Source of the DNA: Panopea generosa
Lineage: Eukaryota > Mollusca > Bivalvia > Adapedonta > Hiatellidae
Assembly: GCA_029582155.1 (NCBI GenBank)
Contig: CM055895.1
Span: forward strand, 47,571,720-47,635,719
Direction of reading: 5' to 3'
DNA length: 64,000 nt
This document shows, piece by piece, positions 1 through 64,000 of this stretch (positions within the stretch are counted from its first letter, which is position 1; each line of letters opens with the position of its first letter). The position numbers and the translations under genes are program-made. Under the pieces are notes generated by a model. The model searched no databases and had not been told where the DNA came from. It was given only the letters and a program-made list of their open reading frames with translations.

Positions 1-19
1 AATGAGATGTTGTTTAAAC

Positions 20-195
20 TACAATGAAACTGCAGATAGTAAGACTTGAATGAACTGTTATCATATATTGATAAATCTACCATGAAACTGTTAGATGGTA
101 AGAATTGAATGCACTGTTATCATATATTGATAAAAATACCATTAAATTGATAGATGGTAAGCAATAGACGCCATGTCATTTCATATTGAGTAACT
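20..195. repeat. Short tandem repeat, 58-59 bp unit, about 3 copies
   Basis: Three successive units each carry a 'catgaaactg..agat.gtaag' core followed by 'tgttatcatatattgataaa'. Core starts fall at 24, 82 and 141, giving periods of 58 and 59. The third unit is the most diverged. No coding potential is visible. Confidence 0.8.
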
Positions 196-234
196 AGTAA
201 GTCTGAGTTTATATATATATATATTGCAGCCGTT

Positions 235-600
235 TTTAGACGTAAGCGAGACATGTGTCCGCTACGTTAACGACGTGTAAACGTGACAGGAAGTCAGCTG
301 GTGGTAGTACCGACATAAGAACAACAACCCTCATACTCGTCATTTGGACGACTTTACAATCCTGGCATCGAAGATAGTCGGTACGAGGCGACGTTAAGCC
401 AGAGAAACTCAGTACAGAGTTCTGAGGAAGATAACCCTATTTATATAGCCATCACCACAAGGGACGATTGACGCTAAATATACGACAATCCGGACACGGA
501 AGTAGTGTATTAAATACAATATTAGTGCATTTTTATAACAGTTTTAACATTCATATGATGTAAGCAGTTTGGACCGCGATATAGATATACGGAACGCGTA
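235..600 (+). repeat. Dispersed repeat, copy 1 (second copy at 18990-19330)
   Basis: This stretch aligns collinearly with 18990-19330. Shared landmarks in order are 'acatg', 'gtcgtagtacc' / 'ggtggtagtacc', 'cgtcat.tggacga.tttaca', 'taaccct', 'atccggacac.ga.gtagtgt', and 'agcagttt..a.cgcgatat'. Both ends and the family are unknown; no long ORF, no clear terminal repeats. In copy 2 the final landmark has been amplified into a 41-bp minisatellite. It may be part of an unidentified transposon. Confidence 0.65.
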
Positions 601-689
601 GGAGAAAGAACTGTGTAAAAAATAGTTATTTCCATCATAAGACATTTTAAAACCAGCTGTGTTATTTTAGTTGAAAGATTTGCTTTAAT

Positions 690-905
690 TAAATTGTTTA
701 TTTTTTATACAAGTGTTACATACTTTTGTTAATTTTCCGTTTGTTGTAGTCAATACATAGTTTGTATATTGGTAATGAAAACACTTCATGCAGTATGGTG
801 TACTTTCTAATATGATATACGTGTTTTAAGAGGGCCTCAATGAATATTGGCTTTCTCAATTGAGTCACCCTCTATAATTAAAAAAGTGTATACGTACTTA
901 CTTAA
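690..905 (+). mobile_element. 5'-truncated LINE: 3' tail only
   Basis: The segment 826-905 matches the 3' end of the LINE at 24784-26941. Both have a hairpin-forming 'agg.cctcaa' ... 'attgg.tt' ... 'caattgag' ... 'ccctct' followed by 'taaa' and a tail of TTAC repeats ('acttacttaatc' here, 'ttacttacttacttac' at 26926-26945). A LINE copied from its 3' end and truncated early would leave just this. The upstream limit near 690 is a guess from base composition. Confidence 0.65.
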
Positions 906-974
906 TCACTATTATCATCTGATGAACGTATTTCATGGAAGCGAAATACGCAGCCAGGAAAAGAGTGAGTGATA

Positions 975-1232
975 GATTGAATATTGAGCCTCATGTTTAT
1001 GCCATTGAGAGCTAACATACGATCAGTTAACCTAACCACTCATTCTTGGCATCCTGGAAAGTTAACAAGTGCTTAATCACACCCATCTCCACAAGTAGCT
1101 GATAACGTTCCCACTTGATTCAGCGGTGAGAGACGAATGATAATGAGATGTAATGTCGAATATGCGGCCGGGATGGGATTCGAACTCACGACCACCGAAT
1201 TGATAGTCAGACTCGGCTTATCGGGCACCGAT
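975..1232 (-). mobile_element. tRNA-derived SINE (family 1), minus strand
   Basis: Read on the minus strand this has a tRNA-like head with an intact box B ('gagttcgaatccc'), then 'attcgtctctcaccgctgaatc', 'agtgg.taggtta' and the family tail 'gttagctctcaatggcat'. It matches the complete family-1 copy at 7582-7860 in order. About 12 bases of the D-arm including part of box A are deleted, so it should not be transcribed by RNA polymerase III. Confidence 0.85.
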
Positions 1233-1497
1233 GTCAAGAAAATAAAAACACAGAATGTTTTTAATCGGGCTTATTTGCTATGTTATAATGACATAAGAAT
1301 CACACCTCACACACCCTTGAACAAGCTTATTTAAGTTGCTCAAACGCAATTATTAAATAAATGGATTAACAAAAAGACGGCACCTTGACAAGATGTCAAA
1401 CTGTGACATATGTGACTTTTTATTACACTAAGTTCTTGACATACGAAATTCGTAATTATAATAACACTGAGTTAAATGATTCAAAATAACCATTTAA

Positions 1498-1707
1498 TCC
1501 TTTACTCCATAGTTACGCGTTTTCCCGCACCAATCACAGAAGGCCTTTGAAAACAGTGCAAGAAGAGTTCAAATTGCTCGTAACGAGCAATCTGAACACT
1601 TCCTGCGCTGTTTTCCACTCTGTCAGTTAATTTAAACATAATTCACCCAATAATTCAAAAGCCTTCTATACTAGAGGTGTCCAAAGGCGTCTATATGAAG
1701 TAAAGGG
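1498..1707. mobile_element. piggyBac-type MITE (copy 1)
   Basis: A 210-bp element with terminal inverted repeats (left 'TCCTTTACTCCATAG', right '..TATGAAGTAAAGGG') is bounded by TTAA at 1494-1497 and at 1708-1711. It contains an internal palindrome 'attgctcgtaacgagcaat' (1573-1591) inside longer 'aacagtgca..' / '..gcgctgtt' arms. The same element lies in inverted orientation at 46085-46285. TTAA target duplication with CCC..GGG ends is characteristic of the piggyBac superfamily. Copies B (about 17533) and C (about 30791) of the large unit hold an unoccupied single TTAA at the matching place. It has no coding capacity and would depend on a transposase in trans. Confidence 0.9.
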
Positions 1708-3329
1708 TTAAGATATTAACATCATTGTATTTGTGTCGGACTCAAACGAGAGCTCCAAACAATAATTGTTAAATCTCCACAATGTATCTCGGCCGATATC
1801 CCGGTCCTCAAGCCTTAATATTCTTTATGAAAAAGCATTGTTTTTGTACAATTTAGACGGATGTTTAATTCGGTTTAGTGACTGAGAGACAAACAATTTA
1901 GATCCCTGACAGGGCCGGAAGCAGAGATAAACCATAAAGCGATCGGGGAGTACTACTGAGTAAAAATACTAGGAGGTGATTTATTATGATTGTTTTGCAT
2001 ATACTCGTACATGTATGTCTAATGTTAAGACATCCATATTCTATGCCAATAAAAATGTTAATCATACATATTTTGGTTTATTGTAGATTATAAAATCACA
2101 ACGAATCATTTGTGTCAGCTTGCTATTTACTAAAAATATAAATTCACCTGTGTTTTTTATTAATAAAATGTGAATTATTTCATGTTTTTCTATAATTAAC
2201 TCGAGAAATTTATTTCCTAAAGTCTATAAAACGTTTTGTTCATGCTCGACTTGAACCCACCTTAAGACTGGCTCATGATTAAATTTTATAAATTCATAAC
2301 TATTTTCAATAGGTTAACATGTTAACATTAGTACATTCAATTTCTCTGAAGAACTCGGAATTCATGAGCAAGACTGACACAGATGTAAAATGGGCCAAAC
2401 CATCCACTCTGCAGTACAACTGAGAATCAAGAGTTGACAAATACCATATCACTGTTATAAGTCCTACAAGGTTCAATCGTATTATTAACGTACATATTCC
2501 AATGATATGCTCGTCATTGATCCTATATCTGCAATTAAAAACAACAAGGTTTCACGATTACGTGAATTCTGTCAAGATATGCCAATACTTCATTTCATCC
2601 TTAGTTATTCTTAAAACAAAATCCCGGGGTATTCAAATTGGATAACATGTTATGAAATGGAATCCGTCATTGATTGTTTTACAAGACATAAGTACACCAG
2701 TGTTCTATCGCTACGACAAACACAAGTTTGACTGTAATATTCTCTCAAATCTAAAACAACTACATAATTACGTATTTGGTGGACATATTTCCCATTATAT
2801 TTCTTTTTTAAATCCACGTTTTGTGTGCAAACAGTTGTTTGTAGAACAAAAACATTTATGATACATTCCAATTTCCCACTTTATTATAAATGAAATTATA
2901 TCGATTGGCAGTCACTGTGTTACAACTAATTCTCTTTCAAACTCGTTTCTAAATACATCGTGATTCACAAAGAAAAACAAAAAAATGATTCGCATTGACA
3001 GTTGTATTTTAAAACAATTGCTTTTTACAAAAAACAAAAGCGGAGGCGTAAAGAATTAATGGTTTTCTTTGTATTAAACAGCAATTTTGTTACAAACATA
3101 GATTTAGCAATTAATATTGAACTCGTAAGAATTTAATATAAAATAATGTATTCAAATAAAAAAGATTCTTACAAATAATAAGGTTTTTTCCTATAAAACA
3201 AATGAAACACCGTTATTGTATGCGCTTATCATCAGTCGAGAGAAAGGGCAATTAACTCCGCTCTTCAGGGGAAATAATGTTTTATTCCGAAGCAGAATGA
3301 TGAACATAATTTGTTAATTAATTTATAAT

Positions 3330-4110
3330 AAAATAAGCAGACATTGCTTGAGGATGCTCTACTGGATCATAGTGGTATTTATAAATAGACCCACCACATC
3401 TTTACTCAACAAAAAGTTATTTTTTTGAAAAGGAAAAAACATTTCTTTGTAACAAAATAAAGAGTCCTCATACATGGCCCTTATAAATCCCAGCCCATGA
3501 TTTGTCAAAACTTCAATCACCCACTCATAGGGATTTGCTATGAGCAGAAATGCTTTAGATTTTAAAAAGAAACTTTTATTTACACAATGAAGGGAACATG
3601 AAAAATCAGTTTCCCCATAATATTTTTATGTAAAAGAAAAAGATATCTCAATACAGGGTCCCTATATTTCCCATCCCATTGACAGACAGGTTATTGAGAC
3701 GAAGATTTATGAAAATTCCCAAATTTAAACCATATTGCCTCCCAACCGCCTGGCACCTTATGGAAATTCAATCGTTTTTATTTAAATAATAAAATTTACT
3801 GTTACTAGGATATGCTTTAGATCCAAATGGATGAAAAAAATGAGAGTTTTCTGTTATCCTATAGCATTAAGTACTATGTAAAACCCAACAACATCTTACA
3901 GGGCCTGTATACGTCCTATTGCCCCTTGATTTGTACAAACTTGGAACTATTAATCAATTATTTCTATGTCAAAGTTAAAGTCACCTTTCATGCCCCCCTA
4001 TAAATAAAAGCCCCCCCCCACCCCACCCCGCCCTTATTTGTACAAATTTAAAACCCCTAATAGAAGGAATAGAAGAGAAGATTTTTTTCAGAAGCAATGG
4101 CGTGTAAACT
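3330..4110 (+). repeat. Degenerate repeat cluster, specific to copy A
   Basis: This stretch is absent from copies B and C. It repeats, loosely, the phrases 'gatttgtacaaacttgga', 'ccc.tat...cccat.cc' and 'gg.tatgctttagat' at irregular spacing of roughly 200-250 bp. It looks like an old, decayed tandem array that landed in copy A. A C-rich run (4011-4033) is noted separately. No gene is visible. Confidence 0.45.
4011..4033 (-). other. G-quadruplex / i-motif capable run
   Basis: The plus strand reads C9-A-C4-A-C4-G-C3. The minus strand therefore has four G-runs of three or more with single-base loops, which satisfies the usual G4 rule. It is isolated within strongly AT-rich sequence. Formation in vivo is inference. 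Confidence 0.7.
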
Positions 4111-4654
4111 GTATTTAATATCTACTGACAACCGTATGTTTCAAATCAATTTTCTACTAAAAATACATCTGAACAAAAATGGCAAAAAACAACGTCAATT
4201 AAAAACTTCCTGGTAGGAAATTAAATTCATTTGGATAAACAATTTCATCCTACTGTAGAATTATATTTACAGAAAAAAAAATCCAATATCGGTTAGAACG
4301 GATTTTATCGACCCATTCTCGTGTCTATTTTAGAATAAATAGAAAATAATTTAGAGTGAATTGATCATTCCTTATATTTGAATATGTTTGCACTCTTCAT
4401 TTGCTGCTAGCATTTGATTAAATCAGGCTGCCACAGTATAACATGTTTCGTTTACTATCATCATTGCAATGGAATGTAAAGTAAATCATACTACCAAATA
4501 GCTTATAGAAGAATAATTTTGTTTTTATATTCATTTCCCAAACGTTTTATTCGTCATCCGTAAAACACATATTTCAATATAGGATGCTTTTGTACGTTTT
4601 ACCAATTGCACATGTATTATAAATCCAATCGATCAATTTTGAGTTATGATTTGT

Positions 4655-4880
4655 TTGTTTGTTTGAATATTTAGCGTCATTTCTATGCCCTCGAGAGCTT
4701 ACAGACGATCAGTTAACCTAACCACTATTTCCTGGGATATCTCACGATTAGTCGGTTCTCAAGCACATCCAGCACCCAAAGTAGCTAATAGTTCCCCACA
4801 TGAATCAACGGAGTGAGACGAATCACGACCCCTTGGATTAATATTAGCCGCTTCCGACTGAGCTGACCGGGCTTGATTGA
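4655..4880 (-). mobile_element. tRNA-derived SINE (family 1), ancestral insertion in copy A
   Basis: Minus-strand family-1 SINE with tail 'tctgtaagctctcgagggcat', body 'gattcatgtggg' and a deleted, damaged head ending near 'gcccggtcagctcagtcgg'. It lies at the same point of the unit as the SINEs at 20435-20705 (B) and 35785-35912 (C), between the same flanks, so it was inserted before the unit was triplicated. Its stronger decay than the 7582 copy fits that age. Confidence 0.85.
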
Positions 4881-5281
4881 AAATAGGAACAAGAAAACAT
4901 CGGTAGTTGTCATATGTTTCTATATTTCATGCCGAAAAAAATCAATTCGATGTTTTTTTGCAAATACATCTATGTTTGAAATTTGCTTACAAGTATTGCA
5001 TGGTCCGTGTAGTGTGGCATTGCTAAAAATGGTCACAGAAAATAGAAAATATTAACATTGAGATAGCTTTTACTTATTCAAAAATGTTTAAAATATATCT
5101 GACGCAGGCCGTCAGTTCCAAGGAGACCTTTTACACGCCCAAAATACAACCAAGAATACTTGTATTTAATTAAATATAAAAAAATATTTACTTTTGAGAG
5201 TATTGGAGTTTCTCAATGATCCAAATAACCAGCATTATTAAAAAGCATGGATCACGGTTAAAGAAAATTAGTCGGCTTGGT

Positions 5282-5443
5282 TTTATTGAAGCTGTGTTTA
5301 CGGCTTGCGTTTATTGAAGCTGTGTTTACGGCTTGCGTTTATTGAAGCTGTGTTTACGGCTTGGGTTTATTGAAGCTGTGTTTACGGCTTGCGTTTATTG
5401 AAGCTGTGTTCACGGCTTGGTTTTATTGAAGCTGTGTATAAGG
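5282..5443 (+). repeat. 28-bp minisatellite, 5 full units plus a partial sixth
   Basis: Units of 'tttattgaagctgtgtttac' + 'ggcttgcg' start at 5282, 5310, 5338, 5366 and 5394, with a partial unit from 5422. Units are nearly identical, so the expansion is recent. Copy B has a single unit at the same position (about 21006-21028, 'tttattgaagctgtttataagg'), so the array arose by expansion within copy A. Confidence 0.95.
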
Positions 5444-6429
5444 GACATCGTATTCGTTACTACTTATGACCCATAGCACTGACTTAACGTCTCACAGAAA
5501 ACTTCTTTTTGCGCTGTTGTTAAATTATATGTAATGCACTTCTAGATCACCGAAAATGTAACTTATGATTTAAGTGTCTCGTTTCCATTTTGTCATCTTT
5601 TTCTTCAAATATGCTGGAATAGCAGTTGGTTGACCAGGTCGTTTTTTACAATTTCATATGGTTTAACAACATTCACTTTGTTTTGATATTTTCGTACACG
5701 TGCTGTTGTGTCACTGCACGCCTTCAAACTGTCATATATTCATCAAACAGCACTATAAAAGTGTTCTTATATTTACATCTGCACCAAGAAACATGACCAG
5801 GTTAAGCATTTTCGACAAAAATCCAAACCAATACATTGTATTTTGGGGAGGTAAGTTGTTAAGTGAAACGTCAAGCACTTTTCTAATTTGGAACGAGCTC
5901 CAATTTGTATATTCAACAGTGGTCGTTACAACAGCATTAACTAAAATAAACATTTCCAATAATCATGAACAGTAAAGTACATGCAGACAGAAAATTGATA
6001 ACAGCGGCTTCTCAGACTTTCTAGAAACTTCAGACGTAGTATTCTATTTCAGGCTACTTTAAATGAGTTTTATGAGTCCAAAGACATTAGTTATTAAAAG
6101 TAAGGAACGACGTTTTACGGCCACCATACAAATCTAGTTACATTAAATTCCCATGGCACCGTGTTATTAGTCAGTTTGCCTCCATCACAAACGTGACAGC
6201 TAAATATCAAAAATAGGTTAATGAGTCCAATAGAGAGGAAATCATAACAACAGTTAGTAAAAGTACGGAACAAAGTCCGACGGCAACAAAACCAATACAG
6301 TTGTCTTAATATCCACGCTACCGTGCTATTCATATGTTAATTTTTTGCAATTACTGTCCTTTATCGAAAACATGCCAGCTAATCATTAAAATAGATGCAT
6401 CTTTTCCCATTGTCTTTTAAATGTATGAG

Positions 6430-6615
6430 CTAAAATCGTCACATATATTCTCGTCTTGGTACTAAATAACACTTAATAACACGAGCCGTTGATATTGGTT
6501 ACATGCATGCTGGTTCTCGTTGCGACAAGGAGTTAAGTCTACAGGGGGTTGGCAAGTTGATTAATATATAGCAGAAACATGATAACATCGATGACGTAAC
6601 TTCCCATTATGGAGA
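6430..6615 (+). promoter_or_regulatory. Highly conserved non-coding block, copy A (candidate promoter or enhancer)
   Basis: This block is far better preserved among the three copies than its surroundings. Positions 6544-6580 are identical to 23098-23134 and 43473-43509. Visible elements are a repeated 'catgcatgctggttctcg' upstream, 'gggggttggcaagttg', a TATA-like 'ttaatatatag' (6561-6571), and 'atgacgtaacttccc' (6591-6605), which resembles a CRE/ATF half-palindrome followed by an ETS-type core. No ORF is conserved through it: the short frames opening at the ATG of 'catgcatgctgg' end at different lengths. A regulatory role is inference from conservation only; recent gene conversion is an alternative. 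Confidence 0.45.
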
Positions 6616-7581
6616 TTTATTATATGCATTTGCTTAATGTGATTTCTCCCTTAATACAGTCGGTCTATAACTTAGTTTTCTGCGAGGAAATTTGAATAAT
6701 TAAAGCACTTGTGTTAATATGTCAATTATATTTTACTTTGATGAAGTCTTTAATTGAATTTCAAAGTTAAAATAATATAACTCTAAATAAGATTCATAGA
6801 AAGGTTAGAAAATATTTAAAGGGACATTCAGCAATTTTGGAATAGAATTTTAATCATGTTCACGCATTAAACACATATTCTATGTAAATGAATATATAAT
6901 CAAAAGACAACATGAATATTCAAATCTTAAATTTCCATCCGAAGCTTCATATTAAAGAACTAATTAACATTTCTTATGAAGTTAAAAAGAGGTTTGCAAG
7001 GTTTAAAAATGCCATAAAAAAATATAAAAAAATACAAATTGGTATTTCTTTGAATATTTTGTATAAAACCGATAAACATTGATGAAAATAGAAACGATAT
7101 TGAGGTGATACACACGTTCTTTTGAAATTTATTTTCATACGTGCATCATAGAGATTTATAATTTTCAATACTAGTTTGACGTAAAAATGCATCAAAGATG
7201 CCGTCTGTCTTTTTAAATTAGTAAAACATACACACTAAATAGTGCTGTGAATAGAGTGTAGGCCGCTCATACTTGATATTGCCGGTTCCATCCCAAGATT
7301 GAACTGAACTGGTTTTATCAAGGGCATCAGAAAAAATAGTTGTAATATATAGATATAAATTGATAGTTTTATTTTCCTTTATCAAATTCTGGCTTTACGG
7401 AACATGATCCCTAATTCAATAATATTAAAGAGACTAAATTAAAACCCAAGCAAGAATTCAATATTTAAATTGCTGAAATGAGTTATTTTAAACCTTTAGA
7501 ACAGAATAAAAACTACTTATATTTCAATGGAATGTCGTATGTTCAATGATTGCTACCATGGTATGTACTTTGTCTATAAGG

Positions 7582-7860
7582 CCGGGCCCGATTAGCTCAG
7601 TCGGTTACGCATCTGACTATCAATCCAGGGGTCGTGAGTTCGAATCCCCCGCCCGGCAACAGTCTCTGGATGATTGATATACGACATTGTGTCTAATTAT
7701 CATTCGTCTCTCACCACTGATTCAAGTGGGAAAGTTATCAGTTACTTGCGGAGATGGGGCGTGCTCGCGTACTGGTTAATCCCAGGAAACAGTGGTTAGA
7801 TTAATTGATCGTCTGTTAGCCCTCGATGGCATAAAATGACGCTAAATATTCAACCAACCA
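7582..7860 (+). mobile_element. tRNA-derived SINE (family 1), complete, with target site duplication
   Basis: Complete copy with a perfect 12-bp target duplication 'ttgtctataagg' at 7570-7581 and 7861-7872. The tRNA-like head (7581-7658) has a 7-bp acceptor stem GCCGGGC/GCCCGGC, box A 'tagctcagtcg' (7593-7603) and box B 'agttcgaatcc' (7637-7647), the RNA polymerase III internal promoter. The body carries 'cattcgtctctcaccactga' and 'actggttaatcccaggaaac', and the tail 'ttagccctcgatggcataaa' ends in 'ttcaaccaacca'. It is absent from the same site in B and C, so it inserted after the triplication. It needs LINE enzymes in trans to move. Confidence 0.95.
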
Positions 7861-9059
7861 TTGTCTATAAGGAGAGGAATTCTATCGTTTCGATTATTTT
7901 GTATTTATATATATTAGACAATGTTTACCAAAGATGTACATTATGAAATATGTTTAAACTTATACATATTTGAAAAAAATAAAAAAAATACGAGATTCAT
8001 ATAAAATACTTGGTAGGTGTCTTTAAATGTAAAGTTTAATAGGTGATGTTAAGAAAACAATAATTTAGAAATGTTTTACACGTCTAGGAAATCAAAATTA
8101 CAGTTAAGTATATTTCCTGCTTTAACTTTAATTACATCAGAACAAGTTTTTATTATGTTTAATAAAATATGGTGAAAGAATCAATTATTCTATTGTGTAT
8201 GGGATTTTTTCACTTTTTAAATGGGAAGTACATGTTTTTAACATCTGAATTTTTTAATTATCTGTTATGCGGCTAGCGATTAATGCTCACACACTAGGGC
8301 GTTATTATGTTGAGATGAAACGATTTATTAAGTCAACTTGTCATAAATCTCAATATATTTCCCACGTTTAGAATAAATTTTCATTTAATTGCTTTACAAA
8401 AGTTATGTATATGATTAATTCACATAACTCCGCAGATTTATATTACATAAAGTTACGCTTTAGTTGCTTATTCAAGACAGTTTGCAAATTGAATTTACTT
8501 AACATATTACGCCATAAGCAATAGTTTATTCATGAAGAAATGATAAAATACTATAAGAAAATATGATGGGAAACTTACTTCACTGTAATATTTTACATGA
8601 TTATATATTTTTCCTACTTCATCAAAACGAGAGGCTCATAAAAGATAACTATGTTTATTACTTGTTCATGTGAAATACTGTAACGTTACATATTTATTTT
8701 CATGTATGTGGTTGATGGTTGAGCAAATGCTTCTTTAAAACTCATTTTGACATGCTTACTAAACAATAACTGATATAAAAGATAAACTGGGTGACAGAAG
8801 TAGTTTATCTTAAGTACCTGTCATATTCCGACCCAGGTCTATTATATGCTAATGTGAAAGCACTGAAGTCCCTGTCTGTCTCTGGATTCTTAGATGTTAA
8901 TGCTTTTACCAAACTATGACGTAATTCAACTTCCGTTGAAGGAACTGACCAATCAGCCGAGTCGTATGTGACTGCTTTGTAACGGTCCCTTGCGGGGAGA
9001 GTACGGATTGTTTCTACAGTCTACAATATAAGTGTTTAAATCGTAATTTTATATTTGAA

Positions 9060-9955
9060 GGTTAGGCCTGCTTAGAGAGGTTTTCTGTCACAATTCAAAT
9101 ATCCTCGCGCAAATCGAATTAGGTGGGAAATGATAAGCCAATAATGTAATGAAGCTTGCTATACTTTGCACGTTCAGTAACGGAACACGTTTTTTAACCT
9201 TAGTATCAAACCTCTTTAGTTGTCAAAAAAAAGACACCATTCTGACGTCATTTCACGATTACTGTTTACTAAAGACTTGAAAAATTGTATTAGAAGCGTC
9301 CTCGCTTTGCGCCTAACATTAAGAGGATATTTCTAGATCTGGTAGTCCGGTTTCAGTATAATGTAACTGGGTGGGGTATATTGTGTTTGCGGCATGGTAC
9401 ACCTGTATGACAGAGCTCAAAATACTGTCTCACGTAGATAACGTCGCGATATGACTGAAAAATTGTGAAAGTGACACAAAACAGCAACAATAGCAACACG
9501 AACACTGTATGGTTAAGAAATAACCAGTGTTGTATTAATCTCTTTCACAATATTTCCAAATCGTTGACGACATTTTAAAACCAATATAAACATACTTAAA
9601 GCACGTTATACATCATGTTGTTGACAAATATATCTTTGTAAGTACTCCCATTATCACGGATAATTTTCTTGGATTACAAAATAGACACATTGATTCTAAA
9701 CAACAAATTAACTCTCTCAACACCGTTGTTCGATCTTATATTGTAACATTAATAGATCTTCGTCACATAGAACAAAGTGCTAGCGAAAACATCGTAATAT
9801 GAAGCAAATCCACATACATTTTACCAGATTAATAAACGTGAAGGAGTTGCTTCGCTGTGTCAGTTTGTAATCGTTTTAGCACGTCTGTAGGATAATAGTA
9901 TACCAGTTTTACAATGTCTCCCTTTATGATGTGACGATGATAAGCAGAGCTATAT
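9060..9955 (+). other. Insertion specific to copy A
   Basis: Copy B runs directly from the block matching about 9045 (28620) into the block matching about 9960 (28685), so roughly 0.9 kb is extra in A. It holds the dispersed repeat at 9334-9540 and no ORF of note. Its ends show no clear terminal repeats by eye. Confidence 0.5.
9334..9540 (+). repeat. Dispersed repeat, copy 1 (second copy at 35135-35340)
   Basis: Shared landmarks with 35135-35340 in order: 'tcagtataatgt.a.tgggt', 'ggggtat', 'tg.gtttgcggcatg.tac', 'tgacag.gct.aaaa', 'actgaaaaa.tgt.gaaagtg', 'cagcaaca'. The same kind of sequence is, as I recall, widespread in bivalve genomes, but I do not know its class. It has no ORF and no obvious tRNA-like promoter here. 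Confidence 0.7.
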
Positions 9956-10154
9956 TGGCTGCACTTAATAATTATATTTAAGCTCTCTAATAGCTAATTT
10001 TGCTATCGTTCGAAGGTCATTACACTTACTGTCACGTTTTCGGTATATATGTATTGCACTTATCATGCATTGTTTACATCAAAATGATTATTTAATTTTC
10101 TTTAAACATTCAGAAGTGTGATATTCATTCCGTATAATAAAGTTTTGGTCAATT

Positions 10155-10240
10155 ATCACAGATATCGTGATCGCGTATTGATTCGAACTAGATCTCTAAA
10201 TTTACAATTAGATGCGTAACCGACTGATATTTACGGGACT
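10155..10240 (-). mobile_element. tRNA-like SINE head remnant, copy A
   Basis: On the minus strand the segment reads 'atcagtcggttacgcatct' in the box-A position and 'tagttcgaatc' in the box-B position, as in family-1 SINE heads. No recognisable SINE body follows. The matching site in copy B (28895-28975) also has it, so this remnant predates the duplication. Confidence 0.55.
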
Positions 10241-10254
10241 GCTTTTGTAAATAT

Positions 10255-10621
10255 TTGAACATGAACATCTTTGCGTATTGTACTCTGTTTTTTTCCATAG
10301 ATGATCTATACAATACTGTAGTAGAACTGGGACGGCCAAATATCTACCAAAGAGAACCCCCCTCTACTAATTGTTCTATGTCAATAGTGACACCAAGACA
10401 TTGGACGAGCATTGTATCCGAACTAACCAGATGCGCTGGAAGTTTCCATCAATTTTAGAAAAAATCACGACCGAAGAAGCACAGGTTAGAATATTTTATT
10501 GAGCGCAACAAAGATGTAGATTACTTGAATCGATGTGCTGCAAACGTCAATTATGCAAACGGCAATATACTTGAGAATGATTTTATCTGAAAGCTGTTGC
10601 AATTAATGGACAAGAAAACAA
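10255..10621 (+). pseudogene. Broken counterpart of the copy-B short ORFs
   Basis: This stretch matches 28937-29307 in copy B. The upstream part still has an open frame of 67 codons (10255-10458). The downstream part corresponds to the 55-codon ORF of B, but here its ATG is ATC, a 2-base deletion near 10485 shifts the frame, and one CGA codon has become TGA. Past these breaks the frame and stop position ('aaaacaatcatttaa') are kept. I do not recognise a protein family. The substitutions are a mixture of silent and changing ones, so there is no strong sign of purifying selection. Confidence 0.4.
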
Positions 10622-11384
10622 TCATTTAAACGCTGTTAAATGTCTTACAAATCTGTAACAGTGTAAAAGAATGTACATCTTAATAATCGTACTCCAGGAC
10701 ACAATAATGGTAGATGATGTTCCTCACCATCACACAATTTGTGTCCGTATAGTTTATCAAATTAGTCGGAGGGATATTATCATTGTCATCGGAACAACTT
10801 GATTCATCAACATTAGACATACACAGGCCATTGTTCTATTCCAATTTGCCAAATAAACACTCCATTGGACACCTTTATTATGGCAAATAATTCCTGGTTA
10901 AAGGATATCAAATGTTAGCAGCGGCAGAGAATAGAATCTTAACAAAGGTCTGTATTTTCAAAAGAACTCTCGAAAATAGAATACAACTTAGTCCGGTACC
11001 AAAGAGGGGATGGGGTGCATGAGGGTATTGCATATTCAATTAACCCTAACAGACAGACCCAACAACGCCGAGTCTGATAATTCCTCGGTTGCGTTCTACA
11101 CTCCTAAGGGATCTTTTTATCACATATCAATGGATGGTAAATAGGGCCATGTCTTTCAAGAGACGCAGTCATTAAAGAAGCAATATAAAGCAATGTTATA
11201 GTATGTGCTACTTACCATAGTTATCAAAGGCAGTGAAAACAGGATTACAATACTTGATTAAAAGCTAGTAACAAAATATTGAAATCTGGTAATCAGCGAC
11301 ACTCAACAATGATATACAAACAATGATAATACATTTACATACGTTATATATATATAAAAAATTACCTCACATAAAGATGATTCC

Positions 11385-11745
11385 TCTATATTTCCTCTTG
11401 TCCGGACTGTATCTTCTTCAGTTGTGATTGGAATTTTAAATAAATCAGCACAAATGTTCACTAGGATAAGACGATATGTCGTGCGAATGACTTGCGTCTG
11501 TCCGTCAAAGGTCTAGGTCATAGCTCAAGGTCAAGTATTTTAAAATCCAATGTATACATTGTGTTTCCTCTTGTCCGGACCGTATCTTCTTTAGTTGTGA
11601 TTGGAATTTTATATAGCTTGGCACAAATTTCACTAGGACAAGACGATGTGTCATGCAAATGACTTGGGTCTGTTTGTTAAAGGTCAAGGTCATAGCTCAG
11701 GATCAAGTGTTTGGAAATCAAATGTATACACTGTGCTTCCTTTTT
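11385..11745 (+). repeat. Satellite-like array, left part (about 2 units)
   Basis: Units begin at 'gtccggac' (11400, 11574) and contain 'gtatcttctttagttgtgat', 'ttggcacaaat', 'cactaggacaagacgatgtg', 'aatgacttgggtctgtt', 'aaggtcaaggtcatagctca' and 'atccaatgtatacactgtg'. The array continues at 16203 on the other side of a LINE insertion. It separates copies A and B of the large unit. Confidence 0.9.
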
Positions 11746-12185
11746 TTTCATTTAAATATATTTTATTCAGTCATATATTACAAAGAGCAAATAATGTAAT
11801 AATACACACATTCAATCATTTACATAACACAGCATAGCATATATCTTCTTTTTTAAAGCAGAAAAAGAATAGTAGATAGTTTTTCAATCTCAAACAATAC
11901 ATATTTTTTCTTATCCATAAGATGTTTTAAAAAAACATTTTTTTCTATTTTATTTATAAAAGAAAAAAAAATTGAAGTAACATAAGACGATAGATGAGTA
12001 AGTAAAATAGAAAAGATTGTCCTAGTAGATATACGCGTAAAGTTGAATGTTTAAGTTAGTTTTTTTGTGTTCATAACGAATCAGTTGTTAAGGATGAAAA
12101 CTCTCCATTTATTTGTAAAATAGTGAAATTTATCGTATTTCAAAGCTATTTCTTTTTCAATTTCAATTTGATTTTTGAGGTAAAA

Positions 12186-12470
12186 TTAAAAACTGGCGCA
12201 GCTTGGAATGGTTTTCTTACATTTGTTTGGTTTGTATATATATATATAATACTTTGCACAAATAATAATGAAGTTCAAGGTGTTTTTGTTTTTATGATTT
12301 CCAAGAATACCGAAGGTAATATTTTTTAGATCGAGTTCTATGGGAGTGTTCATATTAGTTAATAACATTTTTAAGTTTGACCAAAAATGTTGTGTAATAG
12401 GGCATTCCCAGAATAAATGATTTACTGTCTCTATGTCCATGTTACAAAAATCACATAAGTTTGAACTCAT
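12186..12470 (-). pseudogene. LINE ORF2 C-terminal zinc-binding region
   Basis: The 94-codon frame starts MSSNLCDFCN and carries C-x2-C, then ETVNHLFWECP, the CCHC-like knuckle found at the C-terminus of Tx1/L1 ORF2 proteins (zf-RVT type). It is followed by the usual 'F...L' and 'I.FGI' wording. Intervening segments at 12503-13536 hold further fragments of the connecting region in several frames. Confidence 0.8.
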
Positions 12471-13576
12471 TATTTTATATTTAAACAGTTTAGTGTGTGT
12501 TGCTACAATTCTAAGAATATATATTTGTATTGGAAGTTTCTTAATTTTGTATGAGTTGTTGAAACTATAGTCATATAGTATATTTCACTCCATTTTAATG
12601 TTTCATTTACAAAGAGTTCCGTCCATTTTTGTTGCTGGATAATATCATCATATTTTTCATTATTTAGTTGATGGTTGTATAATAGTTTATTCAAATGTTT
12701 TGTTTGTTTAATTTATTATTATGTTGTTTGTGTTTATGACATTTATTTTTTCGTTGCTAAGTTTTGTTTTCAATGCGCTTGGTATATTTGAGATTAAGGA
12801 TACGTATTTGAGAAAGTCAGTCCTTGGACTATCATAGAGAAATGAGAAAAGTCAAAGGAATGTAATTGTTTAATTTTGTAATCAAATATATGTTCAAAAT
12901 ACTTAATTCCTTTGTCAAACCATTTTTTATAAAAGAAAGTTGTATTATTCACATTAAAATCAGAGTTATTCCATATAACTGACTTCCCAACCATTTTACT
13001 ATCATTTGCTTCATTTATTTTTCCTCATGCAACAAGTATATTTTGAATGAATATATTTTTCGGAAATAGTTTTTGTATGTCTTCCAATTTTAGGTTACAC
13101 TCGAATAGTAATGTGCCACCAAATTTATCTAGTTGATGAATATATATATGTTTACATGGCCCGTTATTTTCATCGAGTAAGCGTTTTACCCAACTTGCTT
13201 TAAGATAATAAACAAATTTGATTAAATCAATCATTTTTAATCTTCCCTTTTCATAGTTTTGGGTTATTGTTGATTTTTTTAATTTAATAGGGTTTGTTGT
13301 CCCAAATAAATTTAAACATTATATCAGATAGTTCAGCTATAATGTTATTTGAAAGGCTTGGTAAGACAGTAAGTGGATATATTAATTTTGGAAGTGCAAA
13401 AAAATTTTACGACGGTAATTTTCCCAAGAAGTGTAAGTTTTCTGTGTTGCCAGCTCTTTAAACATTTTTTGAATAACTCTATTTTTGGTAGCAAATTTAA
13501 TTTAAACAGGTCATTTTTGTTTGTGCAGAAAAACATTCTAAGTGCTTTTGATTGTTCGGAGGATCAGTTAAAATTT

Positions 13577-14601
13577 TTATTTTCCATATATTTTACTAGG
13601 GTATTTTTTCAATGATCCTGCCCTTAAAACATTAAATTTAGAGATGTTAAGCTTCAAACCAGAAACGTTGCTATACTCATCCAAAGTATATATAAGGGTT
13701 TCGAACGATTTCTTATAACCATCAGTTAGAAAAAGCGGCGTAACCAGCAAAAAGAGTATTTTTATTTCTTTCCCAGCTATGGTTATCCCTTTTATATTAA
13801 GATTTATTGATATCTCATAAGAAAGCAGTTCAATACAAGTAATAAATAAATATTGGGACAAAGGGCAACTTGGTCTAACACCTCGATGAATAGGGAAGAA
13901 ATTAGTCATATGTCCGTCGTTGATTACTGAACTACTTATATCATAATAAAAAACATCTATCCATTTAATAAAAGATTCTCCAAAATTGAAATGTTGCAAT
14001 GATCTTTTTAAAAAAGTATGGTCTATAGTGTCAAATGCTTTTTCGAAGTCAGAAAAGAATAGCAAGGATGGTAGTCCTTCGTTATCGACATGATCTAAAA
14101 CTTCGAAAATAAGTCTTATATTTTCTCCTATATATCGGCCTTTTATGAATCCCGTTTGTGGCGAATCTATAATTGTTGATAAAACGGATTTAAGTCGGTT
14201 TGCTATAGATTTAGTTGCAATTTTGGAGTCAGTTTTTAAAAGACTTATAGGTCGCCAGTTTCCAAGTAATGAGGGGTCTTTTTTTCTTTAGGTATTAATG
14301 TAATTAAACTTTGTTTTTGTAAATCGGTTAAAAAAACATTGTTAAAAGAGTAGTTTAATGTATTAAGGAGATATTCTTTTAAGTCATTCCAGAAGATTTT
14401 GTAAAATTCTGTTGTTAACCCGTCTGAACGAGGGCTTTTCTCATTTTTCATATCTTTTAGAGCAGATGCACGCTCTTGCTCTGTAAGATGGCCTTCACAT
14501 TTGTGTTTGTCTATTAAAGGGTTCATAAAGTTAATTTTCGAAAGTTTTGACTTCATTTTTGAATAAAGCTTACTGTAAAACTTATATTGGTCATCTAACA
14601 T
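13577..14601 (-). pseudogene. LINE ORF2 reverse transcriptase, broken
   Basis: Three consecutive frames cover the reverse transcriptase. 14601-14245 holds the N-terminal part (KNEKSPRSDGLTTEFYK..LITLIPKE). 14244-14066 continues out of frame with NWRPISL-like wording. 14065-13577 has SDFEKAFDT and a degraded RGV..CPLS.YLF, where the usual QG is replaced by PS. The YADD catalytic box is lost: the region reads FAGY in a shifted frame and LVTP in the main frame (about 13735-13755), while the downstream VSGLKLNISK motif survives. The enzyme cannot be active. Confidence 0.9.
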
Positions 14602-14648
14602 ATCTTTGGATTTTGATAAAACTTTGCTATTTTTATTAAGATGTGATA

Positions 14649-14969
14649 TTATTTTCTTTCCGATTTCTTTTTCTCTAAATTTGAAAAAGATTTGCTGTTT
14701 TTTTCGTCATGCTCTTCTCTTTCTGTTTTTGATCGTAAGATGATTCCATTAAGTTTATTTTCGATGAAATTGTTAAGTTCTAATTGTTTTGTGTTTAATT
14801 CTTGTAATAATGTTTCTATGTTTTTAATATTTTCTGAAAGTATAATTTTTGGTTCAATTAACTCAATTTCAGTTTTTAATTTATTTTCTTGATCATTGGC
14901 GGTTTTCTTTTTATACGATGCATATTTTATTGTTTCGTTTCTTATATTGCCTTTTATAATCTCCCACAA
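14649..14969 (-). pseudogene. LINE ORF2 linker between endonuclease and reverse transcriptase
   Basis: A 106-codon frame, rich in Lys, Glu and Asn, with WEIIKGNIRNETIKYASYKK near its start, as in the linker of Tx1/L1 ORF2 proteins. It is predicted to be helical. It is in line with the endonuclease upstream and the reverse transcriptase downstream on the minus strand. Confidence 0.75.
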
Positions 14970-15199
14970 AGTGTTTGGATTCGAATTTTTATTAATTTCT
15001 ACTGTATCCTTTATAGTTTTGCGAATATTTTCTTGGTATTCCGTTAGTAAAAGTAGACTTTTTTTTATTTTAAAGTAACCTGGGCCTCTTGGTTTGTTTT
15101 TAAAATCTAAATTGATATTAACGATTGCATGATCTGACTTAAAACCAGGTTTGATGTGACATGAAATAACGTTATTTTTTAAATTAATTGATAGAAGAA

Positions 15200-15823
15200 A
15201 ATAATCAAGTCGACAAAATATCGGAGGCTAATTGTTAGAATGCCAAGTATATCTACGGGTATGTGACGACGGGTATTCAACTTCCATATATCTGACAGGT
15301 CATGAACCTCCATAATTTATTTCAAAGAAGATCTGCATTTGTTATGAGTATTTTGTTGACCATTCTTTTTATCTATATTTGTTTCTAAAATAGTATTAAA
15401 GTCCCCACCGATTATAAAGGATTTATCATTGTTTTGCAACATAAACTGGTTTAGTTGTTTAAATGTAGCTGGGTCGTCAGTATTTGGTCCATATAAGTTT
15501 ATAATTATAAATTCATGTTTGTCTATTTCTAGTTGAATACCTTGCAATCTTCCAGGTATAATGTTAAAATAGTCTAGAAATGTGTAATTTACATTTTTGC
15601 TAATAAGAATACACACACTTTCACTGATGCTTCTTTTACCACTTATATATTAAATAGTACTCCCCCATTCTTGTTGCCAACAATTCAAATTGCTTAGTAT
15701 GGAATGCGTTTCTTGTAGAAGACATATAGAAAAATGCTGGTTTTTTAACCATTGGAATATATGCGATCGTTTTTGTTTGTTACCTAAACCTCTAACATTA
15801 ATAGATCCTATGTTTAAACTCAT
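15200..15823 (-). pseudogene. LINE ORF2 N-terminus: AP-like endonuclease domain
   Basis: Translation from the ATG at 15823 begins MSLNIGSINVRGLGN, the usual opening of LINE endonucleases, and is followed by a QETHS-type motif. After a break near 15640 the frame resumes and carries the catalytic-site motif GGDFNTIL (about 15391-15410). The enzyme would nick target DNA to prime reverse transcription. The frame is interrupted before the expected end of the domain, where 'SDHAIVNINL' (about 15115-15145) supplies the SDH motif. It is inactive as it stands. Confidence 0.85.
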
Positions 15824-16202
15824 GACTTAATGATGAATTGATTAAATTGGAGATACAAAAATAGTATAAAACACATATTTCACTAGAGTGGTGTTGTTAG
15901 CATAGCTGCTTATAGAAGAGGAAAGGGACAGAAAAGAGAGAATTACAATAAAGAGAAATTCATGGTGAAAAATAAAAAAACAGTTGTTTTTGGGTCGAAT
16001 GTGTTTGATTAAAATTCCAAAATAGCTTTTAAACAAAACTAAGACAAAAATATGTAATAAACAGAACGGAATATTCAATGTTAACTAGTTTTAAAATACA
16101 CACACTATTATGCAGTATTCCGAATAGAATAACGAAACACAAAGTCCTTTGCCACTCTCAAATTGTTCTACGACGTAATATCTACAAGCCAGCTTGCATT
16201 TG

Positions 16203-17315
16203 GCAATGTTTCCTCATGTCCGGACCGTATCTTCTCTAGTTGTGATTGTATTTTTAAATAACTTGGCACAAATGTTTACTAGGACAAGAGGATGTGTCAC
16301 GCGACTGACTTGGGTCGGTTCTCAAAGGTCAAGGTCACAGCTCTGTCCGTCCGTCCGCTGCTGTCCGGACCGTATCTTCATTAGTTGTGATTGGAATTTG
16401 AAATAACTTGACAGAAACGTTCACTAGGACAAGACGATGTGTCATGCGAATGACTTGGGACTGTTCGTCAAAGGTCAAGGTCATAATTCAAAGTGTTTGG
16501 AAATCAAATGTATACACTGTGTTTCCTCTTGTTCAGACCGTATCTTCTCTAGTTGTGATTTTATTTTTAAATAACTTGGCACAAATGTTTACTAGGATAA
16601 GACGATGCGTCACGTGACTGACTTGGGTCGATTCGTCAAAGGTCAATGTCACAGCTCCTTCCGTCCGTCCGCTGCTGTCCGGACCTTTTCTTCTTTAGTT
16701 ATGATTGGAATTTTAAATAACTTGGCAGGAACGTTCACTAGGACAAGACGATATGTCATGCGAATGACTGGGTCTGTTCGTATAAGGTCAAGGTCATGAC
16801 TCAAGGTCAAGTGTTTTAAAATCCAATGTATACACTGTGTTTCGTCCTGTCAGGACCGTATCTTCTTTAGATGTGATTGCATTTTTAAATAACTTGGCAC
16901 AAATGTTCATTATGAGAAGATGATGTGTCATGCGGCTAACTTGGGTCTGTTCGTCAAAGGTCAAGGTCACAGCTTCGTCCGTCCGACCTCCGCTGTCCGG
17001 ACCTTATCTTCTTTATTATTGTTATTCGATTTTTAAATATCTCGGCACAAATGTTTACTTGGACAAGATCATGTCTGTTCTTTAAATGTTAACGTCACAG
17101 CTCCGTCCGTCCGTCCGTCCGCTGCTGTCCTGATCGTATCTTCTTGAGTTTTGATTGGAATTTTAAATAAATTGGCACAAACGCTCACTAGGACAAGATG
17201 CTGTGTCATGCGAATGACTTGGGTATGTTCGTCAAAGGTCAAGGTCATAGTTCAAGGTCAAGTGTTTTAAAATCCAATGTATACACTGTGTTTCGTCCTG
17301 TCAGGACCGTATATA
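16203..17315 (+). repeat. Satellite-like array, right part, alternating unit types
   Basis: Unit starts at the 'gtccgg' box or its variants fall at 16218, 16373, 16531, 16677, 16849, 16995, 17127 and 17300, giving spacings of 155, 158, 146, 172, 146, 132 and 173. Long units end in 'aatgtatacactgtgtttc'; short units end in 'gctccgtccgtccgctgctg'. The two types mostly alternate, giving a dimeric period near 310-320. No coding potential. Confidence 0.9.
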
Positions 17316-18584
17316 ATAACAAAATTATTATAGTTTATCGAAGTGAACATGGAATCCACATCGCATATCATACATCCGTGCATAAGATTATTTACGTTAA
17401 ACAAACGGAAATATTAAACAAATGGATGCTAAAAAAGGCGGTAAATCCACAAGATACCAAACTGTGACATATGAGGCTATTTAATACTCCAAGTTTATGA
17501 CATAAGCACTTTGGAAATGAAATAAACACGTCCGTTAAGATATAAGCATCGTTGTACTTGTGTCTTACGCAAATGAGAGTTCCAGACAAGAACTGTTTAA
17601 TTCTCCACAATGTATATCTGCTTGTATCCCGGTCCTCGTCTATAGCATGACTTTGGATGTTATGACCGTATATCAGGCACATTAATCCTATAAGACGTTT
17701 ATCTGAACAATGCGTCATTGGTAAAATTGCCCGTTTATCCTGAGTACGGGAAAGTCGTTTATGGTGTTATTAGATTAACTGAAAACGAATTTATTACCAT
17801 AAAAATAATGCCAGATAATAAAGAAGTCTGCTAATAGACTAGCCTTGGTTGTATGTTCAAACAGCTCTCGTTGAAAATTTCCATCGACCCAGCTATCCTT
17901 GTGCTTAATAAACTATTCAAGCCTGAATATATATTATGAAAAGCCTTGTTTTTTGTACAATTTAAAAGAATGTTTAATTGCGTAAAGTGACTGAGAGAAA
18001 AACTATACATATCCGTGTCAGGTCCGCAAGCAGAGGTAACTCATGAGGCGATCGGGCATCATACTGGGTAAAATTCTAGGGAAGTGATTTCGTGAGTTTT
18101 TTGCATATTCATGTATCTGGAAAGACTAGTAATGAGTTAAGACAGACATATTCTATAACAAAAAAATTGTTATTTATTCTGATTTTTGTTTATTGCATGG
18201 TAAAACTCACAATGAATAATCATTGTCAGCTTGCTCTTTACATTTCTTTAAAAAACATATTACTTCACCTTTGTTTCATAAAAATGTGAAATATGTAATG
18301 TTTTACTATAATTTATTCTCAAAATAGGTTTTTCTAAAATTGATAAAACTTTTTTCATGCTCAACTCAACATTTTGACATGAACATGACATGCGTTTTTA
18401 TAAACCCATCTTAAGACCGATCCATGGTTACCTACACATTACCAACTATGTTCGATAGGTTAGCATTTTATAACCGAATGTAGTAAATTTTCTATTCCGA
18501 TTTCAAGAACTTGGAACACACGAGTAAGTCTGACACAGCTGTAAAATGGGCCAACCGTCCACCATGCAGTATGTACATGTAACA

Positions 18585-19782
18585 AAATAAGTTTGTTTAC
18601 GTGGCCTGATTATCAGTGTCAGCTTATTACAATGTATGTATATTGTATAGATGTATATTGGTCAAGTAGAGTAAGTGCTTTAAACTTATCGGGATAATAC
18701 ATTTTAAAGATATTTTACATATTCATATTTTGATTAAAGCATAAGTCAATTTGATGTTTATTTCATAAAAATGCGTTGAATAATGAGTATTTATTATTGT
18801 TAAACTAATCATAGTTTACCTTTAGTCTTTTTTGTACATTGTTGTATCGTTCGAGATAAGACGGTATTTTAATTCCGTGATTTGCTTGAGATAAACCTGT
18901 AGTATGCAGATATCTTGTATAAATAAACGAGTAGCGGCTTAGATCCCTGGTTAGTTTGCAAATTCCAACATATCAGCTCTATATGGCAGAGTTTAACACA
19001 TAAATTGACCACGGCATGCGATATCGTTGATCGTTTTATTGCTGTATGTGCAACATAGGTCACATGTAGGACGTTATCGAAGTAATAGGAGTGAGCCGGT
19101 CGTAGTACCTTCATAAGACGTGCAACCCACTTAATCGTCATATGGACGATTTTACATTCCTGACGTCAGATTGGAATCGGCATTAGTAGCTCACTACTAT
19201 GCAGTACACGGGAAGTTAACCCTGTGAATAAAGAGATTATTGTATATATACCTACGCATCCGGACACTGACGTAGTGTTTGAATTAGTATAATATTTATA
19301 TTTAAATCATTCGTTAACGATGCAGAGCAGTTTGCATCGCGATATCATTGATATATAATAGTTAGTAACAGTGTGTATCGCGACATCAGTGATATATAAA
19401 AGTAACAGTGTGTATCGCGGCATCGGTGATATATAATAGTAGCAGTGTGTATCGCGGCATCGGTGATATATAACAGTTAGTAGCAGTGTGTATCGCGGCG
19501 TCAGTGATATATAATAGTTAGTAGCAGTGTGTATCGCTACATCAGTGATAGTTAGTAGAAGTGTGTATCCGGACATCGGTGATATATAATAGTTAGTAGA
19601 AGTGTGTATCGCGGCATCGGTGATATATAATAGTTAGTAGCAGTGTGTATCGCGGCATCGGTGATATATAATAACTAGTAGCAGTGTGTATCGCGGCATC
19701 GGTGATATATAATAATTAGTAGCAGTGTGTATCGCGGCATTAGTGATATATAATAGTTAGTAGAAGTGTGTATCATTTTACT
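18585..19782 (+). other. Insertion specific to copy B
   Basis: Copy A runs uninterrupted through 'ctctgcagtacaactga' (about 2406-2422); in B the same text is split, with 'catgcagtat' at 18575 and 'ctcagtacaactgatg' from 19785. The extra 1.2 kb contains the dispersed repeat (18990-19330) and a 41-bp minisatellite (19327-19790). A short 'cagta' at both edges might be a target duplication, but it is too short to be sure. No transposase-like ORF was found. Confidence 0.6.
18990..19330 (+). repeat. Dispersed repeat, copy 2 (first copy at 235-600)
   Basis: Collinear with 235-600 as described there. It directly abuts the minisatellite, whose founder sequence ('agcagtttgcatcgcgatat') is its last block. 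Confidence 0.65.
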
Positions 19783-19790
19783 GCTCAGTA
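19327..19790 (+). repeat. 41-bp minisatellite, about 11 units
   Basis: Unit 'gcagtgtgtatcgcggcatc' + 'ggtgatatataatagttagt' + 'a' is repeated about eleven times, with shortened variants of 34-37 bp and a partial last unit ending at 'aagtgtgtatcattt'. The minus-strand translation is a repetitive HCY..YISPMPRYT product with no plausible function. The first unit is the most diverged and resembles the single-copy sequence near 565-590. Confidence 0.95.
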
Positions 19791-20434
19791 CAACTGATGA
19801 ACAAGAGTTAACAAATACCATATTACTATTATAATTCCTACAAGGGTCCATCATATTGATAACGTACATATTCCAATGATATCACTTGGCAGTCTCTTGG
19901 CTCAAATTATTCATTTTGATAAATGAAAGTATATCGATTAGCAGCCACCGTTTTATAACTATTTCTCTTCCAAACTCGTTTCAAAATACTTCGTGATGCA
20001 CAAAGCAGTACAAAAATGTTTCGCATTAATGGTTGTATTTCAAACACTATTTTTACATCAAAATCAAAAGCGGAGGCGTAAAGAAGACCGCGTTTTATCG
20101 GCCCATTCTCGAATCTGTTTTAGAATAAAGGATAATTGTTCATTCGTATATAAAAAGATGTTAACGATCCTCATTTGCTTTGAACATTTAATTAAATCAG
20201 ACTGCAACAGCATTGCATGTTTTCTTGTACTAACTTTATAACAATGGAATTTAATGTAAATACATACTTATAAATAGCAAATAACATTATGTTCTCTTGC
20301 AACAAGAATTATATTGTTTAATTCGTCTTTCTTTAAAACCACATCGCAACATATGATTCTCTCAAACTTTAATGAATTGTATATGTATACATCTGACAAT
20401 TGTTAGATTGGATTTGTATAAATGAACATTTATC

Positions 20435-20705
20435 GATATATCTATGCCAGTGAGGGCTAACAGACCTTCATTTAACTTAACCAAAATTTCATGTGATTCT
20501 GTAAGGTTAACTGGTACTTGAAACCCTTCTCCACCAATAACTAGCAATTGACCCAATTAAATCAGCGTTGATAGACGAATGACATTCAGACGAAATGTCG
20601 TATATCAATAATTATGAAGATAATCAATAGCCGTGGTATTCGGCCTCATGACCCCTGGATCGATAGTCAGACGCGCTACCGACAGAGCTAACCTGGCCGA
20701 AATTC
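20435..20705 (-). mobile_element. tRNA-derived SINE (family 1), ancestral insertion in copy B
   Basis: Minus-strand SINE with head 'ggccaggttagctctgtcgg', box-B-like 'catgaggccgaa', middle 'gtctatcaacgctgattt' and tail 'gttagccctcactggcata'. It is at the same position of the unit as 4655-4880 in A and 35785-35912 in C. Confidence 0.85.
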
Positions 20706-21920
20706 AATTAGGGACGTGATCATCGTTAGTAGTCATAGTTTGCTTTATTTCTTGCCGAGAAATGAATTTCTTGTAAATATTTGACCACACTAGTACTATA
20801 GCAAGGAAATCTGGTCATTTTCCAACAGTATACGCTAAGTAAACAAGATTCTCTGCAAACCCATAATGCAACACCAACAATCAGACATTTGATATGAAAC
20901 TCCATTATCATTTCCCACAAACACCGGATTCAAAATGTGTTCTCTTTTCGAGCGAATTGGATTTGAAGCATGAATCACAGTTTATAATGAAATAGCCGGC
21001 TCGGTTTTATTGAAGCTGTTTATAAGGGTAAAACATAATATGTGTTTCTCCTTACGTTCCATATCACCCATGTAACGCCTCCAACAACACTTAATTGGAT
21101 CTGTTTTACCTGTAGAGAAATGTAATTCTTGACAAATTAACCATATTACCAATGATTCTAAAAGCGTCTTGTTTCCGTAAATAACCATCTGCTGCTCCAA
21201 ATATACAAGAAAATTAGACTCCATCATGAGTAGTCATGTGGGAATGAAAAAAACAGAGTCTCGACCCTGCATGTAATTTTGACCCTTCAGGTGGTATTTT
21301 ATTCTATCTCACATGGATGAACTCATGATGGATTATTTTCTCCCTTTCATCCCAGCCAGAAGATAAGCCCTCGAGAATTGCGGTCTTCACTAAAAACTCC
21401 ACTTTTTAAATGCATGGTGAAAGCCCAAATATTTATGAAGAAATCGACATTTTAAAGTACATACAGAATTACACCTGGTTACCTCTCTGCACATTGTTGT
21501 TAAACAATTCACTTCAAATTTATTTTTTCCATGACCCTAATTTCGTTGGTAGGCACGGCGTCATAAATATATACGTTGACGTGATTATTATGGCGTAATC
21601 CTGTTCTTTTTACGGTTTCCTACAACAAAATCAAGTTTTAAAATATTTTCGTAGTCGTGAAAATACAAATATATATATATGATTATGATTTATGAATAGG
21701 AAAATAGATTACAAAAAATGATTTAGTTCTAGAATTTCGTCAGGTCATTAGGGAAAACTATCACATGACATGGAAGACAGAGTTTTCTTTCATGGCGAAA
21801 ACCCGTATCCTCCACGAGCAGAAATGGGAGAACATGTATATCCAACAGGGCCGTAACAACAGTATAAATAAAATCGATGTATCCAATTATCATGCTAGGT
21901 AAAATAAATGCGTACAGAAA

Positions 21921-22275
21921 AAATGATAACAGGGGCTTCTCAGACTTCCTAGATACTTCTTACGTTGTATTCTATTACAAGGTATACTAAATGATAACAG
22001 GAGCCTCAAGGTATACTAAATGATAACAGGAGCCTCTCAGACTTCCTAGATACTTCTAACGTTGTATTCTAATACAAGGTATACTAAATGATAACAGGAG
22101 CCTCAAGGTATACTTAATGATAACAGGAGCCTCTCAGATTTCCTAGATACTTCTAACGTTGTATTCTAATACAAGGTATACTTAATGATAACAGGAGCCT
22201 CAAGGTATACTTAATGATAACAGGAGCCTCTCGGACTTCCTAGATACTTCTTACGTTGTATTCTATTACAATGTA
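21921..22275 (+). repeat. 97-bp minisatellite with nested 29-bp duplication
   Basis: Full units start at 21979, 22076 and 22173 (period 97). Each contains 'aaggtatact.aatgataaca' + 'ggagcctc' twice in succession, then 'tcagacttcctagatacttc' and 'taacgttgtattcta'. A partial founder unit precedes them (21921-21978). Copies A (about 5995-6065) and C (about 42650-42730) hold one unit only, so the array grew in B. Confidence 0.95.
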
Positions 22276-22575
22276 TACTAAATGAAATTTATGATTTTAG
22301 GGACAACAGATATTCAAAGTACGAAAACACGTCTTTCGGCCCCGATATAGTTAGTTCTATTCAATACAAATGTTACCATGCTATTAATATGCTAATTTCT
22401 TGCAACTACTATCAGTTATCATAAACATTAAAATGATGTCTAGGAGTCCAAAGGCGCTGCAATAATAACAACAGTTAGTCAAATTACGTAACGACGTATT
22501 TTGGCAACAACACAATTTCAGTTATATCCTATACCCACGCTACCGTGCTATCAGTATGCTACTTTCTAGCTACAG

Positions 22576-22886
22576 GCCGGGCCCGATTAGCTCAGTTGGT
22601 TACGCGTCTGACTATCAATCCAGGGGCCGTGAGTTCGAATCCCCCGCCCGGCAACAGTCTCCGTGATGATTGATATACGACATTGTGTCTCATTGTCATT
22701 CGTCTCTCACCACTGATTCAAATGGAAAGTTATCATATACTGATTCAAATGGAAAGTTATCATATACTTGCAGAGTGTGCTCGAGTACTGGTTAATCCCA
22801 GGAAACAGCGGTTAGGTTAACTGATCGTCTGTTAGCCCTCGATGGAATAAAAATGACATTTAATATTCAATCAATCAATCAATCTT
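22576..22886 (+). mobile_element. tRNA-derived SINE (family 1), copy-B specific
   Basis: Near-complete family-1 SINE with box A 'tagctcagttgg' and box B 'gagttcgaatcc' intact. A target duplication 'gctacag' lies at 22569-22575 and 22887-22893. It contains an internal 26-bp duplication ('actgattcaaatggaaagtt' twice) and a 'caat' repeat tail. A and C lack it at the matching site, so it is younger than the triplication. Confidence 0.93.
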
Positions 22887-22967
22887 GCTACAGCTGTCAT
22901 TTATTCAAACCATGTCGACCAAATATTAAAATCCATACATTCTTTTCCATCTTTCTCTTTTAAATAT

Positions 22968-23180
22968 ATGAGCTAAATTCGTCACATAAATTCTCGTCTT
23001 GGTACTAAATAACTCTTAATAACATGAGCCATTGATATTGGTTACATGCATGCTGGTTCTCGTCGCGACACCGAGCTAAATCATATTTAAGTCATAAGGG
23101 GGTTGGCAAGTTGATTAATATATAGCAGAAACATAATTGCACCGATGACATAACTTCCCATTATGGAGATTTATCATGAG
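22968..23180 (+). promoter_or_regulatory. Highly conserved non-coding block, copy B
   Basis: Counterpart of 6430-6615 and 43338-43550. The 37 bases 23098-23134 are identical in the three copies and include the TATA-like 'ttaatatatag'. The CRE-like site has one change here ('tgacataac' for 'tgacgtaac'). Regulatory function is inferred only. Confidence 0.45.
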
Positions 23181-24660
23181 CATTTGGTTAATTTTATTTC
23201 TCCAGTAACACAGTCGGCCTATAACTTATGTTTGAATAACTACAATAATTTCGTTAATATGTCGATTATATTTTATATTGATATAGTCTTTAACTAAATG
23301 TCACAGTCTTTAAAATAATGTAAATGTCTCATTATATGCGTTTAGTGAAAGTATTCTCTATATATTTCTTTAATTTCGTTTCACATACTGTAATATTTGC
23401 ATATAAAATGTCATTGTCAGATACAATATTTTAATTCCCAAACACATTTGCCGACATGTGAAATTATGAGATTTCGTAAATGTTACCTTACATTTACATT
23501 AAAAATGCAAACCTTTCGATATATGTATAATTATGGATTTATTTGTATTTCATTATTTAGATAAACAAATACAGTTTTTATACAAATCTGTAAATACTAT
23601 ATAGTCAAACGATTCCAGCGTCTTTCATTTTCGTTTCAAATATCAAACAAAAAGACTTCTTGAATGATTTTAAGATTCATGCTTGCAATGCTTGCAAGTT
23701 CATTTTCAAATAGGTCTCATTTGATCAGTTCAATAAGGGCATCGGAAAAAAAACTTGTATTATCTAATAAAATGTAATTGATGATTTATTTTCTTCTATC
23801 TAGTTCTGTCTTTTCGGAACATGACTTATATTTGAATAATACCATAGAATATAATATATACAGTATATAAATTGCTGAAAGGAATTATTTCAAGACTGTT
23901 CTGTACTCATATCTTTACAACGTAATAAAAACTGCTGATTCCAATGGAATATAATTACAATCGTGTGCCATATACTTGCCATCATTTTGTTAATTCTATA
24001 GTTTCTTTTCTTTTTACATTGTATGTATGTTTCGTAAGTGTTTTCAAAAGAAGATCTTTATGATTACGCAAATGTTTAACCTTAAAATTAAGAATGCAAC
24101 CGTTTCGAAAGAAGTATAATTACTTCATTTTTAGGTCATATTTCATTATCGAGATAAACAAATACAGTTTTTATACCAATTTGTAAATACTATATAGTCA
24201 AACGATTGAAGGTTCTATTATTTTCGTTTCAAATATAAATGACAATGACATAATTCTTGCAAAAAAATAAGATGTATTTTTGCAATGCTTGAAAGTTCTT
24301 TGTGGAATAGACATACTTTTATCTGTTGGATCAGGGCATCGAAAGAACTCCTTGTATTATATAACAAATTAATTAATGTAATAGGGACTAAATTAAAACC
24401 CAAGGAAGTGCTCAGTATACAAACTACTGAAATTAAACATTTCCAGGCAGTTCTGTATACATACATTTAGAACTTAATTATAATTGCATATTTTAATTGA
24501 ATATAATTACCATCATATTTTCAAAGCTAGCAATCATCTTATGTGATATATATTTAAGGGAGGGAGCTATTTTAATTAATTCCCTCGTTTCGATCCTTTT
24601 CACATTGTATGTCTGCTTGCAAAGTGTTTCCCAAAGATGTTCATTATGAAATAAATATGT

Positions 24661-24783
24661 TAAAACTAAACACTACATCTTTAATATAAAAGATAACGAG
24701 AAAGGTAGAGGTACTTGGTAGATGTGTTTCCGTATAGTTGTAGTTTAATAGGTGAGGTTAAAACTAAACACTACATCTTTAAT
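24661..24783 (+). repeat. Direct repeats flanking a LINE insertion (left)
   Basis: A 25-base string starting 'taaaactaaacactacatct' occurs at 24661-24685 and again at 24759-24783. The intervening 24686-24758 reappears with small changes after the LINE (26943-27020: 'gatgacgagaaagatagaga', 'tacttggtagatgtgtttcc'). About 95 bp of target was thus duplicated around the LINE. Confidence 0.8.
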
Positions 24784-24825
24784 TAAAGATAGCATAAAGG
24801 TTGGAAATAAATATAAAATAACGGG

Positions 24826-25245
24826 GATATAGATAAATACAAAGCAGAACGAAATAAGGTTTCACAAATGATACACGATGCAAAGAATAAATCGTATAAT
24901 ACAAAAGTAGAACAGGGGAAAGGTGATCCACAGTCACTACGGAAGTTATATAAAGAATTCGGCACAGCTAAAAGCTCTTATAATAATCAAATTCTTGGGA
25001 TAAAAACAAATGAAAATTGTGGCATTGGTCCAAGGTTGCTAAAACTAGCATCCCCTGTTATATCGGAAAGTATTATGTTTGTTGTGAATAAAAGTCTACG
25101 AGATGGAATATTTCCTCATATATGGAAACAGGCAAAGATAAAACCATTCTATAAAAGCGACCAAAAGGATGACATAAATAAGTATCGTCCTATATCTATT
25201 TTGCCAACATTATCAAAACTTATAGAAAAAAACTATTCATATTAA
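24826..25245 (+). pseudogene. LINE reverse transcriptase N-terminal part, internally deleted
   Basis: The frame runs from DKYKAERNKVSQMIHDAKNK through GPRLLKLASPVISESI..KQAKIKPFYK to KYRPISILPTLSKLIEK, the standard fingers region of CR1-like reverse transcriptases. A stretch normally found between the 'KLY.EFG' and 'G.GPRLLK' motifs is missing, so an internal deletion of perhaps 100 residues is likely. The ATG-initiated part starts at 24868, but the family wording begins upstream. Confidence 0.8.
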
Positions 25246-25389
25246 TTTAATGAAATTTATAAATAAATATAACTCATTGCATAAAACACAAAGTGGTTAT
25301 AGGGAAGGTCATTCAATTGAATCTGCATTAATTCGTATGATAGATAAATGATTAACGGCCATTAATGATGGCAAGTTAGTTGGACTGTC

Positions 25390-25944
25390 ATGGTCGATTT
25401 TCGGAAGACCTTTGATCTCGTAAGTCAAACTATTTTACTAGTAAAACTAAAGTGCTATAAATGTAATGATTGTTTTTTAATGTGGATGAAATCTTACCTT
25501 ACAAACAGAGGTCAAGTTGTGTCTATAAATTCAGCAACTTCAAAAAACAATTGTATAATATCAGGGGTTCAACAGGGTTCTATTTTAGGTCTGTTGTTAT
25601 TTTTACTTTTCATAAATGATTGACCATTGTTTATAAATAATGTTTCAACAACTGACTTATATGCAGATGACACAATGTTATATGACATACAAACACATAC
25701 AGATATTTTAAAAGGTAACTTACAAACATCAATTAATCGTCTTAATATGTGGTGCTTTCAAAATGGTATGGTATTGAATACTGACAAAACAAAAGTAATG
25801 TTAATCACCTCTCGTCAGAAACGGCAGCATTTCAATCAAATCAATTTACAACTTACGTACAACAGTACAGAAATAACTACAACAAAAGGCGATAAAATCA
25901 TTGGAATATTTATTGACAATTGCATGCTATGGAATAAACATTAA
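25390..25944 (+). pseudogene. LINE reverse transcriptase catalytic core, with stop
   Basis: Two frames split by an in-frame TGA at 25621-25623. The first (25390-25623) has VDFRKTFD in place of the usual D.SKAFD and GVQQGSILG.LLFLLFIND. The second (25627-25944) has the catalytic YADDT at 25659-25673 and MVLNTDKTKVM. The key aspartates of YADD are therefore preserved, unlike in the LINEs at 11746 and 44500, but the element lacks a continuous ORF. Confidence 0.9.
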
Positions 25945-26236
25945 CAATCTCTCTCAAAAATAATTTCATCATATATCTGGCTATTATCAAAGGTAAACGT
26001 TTATCTTTCCATCAACCATAGAACGTTATATCATAAAGCATACATACAACCACATTTCAATTATTGTTGTACAGTTTGGGGAAATACTGCAAATAAAAAT
26101 AAAAAAGTTAATTAAACTGCATAAGCGAGCATGCAAATATATTTAAGGAAATGAATATAAAAGTCTTTATATTTCATTCGAAAGACTGAATATTTTATCA
26201 ACCGATCAAACTGTTTTTCTATAAACGGCAAAACTC

Positions 26237-26494
26237 ATGTATAACATAGCAAATGGTACAGCTCCGCCATATTTATTTGAACTATTCAACTTCGGTGAGT
26301 CAATCAATAATACATCCATCATATTGCGTTCACGCTCAAATAAAAATGTCTTTAAACTTAAAATAGAACTGTTTAAAGGTAGTCTATCAAATTTGTGTGC
26401 AATTACTTGGAATAGTATTCCACTTAGTATAAGAAACGCGTGTTCGTTAATAGTTTTTGCAAGTAATTGTTTGATTTGGGTAAAAGGAAATTGA
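26237..26494 (+). pseudogene. LINE C-terminal segment
   Basis: An 85-codon frame with MYNIANGTAPPYLFELF near its start and ITWNSIPLSIRNA toward its end, the conserved C-terminus of CR1/L2-type ORF2 proteins. It lies about 290 bp downstream of the core frame; the space between holds out-of-frame remnants (HKAYIQPHFNYCCTVWGN at about 26033-26086). Confidence 0.8.
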
Positions 26495-28894
26495 AATTGA
26501 AATACATGTACCTCCAACAGCCATATGCTTAATAAATACTATACCGTTATTAGTTTTTGTAAAAAAAAAAAAGAAAATATTTTTGTTTTGTTTCTATCGA
26601 TTTTATTATTGTTGTGTTATTTTTCCTCTATTTATATTCATATTTACGTGTACAATTGCATGTGTATCTAAATTAAAATATATTCTTTATACGAATATAA
26701 AAAGCGAGAGGGTGTGTATGTGTGTATGTGTATGAGTGCGCGTAAATGAGAGTTGTAACAAGGAGCATAGAGTGAGAAGTTTGTTAATCTATAATGTGTG
26801 ATATATGCAGTAGATGAATGAAAGTTATTTTCTATCTTTTTGAAAAGATATGTACTTGTTTGTTTATACGAGGACCTCAAGGAAGATTGGTTTACCAATT
26901 GAGTTTCCCTCTTTAAATAAAGAAATTACTTACTTACTTACTTACACACTAATATCAAAAGATGACGAGAAAGATAGAGATACTTGGTAGATGTGTTTCC
27001 ATATAGTAGTAGTTTAACAGGTGAGGTAAAAAAAATCATTTTTTAGACATTTTTACACGTCTAAGAAATCTAAGCTACATTTAACAAGTTTTTGGTCACG
27101 TTTTTTTTAAACGGGTGTTCGTGTTTTTTGACATGATATTTTTTTCTTAATTATTGTCTACTATGCAGCTAGAGGTTCATATTTACACTAACACTGGGAA
27201 GTCATAATGTTGAGAACAAATGCTTTATTAACTCGACTTGTTATCAATCTCAATAAATTTCGGCGTTTAAAATAAATTTTCGTTTTAATCGTTTTACAAA
27301 GTAATTTACATGATTTATTCACAGCACTCCCCGGACATTTATGTTTATTTCATATAGCTACAATGTATTTGCTTATTTAAGACAGTTTGAAAAATCGAAC
27401 AAAGCATGCCATAAGCAATAGTTCATTCATGAATAAATGATAAAACGTTTCACGAAAATATGATGCGAAACCTACTGAACTGGGATATTTTATTGCATAT
27501 ATATATTGTTTACCAAATCTGTAATTTTAGAAGATATTTGTTTGATTTTTCTCGTATATTTTAAAACAAAACCATAGTGTAGTATTTTATACATTGCAAA
27601 CGCTGTAAACAAGACAAACTCGGGCCGAGCAAATAGTTCGGTTTAGAGAGGTTTCTGGCCTATAGAGTTTATAGTTTTAGCTTGTATTTATTTAATCTGG
27701 TTTCCTAATTAATTTTATGCCGTCACACATAGCCAGGACAATCATGGGATAATAAAATGGTCTTTGCAATGCTACATGAAATAAGTTTCAATGTTAACGT
27801 ATCTCAATTTGCAATGTGTTCAATATACATCATTGATGTTTTACTAACAAAAGTGTAAAACATTTCCAAATATTCAGTGCACTACGGAAAGTAACTTTTT
27901 CAATATTAACTGAAAGGAATCTTCCCTATCAGCTTATATTTTCCAATAACTATGTTAAGCACACCATGTAAAGAAATGGTTTAATATTTTCTGAAAAGGA
28001 TCTCTTAAGTACATGACAGTTTTTAGGTTATTTATAGAAATCAATTAAATAAGAGATACATCTATTTTTAAAGATTTTCTTTAAATAAAGGATGCCCAGT
28101 GTGCTTGATTTAAATAAAGCCGTGGGAACGAGTTGACCTTTGAAAGTTCACGGTTTATAGAGTACTCCGATTAATAGAGTGTCCGGTTTATGGAGGTTTC
28201 ACTGTATGATTGAATAGTTTTACCTCCGAACGCCAAAACGAGATTTATATATGAAAAGAACGAGATCTATTATTTTGTTAAGTAAAATACTGTTACATAT
28301 TTATGTTCATATATGTAGTAGAGCCAATGATTCTTCTAATGCTTAGCAAACACGAACTGAAATTAAAGATAATTTTTGTGACAGAAGTAGTCTCAGTGCC
28401 TAGCATCTGTCGGTCGACTTAAATCTGCTTAACCTTAATGTAAAAGTATGATATGCACAGCCTGTCTCTAAAAACATAGCACTCTAATGCGTTTTCCCAA
28501 CTGTGATGTAATTTATATTCTGTTAAAGCAACTAGTGACCAATAAGACGGCTCGTATGTCACTGCAGCTACTCTGGAGAGAGCAAGAATCACATTTAAAT
28601 TCTATACTAGACGTATTTTTAATCGCTTAATATTTAACGTAGTTTCTTATTAACGGTGAGAGAAGAGCAAACTTGGGTGCACACATTAACAATATTTTAG
28701 CTCCCTGATGTCTTATTCTGCTACTGATTGTTTCGATGCCGTGACCCTTGTTATCACTTCTTCTGTATGGATGTATTGCACTTATTTTGAATTTTCTGTA
28801 TGCTATGTTTATACAGTTTTCCGACTACCTCCTAATGTATTCAGATATGCAAGATTCATCTGTAAAACATGTTAATGCCAATCATCACAGAGAC

Positions 28895-28975
28895 TGTGGT
28901 CGTGAATTGTCGGATTCGAATTGACAACGTCTGAATTTGCAATCAGACACACAACCGACAGAACATTTCGAGACC
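28895..28975 (-). mobile_element. tRNA-like SINE head remnant, copy B
   Basis: On the minus strand a tRNA-like fold can be sketched: 'ggccggtctcg', 'ctgtcggttg', an anticodon arm with loop 'ttgcaaa', and a box-B-like 'aattcgaatcc'. It matches 10155-10240 of copy A. The acceptor ends do not pair well, so it is not called as a tRNA gene. Confidence 0.5.
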
Positions 28976-29136
28976 GGCCGATGCAAATACTTAATTGAAC
29001 ATGGACATCTGTATCAAAACTTGAAAGGTAACGTATCCATCAACGAGAACTCATCCCCTTCTAAGTTTGTAATGCCAACAATGATACCAAGATGCACTGT
29101 ATCCGAACTCGAACTTGAAGATGATCTTTCATGTAA
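28937..29136 (+). CDS. Short ORF upstream of the 55-codon ORF, unrecognised
   Basis: A frame of about 66 codons opening at ATG 28937 and ending just before the next ORF. Its second half (SPSKFVMPTMIPRCTVSEL) aligns loosely with the copy-A frame (STNCSMSIVTPRHWTSIVSEL) in the same register, while its first part overlaps the tRNA-like remnant and is unlikely to be coding. I do not recognise it. It could be a decayed exon or a chance ORF. Confidence 0.25.
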
Positions 29137-29139
29137 ATA

Positions 29140-29307
29140 ATGACGGCCGAAAAAGCAGAAATGTCAGAACTTTTTATTGAACGCAACAACGATGTAGATT
29201 ACTTGAATCGATGTGCTGTAAACGTCAATTATGTAAACGGCAATTTACTAGAGAGTGATTTTATCCGAACGCTGTTGCAAATAACGGATAAAAAAACAAT
29301 CATTTAA
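29140..29307 (+). CDS. 55-codon ORF, unrecognised, intact only in copy B
   Basis: Opens at ATG 29140 and stops at TAA 29305-29307; an in-frame TAA just upstream (29134-29136) fixes the ATG as the first possible start. The product begins MTAEKAEMSELFIERNN and is mildly acidic, with no signal peptide, membrane segment or familiar motif. In copy A the same stretch is the longest well-preserved block nearby, but it has lost the ATG, suffered a 2-base deletion and gained one stop. Copy C lacks this part of the unit. It could be a remnant exon, a transposon fragment or chance. Confidence 0.3.
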   Translation: MTAEKAEMSELFIERNNDVDYLNRCAVNVNYVNGNLLESDFIRTLLQITDKKTII

Positions 29308-30339
29308 ACGATGTCTCACAAATCTGAAACAGAATGTAAATCTTAAGAATTTAACTCAAGGACAAAATCTATTATGCATTGATTGTTGCCCAGTCCTTAA
29401 CACACACAGCAGTCAACACTAACTATTTTATTTGGTAAATTTTCACATAAAACTGTTCCTGATAGTATACTATTTGAATGATATGATAATTAAGTCCCCA
29501 TGTATGTATGCCGATATTTAGCCCAACTATAGTTGCCTTCTGAGAAATAATATAATTCATGGTATTTTACTCCAATATCTTAAGGGAGCCTAAAAATGGT
29601 CAATTGTTTCTATCTTTAAACGTACTAAAATAATTGATGTCGCAGATCTGCTACAGTGGGCTTTAATTAAACTGTAGCATACCTGCTACATATATTAAAA
29701 TCCATCACCAAGCTACACTGAGATATAATGAGTTTATATATTAACGTCAACACTTTTAAATTATTTTAACTTTTTATCAGATCAATGATTAATAACTAGT
29801 TTTTTTTACTTGTGATTATATAACACTATTTTCAAGAACTGGTATATCTTATATAATAACAAAATAAAACTGGCATTTACATGCAAACAATGTTTGAATG
29901 TCCTTTAAATAAATATTTTTAGATACTTACCAAACTAAAATCATATGCATTTATTGTGCGTTGATTCAGTTAGACTTTGAACAGTACCAATTAAATCTGA
30001 ACTAATTTCTGTATTGATGAAAAAGGTCAAATCAGCTCGAAAATAGATTACCACTAAGGCCGGTACTAGGGAACATTTGTATATATTATTACCCCTCACG
30101 AATAGATTCATTAATCCAAGTCTGCTCATTTTATTTCTCAGAGTTGTGTGTTTGGCTCCAAATGGCTTATTTTATCAAATATCAATATATGGGTCTTTGT
30201 CTTTCAATCGAAGCAGTCATCAAAGAGGCAATATGAAACGATGAATATCCTTGTTATCACAGTTATCAAAGACAACATAAACATTCAAGGGCAGTGACAA
30301 GTTAAAACTATCAGATTTAACAAATACTTCTATCACTAA

Positions 30340-30623
30340 TTCTTCAAGTTAAATGTCGATGTATTTAAATGAAAACCCTTTTGGCTTTACTTATTACGAA
30401 ATAAATAAAATAACATGATGTAAATTTTCCCGAACACTTTACATGTCTATGGATATGACGTGTGAGTACATATAGCACGAGCTAGATAAAGAAGGATCAC
30501 TTTCGATACACGTGCTACATATACTAGCATCTTATGAAATGACCTTGTGGAAGCATAGTGGGCAGACTGGAAAATAATGAAAGATTGATGGAATATCTTG
30601 CGTCATTTTATACCATCGAGGGT
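30340..30623. other. Junction between copies B and C, nothing identified
   Basis: About 280 bp that does not align with the A/B junction, where the satellite-like array lies. I see no repeat, ORF or terminal structure in it. Confidence 0.5.
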
Positions 30624-31541
30624 TTATCGAGTGTATAAGTGATAGTGGAATACGTACCACATCTTTGCACAAGCTTAATTACGTTAAACAAACGCCAATT
30701 TTAAACTGTGACTGTGCATTACTCCAGGTTTGTGACATAGGCACTTCGTAATTAAGATAACACACAGTTTAATGTTCTTAAATACATCTGTTAAGATAAA
30801 AAAATAGTATCTAATGTATTTGTGCTTGGCTCAAAGGAGAGCACCAGACAAGAATTGTTAATTATCCACAATGTGTATCGGCCGCTTTTGCAGTCCTCGT
30901 CTATAGCATGACTTCGGATGTTATGACCGTATACAAGGCACATTAACCTTATAAGACGTTTATCTGAACAGTGCGTCATTGGGGTAAATGCCTGTTTATC
31001 CAGAGTATGGCAAAGTCGTTTATAGTATCATTAGAATAACTTGAAACGAATGTAGTATCATATAAATAATGGTAAACTGTAAAGTAGTCTGATAAAAGAC
31101 TAGCCGTGGTTATATCTGCAAACAGCTCTCGTTGAACAATTACAGCGACCCAACTACGCTACGCTTAATACATTATTCAAGTCTTAATATTATTTATGAA
31201 AACGCCATGTTTTTGTACAATGTAGAAGGATATGTAGAATGGGTATAGTGACTGAGATAACCATGTCAGGGCCGCAAGCAATCGTAAATTATAAGGGGAT
31301 AGGGGTTTCCAATTGGGGGAAAAACACTAGGGAAGTGATTTCGTGTTTTCTCGGCTTAAACATGTTTCTGGTATTTCTAGTAATGAGTTAAGACGGCATA
31401 TTCCATAACAAAAATAATTCAAATATGCAAATTTTGGTTTAATGCAGGGAAACAACTCACAATATATACTTTGTCTAATTGAGATAAACCTCCTTTTTAA
31501 AAATGAATGGAATTATAAATATGCAAAAAATACAAAAAATG

Positions 31542-31755
31542 TGTGGAGCGCGTGGTCAAGTGGTAGAGCGCCGAGCCCATAATCGAAGGGTTGTAAGCTC
31601 GATCCCCCGCCACAGCTATGTGAAATGTCCTTGAGCAAGACATCTTTTCGCATTTATACTTAGTACTGGTTCTACACAGAAATTCTTGGAGCGTTATTTA
31701 TATAAGTTGTAAGAACTTGTTTCGCAATCAAAGTAAGATAAATAAATTTAAACTA
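31542..31755 (+). mobile_element. tRNA-derived SINE (family 2)
   Basis: tRNA-like head at 31542-31614, with 'tgtgg' at its start pairing 'ccaca' at its end, a box A 'tggtcaagtgg' that fits the consensus, and a weak box B 'aagctcgatcccc'. The putative anticodon loop reads 'cccataa' (CAT, Met-like). A body with 'tgtccttgagcaagacatct' and an A-rich end 'taaataaatttaaac' follow. Copies A and B lack it. Confidence 0.75.
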
Positions 31756-33636
31756 AATGATGTTTTGATGTTTGGTTGTAGAAAGAAGCAGCCATTTTCA
31801 ATGTTTGTATTAACAACTTCCTATGTGCAATATGATATCATTCTAATATTACTGTTATACTGCCTATTTCTAATAGAATAACATTCTCATATTACTGTTA
31901 TATAAGTTCTATAATGTTATACTCGTAACGTACATATTCCAATGAAGTTACTCAGTAGTCTTCATTGTTACAATTAAAAAAAACACGATTTTATGATATA
32001 GTAAATTCTATCAATTTGAACAGTAAAACCATTCAAACAGGATAACAATGATGTTATTTATTCCACCAAATATGCAACAAATAAAGAAAAAAGATGCTCT
32101 ATCACACAGACATAAATAATTTAAAATCTAAAATGAGACAGATTTGGCTAGAAATATTATATCAGCATTAATTATTCTACATTGAATTTATAAAAAAAAC
32201 CACTCAATAAATAACATATAGTCACTGAAATATAAAACTTTGAAGGAAAATATGGAACACTACAATCTTCTACCTTCATCATCTGTAATAAAAATAAAAC
32301 ACAATGTTATGAACAGAAATGATTAATTATTTAAACACATACATTGTAATGCGACTTTCATATTGGTTATGGACAGAATGAAATAGAAATTTTATTCGAC
32401 TTGCAATGCACATATACAACAATATTAAGAATATTCATTAAAGGATGCAATTATTTTCCACTTTATGGATTTATCTTGTAGAACAATATATTTGAGATGA
32501 ATTCCCAATTTCTCATCTCATTATTTCATAAATGAAATTAAATCGATAAGCAATCGCTGTGTTATACTTTGTTACACCTCTTTCTCCTCCAAACTCATTT
32601 CAAAATGAACCGTGATGCACAAAACAAAATTATCAGATTGATGGTTGTACTTAAAACAATTTCTTTATACTTAAAATAAAAGCAGAGGCGTAAAAAATAA
32701 ATAGTTTCCTATTTAATAAAACAGCAATATTGTTACAAACTTAGATTTAGCAATAAGTATTGTATTGCAAAATGATACGTATATTATTTAATTCTAATCA
32801 ATTTGTTTTTCTTTACTAGAAAAAAATATAAAATACTGTTCAGTTAATGTTTGCGATTATCGTCAGCCGAAGGAAAAGGCAATAAACTTCGTCTTTTTGG
32901 GCAATTAATTTTGTTCCGCAACAAATTGATTTACTTAATTTGTATAATTAATTTGTAATACAATAATTATGTTCTATCATAACTCATAAAAAATAATGGG
33001 ATGTAAAAATACTTAATCCCTACTGACTACCGCGTGTTCCAAGTATGAAAGTTGACATCAATTTCAGGTTAAAGGAAATACAGCTGCCCAAGTAACGTTA
33101 GCTATAACGTCATTGTAGAAAACTAACTTATGATTCTATTGCAGGGTTGATTAAGCAACTCACTAGTGTTGATATGTTGGTTATATAAGCTCGGTAAAAT
33201 GTAACTTATTTTAGGTACCCGAGCAGTAGCAGACGATATATATAGACTGGTCTTGTTATCGCCTGAAAGTCATTGTTTCGATGTTGTTACCATGATAACG
33301 GGGCAGTTACATTTTACTGATGTATTTTGAAAACATTTTGAATTTTAAAAAAATAACTTTAATACATTTTAGATTTAAAATGTTTGTTTTTGTCTAAATA
33401 AAATGTCGTGAAATATTTCATTTTAAATTTAAACGATATTGTTTCCACAATATATTTCAAGCAGCTGTGTTTTTATGCATTATATATTAGCGATTGTTGT
33501 AAAAAGAGGATCAAAACTTACTATTGAAACTTTTCAATCATTATAATTGCAAGTTCAAAGTAATAAAGAATATACTTAATGTGTAGATGTCTCTGGATAA
33601 ACCAGGTAATTTGCAATGAGGGCAAGTTTGGGGAAA

Positions 33637-33932
33637 CTGTTTGTTTGATTTGTTTCACTATTAAGCGTCATTGTATATTATCAAAAGCTAATATAACAGA
33701 CAAACAATTTGCTTAACTGCCTTTTCCTGGGATATGTAAGGTTAACCAGTAAACCTCTCTCAGCAAGTAACTGATCAATTTCACACTTGAATCAAAGTTA
33801 AGAGACGATTCATAATGAGTCGCATTGTCATATATTAAGCATCACGGCGACTGTTGCCGGGTGGGGATTCGAACTAACGTTTAATGGAATGATAATCAGA
33901 CGCATTGCCGACTTGGCTAATTGGACAGGCTA
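33637..33932 (-). mobile_element. tRNA-derived SINE (family 1), minus strand
   Basis: Minus-strand head (33932-33855) with box A 'tagccaagtcgg' and box B 'tagttcgaatccc', then 'ttcaagtgtgaaattgatca', 'ggttaacc' and the tail 'acaatgacgcttaatagtg'. The acceptor stem no longer pairs. No clear target duplication was seen. Confidence 0.85.
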
Positions 33933-34000
33933 CAGAAACTCTGGTTTCTCTACATACTGGTAACATTTTCACCTTTTATTCAAGAAAAAAAAACACACTA

Positions 34001-34127
34001 CACCATCATCATAAACTTCATCATCATTATACTCACAAATATCATCATCATCACAACATCACCATCATTATCATCATCATCATCATCATCATCACTGTCA
34101 ACAACAACAACAACAACAACAACAATA
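34001..34127. repeat. Compound microsatellite (ATC)n and (CAA)n
   Basis: 34001-34090 is dominated by CAT/ATC triplets with interruptions, followed after a short spacer by 'caacaacaacaacaacaaca' (34098-34127). Open frames over it encode only homopolymer-like runs of Ile, His, Ser, Asn or Asp and are not genes. Confidence 0.95.
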
Positions 34128-35134
34128 TTGACTGCAAATGCTGATTTCTGTCTTAAAGCGACACAACAAAAGTAGTTTTGCAAATCAGACATAAATAAGG
34201 TGGTGTCAATGTTAAAAGAATGGATGCCGTAAGGACTGGAAATTGAAGAAAAAAAAAACCCAACTCATATGAGAGAACATATTGATGATGGTAATAAACA
34301 TATATATGTTATGCAAATAAAGTATTGAATTTAATTGATGAAACAAGTACATTATAAATTAAAGAGATTATGCTAGAATGTGTTTTGAACTTGGTATAAA
34401 AAAACTCATGAGGTACTTTACACCTGCCAGTGTTTGTGATTGAAAATTTGATCGAAATATTATTGTTGGACTGGTTATATATTTTCACAGTGATAATACT
34501 TGGTAATATACTTTGTAGATCATACTCGATCATTGTAAATTAAATGTTATTCTATCACCTGTTTTCTTGTCATTTATTACTACTACCTGTAGTACATGAT
34601 AATAACATGAAACTTTATATTAAATCTACTGTTGAATTATACATCAATATATAATACATGATAAATAATTCCACTCCTTTCATTCAAAAGTAAGTTGATA
34701 AACTAATATAATTAATTTCACTTCCTATATACCATCTTCCATATATATGCGCATGCTTAACATGCACTTTCTGAGTACTGAGCCTGTTTTCTAACATTAC
34801 CGGCCATATTGGCTCATGAATATTTAACCCCTCCAATAATTTTTTATATCAGTTACAGAAGAAAGTAATTTGCATTTTTTTTCTCAAATTTTAATTGTTT
34901 TCCAGTTATTTTTTCAAAAACACTGTCCCTGACTTGAAAGCTTATTCAAAATTCAGAACCCATCGGATATGATCTTCCATTGTTACAAATGTAAAGAAAC
35001 ACGTTTTATACATATGTAGAAGTTATTGAAACACAATGTGGACATTAACTATGGATAGAGTTTAGACATCATTCAATTATCAGTCAATGCGCGTAAATAT
35101 TCTACTACTTTAATGGTATCTGGCATTTATTAGA

Positions 35135-35340
35135 TATTTGAAGTCGGTGTCAGTATAATGTGATTGGGTGGGGTATCATACCATGTGTCTGCGGCATGAT
35201 ACTCCAGTGTGACAGCGCTTAAAAACACAAGTAGAAGCCATGACAATATAACTGAAAAAAATGTTGAAAGTGGCGTTTTACCCCATACAGCAACATTTCA
35301 TAATTCTAATAGCAATCCCACCTTCGGTACCTCGAGTACT
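35135..35340 (+). repeat. Dispersed repeat, copy 2 (first copy at 9334-9540)
   Basis: Better preserved than copy 1: 'ggtgtcagtataatgtgatt', 'tctgcggcatgatactccag', 'tgtgacagcgct', 'actgaaaaaaatgttgaaag', 'tggcgttttacccc'. The element ends in a 'tggcgtt..acccc' type sequence. Its class is not known to me. Confidence 0.7.
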
Positions 35341-35784
35341 TTGATTATAATTTATTTGGATAAAGATTTTGATCTTACTATGGAAAAATTTTGACTGAAA
35401 AATCACATATCTGTTAAACCTGATTTTATCGACCCATTTTCGTGTTTATTTTAGAACAAATAGAAAATATTTCAGAAAGAATTGGTCATTGCAAATATTT
35501 AAAGATGTTTACGATCCTCCTTTGCTGTTAGCATTTAATTATACCAGAATGCCACAGTTTTGCATGTTGCATTCACTTACATTATAGCAATGGAATGTAT
35601 CGTAAATATATCGTTAATAGTAAAAAGTATTATGTACTCTTGCAACAATAATTATTTTGTTCAATCGTCTTACGTAAATACTCAATGCAACATTATGATG
35701 CTCTTAAATATTTTCTGAATTTCCGATGTTTTATAAATCCTAGATCTATTTTTAAATATGTTTGTATGCTAGTATTAATATAAA

Positions 35785-35912
35785 AGTGTCATGTAAATGC
35801 CACCAAGAGCTACCATCCTCGGAACCTGTAAAGTTAACCACTTATTGAACATATCCGTCTCCACATACATTTGATAATTTTCCTACTTGAATCAGCGGTG
35901 AGACACGAATAT
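35785..35912 (-). mobile_element. tRNA-derived SINE (family 1), ancestral insertion in copy C, cut by a LINE
   Basis: The tail and body of the ancestral SINE ('tagctcttggtggcat', 'attcgtgtctcaccgctgat' on the minus strand) end abruptly at about 35912, where the 3' end of a minus-strand LINE begins. The tRNA-like head is missing on the far side, so the LINE insertion was accompanied by loss of target DNA or by later deletion. Confidence 0.8.
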
Positions 35913-36959
35913 GGTTTAAACATATTTATTGCATAAGTCACATAATAAGCAAACAGGTTTGGCCACAAGTTCTAGCATCATTAGTTACGACCCTCCACTT
36001 TCAATATACCAATACTATTGGAATCAAGTTGACAATTATAGAATTCAATAGGTAAACCAATAATCAAAGAAATGAAGAGATAGATAATAAGAAAATAATT
36101 AAAGCAGGAGGTAAGAAAAAGAAATAAAAGACATAACATGTTCGTGTCTTTAATGCATTGTTGTACAAAATAAAAGCACTTGTGTACTTAAGGAATGAAA
36201 ACGGCGTGTAGAACGAAAATCACAAAGTCGTTCATCAGTTTATAGAGGACATTGCATACAGTAGTGCTCGTCTTCTTTTTCATTACCACATCCGTCGTAT
36301 CTTGCGTCGTATCAAACTTAAGATGACTACATCCGTTTCTCAAACGAGCATGGAGAACTGATACAAATCGACTACTAGTTAGATAATACGATGGTTCCAT
36401 TTGTGTTTTATAATACGTGTTTGTTATATGTGTTTTGAAAACAGATAAAGTCTCTGAGTTACGAATGTACCCGGAAAGTGTATTCCAGATAGGTACACAT
36501 GACGGAATGAACTAATTTGCGAATAGTTGTGTTCTTGTGTTAAAACAACATAATCAAAAGTTGTAAGGTATATTCACTCCTACTATTCTGGAAAAAGACA
36601 ACATAAATAATCGGGCAGAATTTCTGTTTTAAGTTTATATGCACAAATATATTTTCGATAGTTTCTTCTTTCTGATAGAGATAACCATCCGATTTCAGTG
36701 TATAACTTATTTATAGAAACAGAACGCGTCAAACCAGAAAGCTGCTATTCAAGACTGGTCGCATAAATGATATGTAAATTTGGTTTAGTGATTTCCGATT
36801 TAGAGTAAATTTGAATTTGAAGCTGATGAAATAATATTATTTATATGTTAATGGCAGATTATGTCATGTCTTAAGGTTACACTTAAATGTTTATGATGTT
36901 CTACAAAATTAACTAAAAAATTTTCAAACATTAAATTCGAATTTAAAAATTTCTATTTA

Positions 36960-37540
36960 AAGTTAGCTTCCGTCTTTTTGGGATTAAAATCGACTTACCA
37001 TTGTTTTGCCCACTTTGATATAACGACCAGATCATTATTTATCATACAGTCTAGATATGTTAAATTCGAAGATGTAAAAGGAAGTGGTGTATCATCTGCA
37101 AATATTCGTGTAATACTTAACAAATTTTCAGCTATATCTTAATGTAAATTAAAAATAATATAGGACCCAGAACAGAACCTTGGGGAATTCCGGCAGTTGT
37201 TTCTTTTATTTCTGAAAAACTATTTCCTATAAATATTCTTTGTTCACGTTTATGTTAATAACTGTCGATCCAATTAAGAAGATTACCAATTATACCATTT
37301 TCTTTAATTTGAACAGAAGACCTTTTAAGCACACGCGATCAAATTCTTTCAATACATTTGATACAGAATACCATACAAGTAAATTGTATATATGCTATAC
37401 CTTGACAAATTTGATGATATATATCTAAAAGCTTGTAAACCGTGAAATGTCGTTTAAGAAATCCAGATTGTAACTTATAAATTAGGTTATTATCAACAAG
37501 AAAAGTATATATATATATGTCTGTACTCAATTATTTCCAT
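36960..37540 (-). pseudogene. LINE reverse transcriptase core with frameshifts
   Basis: Pieces in order on the minus strand: LIYKLQSGFLKRHFTVYKLL, then a DVSKAFDRV region lost to frameshift, NLLNWIDSY, FSEIKETTAGIPQGSVLGP (PQGSVLGP at 37162-37185), LFLIYI, and after a 1-base deletion DIAENLLSITRIFADDTPLP with the catalytic FADDT at 37089-37103. Both catalytic aspartates remain, but the reading frame changes at least three times. Confidence 0.85.
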
Positions 37541-38156
37541 TAACTTGCCAATTCAGCTTAAGAGTGAAATTGGTCGATAATTAGACGCCAGGTTTGTCTT
37601 ACATTTTTTGAAGAGTAGGGCTGATTTCCGCGAATCTGGAAATTAAAATAAATATTGCGTATATTTCAAAACTTTGTGACTCATTTTATCATTCCCAACA
37701 GATCTGTTTGGTCAAGGATATCGATCATATCTTCTATTTCAGGCTTTGTTATAACAATATTGGAAAGAGAATTATTAGTTATCAAGTTATAATTTGGGAA
37801 TTTAATATCAGTTATTGATTGTTGAAATAGAAATGAAATAGTCATTTAAACAATTTGCTTTTCTTCGTCATAATAAAAGTATGTTTCTTCCCCAGCATCT
37901 GAGGTTCTTTTGAAAGGGGTATGGATTCAGTATTTTTGTTTTCCTTAATAATCTGTATAAGAAGTTTCCAGTAAAGTTTTCGATTTGGATTTCTGCTGTC
38001 TGAAACTAAAGTTTCCATATTATTACAGTACTGTTCTTTGTTATGCGTTTTCAAATTATTTACTTTGTTTCTTAACTGTTTGATTTAGTCCAATCGTCTG
38101 TTCTTTGCGTTCGTACTGTTTTTTTCCTTTGTCTGTCTCGTCGTTTTAGTTGTCCG

Positions 38157-38525
38157 TCAGATTTCAGAGTCGTACCATGGTTTGTCAGTTGGTCTAATGG
38201 TTATATCTTTAGAAGAAATACATTTTTGCATAAAATTTAAAATTGTTTTTGAAAAATATTCACAAGCTGCGTTTATGACATTGGTGGAAATAAACTCGCA
38301 ATCAAAGTTATGTATCATATCATTCAATTTGTCATTATTACCTCTTTTATAAAACCAAACTTGTCTAGTAAAAGCAGGAGTTGTAAAACGTGAAAATGGG
38401 ATATAAATATAAGTAGCTTTATGGTCACTTATTGTATTCAGAACATCTAAAGTTCCAGATTTGAGAGGTTTATATATATCTGATATTGTTGCGAGCCGGC
38501 TACTTCTCAGGTGGTTGAAGATCAA
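38157..38525 (-). pseudogene. LINE endonuclease C-terminal part
   Basis: A 122-codon frame with RLATISDIYKPLKSGTLD, then NTISDHKATYIYIPF. The SDHxA motif is the last catalytic motif of AP-like LINE endonucleases. The tail (FTRQVWFYKRGNNDKLND..DKPWYDSEI) is the normal linker toward the reverse transcriptase. An in-frame stop lies just upstream. Confidence 0.85.
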
Positions 38526-39559
38526 GTTAGTGATTTAAACTATTAAATCACTGTTTCAAGTATAAACTTAGGCAGACTCCGCTTTAGATATCTCAATTAA
38601 ATAAAATAGGAAAGCAAAAGAGTAAACAAGATTATGCTCAATTTTCTATACTTTAATTGTCAATCAGATAATCATTAAAAATCTACAAGTGTGAGAAACA
38701 TGAATAATAATAATACAAAATGCCAACTTAATTCACTTAAAATAGACCTAAATAAATCAGTTTCCCAAAAATGCCTATAAGTCTGCTTTATTGTTCTATA
38801 TTTATTACACTATGCTTAGAGCTAATTCATAAAATGTGTAAAATTATAAGCTTTAGAAATTAAAATTATTTAATACTAACTAAAACTTCCAAAGAAAGAG
38901 ACACGGAACTTCAGGTGCATTCATAAAGAAAATGTGCGGAGTCCAGAATTCAGTTTGCACTGACTATTTATACATAAACTGATCCCGGAAAAAAATGTGC
39001 TGGAATCCCACAACATAATAGTAAGGACTCCCGAAAAATGACGTCGTGAACGTCGTCCCGAATAAAATATGTGGGAAATCCCGCATTAAAAACTACGGGA
39101 ACATCATCCAGCAAATAACGGGAACTGGGAATAAATTCTACTTTAAACCAGTGATTAAACACTATAAATGTATTAAAGTATTACAATAGACTTTATGAAT
39201 AAAAAGAACAAATATTAAACTACAATTTCATACTTTTGTATTAATTTTGCATACATTTTAAAGTATTTATTTTAACAAAGAAAAACTTAGTCAATAATAA
39301 ACTCTGGAACTGTTATGTATCTGGTAACCTAGTTACAGGCTCCCATAATGCTTTACTACAACAACAACAAACATAGTTTCCTCATCAATGACAGGTGCTC
39401 TTTTGAAAGTGATAGATCGATTTAAAGAATATACATGTAGTTATAACTATGACATAAGATGATAACTGACTAGATAAGGTAAAAAAGCTATGAGTGAAAT
39501 AATGATAACACAGATTTAACTTTTTTAAGTAGACTTAGCTTATAGAAATAGTTATAACC

Positions 39560-39870
39560 TTCACCACTTGCGTATACAAAAATTTACACAATAGCACATT
39601 TTACCGGAATATCCGAGCATAACATTATTAGTATTGGATCTATCAGAGTTGATGTTGTTTCAGTAACTCTGGTTGGTTTTGTAATGACATTTGTTAGGTT
39701 GTTTAATAAGTATACTATTTTTAAGATGATTGTTGTTAGCATTTAATTGGTCCTCGTTAGTACTTAAACTATATTCTTTGACAAATCAAGAGCGTTTTCG
39801 ATACATGTGTTAACATTATTAATAAAATTCATGTAATTATTGCCCCTTTATCTTTTCTGTAAAAAGGGAT
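39560..39870 (-). pseudogene. LINE endonuclease middle fragment
   Basis: Minus-strand translation gives FINNVNTCIENALDLSKNIV, NEDQLNANNNHLKNSILI and, after a frameshift, TNVITKPTRVTETTSTLIDP. The TxPTRVTxxTSTLIDP phrase is typical of CR1-like endonucleases downstream of the GDFN motif. It sits inside the inserted block, so it may be from a second element or be displaced from the LINE around it. Confidence 0.65.
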
Positions 39871-40103
39871 ACACCAAAATACATATTTAATATTTATTAA
39901 GGTCCTACACCAAGCCAGCCACTATAGACTTAAGAGAGAAAAATCTCCTGAAGTCATTAGACAACATAATTTTCTTATACTATCATCTGCTGTGTCAAAT
40001 TATATTTTATTACTGTTTGATTTTTGTTTTAGCTCGAGCTACAATCTATAATTTGTTTAGACTGGTGTGTCCCTTTAACATTAATGTATATATGTGTATT
40101 CGG

Positions 40104-40345
40104 TGAAAGGAAAAAGAAAGTATACATACCTATAAACGTGGACAGGTCAAGGTACAAAAAATGTATTGCATATAAATTTTGTATATTTATATTTCATCAT
40201 ACTGTTGAATCAAAAAACAAACATTTAATTCATTTCAACGCAAAACAATAAGAAAAAATCAGTTCATTTTTCCATCACATGAATATAGTTAGTCAATAAT
40301 GAAATAATTTCAAAAACCAAAATGTATGCTTTCTTTTTCCTTTCA
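40104..40345. repeat. Inverted repeat pair, 24-bp arms
   Basis: Left arm 'tgaaaggaaaaagaaagtat' + 'acat' (40104-40127) and right arm 40322-40345 are reverse complements with a single difference; flanking 'tatat' sequence extends the similarity outward with a gap. The 194-bp interior contains no ORF. A MITE-like element is possible; the arms are low in complexity. Confidence 0.6.
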
Positions 40346-40482
40346 GTGTATATATATGAATGTATGTTACAACTTGACTGATATATATATTTGTACGGTT
40401 TGTTGAGGGATGGCCCACCCCGACCCTCACAGACCTATTACGGGGTGATTAAATGGATCACTTTTCAGTGATTGAAATTAAA

Positions 40483-40519
<37 letters not shown>

Positions 40520-40539
40520 ATTAAAAAAAACTACAGGCG

Positions 40540-41130
40540 TGCTCGGGGAACGGTATACACAGCACATAAAATATTGGTTTCTTTTGCTTGACTTCAACAC
40601 AAACAGAATCAATTAATGGACATCCTCAGCCTAATCTTCTTTTAGAAAAGAGATGATTATAAACATAGATTAAAGTACCACTAGATAAGCGGTGTTGTCT
40701 TTACGAAATGGTTATGAGAAACCGTCTATATTAATATCTATATTTGCAATTTCATCTGTTGAGCTTCTGTAAATCAAAGTATATCAAACTCCATAAAAAC
40801 AATTTCTATGAAATTAAACTTGTTTCGAATACTTCGAATATTAAGATGTAGAATAGAAATACAGTGTGTCCTCTTTCTTTCTAATAAAGGACCTGGATTC
40901 TCGGCAATATCCCCAGACAAGAGCACTAACAACATAATAACGATTGTAAAGTCTAAGTTTAAAACACTGTCCAATAAAGAATCATATGTGACATGAAATA
41001 CTTCAATGTTGTTATACTTAAGTAGCTTAAAAAACATCATCAAGAAATACAAGTTCAAAGGATTGGTTTTAAATACACATGGTCTTGAAACTGAATGTGT
41101 TCTGTTGTAGAAGTTTTCGATGATCACTCT
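40540..41130 (-). pseudogene. LINE ORF2 N-terminus with 2A-like motif and start of endonuclease
   Basis: The 117-codon frame (41127-40774) reads, in order, a hydrophobic stretch (FTIVIMLLVLL), the 2A-like motif SGDIAENPGP (40888-40917), and ISILHLNIRSIRNKF, the opening of an AP-like endonuclease, followed by FDIL; out-of-frame traces with TEA and DGF wording continue to about 40680. 2A-like sequences make ribosomes skip a peptide bond before the last proline and are known at this position in some CR1-like LINEs. Here the usual glutamate of D-(V/I)-E-x-N-P-G-P is alanine, so activity is uncertain. It probably belongs to the same element as 35913-38528. Confidence 0.75.
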
Positions 41131-41585
41131 CTAAGCGTTGATATCACTACCCATTAGGTAAAACTACAGGAAATACAAATGAGAGCGACCGTCTAGAACT
41201 AAAACGCAAAATCGACATCCGCCTAACTAATAATCATTCAGCACAGAAAGAAAAAAAAACAACAAAGTGGAAAGAAGGTGGTAAATACAAGTAATTTCAA
41301 GTGGAAAAGAGATATTCTTAAAATCAAAAATTAAAAAGTTGGTAATTGTAATAAGAAGTATGAAATTTATTTAATCGTTTGATTCGAAACAGACTGTTCA
41401 ATAAACAAAACATCATTTTAGTGATAGAGTATTAAAATTTAAGTACAACATAAAAAGATATAAAGGGAGAACATTTCAATGACCATTAGTAGCGTATTCT
41501 TAAATTCACAGTCGACATTATAACAGTACTTTCGACTCGTTTGTGCACACACGCACACATGCATGCACACATACAAAATGAACAA
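41130..41585. other. Unassigned stretch, nothing identified
   Basis: AT-rich sequence between the LINE N-terminal part and a minisatellite. It does not align with the A or B copies of the large unit, so it is part of the inserted material in C. Confidence 0.4.
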
Positions 41586-41817
41586 AAGCTTGAACAAATG
41601 ATATATACTGCACATACACACAATCCAACAATCCAACACAATAATACACAAAAGTTTACACAAAATAGTATATACTGCACATACACACGTTCCAACACAA
41701 TAATGTACAAAAGCCTGCACAAAAAGTATATACTGCACATACACACATTCTAACACAATAATGTATAAAATCTTGCACAAATAGTATATACTGCACATAC
41801 ACACAGCCCACACACAG
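41585..41817. repeat. Minisatellite, about 59-bp unit, 4 copies
   Basis: Each unit has 'agtatatactgcacatacac' + 'ac', then 'tccaacacaataatgtac' and 'aaaag.ttgcacaaa'. The first unit contains an extra 'aatccaac'. The minus-strand frames through it encode repeats of 'VCAVYTI' wording and are not genes. Confidence 0.9.
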
Positions 41818-42002
41818 ACAAGTACTTCTGTATATAAACATATTTATATATCAGCCTTTACACAACAGTTCATACTCATACACACATTTGCATACTCGAT
41901 CGCGTGGGTAGAATACGATAGAAAATACGTTTTGTTTTGCATGAATTTAGGGTATTTGCATTAGTATGAATGTATTGACACTGTTAATGGCATTAAAATC
42001 AT

Positions 42003-42165
42003 ACACATTCATATATAAATACACATTCACATATAGTATTACACATACACATGCCCATATACACATGTACATACACATGCACAAATGCACATATACACAT
42101 GCACATATACATGCACATACATATGTACATATGCACTTGCACATGCACATGCATATATACACATT
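42003..42165. repeat. CA/CATA-rich microsatellite
   Basis: Irregular runs of 'acacat', 'gcacat' and 'atacac' over about 160 bp. Long open frames on both strands (Thr-His or Cys-Met-Val rich) are products of the repeat. Confidence 0.9.
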
Positions 42166-42198
42166 TTCGAGTGGATTGAAAGACCCCAAAAAACGACA

Positions 42199-42642
42199 TT
42201 ATTTAAAACCACGCACCAGATAACGGGGCAACATTCTGGCCAACCTGCAAAGAAGTGTGCTGGAGAAAAGAATCTTTGAAGTTTCATGAGAGCACTTCAA
42301 TTCTAATATGTTCGTACACATACTGTATTGTAACACTGCACACCTTAAAACTGTCATATACTCATCCAATTGTTTCCAGTTTAATCCAAACCTGACCGAA
42401 CTTGAGATTGTTCCAATTGTCTCATTTACACCAAGAAACATGACTATTTTAAGCATTTTCAAAAAAAACTCCGGACTCAAGTCACTTAGAGGAGACATCT
42501 GTGAGACCTTAAACATTGCTATATTTGTGAGCGTCATAACATGAGCTCTAAGATCCCCAAAATAAAGACATGTATGTCTAACAGGGGACGTAACGACAGT
42601 ATAAATAAAACCGATTGGATAATCCTGATCAGTAAAATACAT
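42199..42642 (-). CDS. 147-codon ORF, unrecognised, overlaps a duplicated block
   Basis: Longest uninterrupted frame in copy C outside the LINEs, on the minus strand. Central wording is KMLKIVMFLGVNETI and DEYMTVLRCAVLQYSM. In copy A the matching stretch (5690-5960) keeps FLSKMLNLVMFLGAD and DEYMTV in minus-strand frames but with stops between them. No family is recognised, no signal peptide is obvious, and its right end runs into copy-C sequence of unknown nature. It may be a pseudogene exon or chance; I lean to non-coding. Confidence 0.2.
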   Translation of the reverse strand: MYFTDQDYPIGFIYTVVTSPVRHTCLYFGDLRAHVMTLTNIAMFKVSQMSPLSDLSPEFFLKMLKIVMFLGVNETIGTISSSVRFGLNWKQLDEYMTVLRCAVLQYSMCTNILELKCSHETSKILFSSTLLCRLARMLPRYLVRGFK

Positions 42643-42834
42643 GCGTACAGAAAAAATGACAACAGGGACCTAAGACTTCAGACGTCCTAGATACCTCTTA
42701 CGTTGTGTTCTATTTCCAGGTATATTAAACGAGATATATGATGCCAAAGATAACAGTTAGTCATTGTTTGGAAAGGCGGCTTACGGCCCAACACACATTT
42801 AGTTTTATTTAATACCAATGCTTATTTCTTGCAA

Positions 42835-43080
42835 AGGGTCCTTCGTGGACTAGTGGTCTAAGGCACCGTCAGAAGATCACTTGCCTCTCACCGCTAAGGT
42901 CGTAGGTTCGAGTTCTGCTCGCTCCAAAAACTGTATGTGAGAAAGTTTCAAGTTACTTGCAAGTTTCTTACGTTCTACTCAGTCTGACTCAGTCTGAGGT
43001 CTTCCTCCACCAGTAAATCTGGACATGACATATACAACCTGAGATGTGTTGAAAATTGCGTTAAATCCCATTCAATTTTT
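42835..43080 (+). mobile_element. tRNA-derived SINE (family 3), with target site duplication
   Basis: Flanked by a perfect 10-bp duplication 'tttcttgcaa' (42825-42834 and 43081-43090); copies A and B keep the empty site ('ttttttgcaatt', 'tttcttgcaact'). The tRNA-like head (42836-42925) has 'tggactagtggtctaaggca', a long variable-arm-like insert and box B 'aggttcgagttc', suggesting a class II (Leu or Ser) tRNA origin. The body has 'ctcagtctgactcagtctga' and ends in a T-rich tail after 'gcgttaaatcccattcaa'. It is younger than the triplication. Confidence 0.9.
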
Positions 43081-43337
43081 TTTCTTGCAACTACTGTCCT
43101 TTATCCTAAATTGTCAGCTAAAATTTAAAAGAGCTCTATTAGTCAAGAGGCGCTGAAATAATCACAACATTTAGTCAAAGTAAGGAACTACGTTTTATGG
43201 CAACAACACAATTTCAGTTCTATTTAATACCCACGCTACTGTGCTAATTATATACTTATTTCTTGAAACTATTGTCCTTTATCGAAAACATGTCGACCAA
43301 ATATTAAAATCGATGCATTCTTTTTCCATTGTCTTTA

Positions 43338-43550
43338 AATATATGAGCTAAAGTCGTCAAATAAATTCTCGTCTTGGTACTAAATAACTCTTTATAACAC
43401 GAGCCATTGATATTAGTAACATGCATGCTGGTTCTCGTTGCGACAACGAGCTAAAACATATTTAAGTCTATAGGGGGTTGGCAAGTTGATTAATATATAG
43501 CAGAAACATAATAACATCGATGACGTAACTTCCCATTATGTAGTTTTATT
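43338..43550 (+). promoter_or_regulatory. Highly conserved non-coding block, copy C
   Basis: Counterpart of 6430-6615 and 22968-23180. It holds the 37 identical bases (43473-43509), the TATA-like 'ttaatatatag' and the CRE-like 'tgacgtaacttccc' exactly as in copy A. Function is inferred. Confidence 0.45.
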
Positions 43551-45017
43551 ATGAGCATTTAGTTGATAATATTTCTTCCTTGGTACTTATTTTTTTGAGA
43601 ATTAAAGTACTTTCGTTAATCTGTCGATTATATTTTATATCGATATTTGTCTTTAATTTAATTTCGAAGTCTTTTAAACAATATCAATGTCTCATTATAT
43701 GCGTTCGGTGAAAGTGACAATAAGATTCATGGAAAGGCTTTGAAATATTTAATTAGACACACGGCAATTTTGGAATGGAACTTTAATCATGTTCACGCAT
43801 TAAGCACACATTATGTAAATGAAAATATAATCAAATGAAAACATTAATCTCTAAGTATTACTATCCGGAACTTCATATTAAAGAAATAATTTACATTTCC
43901 TTTACATTTAAAGCAGTCCTGCTAGTTTTGAAAGTATGAAATTCAATAAAAATCATAAAAAATACAAACTTATATTTTTTTAGGTATTTTCTATAATATC
44001 AATAAAAACTTGATTAAAACCCTAATAAGAGTTCAACATTTTAATTGCTGAAATGCATTATTCCCATGCTGTTCTCAATATATATCTTTAATACTTAATA
44101 AAAACTACAAGTACTTATATTTAAATGGAATATAGTTACGATCGTATGTTCAATGCCATCATCATATGTAATTTATCTACACGTCTCACTACTATATTAC
44201 TCGCCCTATTACTAATGTGTGTGTTAGTGATAATGACACTTTTGATCATTTCCCATTGTACTGTAGCTTGTCAATTAATCGGCTCTCCAACGGTTTTAGT
44301 AAAAAGAACACGGCGTCGTTAACTATAACTATACAATATATAAATTGAATAGCAATTTTAATAGCTTATACGCTGATAATTTTCGTAAACATTTCGTAAA
44401 GTTAAACCAAAGTATATGTACGTATAAGATCGATGTATTTAGTTATTTGCCCGAGTTCATGAATGTTTTATGTGTGCCTCTGCTGAATGTATGAAAATGC
44501 GCATACCTGTAACTTTTAAAGGCAACCAGCTGGTCCAGGTTGGTGGGAAAATTCATGTGTGTTGATAGCACTATTTTTAATAACATTCATTATAAAACCA
44601 ATATTGATGAATTAAATATACTGATTTCAAATGAAGAGATATTAGATATACATGATTAGACATCCATGTACAAACTGTACGTCTGGCCTCGTTGGGACAT
44701 GCCTTAATATGTACAAATATGTTATTCATGATATGTTGCCCTTTCTTAATGTTTTATTAAATGTAATATTTGAAAATGGAAACTTTCCTGTGCAATTGGG
44801 AGAAAGTATTATTTCCTAAATACACAATAAAGGGTCTGTAAATGATCCAAACAATTACAGAGCAATGTCATTAATCAATTGTCTTTGTAAGATTTTACTT
44901 CAATATCGAATAATTGTTTAACTAAATGGTATGATACATACAATAACATAATTGATGAATCGCACGCTGTTTCCGAAAACAGCACTCAACTATTGATAAC
45001 ATAGTTACGTTACAATC

Positions 45018-45550
45018 ATGATCCAAAAGTATTTATCATGTAAAAAATGTAGATTATATTGTATGTTTATAGATGTCTATAAAGCATTTGATAGTATTCA
45101 ACATAATAAGTTATGGAAAGCTTTTATTAGGAAACATATTGGTGGTGAATTTATTTTTATAATAAAAGTAAACTTAAATCATGCGCAAAATCTGGTCACT
45201 ACTTAACAGACTATTTTTGTTGTGATATTGGAACAAGACGAGGCTGTAAAGCAAGTCCGATAATTTTCTCTCTATTTATCAATGACCTTATCCATGTATT
45301 CCGCAAACACTGCAATAATGGTATAATTTTAACACAAAAAGTGAAAGACATCTTAGCTCTGATGTTTGCTTATGCCATTTCGTCTGTCGAAGACACACCC
45401 GGAAACTTTCAAAAACAAATCAATATTACAAAGGAGTTTTGCGACTCAGAAGGTATGAAAGTCAATCAAGATAAAACAAAGTGTTTTTCTACTTATATCT
45501 CGGTGCTTATTTTATTCCAAAACTTGTATGGTCAAAACATAAATATATGA
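45018..45550 (+). pseudogene. LINE reverse transcriptase core, YADD lost
   Basis: The first frame (45018-45206) has FIDVYKAFDSIQHNKLW; the region 45205-45340 gives GTRRGCKASPIIFSLFINDL in another frame; the second frame (45341-45550) has LALMFAYAISSVED, where FADD is expected, then EFCDSEGMKVNQDKTK. Replacement of the two catalytic aspartates by Tyr-Ala and the frame breaks make it inactive. Confidence 0.9.
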
Positions 45551-45773
45551 TGGCTCTTGTGTTTTTTTAACCCGGAAGATATGTTAAAATTATTTGATAG
45601 TACAGTTAAACCTATCTTATGCTACTGATCAGAAATGTAAATATTAATACTCAGAAAAAATTGAAAACATTCAGATACGCTTCTATCAACAATATGGTGC
45701 TCTATCGCAAAATACAGCCAATTATTTAGCTTTTGGAGAGTGCGGGCGAAGCCCTTGGACAAAACTCATACGT

Positions 45774-46620
45774 ATGGAATCAAACAGATATCCGAAACAA
45801 AGTTACTGCATGCTTAAAACTAGGCATGAAGCAGGAAAAAATAATTGGGCCAGCAAAATGAAACATCTTTTGTTTTCTGTCGGTTTTGGCTACTTTTGGC
45901 CTGCACAAGACCTAGGAAATGACATAGTTTTCATAAATCTTATTACTCAAAGACCAAAAGGTTGTGCCGTACAAAAATGGAACAGTGATCTCGAATTTTC
46001 ATCGAAAGCAGACCATTACAAACATTTTAAAGCATTGCTAACTCTTGAGTGTTATTAATCAGCTGAACTTTCATACAACCTTAACCCTTTGCTTCATAGT
46101 TATTTTCTTGGACTCTTCCAATTTGAAAGAATTAATTCACCACCTATCAGCAATTGGTGAATTATGTTTATATTAACTGACTGAGTGGAAAACAGTGCAG
46201 GAAGTGTATAGATTGCTCGTCACGAGCAATCTTAACTCATTTTGCACTGTTTTCAAAGGCCTTCGCGTATCTATGGAGTAAAGGGTTAATAGATCGTTAT
46301 CAAATTTTCGACTTTCAACTCATTCGCTTCGTATTGAAAGAGGCAGACATGAAGATGTCGACAAAAGTTTGAAATTTTGCCCAATCTTTTAAAACAATAA
46401 TGTTTTTATAATCGAAAATAGATATCATTTCTTTTTTTCAATGCTCAGTTTATGACACAGTTCAATCTACTTATTTCAAACCACAGTTGTTATTATACCA
46501 AGATATCAATTTTTTACTCTTTACTCACTCATGTCCAAAAAAGAAAGTTATGTAATTATTAGTATTGTAAAATACATTTGTCATGCTTTTAAGTCACGAG
46601 CTTTTCTAGTACAAGAATAA
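45774..46620 (+). pseudogene. LINE C-terminal region interrupted by a MITE
   Basis: The first part (45774-46058) reads MESNRYPKQSYCMLKTRHEA..GKNNWASKMKHLLFSVGFGY..DHYKHFKALLTLECY. After one stop the same frame runs to the TTAA at 46081. Beyond the MITE the frame resumes with RSLSNFRLSTHSLRIERGRH, as expected for this protein type, and ends near 46620. The region upstream (45600-45770) gives TVKPILC and ENIQIRY wording in shifted frames. Confidence 0.8.
46085..46285. mobile_element. piggyBac-type MITE (copy 2) inside a LINE
   Basis: A 201-bp element bounded by TTAA (46081-46084 and 46286-46289), with CCCTTT..AAAGGG ends and terminal inverted repeats 'CCCTTTGCTTCATAG' / 'CTATGGAGTAAAGGG'. The internal perfect palindrome 'agattgctcgt-c-acgagcaatct' is at 46210-46232 inside 'aacagtgca..tgcactgtt' arms. 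It is the same family as 1498-1707, in opposite orientation. It was inserted after the LINE. Confidence 0.93.
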
Positions 46621-46989
46621 GATCTATACTTTAAGTAATTAGCACACATTTTGATAATTAGCTTTTCTATGTATTTTAGTATGCATGTTCAATATACTTT
46701 AATTGCATTTCTAAAATAAGATAATAAGGTAAATTGCTTCTTTTCGACATTTTAATAAAGTAAAATTATTAGCAATGCCATCCATTTGCTTCGAGCATTA
46801 TAGTTGTGTTCTATCCAATTGATAAAACTATTTAGTAAACGTCAGCTTCGTTTATGTAATATTTATAAAATGTTTTGAAATGAGAAAATGACTGTTTGAA
46901 ATTATTGTTAAGAAATCACTCTCTATGTATTGTATAGATTTGTATTATGGGCCGGTGGCCTACAATTCTGAATAAAATTTTGTAGTGTG

Positions 46990-47345
46990 TTGTATCGTAC
47001 TACACAGTTCCGCCCATATATCCCCACTGTCATATGACTCTTACACTTAAAAAATGTAATTTGGTTTTATAATATTTTAGAATGGTTCATAATGTTTATG
47101 ATTCCTTGATGAAGATGAGTAAAGCAAAATACATTACTGATGTTAAAAGTAACATTTATGGGATTTCAGCATATGCATGTATTTATGAGCATATGAGGAC
47201 TTATCTTATGGTGTTACTGTACCATTTTTTAAATAAACACCAAGCTGGTCAACCAGCCTGCTATTGTGCATTTTTTCGTGGGATACATTCCTGCAATGTA
47301 AAAAAACAAACTTTGTAAATAAATTCTATATGGTATTGTTTTATT
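46990..47345 (+). repeat. Unassigned stretch with a dispersed repeat (partner at 59740-59860)
   Basis: Between the LINE end and the resumption of copy C. Part of it (about 47125-47235) resembles 59755-59870: 'catt.ctg.tgttaaaa', 'ggatttcagcatatgcatgt', 'ttgaggactt', 'gtgt.actg.acc'. A 78-codon frame (47082-47318) covers it; the partner has stops in the matching frame. No family recognised. Confidence 0.45.
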
Positions 47346-48299
47346 ACCGTGGTGAGACCTTATAAGGAGAGGAACTATGGTAGATAATTCTACCGTTTCG
47401 GTCCTATTCACATTGTATGTATATTTGTTTGCAAAAGATGTACATTATGAAATAAATGTGTTTAAACTAATCTAATATATATTTGAAATTAAAGTATCAC
47501 ACTTTTTATAGAGCATATTGATAAGTGTCTTTCCTTATACAATTTAATAGGCGCGGTTACGAAAACCATTTTTTAATCTAAATTACTGTAAATGTTAATT
47601 GTTCTTGCTTATTAAACTGTAATTGTATTAGAAAAAACATTTTATAATGTAAAATAAAACATGGTGATATAATCCATTCTGCTATTGTTTCTATTACGAT
47701 TTTGTTCATTTATTTCAAAACAGTGAGTTCGTGTCTAACATGATATCGTTTTCTTTATAATTGTCTGCTATGTGAATATAGGTGAATTCCAACATACAAT
47801 AAAGAGCTATAATGTTGAAATTAAACTATTTATTAATCCAACTTATCATCAATCTTAATATATTTACACGTTTGAAATAGATTTTTCTTTTAATCATTTA
47901 ACAAAAGTAATTTATTTACAGAACTCCCCAGATATTATTGTATCTTATTTGTATTATATTATTATACTTGACGTCTACAATAACGTCAAGTTTCGAACAT
48001 GGAATATATTTTTATCACAGATGTAGCATTGTTATCGGTTCATAAAACGTCGACAGCAGGTAATTTTATTACTTCGTGCTTGACAGCGAAGAAATTGAAA
48101 AACAAATGGTAAAAACGTTTTGTTTTGGTTCATCTTTCATGTAATAACTAGATTTGATACAATACCCACACTTGCGCTTGTAAAATGGTTTAGTGTAATT
48201 AATATTTTTTTATTTAAACTTATTTGCCATATTATGCTAATAGCAATAATTCAACACGAACAGACGACGACGACTACATGAAAATATGACGCAAAAAGA

Positions 48300-50020
48300 A
48301 TATATGTGCATTTGATGAAAGTTCTTAAAATACCATAAACAATTAGCCTTGGTTACATTACATAAACATACGATTAAAATAGGTCGTAAACGTAAAGTAA
48401 GAGTCGTCCATAATGTTTCAGATATTAATCCATATGACCCCAACCTTCGGTTGAATAATTCAGAAAATGATATTTTTCATGTAAATACGATCTTCAATTT
48501 ATTTAGATGACTAAGAAAAATCATATTATGAATAATGCTTCTTAGTTTACGTTTACTGCTGATTTTTATTGTACGTTCATAGCGAAATACATTTCTGGTG
48601 TATTTTGTCAATTTTTTATAATATTTGTTCTGTATGTATAACCATTCCTTAACGTGTCTAAACGACTTCACTTACATGACGGTAGCAAGATTATTGCGCC
48701 CAAAAATTACAGCTCTGTAAATTGGTTGGGCATATTTATTTTTGAAAACGTTTTAAATGATAACATCTCTTTACACAGATGAAAAGAATGGAACACTGGG
48801 TGCTGTTTGATATACCAGTTTGAAGAGGAGGAGTGATACACAGCAATAAATGGACATAACTGTCAGAAATAAAGGGGTGTAATCAAATCAAGGAAATTGT
48901 GAAAAAGCAAGCTGGTCAATCCCATGTTTTTTTCCCTGCGAATGTGGAGCATCGGATGACAATATATGGAATCACGATGCTTTTAGAACCATTGGTAATG
49001 TGTTCAGTGTTCCAGAAGCGCATTTCTTTATAAAAGGATCAATGCAAAACTGATTGTTGTGTGAGAAGTATACACTTAATATAATATAATTATTCAATCA
49101 AATATTACTTTTCAGCTTCCCGGCATAGAGAATGAAAAATATAGATCGCTTGCTGCGGACCATCTGTTGTTGATATATTGTGTGGGTTCCGTGTATTGTC
49201 ACTAATTGTCACTGATGAATTATATTAGTCTTATTATACACCAGGAACATCAACAATTGTAACAATTGTTCTATATTTAAACGTGCACTCTAATACATAT
49301 ACGTATTTGTTTTATTTTTGTTGTTTTAATGAGTTAAAACATGCCAGGTTACGTGTTGTTTATACAAATTTACTAGGGTAAGGTATACCTCAGAATGAAT
49401 CTGAAAAGAATCATCTTCCACCCACAACTGATTTTCTCACATAAGGATGTTGGACACAGTGATGCTCGGCGGGAGATACGTGATCATCAGACGCCAGTGT
49501 ATTAGACCACTCGGTCATCGAAGGTTCGAACCGTTCTGTTTCTTAAAATATCAAATATGTGTCAAAACAAGCAACACTTTGGCTGGTCTGTACGTAGGTT
49601 ATGTTTATAAGTCTATGGTTGCTGTGTCATTTTCTGCTATAAGATAAATCATCCGGGCCAACGTGTGGCCTCTTCAACATTACCAATTACAATACAGATA
49701 TATGGCCATGTACAATGTTTTTTATACTACATATACCAAAATAATAGGAAACAACCATACTCCATAATTCTTCGTTCACGACAGATGTTATAGGTTTGAT
49801 CCCGCCTCTGTAAAATATAACAACGCAGGAATATTCAGTATAGGTTCTAAACAGTGACTCGACAGCGGTTGATATGCACTTTGAGCTTTTTCCGCAATCG
49901 AGTTAAACGAAATTTGTATGAACTAATTACAATTCTTCAGATTGGAAATCAATTCTAGAATGGAGCACTGTGAACTGTGATTTGACAATGAAATTTTATC
50001 TATTATTTACAGAACAATCC
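48300..50020. other. Unassigned AT-rich stretch
   Basis: No alignment with the large unit or with other parts of the window, no LINE wording and no tandem array. At 49447-49531 a box-B-like 'ggttcgaacc' and, on the minus strand, 'tgaccgagtggtcta' (box-A-like) hint at a decayed tRNA-related element, but the two do not form one unit. Confidence 0.5.
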
Positions 50021-50033
50021 AAACTAAGATATT

Positions 50034-50362
50034 TAGATAGAACCCGCATTGAACAGCCGCCTACACTCCAAGCTACGACATTAAGATAGAACCAGCATTG
50101 CACAGCCGCCTACACTCCAAGCTACGACATTTAGATAGAACCCGCATTGCACAGCCGCCTACACTCCAAGCTAAGACATTTAGATAGAATCCGCATTGTA
50201 CAGCCGCCTATACTCCAAGCTAAGACATTTAGATAGAACCCGCATTGCACAGCCGCCTACACTCCAAGCAACGACATTTAGATAGAACCCGCATTGCATA
50301 GCCGCCTGCACTCCAAGCAAAGACATTGAGATAGAACCCGCATTGCACAGTCTCCTACACAA
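50034..50362 (+). repeat. 49-bp minisatellite, about 6.7 units
   Basis: The phrase 'aacccgcattg' or variants starts at 50041, 50090, 50139, 50188, 50237, 50286 and 50335, an exact 49-bp period. Each unit also has 'cacagccgcctacactccaa' + 'gctacgacattt'. Units differ by a few bases. The minus-strand 86-codon frame (50180-50440) simply reads the repeat (ALSKC..LGV.AA.Q wording) and is not a convincing gene. Confidence 0.95.
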
Positions 50363-50439
50363 TAATATGTTTGAGTGTTTTCTACCAGTTTCAAAGTCTG
50401 AAACAACATCAGACGCCATACCATGATACACGTCGGACA

Positions 50440-50720
50440 CTGTAGATTGAGCAGTTGGCAGTCAAGACTACAGTACCTCTATATTAGTGATTTATTCTTA
50501 TTTGACGGTAAAAACAATCACCGGAAATGATTTACAGTAGGCGAAAAATGTGTGATTCTAATCTCGCGTGCTCTTTTTTCAATACGTCGACGAAAAAATG
50601 ATACCGTATATAGATATTACTGGTTGAAATAATTCGTCTGGCACATAACAATTGCCAACCTCATTTCCTGTTTGCTTTTCCAAATAATATTTCAGCAGAT
50701 AACGCCAGGAGATCGCAGAC
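50440..50720 (+). repeat. Dispersed repeat, copy 1 (partner at 57100-57400)
   Basis: Shares with 57100-57400, in order, 'gaacca..ttggca'-like text, 'aaaacaatcaccgga', 'ggcacataacaattgccaac' + 'ct' (22 identical bases, 50640-50661 and 57334-57355), and 'gcaga..acgcc'. Its class is unknown. Confidence 0.6.
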
Positions 50721-52640
50721 GATAATGAACAATTCCTGTGTTATAGTGTTTACCTTGAAACATAACATTCATGAATGTTTACATGACCCGAGCGTACAAT
50801 TTTATCATTTTACCGGCAATAAGCGTTTATCATTACTACTTGCTTGCATATTAATCAGGTGTAGTGACGTATATCATGACATTTACATAAGTCATCTTTA
50901 ACTTAGTACAGCATGTGAGGTGTCTGGGTACGAAATGGGAGGCGACGGACATTATTTTATACAATGTCCCTATTATCGATATGAACGATACTTACCGATA
51001 GTTGGATGCCTCACGTTAATGTTATCCTCTTAGCAAATAAACCTTTACAGAACACAAAAAATGCACCAAACAGTTTGTTAATTAATGTGCAATGTGTTAC
51101 GCAAAAAAGTTGATTTTACCTTACCCTTCCGTCGAATGTACCCCTGATTATGATGTCATTAGTATATTTATTTTCTTTGTTACATTCATCAAATTATTCT
51201 TACATAGATCATTTCTTCAAATGTGCTAAATCTTGACCAATAATTGTAGCTAAATATTTTGTTAATTAGATCTATATATTTTTTGAAATTGATATAATTC
51301 CTTATCCGCCTGGTTGGAATTGCAGCTTTTTCCTAAATCAGTTGCATTTCTCTAAGCCAAACGTCGTTTTGCCTCAAAACTGATGTACCTTATTCAATTG
51401 GACATATAGTTTTGCCGTAGTTGCACACGTGAGTTTTCCCTCCACCGGCAAAGTTTGTTATGGTCACTTACGTTCACCTGTTAGGCACACCCGTAGTCAC
51501 GACCGGACAACTAAGATTTGCAAAAGTCTTGCATGTGGAACACTTTATGATAAATGGTTAACGTAATATGATTAATTCATCATTTAATTTAATATTGTTT
51601 GTAGAGACGATAATGTAGCTGATTGAGCGTTGGCCGTTCACGCTAGATGCTGCGAGATCGATCTGGTATTACATGGAAAGCGGACTCCGGACTTGAAACT
51701 AAGAATGTTCGCTGTTTCAAAAATCTAACTAAAACCATATTTCACTTTATTTTATCGGGTACAGACTATATAATCTGACGCCAACAAATTGAACAAAGAC
51801 AGTTAATCACTTAATGGCGTGCTAGTCATTTAATAACAATCTGCACAGAACACTAAAACATCCATACTTGAAATAGTTAAAGACGGGTTGAAATTGGAAT
51901 CCATGTCGTAATCCACATAGCGGGAAACATAAATAAAAAGTAATTAGGCAAACACGAAGTATGACGTTAAAGCGTCTCTGTGAAACATAACATCACACAT
52001 GTTATAAAACGCATTATGTTGCATCATATGTCTTAAAAAGTTTTTATTTCACATTTTTGTGAATCAAGCTCTCACAACTAAGACAAATCAAGCTCAAAGT
52101 CTTCCTGGGTAAAACCGATACTAAGCATATTCAGATAAAATGGCTTACCCAATGACACTACACATATATGTTGGTGTTACCCATTTTCTATCACTTAGGA
52201 ATCGCCGCTAACTATTTCAAGGCAAAACGGATGTTGACACTAAAGCTTGTATATAACGTTTAAATAACTATCAAATCAAATAATTATTTTCTACCAAAAA
52301 AAATAACAATGCCCATTGACTTCACCATTCACGTTAGATCACGGTGACCCAATTTATGTCCAACAAAATGGCGGAACATGATTTCGAGCACATGACAGGA
52401 TGACGCAAAGTGTCGAACTAAAATGACATGAGGCTGCAAAAATGCAATTAAATGAAAGCAGATAAAACTGCACTTTCCTTTCACATCAATAGATATTTCT
52501 GAATGGGTTTATTCCGTAACGATATCAATTCACTGAACAGCATGATTTTGTTTTTGATTTTTTAATAATTTTACTTTTTAAAGATATCATAGTAACCAAA
52601 TTAAAACACTGATTCTAAAAACTATATATCTTTTTTAATT
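50720..52640. other. Unassigned stretch
   Basis: No gene or repeat array identified. It includes a decayed tRNA-like segment (51612-51680) and, near 52368, 'caaaatggcgga', which resembles a YY1-type motif but occurs without other promoter features. Confidence 0.5.
51612..51680 (+). mobile_element. Decayed tRNA-like / SINE head
   Basis: The text 'tagctgattgagcgttggcc' + 'gttcacgctaga' followed by 'gcgagatcgatctgg' follows the order D-arm, anticodon arm, variable and T-arm of a tRNA. Box A is close to consensus but shortened; box B ('agatcgatct') is weak. It may be an old SINE head. Confidence 0.45.
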
Positions 52641-52646
52641 GTTTAT

Positions 52647-52711
52647 GTGACCAGGGCTTACTTTTGGCTACATCAGATATTATAATTTATAGTTGTGAGC
52701 CTACTGGTCAC
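52647..52711. repeat. Imperfect hairpin of 65 bp
   Basis: 'gtgaccagggcttac' at the left pairs with 'gtgagcctactggtcac' at the right (8 perfect outer pairs, then an interior mismatch and further pairs). Possibly a short palindromic element or the 3' hairpin of a LINE, since 'tgtataaataaatct' follows. Confidence 0.55.
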
Positions 52712-54826
52712 AAGTACTCTTGCATGTATAAATAAATCTAAAGTCTGTTTCAATTGTTTGTGTTGTGATGTAAGTGTATATTCATGTATGTATTGCATGT
52801 ATGTATTGCACGAAATGATTGAGCGAATGAGTGAGTGATGAGTGAGCGATTTTGTTGCATGATGGGTAAATTAACCATTTCCAATTGCCGCCAAACTAAC
52901 TAAGGAACGTTTCTTCTTCTGACAGTTGAAACAACAGCAATGTGTAGAATATCTGTGAAAATTTACAAAATATATAAATGTTTTGCTACTTGCTTGTTCG
53001 CTAGTTACTTGTTCGCTACTTACTGATCAGTCTGGTAAGAAATTATTTGTATTAAGATTTATCTCATTTGGAGCTATATTTGTATTAGATAAAATGTGTG
53101 AATTGTATATCGAGTGAATTAGATTGAAGTTTTGTCGTAATCGTTGCTTTCATGTCTGCTCAATATCATAAATTGTTCAATGAGGTATCGATATGGCCTA
53201 TCACAATTCATTTATTTATATATGGAATAACGTCTATTCGATTTCGACTATATCCGCAAATATTCGGACATTCCCTGGCATCATCGATTAAAAATGCAAT
53301 TTATCGTACTGATATGTGTTTACGAAAGTAGCATTAAGCAATTTACGACAGTGTCCTTCAGCAAAACAACTAATTTGCATATTAGAATTAAAAATATGTC
53401 TATCAAAGAAATTCATGTAAGAAAGGTAAAGTCTGGTATTAATCCATGGAAGGCGGTGAAAATCCACGAACATGTTTGTCATTGATAAGTTGTTTATTTC
53501 TTTATAGATATACCTTCAGTTACTGGTTATGCCGGTTCAAGTGTAATTTAATTACAGCAAACAAAAGCATGATACATCTAAATCTTCCATAATAGATATT
53601 GTTATCAATAAAAACTGACTTTTATATATACTCGTATTTAAAATATATATGCTATATATATGTTTATTTGTTTTATTATGTTTTTCACTCATCTTTGGCA
53701 AATAGCTAGTTGCTCATTGTATTTTAGGCATACCGTCACATGATAAGACTCTATCATTTTATAAGTGTGAGCTACTCTACGAGTGTCGATAAAAAGTAAC
53801 TTGTTTATTAAATGAAGTCACTTGTATGACTTCCATTATCAGGAAAAGTCAATCAGTACATTTATTTAAAAAACAGAAAATATTTAATAGTATAATCACG
53901 GAGAAATGCACATGATTATAATAATGAGAACAATGTTTTGGCAGGAATCTTTGATAATACCTCATCTACTCTCAGTAAAACTCATGTTTGATCATCATTA
54001 TCACGTCAACCTAAATTCAAAGAGATATCGTTATATCAAGCAAAATAATTTTATCGTATTAGCTCTACTTGTTTCCGTATTTATAAAACAAACTTTACAA
54101 CGATAATACATTAGCTGGTTTATTTTACACGCTTAACATATCATGGAAAGGGAATGCTCTCGACTTTTGTTATTACCGTAATTTTACGGTTTTGTCGTTA
54201 ATTTCTTCTGATCAACGATTATAAAATGGCATTGTACTATAAAAGTAATATTTAAAAGCTCTGTCGCTTTAAATGGAAACAGGAGACAGTAAACAAAAGG
54301 CCAACCGCATAATAACCTGAGTATTTGCAGTGTTCCGTATAGTATCGTAATTTTCTGCATGGTTTCATATCAAGGCGTAATCATCTCGATAATTTATCTC
54401 AACCATGGCAATGGATTTGTAACGGGATGTATTTGATGGCTTCGTATTAGCGGAGTTACAGTAAATGGTCTGAACTAAAATGCTTTGTTGAACAAATTGA
54501 TGACATGAATTGAAACGTGATCAATGAATTCATCATCATTATTGTTTACATTTAACATAACAAAAGATTTCGAGTATCACATTTCCTGTAAAGGTTCAAG
54601 CATGGCACATATTCGACAGAAGATGTAATTTATTCAAAGTTTTAGAAACTATTAGTTTAAACTTTTCTATTTTAATTCGATTGTGAAAAAAGTTCTTACA
54701 ACTTAAACAAATCACGCTATATATTTAAGGCAGATTAGAACATACTACCTCTTTTGTTGTTTTTGTACTCATTACTTTGTATTCGGCGTTTTTTTTATAT
54801 CCAGATATGCTTGGATATATATATAA
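52712..54826. other. Unassigned AT-rich stretch
   Basis: Contains short simple-sequence stretches ('tgtatgtattgcatgtatgt' near 52785 and 'gagtgagtgatgagtgagcg' near 52831) and nothing that I can assign. Short frames at 53288-53485 and 53906-54106 look like chance. Confidence 0.5.
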
Positions 54827-54901
54827 GGAGATAATTAAATTCACAACAACGGAATTTACGATTATATCGTAAATTCCGTTGTTGTGAATTTAATGATCTC
54901 C
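54827..54901. repeat. Near-perfect 75-bp hairpin
   Basis: 36-base arms (54827-54862 and 54866-54901) are reverse complements with one mismatch, separated by a 3-base loop 'tat' (54863-54865). The arms contain 'aattaaattcacaacaacgg' + 'aatttacgat'. Similarity continues weakly outward. It lies in single-copy sequence and has no TTAA or other obvious target duplication. Confidence 0.95.
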
Positions 54902-56510
54902 CTTTATGAAATTAAATATATATGAATTCACTGTATCTATATGATCTAACGGGATTATTAATCTGTTCTTTATATAGCATGTGCGTAGTCATGAATCCTT
55001 AACCGGATCCTACTCATATAAAGCTATCACTTCATGTATGTAAATTTGTCCACCCTGTCCAGATGTGTTGCATGTAATTCCATAGTATATAAGTCATGGT
55101 CGACACCAAATTTATTGGTTTGGCAGAGGCCTTGCTATTGTATCTGTATCTCTCTCTATATATATATGTATTGGTAATTAATGTATCTTTTAAGGAATTA
55201 TTATATAAGATAATTCCCGGCATTTTTAATTAAAATTTTCATTTCAACTTACATATCGTTTTTTGTTACATCTTTACCATACAAACGACTTCGGTTCATT
55301 ATGTTCATTGTATATCAACTATTAAATTTGAAGTAACATTAAAGAATTAAACAGGAAAAAAGCAGGGAAGAAACAGAAACAATTCGCCAAAACTAATATA
55401 AGAGGTCCCTTTGCCCAGTTTATCAGGGACATCGGTTTGTATATTATGTCTTCTTTTACACACAAAGCTACAATGAATCATGATATCATACACCTAAAAA
55501 CCGGTAATAGAAACTTTACAAAAGGGTTAACGAATTGTGTTCATAATACAAACAATTTACTGTGTAATATTATAACTGACAGTAAATCTCATACACTGCA
55601 GACACTTGGCAAGCTACTATAATCAAGAACACATTTTGAACCATTATAAACACACTGTGCAAGTCAATGAACTATAGTGACTATAGTGATTATTGCACCG
55701 AGAGATGTATTTGTTACCGCAACACGACGTGTTAAATTTAAATAAATATAAGGTCAAGTAAAAATATAAGTAAATTTAATGCTATATTTATGATATTGCA
55801 GTGCAATAAATGGATATTCAAATATGTGTAGCCATATGACGATAATGTGTATCTGAGACAACGACCGTTACTCGCTGGTATAATGTTCGGTCTCATTCAT
55901 AATGTCGAAGGCGTATGACGTCATTCCCAAATCAAGTCACATTTTGACATGTGGTCAACTGATGCTAGATGCTAGTGGTTTGTAAAACAATTCCTTTGTT
56001 CAGACTCTGAATAAAGTTTAATATTACGGAAGACGAAATAATGCTACGGCAATGTCAAGAAAACAAATATTTATATAACTAAGCCCGCAGAACTGTTACC
56101 ACTGTAATTAGGTCATTTTGCCTTTCAATAGTGGTTAATAAGGATGCGTGGACAGTTAAACTGCTACGTTTGTTATACATCATGTAGATACACCGTCTCT
56201 GTGTGTGCTAATGTGTATGGTCAAACATCAGTTATCTATTTATTACGAAACCTTTTTACCGGTCATTTAAACGAAATATTGTGATGCGTGTTTCCGAAGT
56301 TTATCAAACTTCATTTTTTGTTGAAATAAGCATGTTAACATATTACATATAAACATTTATTAATATTTAAGAGAAACATTAGAGAAACTCTATCGAGTCT
56401 AGCAAATACCTACAGCTATCTTTCGTTTAATTGTACGAGTTGCTGACCTCTAATTTGAATTCATTTTAAATTCAAGCTCCATTATAAAACTTCAACTAAA
56501 CTGCAGCTTT
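54902..56510. other. Unassigned stretch
   Basis: Nothing assignable. A perfect CRE-type palindrome TGACGTCA is at 55916-55923, but with no accompanying promoter features. Confidence 0.5.
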
Positions 56511-56512
56511 AT

Positions 56513-56590
56513 AAGAAGAAGAAAAAAAAGAAGAAGAAGATGTATAAGACAAAGAAGAAGACGAAGACAAAGAAGAAGAATAATAATATT
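56513..56590. repeat. Purine-rich (GAA)n-type microsatellite
   Basis: Runs of 'aagaagaagaag', 'acgaagacaaagaagaagaa' and 'taataata'. On the minus strand it directly follows a LINE-like 3' end, as expected for a retroposition tail that has mutated. Confidence 0.9.
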
Positions 56591-57060
56591 TTATTAACTT
56601 AAACTGTTACAGTTTCTCGTTACAAAACATAAATATACAACAAATATTAACATGTCAGTTACCAGAATATAAATAGTATACAATCATTTATGATTATAGT
56701 ATCAAGTATGTTATTAAATGTATTATACTTGTACTGACGATGAACTTCAAAATATGATAAGCGATGTTGTACTTTAAACCAATACCGCTCTTGCAAGATA
56801 ACTCATTTACGGCAATTAGAGTTACTGACGTTAAGTTTAGACTCATCATTATAGAAATCTGACCCCCACTGTCAATTTGATAAATGCTCCTGCACATCGC
56901 GCACGAAGGACGACTGCTTATCCCTTCGTTTGTGCATTTGACATGAAACACCTATGGTATTAAGGATGTTAATATGTGTCAAGTAATTGCAATATATCAA
57001 TAAAAAGTATATTATATGCGTTTTATATTGTTGTTTTTGTGTTTGATATCGGTTTTTCAA
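56580..57060 (-). mobile_element. Possible 5'-truncated LINE remnant
   Basis: On the minus strand the end reads 'tgtaacagtttaagttaata' + 'aaatatt' and runs into the (TTC)n tail, a pattern common at LINE 3' ends. Upstream short frames (KRRDKQSSFVRDVQEHLSN; ESKLNVSNSNC; NELSCKSGIGLKYNIAYHIL) read like a decayed coding sequence in two frames. No diagnostic motif is present, so the call is tentative. Confidence 0.4.
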
Positions 57061-57099
57061 TCGATCAAGTGCACTTGTATACTTGATTCAATGTTTCCA

Positions 57100-57400
57100 G
57101 ACGTTATTGCTGAACCAAGTTGGCACAGTAGATGAAAGTATGAACCGTCAAGAAAATTGTTCCGATAAATTATTGTTGGCGGGAGACAGATAGAAAACAA
57201 TCACCGGATACGGCAACTGGATGGCATATATGTGTGAATGCAACCTCATGTACCGTTTTATAATACAGTGACTGATATATGATACAGAGTCGAACAGACA
57301 TAACTGGTGGAGAAAATTAGTTTGGCACATAACAATTGCCAACCTTCCTGTGTAGCAGACGCCGTTATACAATAGCAGACGTAAATGCCCGCTGCCCACG
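57100..57400 (+). repeat. Dispersed repeat, copy 2 (partner at 50440-50720)
   Basis: Collinear with 50440-50720, with 22 identical bases at 57334-57355. Between the landmarks the two copies have diverged considerably. Confidence 0.6.
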
Positions 57401-57429
57401 ACATTGCATTGTTTGTCGTTCTTACTACT

Positions 57430-59740
57430 GTCTGTCATGTCCGCGCAATGTTTATTCAGAACGTTGAATTTACGTTTCTTGTTAACAAACAGGAGATATA
57501 ACCGGAAAACATTTCAGACTAACCAATCATATGTTCAGTTCTTTTCCTGTTTTCCAACAATACCAACCGTGATGAGCAATAGCATCGCCAAAGGTCATAT
57601 TATATCACCTTTTAAATGTCGAAGAAAAAAATTATATTATTTGAAATTTTTTACAGAAGGCTAGACGAACACCGTTTGCTTATTTTTAAAACGAGATTTA
57701 ATTAAGTAGATTAGTATATTGTTATACTTTAATTCTCAGTTCGAAACGAGATACCAATTTAAAGAATCTCCCAAATGAGTACAGCTGCAATAGCAAAATG
57801 TAGTTTCAGTTGTAAAGCGCAAACATATTTGAATATAATACTAGCTGCTTTCTGTCCTGGCCTTGTCGGCCCGGTGTCAGAACTAGGAAAGATTATAGAC
57901 TCTCCCGAGTAGGTCCGTTAAATAGCAACATATTTATTAATCATTAATCCTGGATATATTTTGTACTATCACATTTATATACTAGTATCCACGAGCCAGT
58001 ATTTTATTGACCGTACAAAAGCAGTGAACCCTGAATACAACTTAATATTCAGAATGCACTAATTTGCTCTTTCTTTGAAATAGTTACATTGTACATTTTT
58101 CCACCTTAAATTAACGTTTGTCCTATTACTAGTTTCACAGATATAACTATGAGTTTTTTATGTATTAGTATTACATGACTGTATGTATGTATTTATTAAA
58201 TGTTCAACAGCGGGTATCAGACTTTATGATACATTGTGTTGGGCATTGCTTTTCCTTAGGTTCCATAAGAACAATCAAACAAAGGCCGAAAGTAAAAATG
58301 TAACCCCCTTATGAAGTTAGGTTTAAACATTCAGAATAAAACGAATTTATACTTTTCAGGACAATTTCTTTTAAATCATTAACCAATAATACGAGATAAA
58401 ATCGGAAGCTTAAAATATTGGAGAAATTACATTTGATCTAGACTTGGTTCTGAAAAGTGCAAGTGGTGAAGTTAGATACACATTTCATGTTAATTAACAG
58501 CATCCTTAACGCGTTTGCATAAATTTAAACCTGTCATTAACGTATTATCCTTAATGTTCGCCTTTAATGTTTATGTTCATGAATATTCTTTATATCACTC
58601 TTCATTTGTCGTCTAATGTATAATATTATAGTGAATTCAGGTTTATGTATTCAAAGTGGTTTATTAAAACAAGTTCCATGTCATTATTTGAAGGTTAATA
58701 AACAATTAATTTACAGTCTGTCAAAATAAACGCATTTATTACTTTAAGTGGTTTAAATGTTGCTTTTCTGTTTTTAACACCATACCACATATGCATGCTA
58801 AGGCATTAACAATGAACAATTGAATAGCATGGCGGGAATGGTTTTATTTAAAATAAACAATATCGCTTTATAATTGGATGACGGATGATGAGCAAAGCTG
58901 GATATGCTCATTTACTAAGTTTAAGCTCCATAATGTCGTATTTTTCTACTGACTGTCCCAAGGCCGTGTTTTAACCTCCTCTGTGTGTATTAATACTCTT
59001 TATATTGAATATATATGATTCTTTAGTGGCTCCATACATTGAATGCTACCTCTCCTATTGGTCCTATAGTGTTCTATGTTTTATTCTGATTATTGCATAA
59101 TTATGAATATTTTAAATGTTTTAAAGATAGATTTATTTCAAATTGTGGCAAATTTTATTCCTAAAGAAGGAAATGTTATCTTGGAAAGAGACAAACGATA
59201 CTAGTATTTGTGCTTGCTTAATGCAGCTGTCTTAAGTATCCAACCACATCAATATGCAGCTTGCTTTGCAAATGTGAATCAAAATATACACAAATACCAT
59301 GTTATGCGAACATGTCATTTTTTTTGTTATACCATAAAATGACTTTAATGTAATATATAATCGATTACATTTGTAATAACGTGCGTAGAGAGTTATATTC
59401 ATGACTATTTAACTAACATTCTTACATGGCTAGTTAGAAAATTTCAAAAATACATTTCTGTAATTAAACATTTCTACAGCAAAAGGTGGGCAACTATCCA
59501 CCTACACCGTGGGCATAAAACAAATATTGAAAATTCATAAAACAAATAATAATTAAAAACAAACAACTGGTATGGCATAAGAAATGTTAATTAAGCAATC
59601 AGCAGTCCCTGCATTAAAGATATAGACTTATAGCCATAAATCTACCAAACTCCATATCTGAATGTATTTCATAACCAACCATGTGGGTTGATAAAAAAAA
59701 CGACTGCTAAAATATGTTGATGTTTCTGTGTTGGAAACGG
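57430..59740. other. Unassigned AT-rich stretch
   Basis: No tandem array, LINE wording, SINE head or convincing ORF. The 86-codon frame at 57404-57664 has no recognisable motif and overlaps the end of the dispersed repeat. Confidence 0.5.
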
Positions 59741-59880
59741 AAGGTAACATATCACTGGTGTTAAAAAGTTGACTTTTATAGGATTTCAACATATGCATGT
59801 ATTATTGACGTTTGAGGACTTCTTTTTTCAAAATATCCCTAAGTGTCACTGCACCCTCTTTAAAAAAACGAAGGTTTTCA
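59740..59880 (+). repeat. Dispersed repeat, partner of 47125-47235
   Basis: Contains 'ggatttcaacatatgcatgt' and 'tttgaggactt' in the same order as 47159-47205. The class is unknown. Confidence 0.45.
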
Positions 59881-62800
59881 ACCTACCAGTTATTGCTATG
59901 AAAAAACAACAACTCTTTTTTCCCATGGAAAACCTAGACCTTATTTTACATAGAACAAAGACCAAAATTCAACTGTGTAGTGAGTGAGACCTGTAAGGTA
60001 AACATCTAAACACAATAAGATTTAGTGTTTATTAAAACGTTGAATAAATTTAATATGAATTTGATCATTGTTGTAACGTATATATTTCCCTATAGATATT
60101 CAATAGTGCATGGATTTGTTTACTTGTAAATACAGTATCTATATGTTAACCCTGTGATTGAGTGCGATGCACTGAATATTCAGTTAGACTATAAAATCAT
60201 ATAATGTTTATTTATGTTGTTAACTGTATAGAAGGAACAACTTCCTCGGTTCTTTTTTTCAAATAGCATGACGTGGTGAAAATTTATAACATTTCATACG
60301 GATTCTTTTAACTGAGAAAAAATATTTTTTGCACATTAACGTATCTCATGGGTCTTTACTAAATGCTTTTATGTGCTTCATTGAGATAAAGAGCAAACAT
60401 CTTCAATAATTATACAAATAACATTAAAACTGCTCACAAATAAATCCATTTGCATATTGACTATTATAATGACCTTCATTTGATTGTGTTGGAAACCAAG
60501 GCATCTAAAATTAAAGCAACACTCTCACTCATGTAATCGTACATTTAAAAGAATAAATATTAACAACAGGAACATTTGGAAGTAAGAACAATTGGAGTGA
60601 ACATAACCTCCTATTAACACGGTACATACATATGCATAGCCGGATGAAAAGTTATGATTCAACAACTTTAGACTTAAACTGAAATTTCTTCTATCGCGTA
60701 ACTCCCTTTAATTAGCATTGTTTGAAAATATAATGCTTGTTTCATTTCCCATCGTGAAAAGACTCAATACAACCAAGTCTGCTATTTTGATGCACTCTTT
60801 GATTCCAAAAGATTCTTTGTCCAGATATTATTGTTAACATAAAGTGACGAATGCGAAGAGTTACACGTATAGAATAGTAATAAAAGCAATATAGTGTTAT
60901 CTTTTGCAAGGAACGTGCAATGTTTTTATAAGATTAACTTGGTTGGGATAATCATTACATATAAATCTAATTTGTTAATGCTTTCAATTATTAACGTAAA
61001 TGATGTAAACGCTCGACTGTTAAATACAAATACTGAGCACACGATTGAGTTTAAGTGAATAATAAACTCAAGTATCGTCTTGGAACCGGAGCCAACATAC
61101 CTTTTCTGGGGGCAAGCCAGCAGGTAAGGTGAGGGTTCTTTTAACCATGTTCATTATAATTTCATGGAACATCTACAGCCGCAGTTATTCCCCTGAACCC
61201 CCTTATAAACAAACTCAGTAAACCCAAGTCTGCTATAATTATCGTTTATCGATAACGCTAAGTGTTACCTGTAATCCTTGTATGAGCTATTGTTTACAAT
61301 AAATTATCATCACTTATTGACACCATGTTTCATATAAATACTAGAGTGGCTGTCATGCACTGTTTATTTATTTTGTTGGCTGTAAGTCCAGTTTATTAAT
61401 ACTGGTATAGTGTAAATTTAACTGTCGTATCAATGATTAATGTATAATAGTATTTTAGTGATACCACGTGTTAAAATATATGAAATGATGAACATCAATT
61501 GATTCACGCTTGTAGCCTGGGTTTATACCATATGTTACAACGGCATTATAAAACCTAAAGTTTGTTATTCGATACCGCGAAACATAGTGTTGTTTTAGCG
61601 AGAATACGAGTCGATTCTTTATTTTTATGGTGTAAATTTCACAAAAACATATGGTGTGAAATCATAAACTGTACCGTTTCGATAGGTTTCTGATTGTCCC
61701 GGTGTATTGAATTAATTGTATATGAACCGGCTGTATTTATAGTTTATGCTTATTTTTATTTTGCTCTATTGCAAAGAACACCCAAAGTTTACAACAACCG
61801 CACTAGAGTTCGCTCCCAGGGTAGACTCAGTACTGAGTGCTTCGAACTTTAAGATGAGTATAGTATATTTACGTTCTTCTCATTTTGTAAAATATCATTT
61901 ACCACTGAAAGAAGATATCATGTATTTTTGTATCTTGGTATTAAACACATTTCATGTAATAATAATTAAAAAATACAATCCTACCAAAGAGCACTTTCAT
62001 GCAACCTAGTTTAATAGTTTCATCAAGATAGATTAAATAAGTTCATTAACCAAAGCTCTTGAATTACCGTTTGCTGCCTTTCTTAATATGTCTCAGCTCA
62101 TCAAAGTATATCTAATTTTGGAAATGAATTAGACAGTTTAATTGAAGTCTTATTTGAATAATTTACCCATTTATGATCACAGGTATTCATTGATGGGATC
62201 AAATTATGATTAACAATGTAGTGTATGTGCACATATACCATACCATAGCGGATTCAATTGGCGTCTGATTACACCTAACTGAGGTAAATACCCATTGGAG
62301 TAGGGATAAGGTATACGTTTATATTTGTAATTCAATATTTTAATGGAACTGTATTGTAGAACGAATTCTTGCAAATATCTGTAGGCAGGGTCAGACAGAG
62401 TAATATAGTAGATTAAGGTAAATCGTAATTTGTGTTACATTGAAAAAGGGTTTCGAGAAACATTACTGATGTAAATGAAATTTGGACACCAAATGATGAA
62501 ACTGAATTTCAAGCAAAAATAATTGTTAGTTTGATGATTGTCCAAATAAAGCAATCTCCGAGTGACAAAACAAGAACATTTAGATATAACATTGCCATAT
62601 AAATATAAGGTAAGTTATACTGACAAATGGTTTAAACATAATATTAATGATATCTACAGTGAATTTCAAAATTATGATGTTATATTTCAACATCTCAATC
62701 AATAAAATTAAAGTCAGGGCAGTAGTAACCTGTTACAGTGCTTAAAAATTTATATAATGGAGTCGTTGGTAAAAAACATGTGTCTCTTTTTTTTAGAAAA

Positions 62801-64000
62801 GCACAAACTTGACAGAAACATACAACAAGGTTAACACATTATGCTAAGTTATTATATTAATGTATTAAAACTATAAAATGGTAGATCTCTTTACTTTGTA
62901 TACATGTATATATATCTTAGAATAACAGAGTAATTGTTAGAGACACAGAATCCATGTCAACACCATTAACGCAACTTAGCTAAGATAACAAGGAAGCTAC
63001 ACATACATGTATGTAGAAAAAGGGAGTTACATGGGATATACAATGTGTTAACACTCATTGGTGGCGGTAATTACCCTTGGAATGCGATACTGTTTTATTG
63101 TGTTCTTTATAATTCTACTGTTATTATACATAATGAGAAATTATTATATAACAAACAAGCCAGAGAACTACTTTTTAGCAACTATACTATTATTCGGACA
63201 TTTGGTCAATAGTTACGTCGATAATTTGATGATTTTGAAAAGATTTATTAAAATAAAAAAAAAAAAGGGTGACTTAATAATGATTGACATACGTATATTT
63301 GTTTTAAATTGTGAAAGATACTGAATGATTATTTATATTTCCAAACAACAAAAACACGTTTACCTTATTTTGCTGCTACACCATTGTTTTAATGGTGATA
63401 CATAAAGTGATTACAAAGGAAGGAATTGAATTTCTAATATGATCAAACAACCAAATCAGCATTTAAATAGCGAAAATCGAAGCTGCATAGCAACAATTAT
63501 GTCATGGAGTAATTATAACATATAAATACAAAGCCAGTGAAGAAGTGTCAACAGAGTCACCACCTTGGAACGGTAACTAGTACCAAAATCAACTTGTAAT
63601 ATCCTACCTGGCAAACGGGTCCATCTAGTCTTGCTCTTCTCTCCAAATTTCTTACACACCACCAGTTTTGTGAAAATAACATTAATTTTCATGTTCATAA
63701 ATTCTACTTTTTGACGGAAACCTTGTTAAAATTATCTCCCCAACTACATGAATCGTTTGAAGAAATTATTAATATGTGAAGAAATAGCAAGTATCCCATA
63801 TGAGGATGATTAACTCTAAGTTGTTTTTATACGAACAATTTTAATGTATAATCCGAAATCGTGAAGTACGCAAACTTATTTTCGCACATATATTAGTTAT
63901 ACATATAATATATATAAAAGTAATTTTCATGATATATATACCTATATAAAATATGCATTCTCTGTTGTTTATATATACACACAATACGAAATGTTCATCT
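59880..64000. other. Unassigned AT-rich stretch
   Basis: No gene, RNA, transposon or array that I can support. Small frames at 61746-62009 and 63058-63324 (the latter with a hydrophobic start, YCFIVFFIILLLLYIM) have no known motif and are probably chance in AT-rich DNA. The last 120 bases are 'tatata'-rich. Confidence 0.5.

Follow-up and report, generated by a model that had tools for sequence, protein, structure and literature searches.

The window analysed here, a single stretch of 64,000 nucleotides, contains three head-to-tail copies of a unit of about 10 kb, termed A, B and C, which are best explained as an old and by now decayed tandem segmental duplication (probability roughly 0.75, a figure that applies to the duplication and not to the function of the core described below). 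Within each copy, a core of ~220 bp has evidently, as judged between the paralogues, evolved much more slowly than the remainder of the unit. This core, kept unusually alike in all three copies, is the new element of the analysis and is likely, though unproven, to be constrained at the DNA level, as an enhancer or promoter would be. The coordinates of all features are collected in Table 1.

Table 1. Location of the three copies, their conserved segments and the repeats and insertions associated with them
Feature	Position	Strand	Basis or remark
Copy A	1299-11232	+	Collinear chains to B (19 blocks) and to C (12 blocks, one of them a dispersed repeat)
Copy B	17360-30274	+	Collinear chains to A and C; start and end alignments
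Copy C	~30652-48295	+	Chains; start by profile; end by profile match 48217-48295, E 2.4e-4
Conserved core, copy A	6410-6630		218 aligned columns, 86.7% invariant across three copies
Conserved core, copy B	22953-23184		Three-way alignment
Conserved core, copy C	43331-43559		Three-way alignment
Second, weaker A-B island, copy A	10459-10705		Best window of 60 columns matches B at 95%
Second, weaker A-B island, copy B	29135-29368		Contains a 55-codon plus-strand ORF, broken in A
SINE-like dispersed repeat	961-1215; 7551-7860; 20423-20698; 22546-22877; 33650-33924		
Tandem repeat, period ~172 bp	11391-11741		Left of the LINE in the A/B spacer
Same tandem repeat family	16207-17312		Right of the LINE; to 17068 with a TRF period of 318 bp, then more copies up to 17312
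LINE-type retrotransposon remnant splitting the A/B spacer repeat array	12189-15649	-	Pfam; ORFs
Retrotransposon insertion in copy B	24764-26949	+	RVT_1 E 1.4e-15
Part of the insertion in copy C between 35.8 and 42.3 kb	36191-41130	-	ORF pieces
Insertion in copy C	44180-47365	+	Reverse transcriptase split over two frames

Three collinear copies of a unit

Sensitive BLASTN joined the copies, all on the same strand, in collinear chains of 19 blocks for A-B (4279 aligned columns, mean identity of 73.3%), 12 blocks for A-C (3560 columns, 71.5%) and 13 blocks for B-C (2689 columns, 76.5%), confirming the head-to-tail arrangement that a sequence-only reading of this DNA had proposed. The first A-C block (910-1009 with 30522-30620) belongs to a dispersed repeat and was left out of the bounds, and the A-C chain comprises 11 blocks once the flank of A is removed. 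Controls yielded no comparable chain. Reversal of the second sequence left 0, 0 and 1 matches for A-B, A-C and B-C, respectively, and the best chains among 20 dinucleotide shuffles per pair scored 39, 37 and 51 bits, whereas the real ones scored 2427, 1664 and 1933 bits. When block order was permuted 2000 times per pair, the longest chains reached 11, 9 and 11 blocks (mean lengths of 6.6, 4.7 and 5.0) compared with the observed 19, 11 and 13; for A-C and B-C, the margin over chance is narrower by block order than by chain score. Some matches between copies lie off the chains and represent dispersed repeats, among them one that we take to be of SINE type. The chains exceed the reversed, shuffled and permuted controls, which argues against short dispersed repeats in unrelated order.

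The starts of the three copies, which are approximate, and the ends of A and B were derived from chains, start and end alignments and profiles, and they lie close to the bounds proposed previously (A 1320-11290, B 17333-30340, C 30623-48290). The earlier estimate of ~10 kb describes the general extent of the unit but not every copy: C ends at the equivalent of ~A 8570, the final ~2.7 kb of the unit (A ~8.57 to 11.23 kb) being absent, and insertions extend B and C beyond 10 kb. Farther along, at 58888-59027, 140 bp match the tail of A and B (profile E of 6.5e-11); this piece might be the displaced rest of C behind a large insertion or else a dispersed repeat. Profiles of the 12 three-way blocks detected no fourth full copy in the window, returning beyond the three copies internal sub-repeats and weak matches, one of which (59578-59663) has an E of 0.42. 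The array is thus tandem, as had been claimed, but at three copies "large" overstated it.

Relationship and age of the copies

In the 12 three-way blocks (2179 ungapped columns), informative sites group A with B 240 times, A with C 205 times and B with C 243 times, which describes a near-star relationship; as the copies are nearly equidistant, they would have arisen close together in time. The blocks differ slightly in topology (p of 0.02) and strongly in conservation (p of 1.5e-5). The identity of A and B is 77.3% (JC K of 0.27) over 3670 ungapped columns, taken from 18 of the 19 chain blocks with two trimmed to exclude the SINE-like repeat. At an assumed 1-3 substitutions per billion sites per year, the duplication would date back ~45-135 million years. 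Together, the chains, the controls and the near-star relationship give good support to an ancient segmental duplication, one of the origins suggested beforehand.

Insertions, junctions and copy-specific history

The copies were described at the outset as diverged yet collinear, each with its own insertions, and the block identities of 71-76% and the copy-specific retrotransposon insertions bear this out. The junctions differ: A and B are separated by ~6.1 kb occupied by the repeat array and the LINE, B and C by ~380 bp. The LINE remnant in the A/B spacer matches RVT_1 (E of 1.9e-21), Exo_endo_phos (E of 2.2e-7) and zf-RVT (E of 9.1e-7), and the array that it splits may be akin to the BIV160/Cg170 satellites of bivalves. 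The retrotransposon in copy B is flanked by an 83-bp direct repeat (24682-24763 and 26950-27032, 90% identical), both sides of which match a single stretch of A at ~7976-8062. As these sides are 90% alike, against 77.3% between A and B, the element inserted well after the duplication.

In copy C, the ORF pieces of the first insertion look LINE-like by eye, which we take as a provisional assignment, and the three minus frames of 36000-41500 gave no Pfam match. The second insertion gave one RVT_1 match above the Pfam cut-off (E of 2.7e-8) and another below it (E of 6.8e-5; 23.1 bits against a cut-off of 29.6). A and B further differ by ~1.2 kb, at A 3055-4295 relative to B 20085; parts of this segment (A 3055-3336 and 4220-4295) are also found in C, and B has therefore lost at least those parts. 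TRF detected arrays in single copies, with units of 28 bp in A and of 41 and 97 bp in B. The window as a whole is AT-rich (GC of 32%, CpG observed/expected of 0.93) and contains LINE-type reverse transcriptases and many minisatellites, which mark it as eukaryotic; the repeat of ~170 bp and the SINE-like repeat point to an animal, probably a bivalve mollusc.

A slowly changing core in every copy

Sliding windows over the three-way alignment revealed a single clear island, the core. Outside the block that contains it (b6b), the 1780 three-way columns are on average 63.2% invariant, and no stretch of 218 columns exceeds 71.1%; no second island common to the three copies was observed in the aligned unit. 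The core maxima were compared with 5000 column permutations, which ignore regional variation in mutation rate and use aligned blocks chosen by BLAST: windows of 80 and 120 columns were equalled in 0 of 5000, those of 50 columns in 3 and those of 30 columns in 9. In the alignment of A and B, identity is 0.905 inside the core compared with 0.765 outside. With these two copies alone, only the longer windows stand out, the core maxima being reached by 1267 of 5000 permutations at 40 columns, 447 at 60, 12 at 100 and 0 at 150. Short windows outside the core can also attain 88%, as one of 40 columns does across the joint of blocks b3 and b4. The second, weaker island shared by A and B (Table 1) is equalled by 447 of 5000 permutations for its best 60-column window and by 21 for its best 150-column window, and its profile found no counterpart in C.

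The core is not GC-rich (33-36%), and no open frame runs through the whole of it in any copy. Structured RNA in the core found no support: whole-core folding is no better than that of shuffled sequences (z of +0.8 to +2.2 in six tests; alifold z of -0.28 and 0.36), and no Rfam family matched at the gathering cut-off in the window. Among 90-nt fold windows, one (copy C, minus strand) has a z of -2.1. The sequences TGATTAAT and TATATA stretches are invariant across the copies, and TGACGTAA is found in the cores of A and C and is changed in B. We take TGATTAAT and TATATA to resemble Pbx-Hox and TATA sites and TGACGTAA to resemble a CRE, resemblances that constitute weak evidence. An exact core pattern of 37 bases was absent from viral_contigs (0 matches), and the segment 43112-44019 of copy C gave none in plasmids; these tests are weak, the collections being non-eukaryotic.

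The most likely of the explanations considered for the slow change of the core, although at somewhat less than even odds, is selection on its DNA sequence as a candidate cis-regulatory element, an enhancer or promoter. An unlikely alternative is that the cores were kept alike by local gene conversion or by a locally low mutation rate, the rest of the unit being neutral. Tandem copies can convert one another, and the slight differences in topology among blocks are consistent with such events, as are a long run common to B and C, which in the wider block b6b lies outside the core or extends across it (reached by 22 of 2000 permutations), and the agreement of A with C at 59 of the 60 columns of A 6543-6602. 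Inside the core, however, the longest pairwise identity runs are ordinary (reached by 904, 329 and 1851 of 2000 permutations), the pair identities are similar (0.908 for AB, 0.913 for AC and 0.904 for BC) and changes unique to one copy are evenly spread (8, 10 and 9). Even constraint therefore fits these data better than conversion between two copies, although some gene conversion around the core is possible, as suggested by the B-C run and the varying topologies.

It is quite unlikely that the copies are transcription units of long non-coding RNAs with the core as their promoter. That each copy has one slow core, carrying TATA-like and, by our naming of the motif, CRE-like sites, agrees with this proposal, but the change of the CRE-like site in B, the ~63% invariance of the remaining aligned unit and the negative Rfam and folding results argue against it. 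With respect to other RNA genes, ARAGORN (bacterial code) identified no tRNA in the window, and the search of Rfam gave one sub-threshold snoRNA match at 5858-5933 (E of 0.58).

Coding capacity of the unit

Read-through translations, with X at each stop, were scanned against Pfam in six frames of 1-11300, 17250-30500 and 48300-64000; the A/B spacer was covered in two of six frames. In copy C, both strands were covered at 30600-35500 and 42200-44200, the minus strand at 36000-41500 and the plus strand at 44200-47350, each in all three frames. In the frames scanned, no domain exceeded the cut-off other than the retrotransposon domains RVT_1, Exo_endo_phos and zf-RVT, located in insertions or the spacer; the RVT_1 matches indicate that the scan works on read-through frames. 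Matches below the cut-off were T4SS_CagC (unrelated; E of 0.024), one Exo_endo_phos_2 and one piece of RVT_1. None of 42 HSPs of at least 90 columns displays codon-phase bias (lowest p of 0.08), and the gaps between copies are mostly not multiples of three in length. For the frames scanned, a coding gene in the unit was rejected on the basis of the Pfam results and the lack of codon-phase bias. The statement of the sequence-only reading that the unit has no obvious gene holds for six frames of A and B and for C where scanned.

These data also bear on the proposal that each unit is a former gene, or its promoter and introns, now a pseudogene in a decayed tandem gene cluster, which we consider improbable. 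The best shared ORF pair (B 17593-17766 and C 30854-31027, minus strand) encodes 58 amino acids that are 69% identical, and the second pair (A 10501 and B 29179, plus strand) retains 55 codons in B and is interrupted in A by a stop and a frameshift; together with the invariant stretch of the core that we read as TATA-like, these ORFs would fit a gene cluster. The 58-residue pair, however, whose DNA is largely absent from A, has 18 amino-acid-changing against 4 silent codon differences (NG86 dN of 0.18, dS of 0.22, dN/dS of ~0.84), and the second pair gave a dN of 0.085 and a dS of 0.14 (dN/dS of ~0.6) over only 26 codons, too few to judge. By these estimates both pairs look close to neutral. 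In addition, the peptides of the two ORFs had no match in the PDB, and, as described above, results were negative for the HSPs and, the LINE excluded, for all six frames of A and B.

Origin of the copies

That the unit is a very large mobile element was also suggested initially, and a low-copy element of ~10 kb without coding capacity, three of them side by side, is highly improbable: the surroundings are rich in transposable elements and some rolling-circle elements are known to form head-to-tail arrays, but the junctions differ, the Pfam scans found no transposase or Rep, and comparison of the start with the end of each copy (±200 each, both orientations, 300 shuffles) revealed terminal repeats, direct or inverted, in neither A (scores reached by 214 and 55 shuffles, respectively) nor B (217 and 276), copy C giving a direct score reached by 225 and an inverted match of 19 bp that 10 of 300 shuffles equalled, the latter at a truncated end.

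Under a tandem segmental duplication, ~10 kb without a recognisable gene would have been triplicated head to tail over a brief period, with unequal crossing-over or replication-based repair as the simplest routes. Afterwards, the copies drifted independently, as their deletions, minisatellite growth and copy-specific retrotransposon insertions show.

Comparison with known systems

The locus resembles other tandem segmental duplications in that its copies are collinear, head-to-tail, at one place and in the same orientation, with later insertions of their own. Catalogues of segmental duplications usually require at least 90% identity; the blocks described here average 71-76%, and the case is therefore too old or decayed to be listed in them. 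It also differs in that one core has been kept. This core is slow, non-coding and unstructured in every copy, similar to the conserved non-coding elements of paralogous regions, although here the conservation is between paralogues only. Among the titles listed for bivalve segmental duplication or duplicated conserved elements, none refers to this locus, and no paper was returned for a 17-base repeat string. The bivalve satellite family BIV160/Cg170 has a period of 158-170 bp (PMC5139131). The period of the A-B spacer array, ~172 bp (with one of 318 bp, roughly two units, as well), is near this value; the array differs in lying in the spacer, outside the unit, and the likeness described is one of period.

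Implications of the triplicated locus

Were the core merely slow-mutating or converted DNA, the locus would be an ordinary decayed duplication. Tentatively, the locus may instead be a triplicated regulatory one, in which three paralogous 220-bp elements have long been under selection while the ~10 kb around each decayed. Three nearly equidistant copies provide an internal yardstick of drift, and the core constitutes a concrete, testable regulatory candidate within DNA that carries no annotation here. If the triplicated regulatory locus is real, nature would have carried out a mutagenesis experiment on a single enhancer or promoter, with a neutral yardstick alongside.

Repeats within and beyond the unit

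Of the three old head-to-tail copies (A, B and C) of the ~10 kb non-coding unit, copy A bears a small foldback element with arms of 33 bp each, separated by 1 base and 88% complementary. A related piece is found in C. A dispersed repeat of ~300 bp, which we take to be SINE-like, occurs in both orientations, and its sites in different copies of the unit are at non-equivalent positions. The retrotransposon insertion in B is flanked on both sides by an 83 bp direct repeat, apparently a target-site duplication, of unusual length.

Beyond copy C, six-frame searches of positions 48300-64000 (nearly 16 kb) returned zero Pfam matches up to E 0.1. This region contains a minisatellite that lies outside the unit (7.1 copies of 49-bp units, 91% matches) and, 10.6 kb past the end of C, a stretch of 140 bp that a profile search matched to the A/B tail (E 6.5e-11).

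Positions of the repeats in the window
Feature	Location	Positions
Foldback element	A	1494-1690
Foldback arms	A	1549-1615
Related piece	C	46148-46298
SINE-like repeat		961-1215, 7551-7860, 20423-20698, 22546-22877, 33650-33924
Direct repeat	B	24682-24763, 26950-27032
Minisatellite	beyond C	50014-50360
Tail match	beyond C	58888-59027
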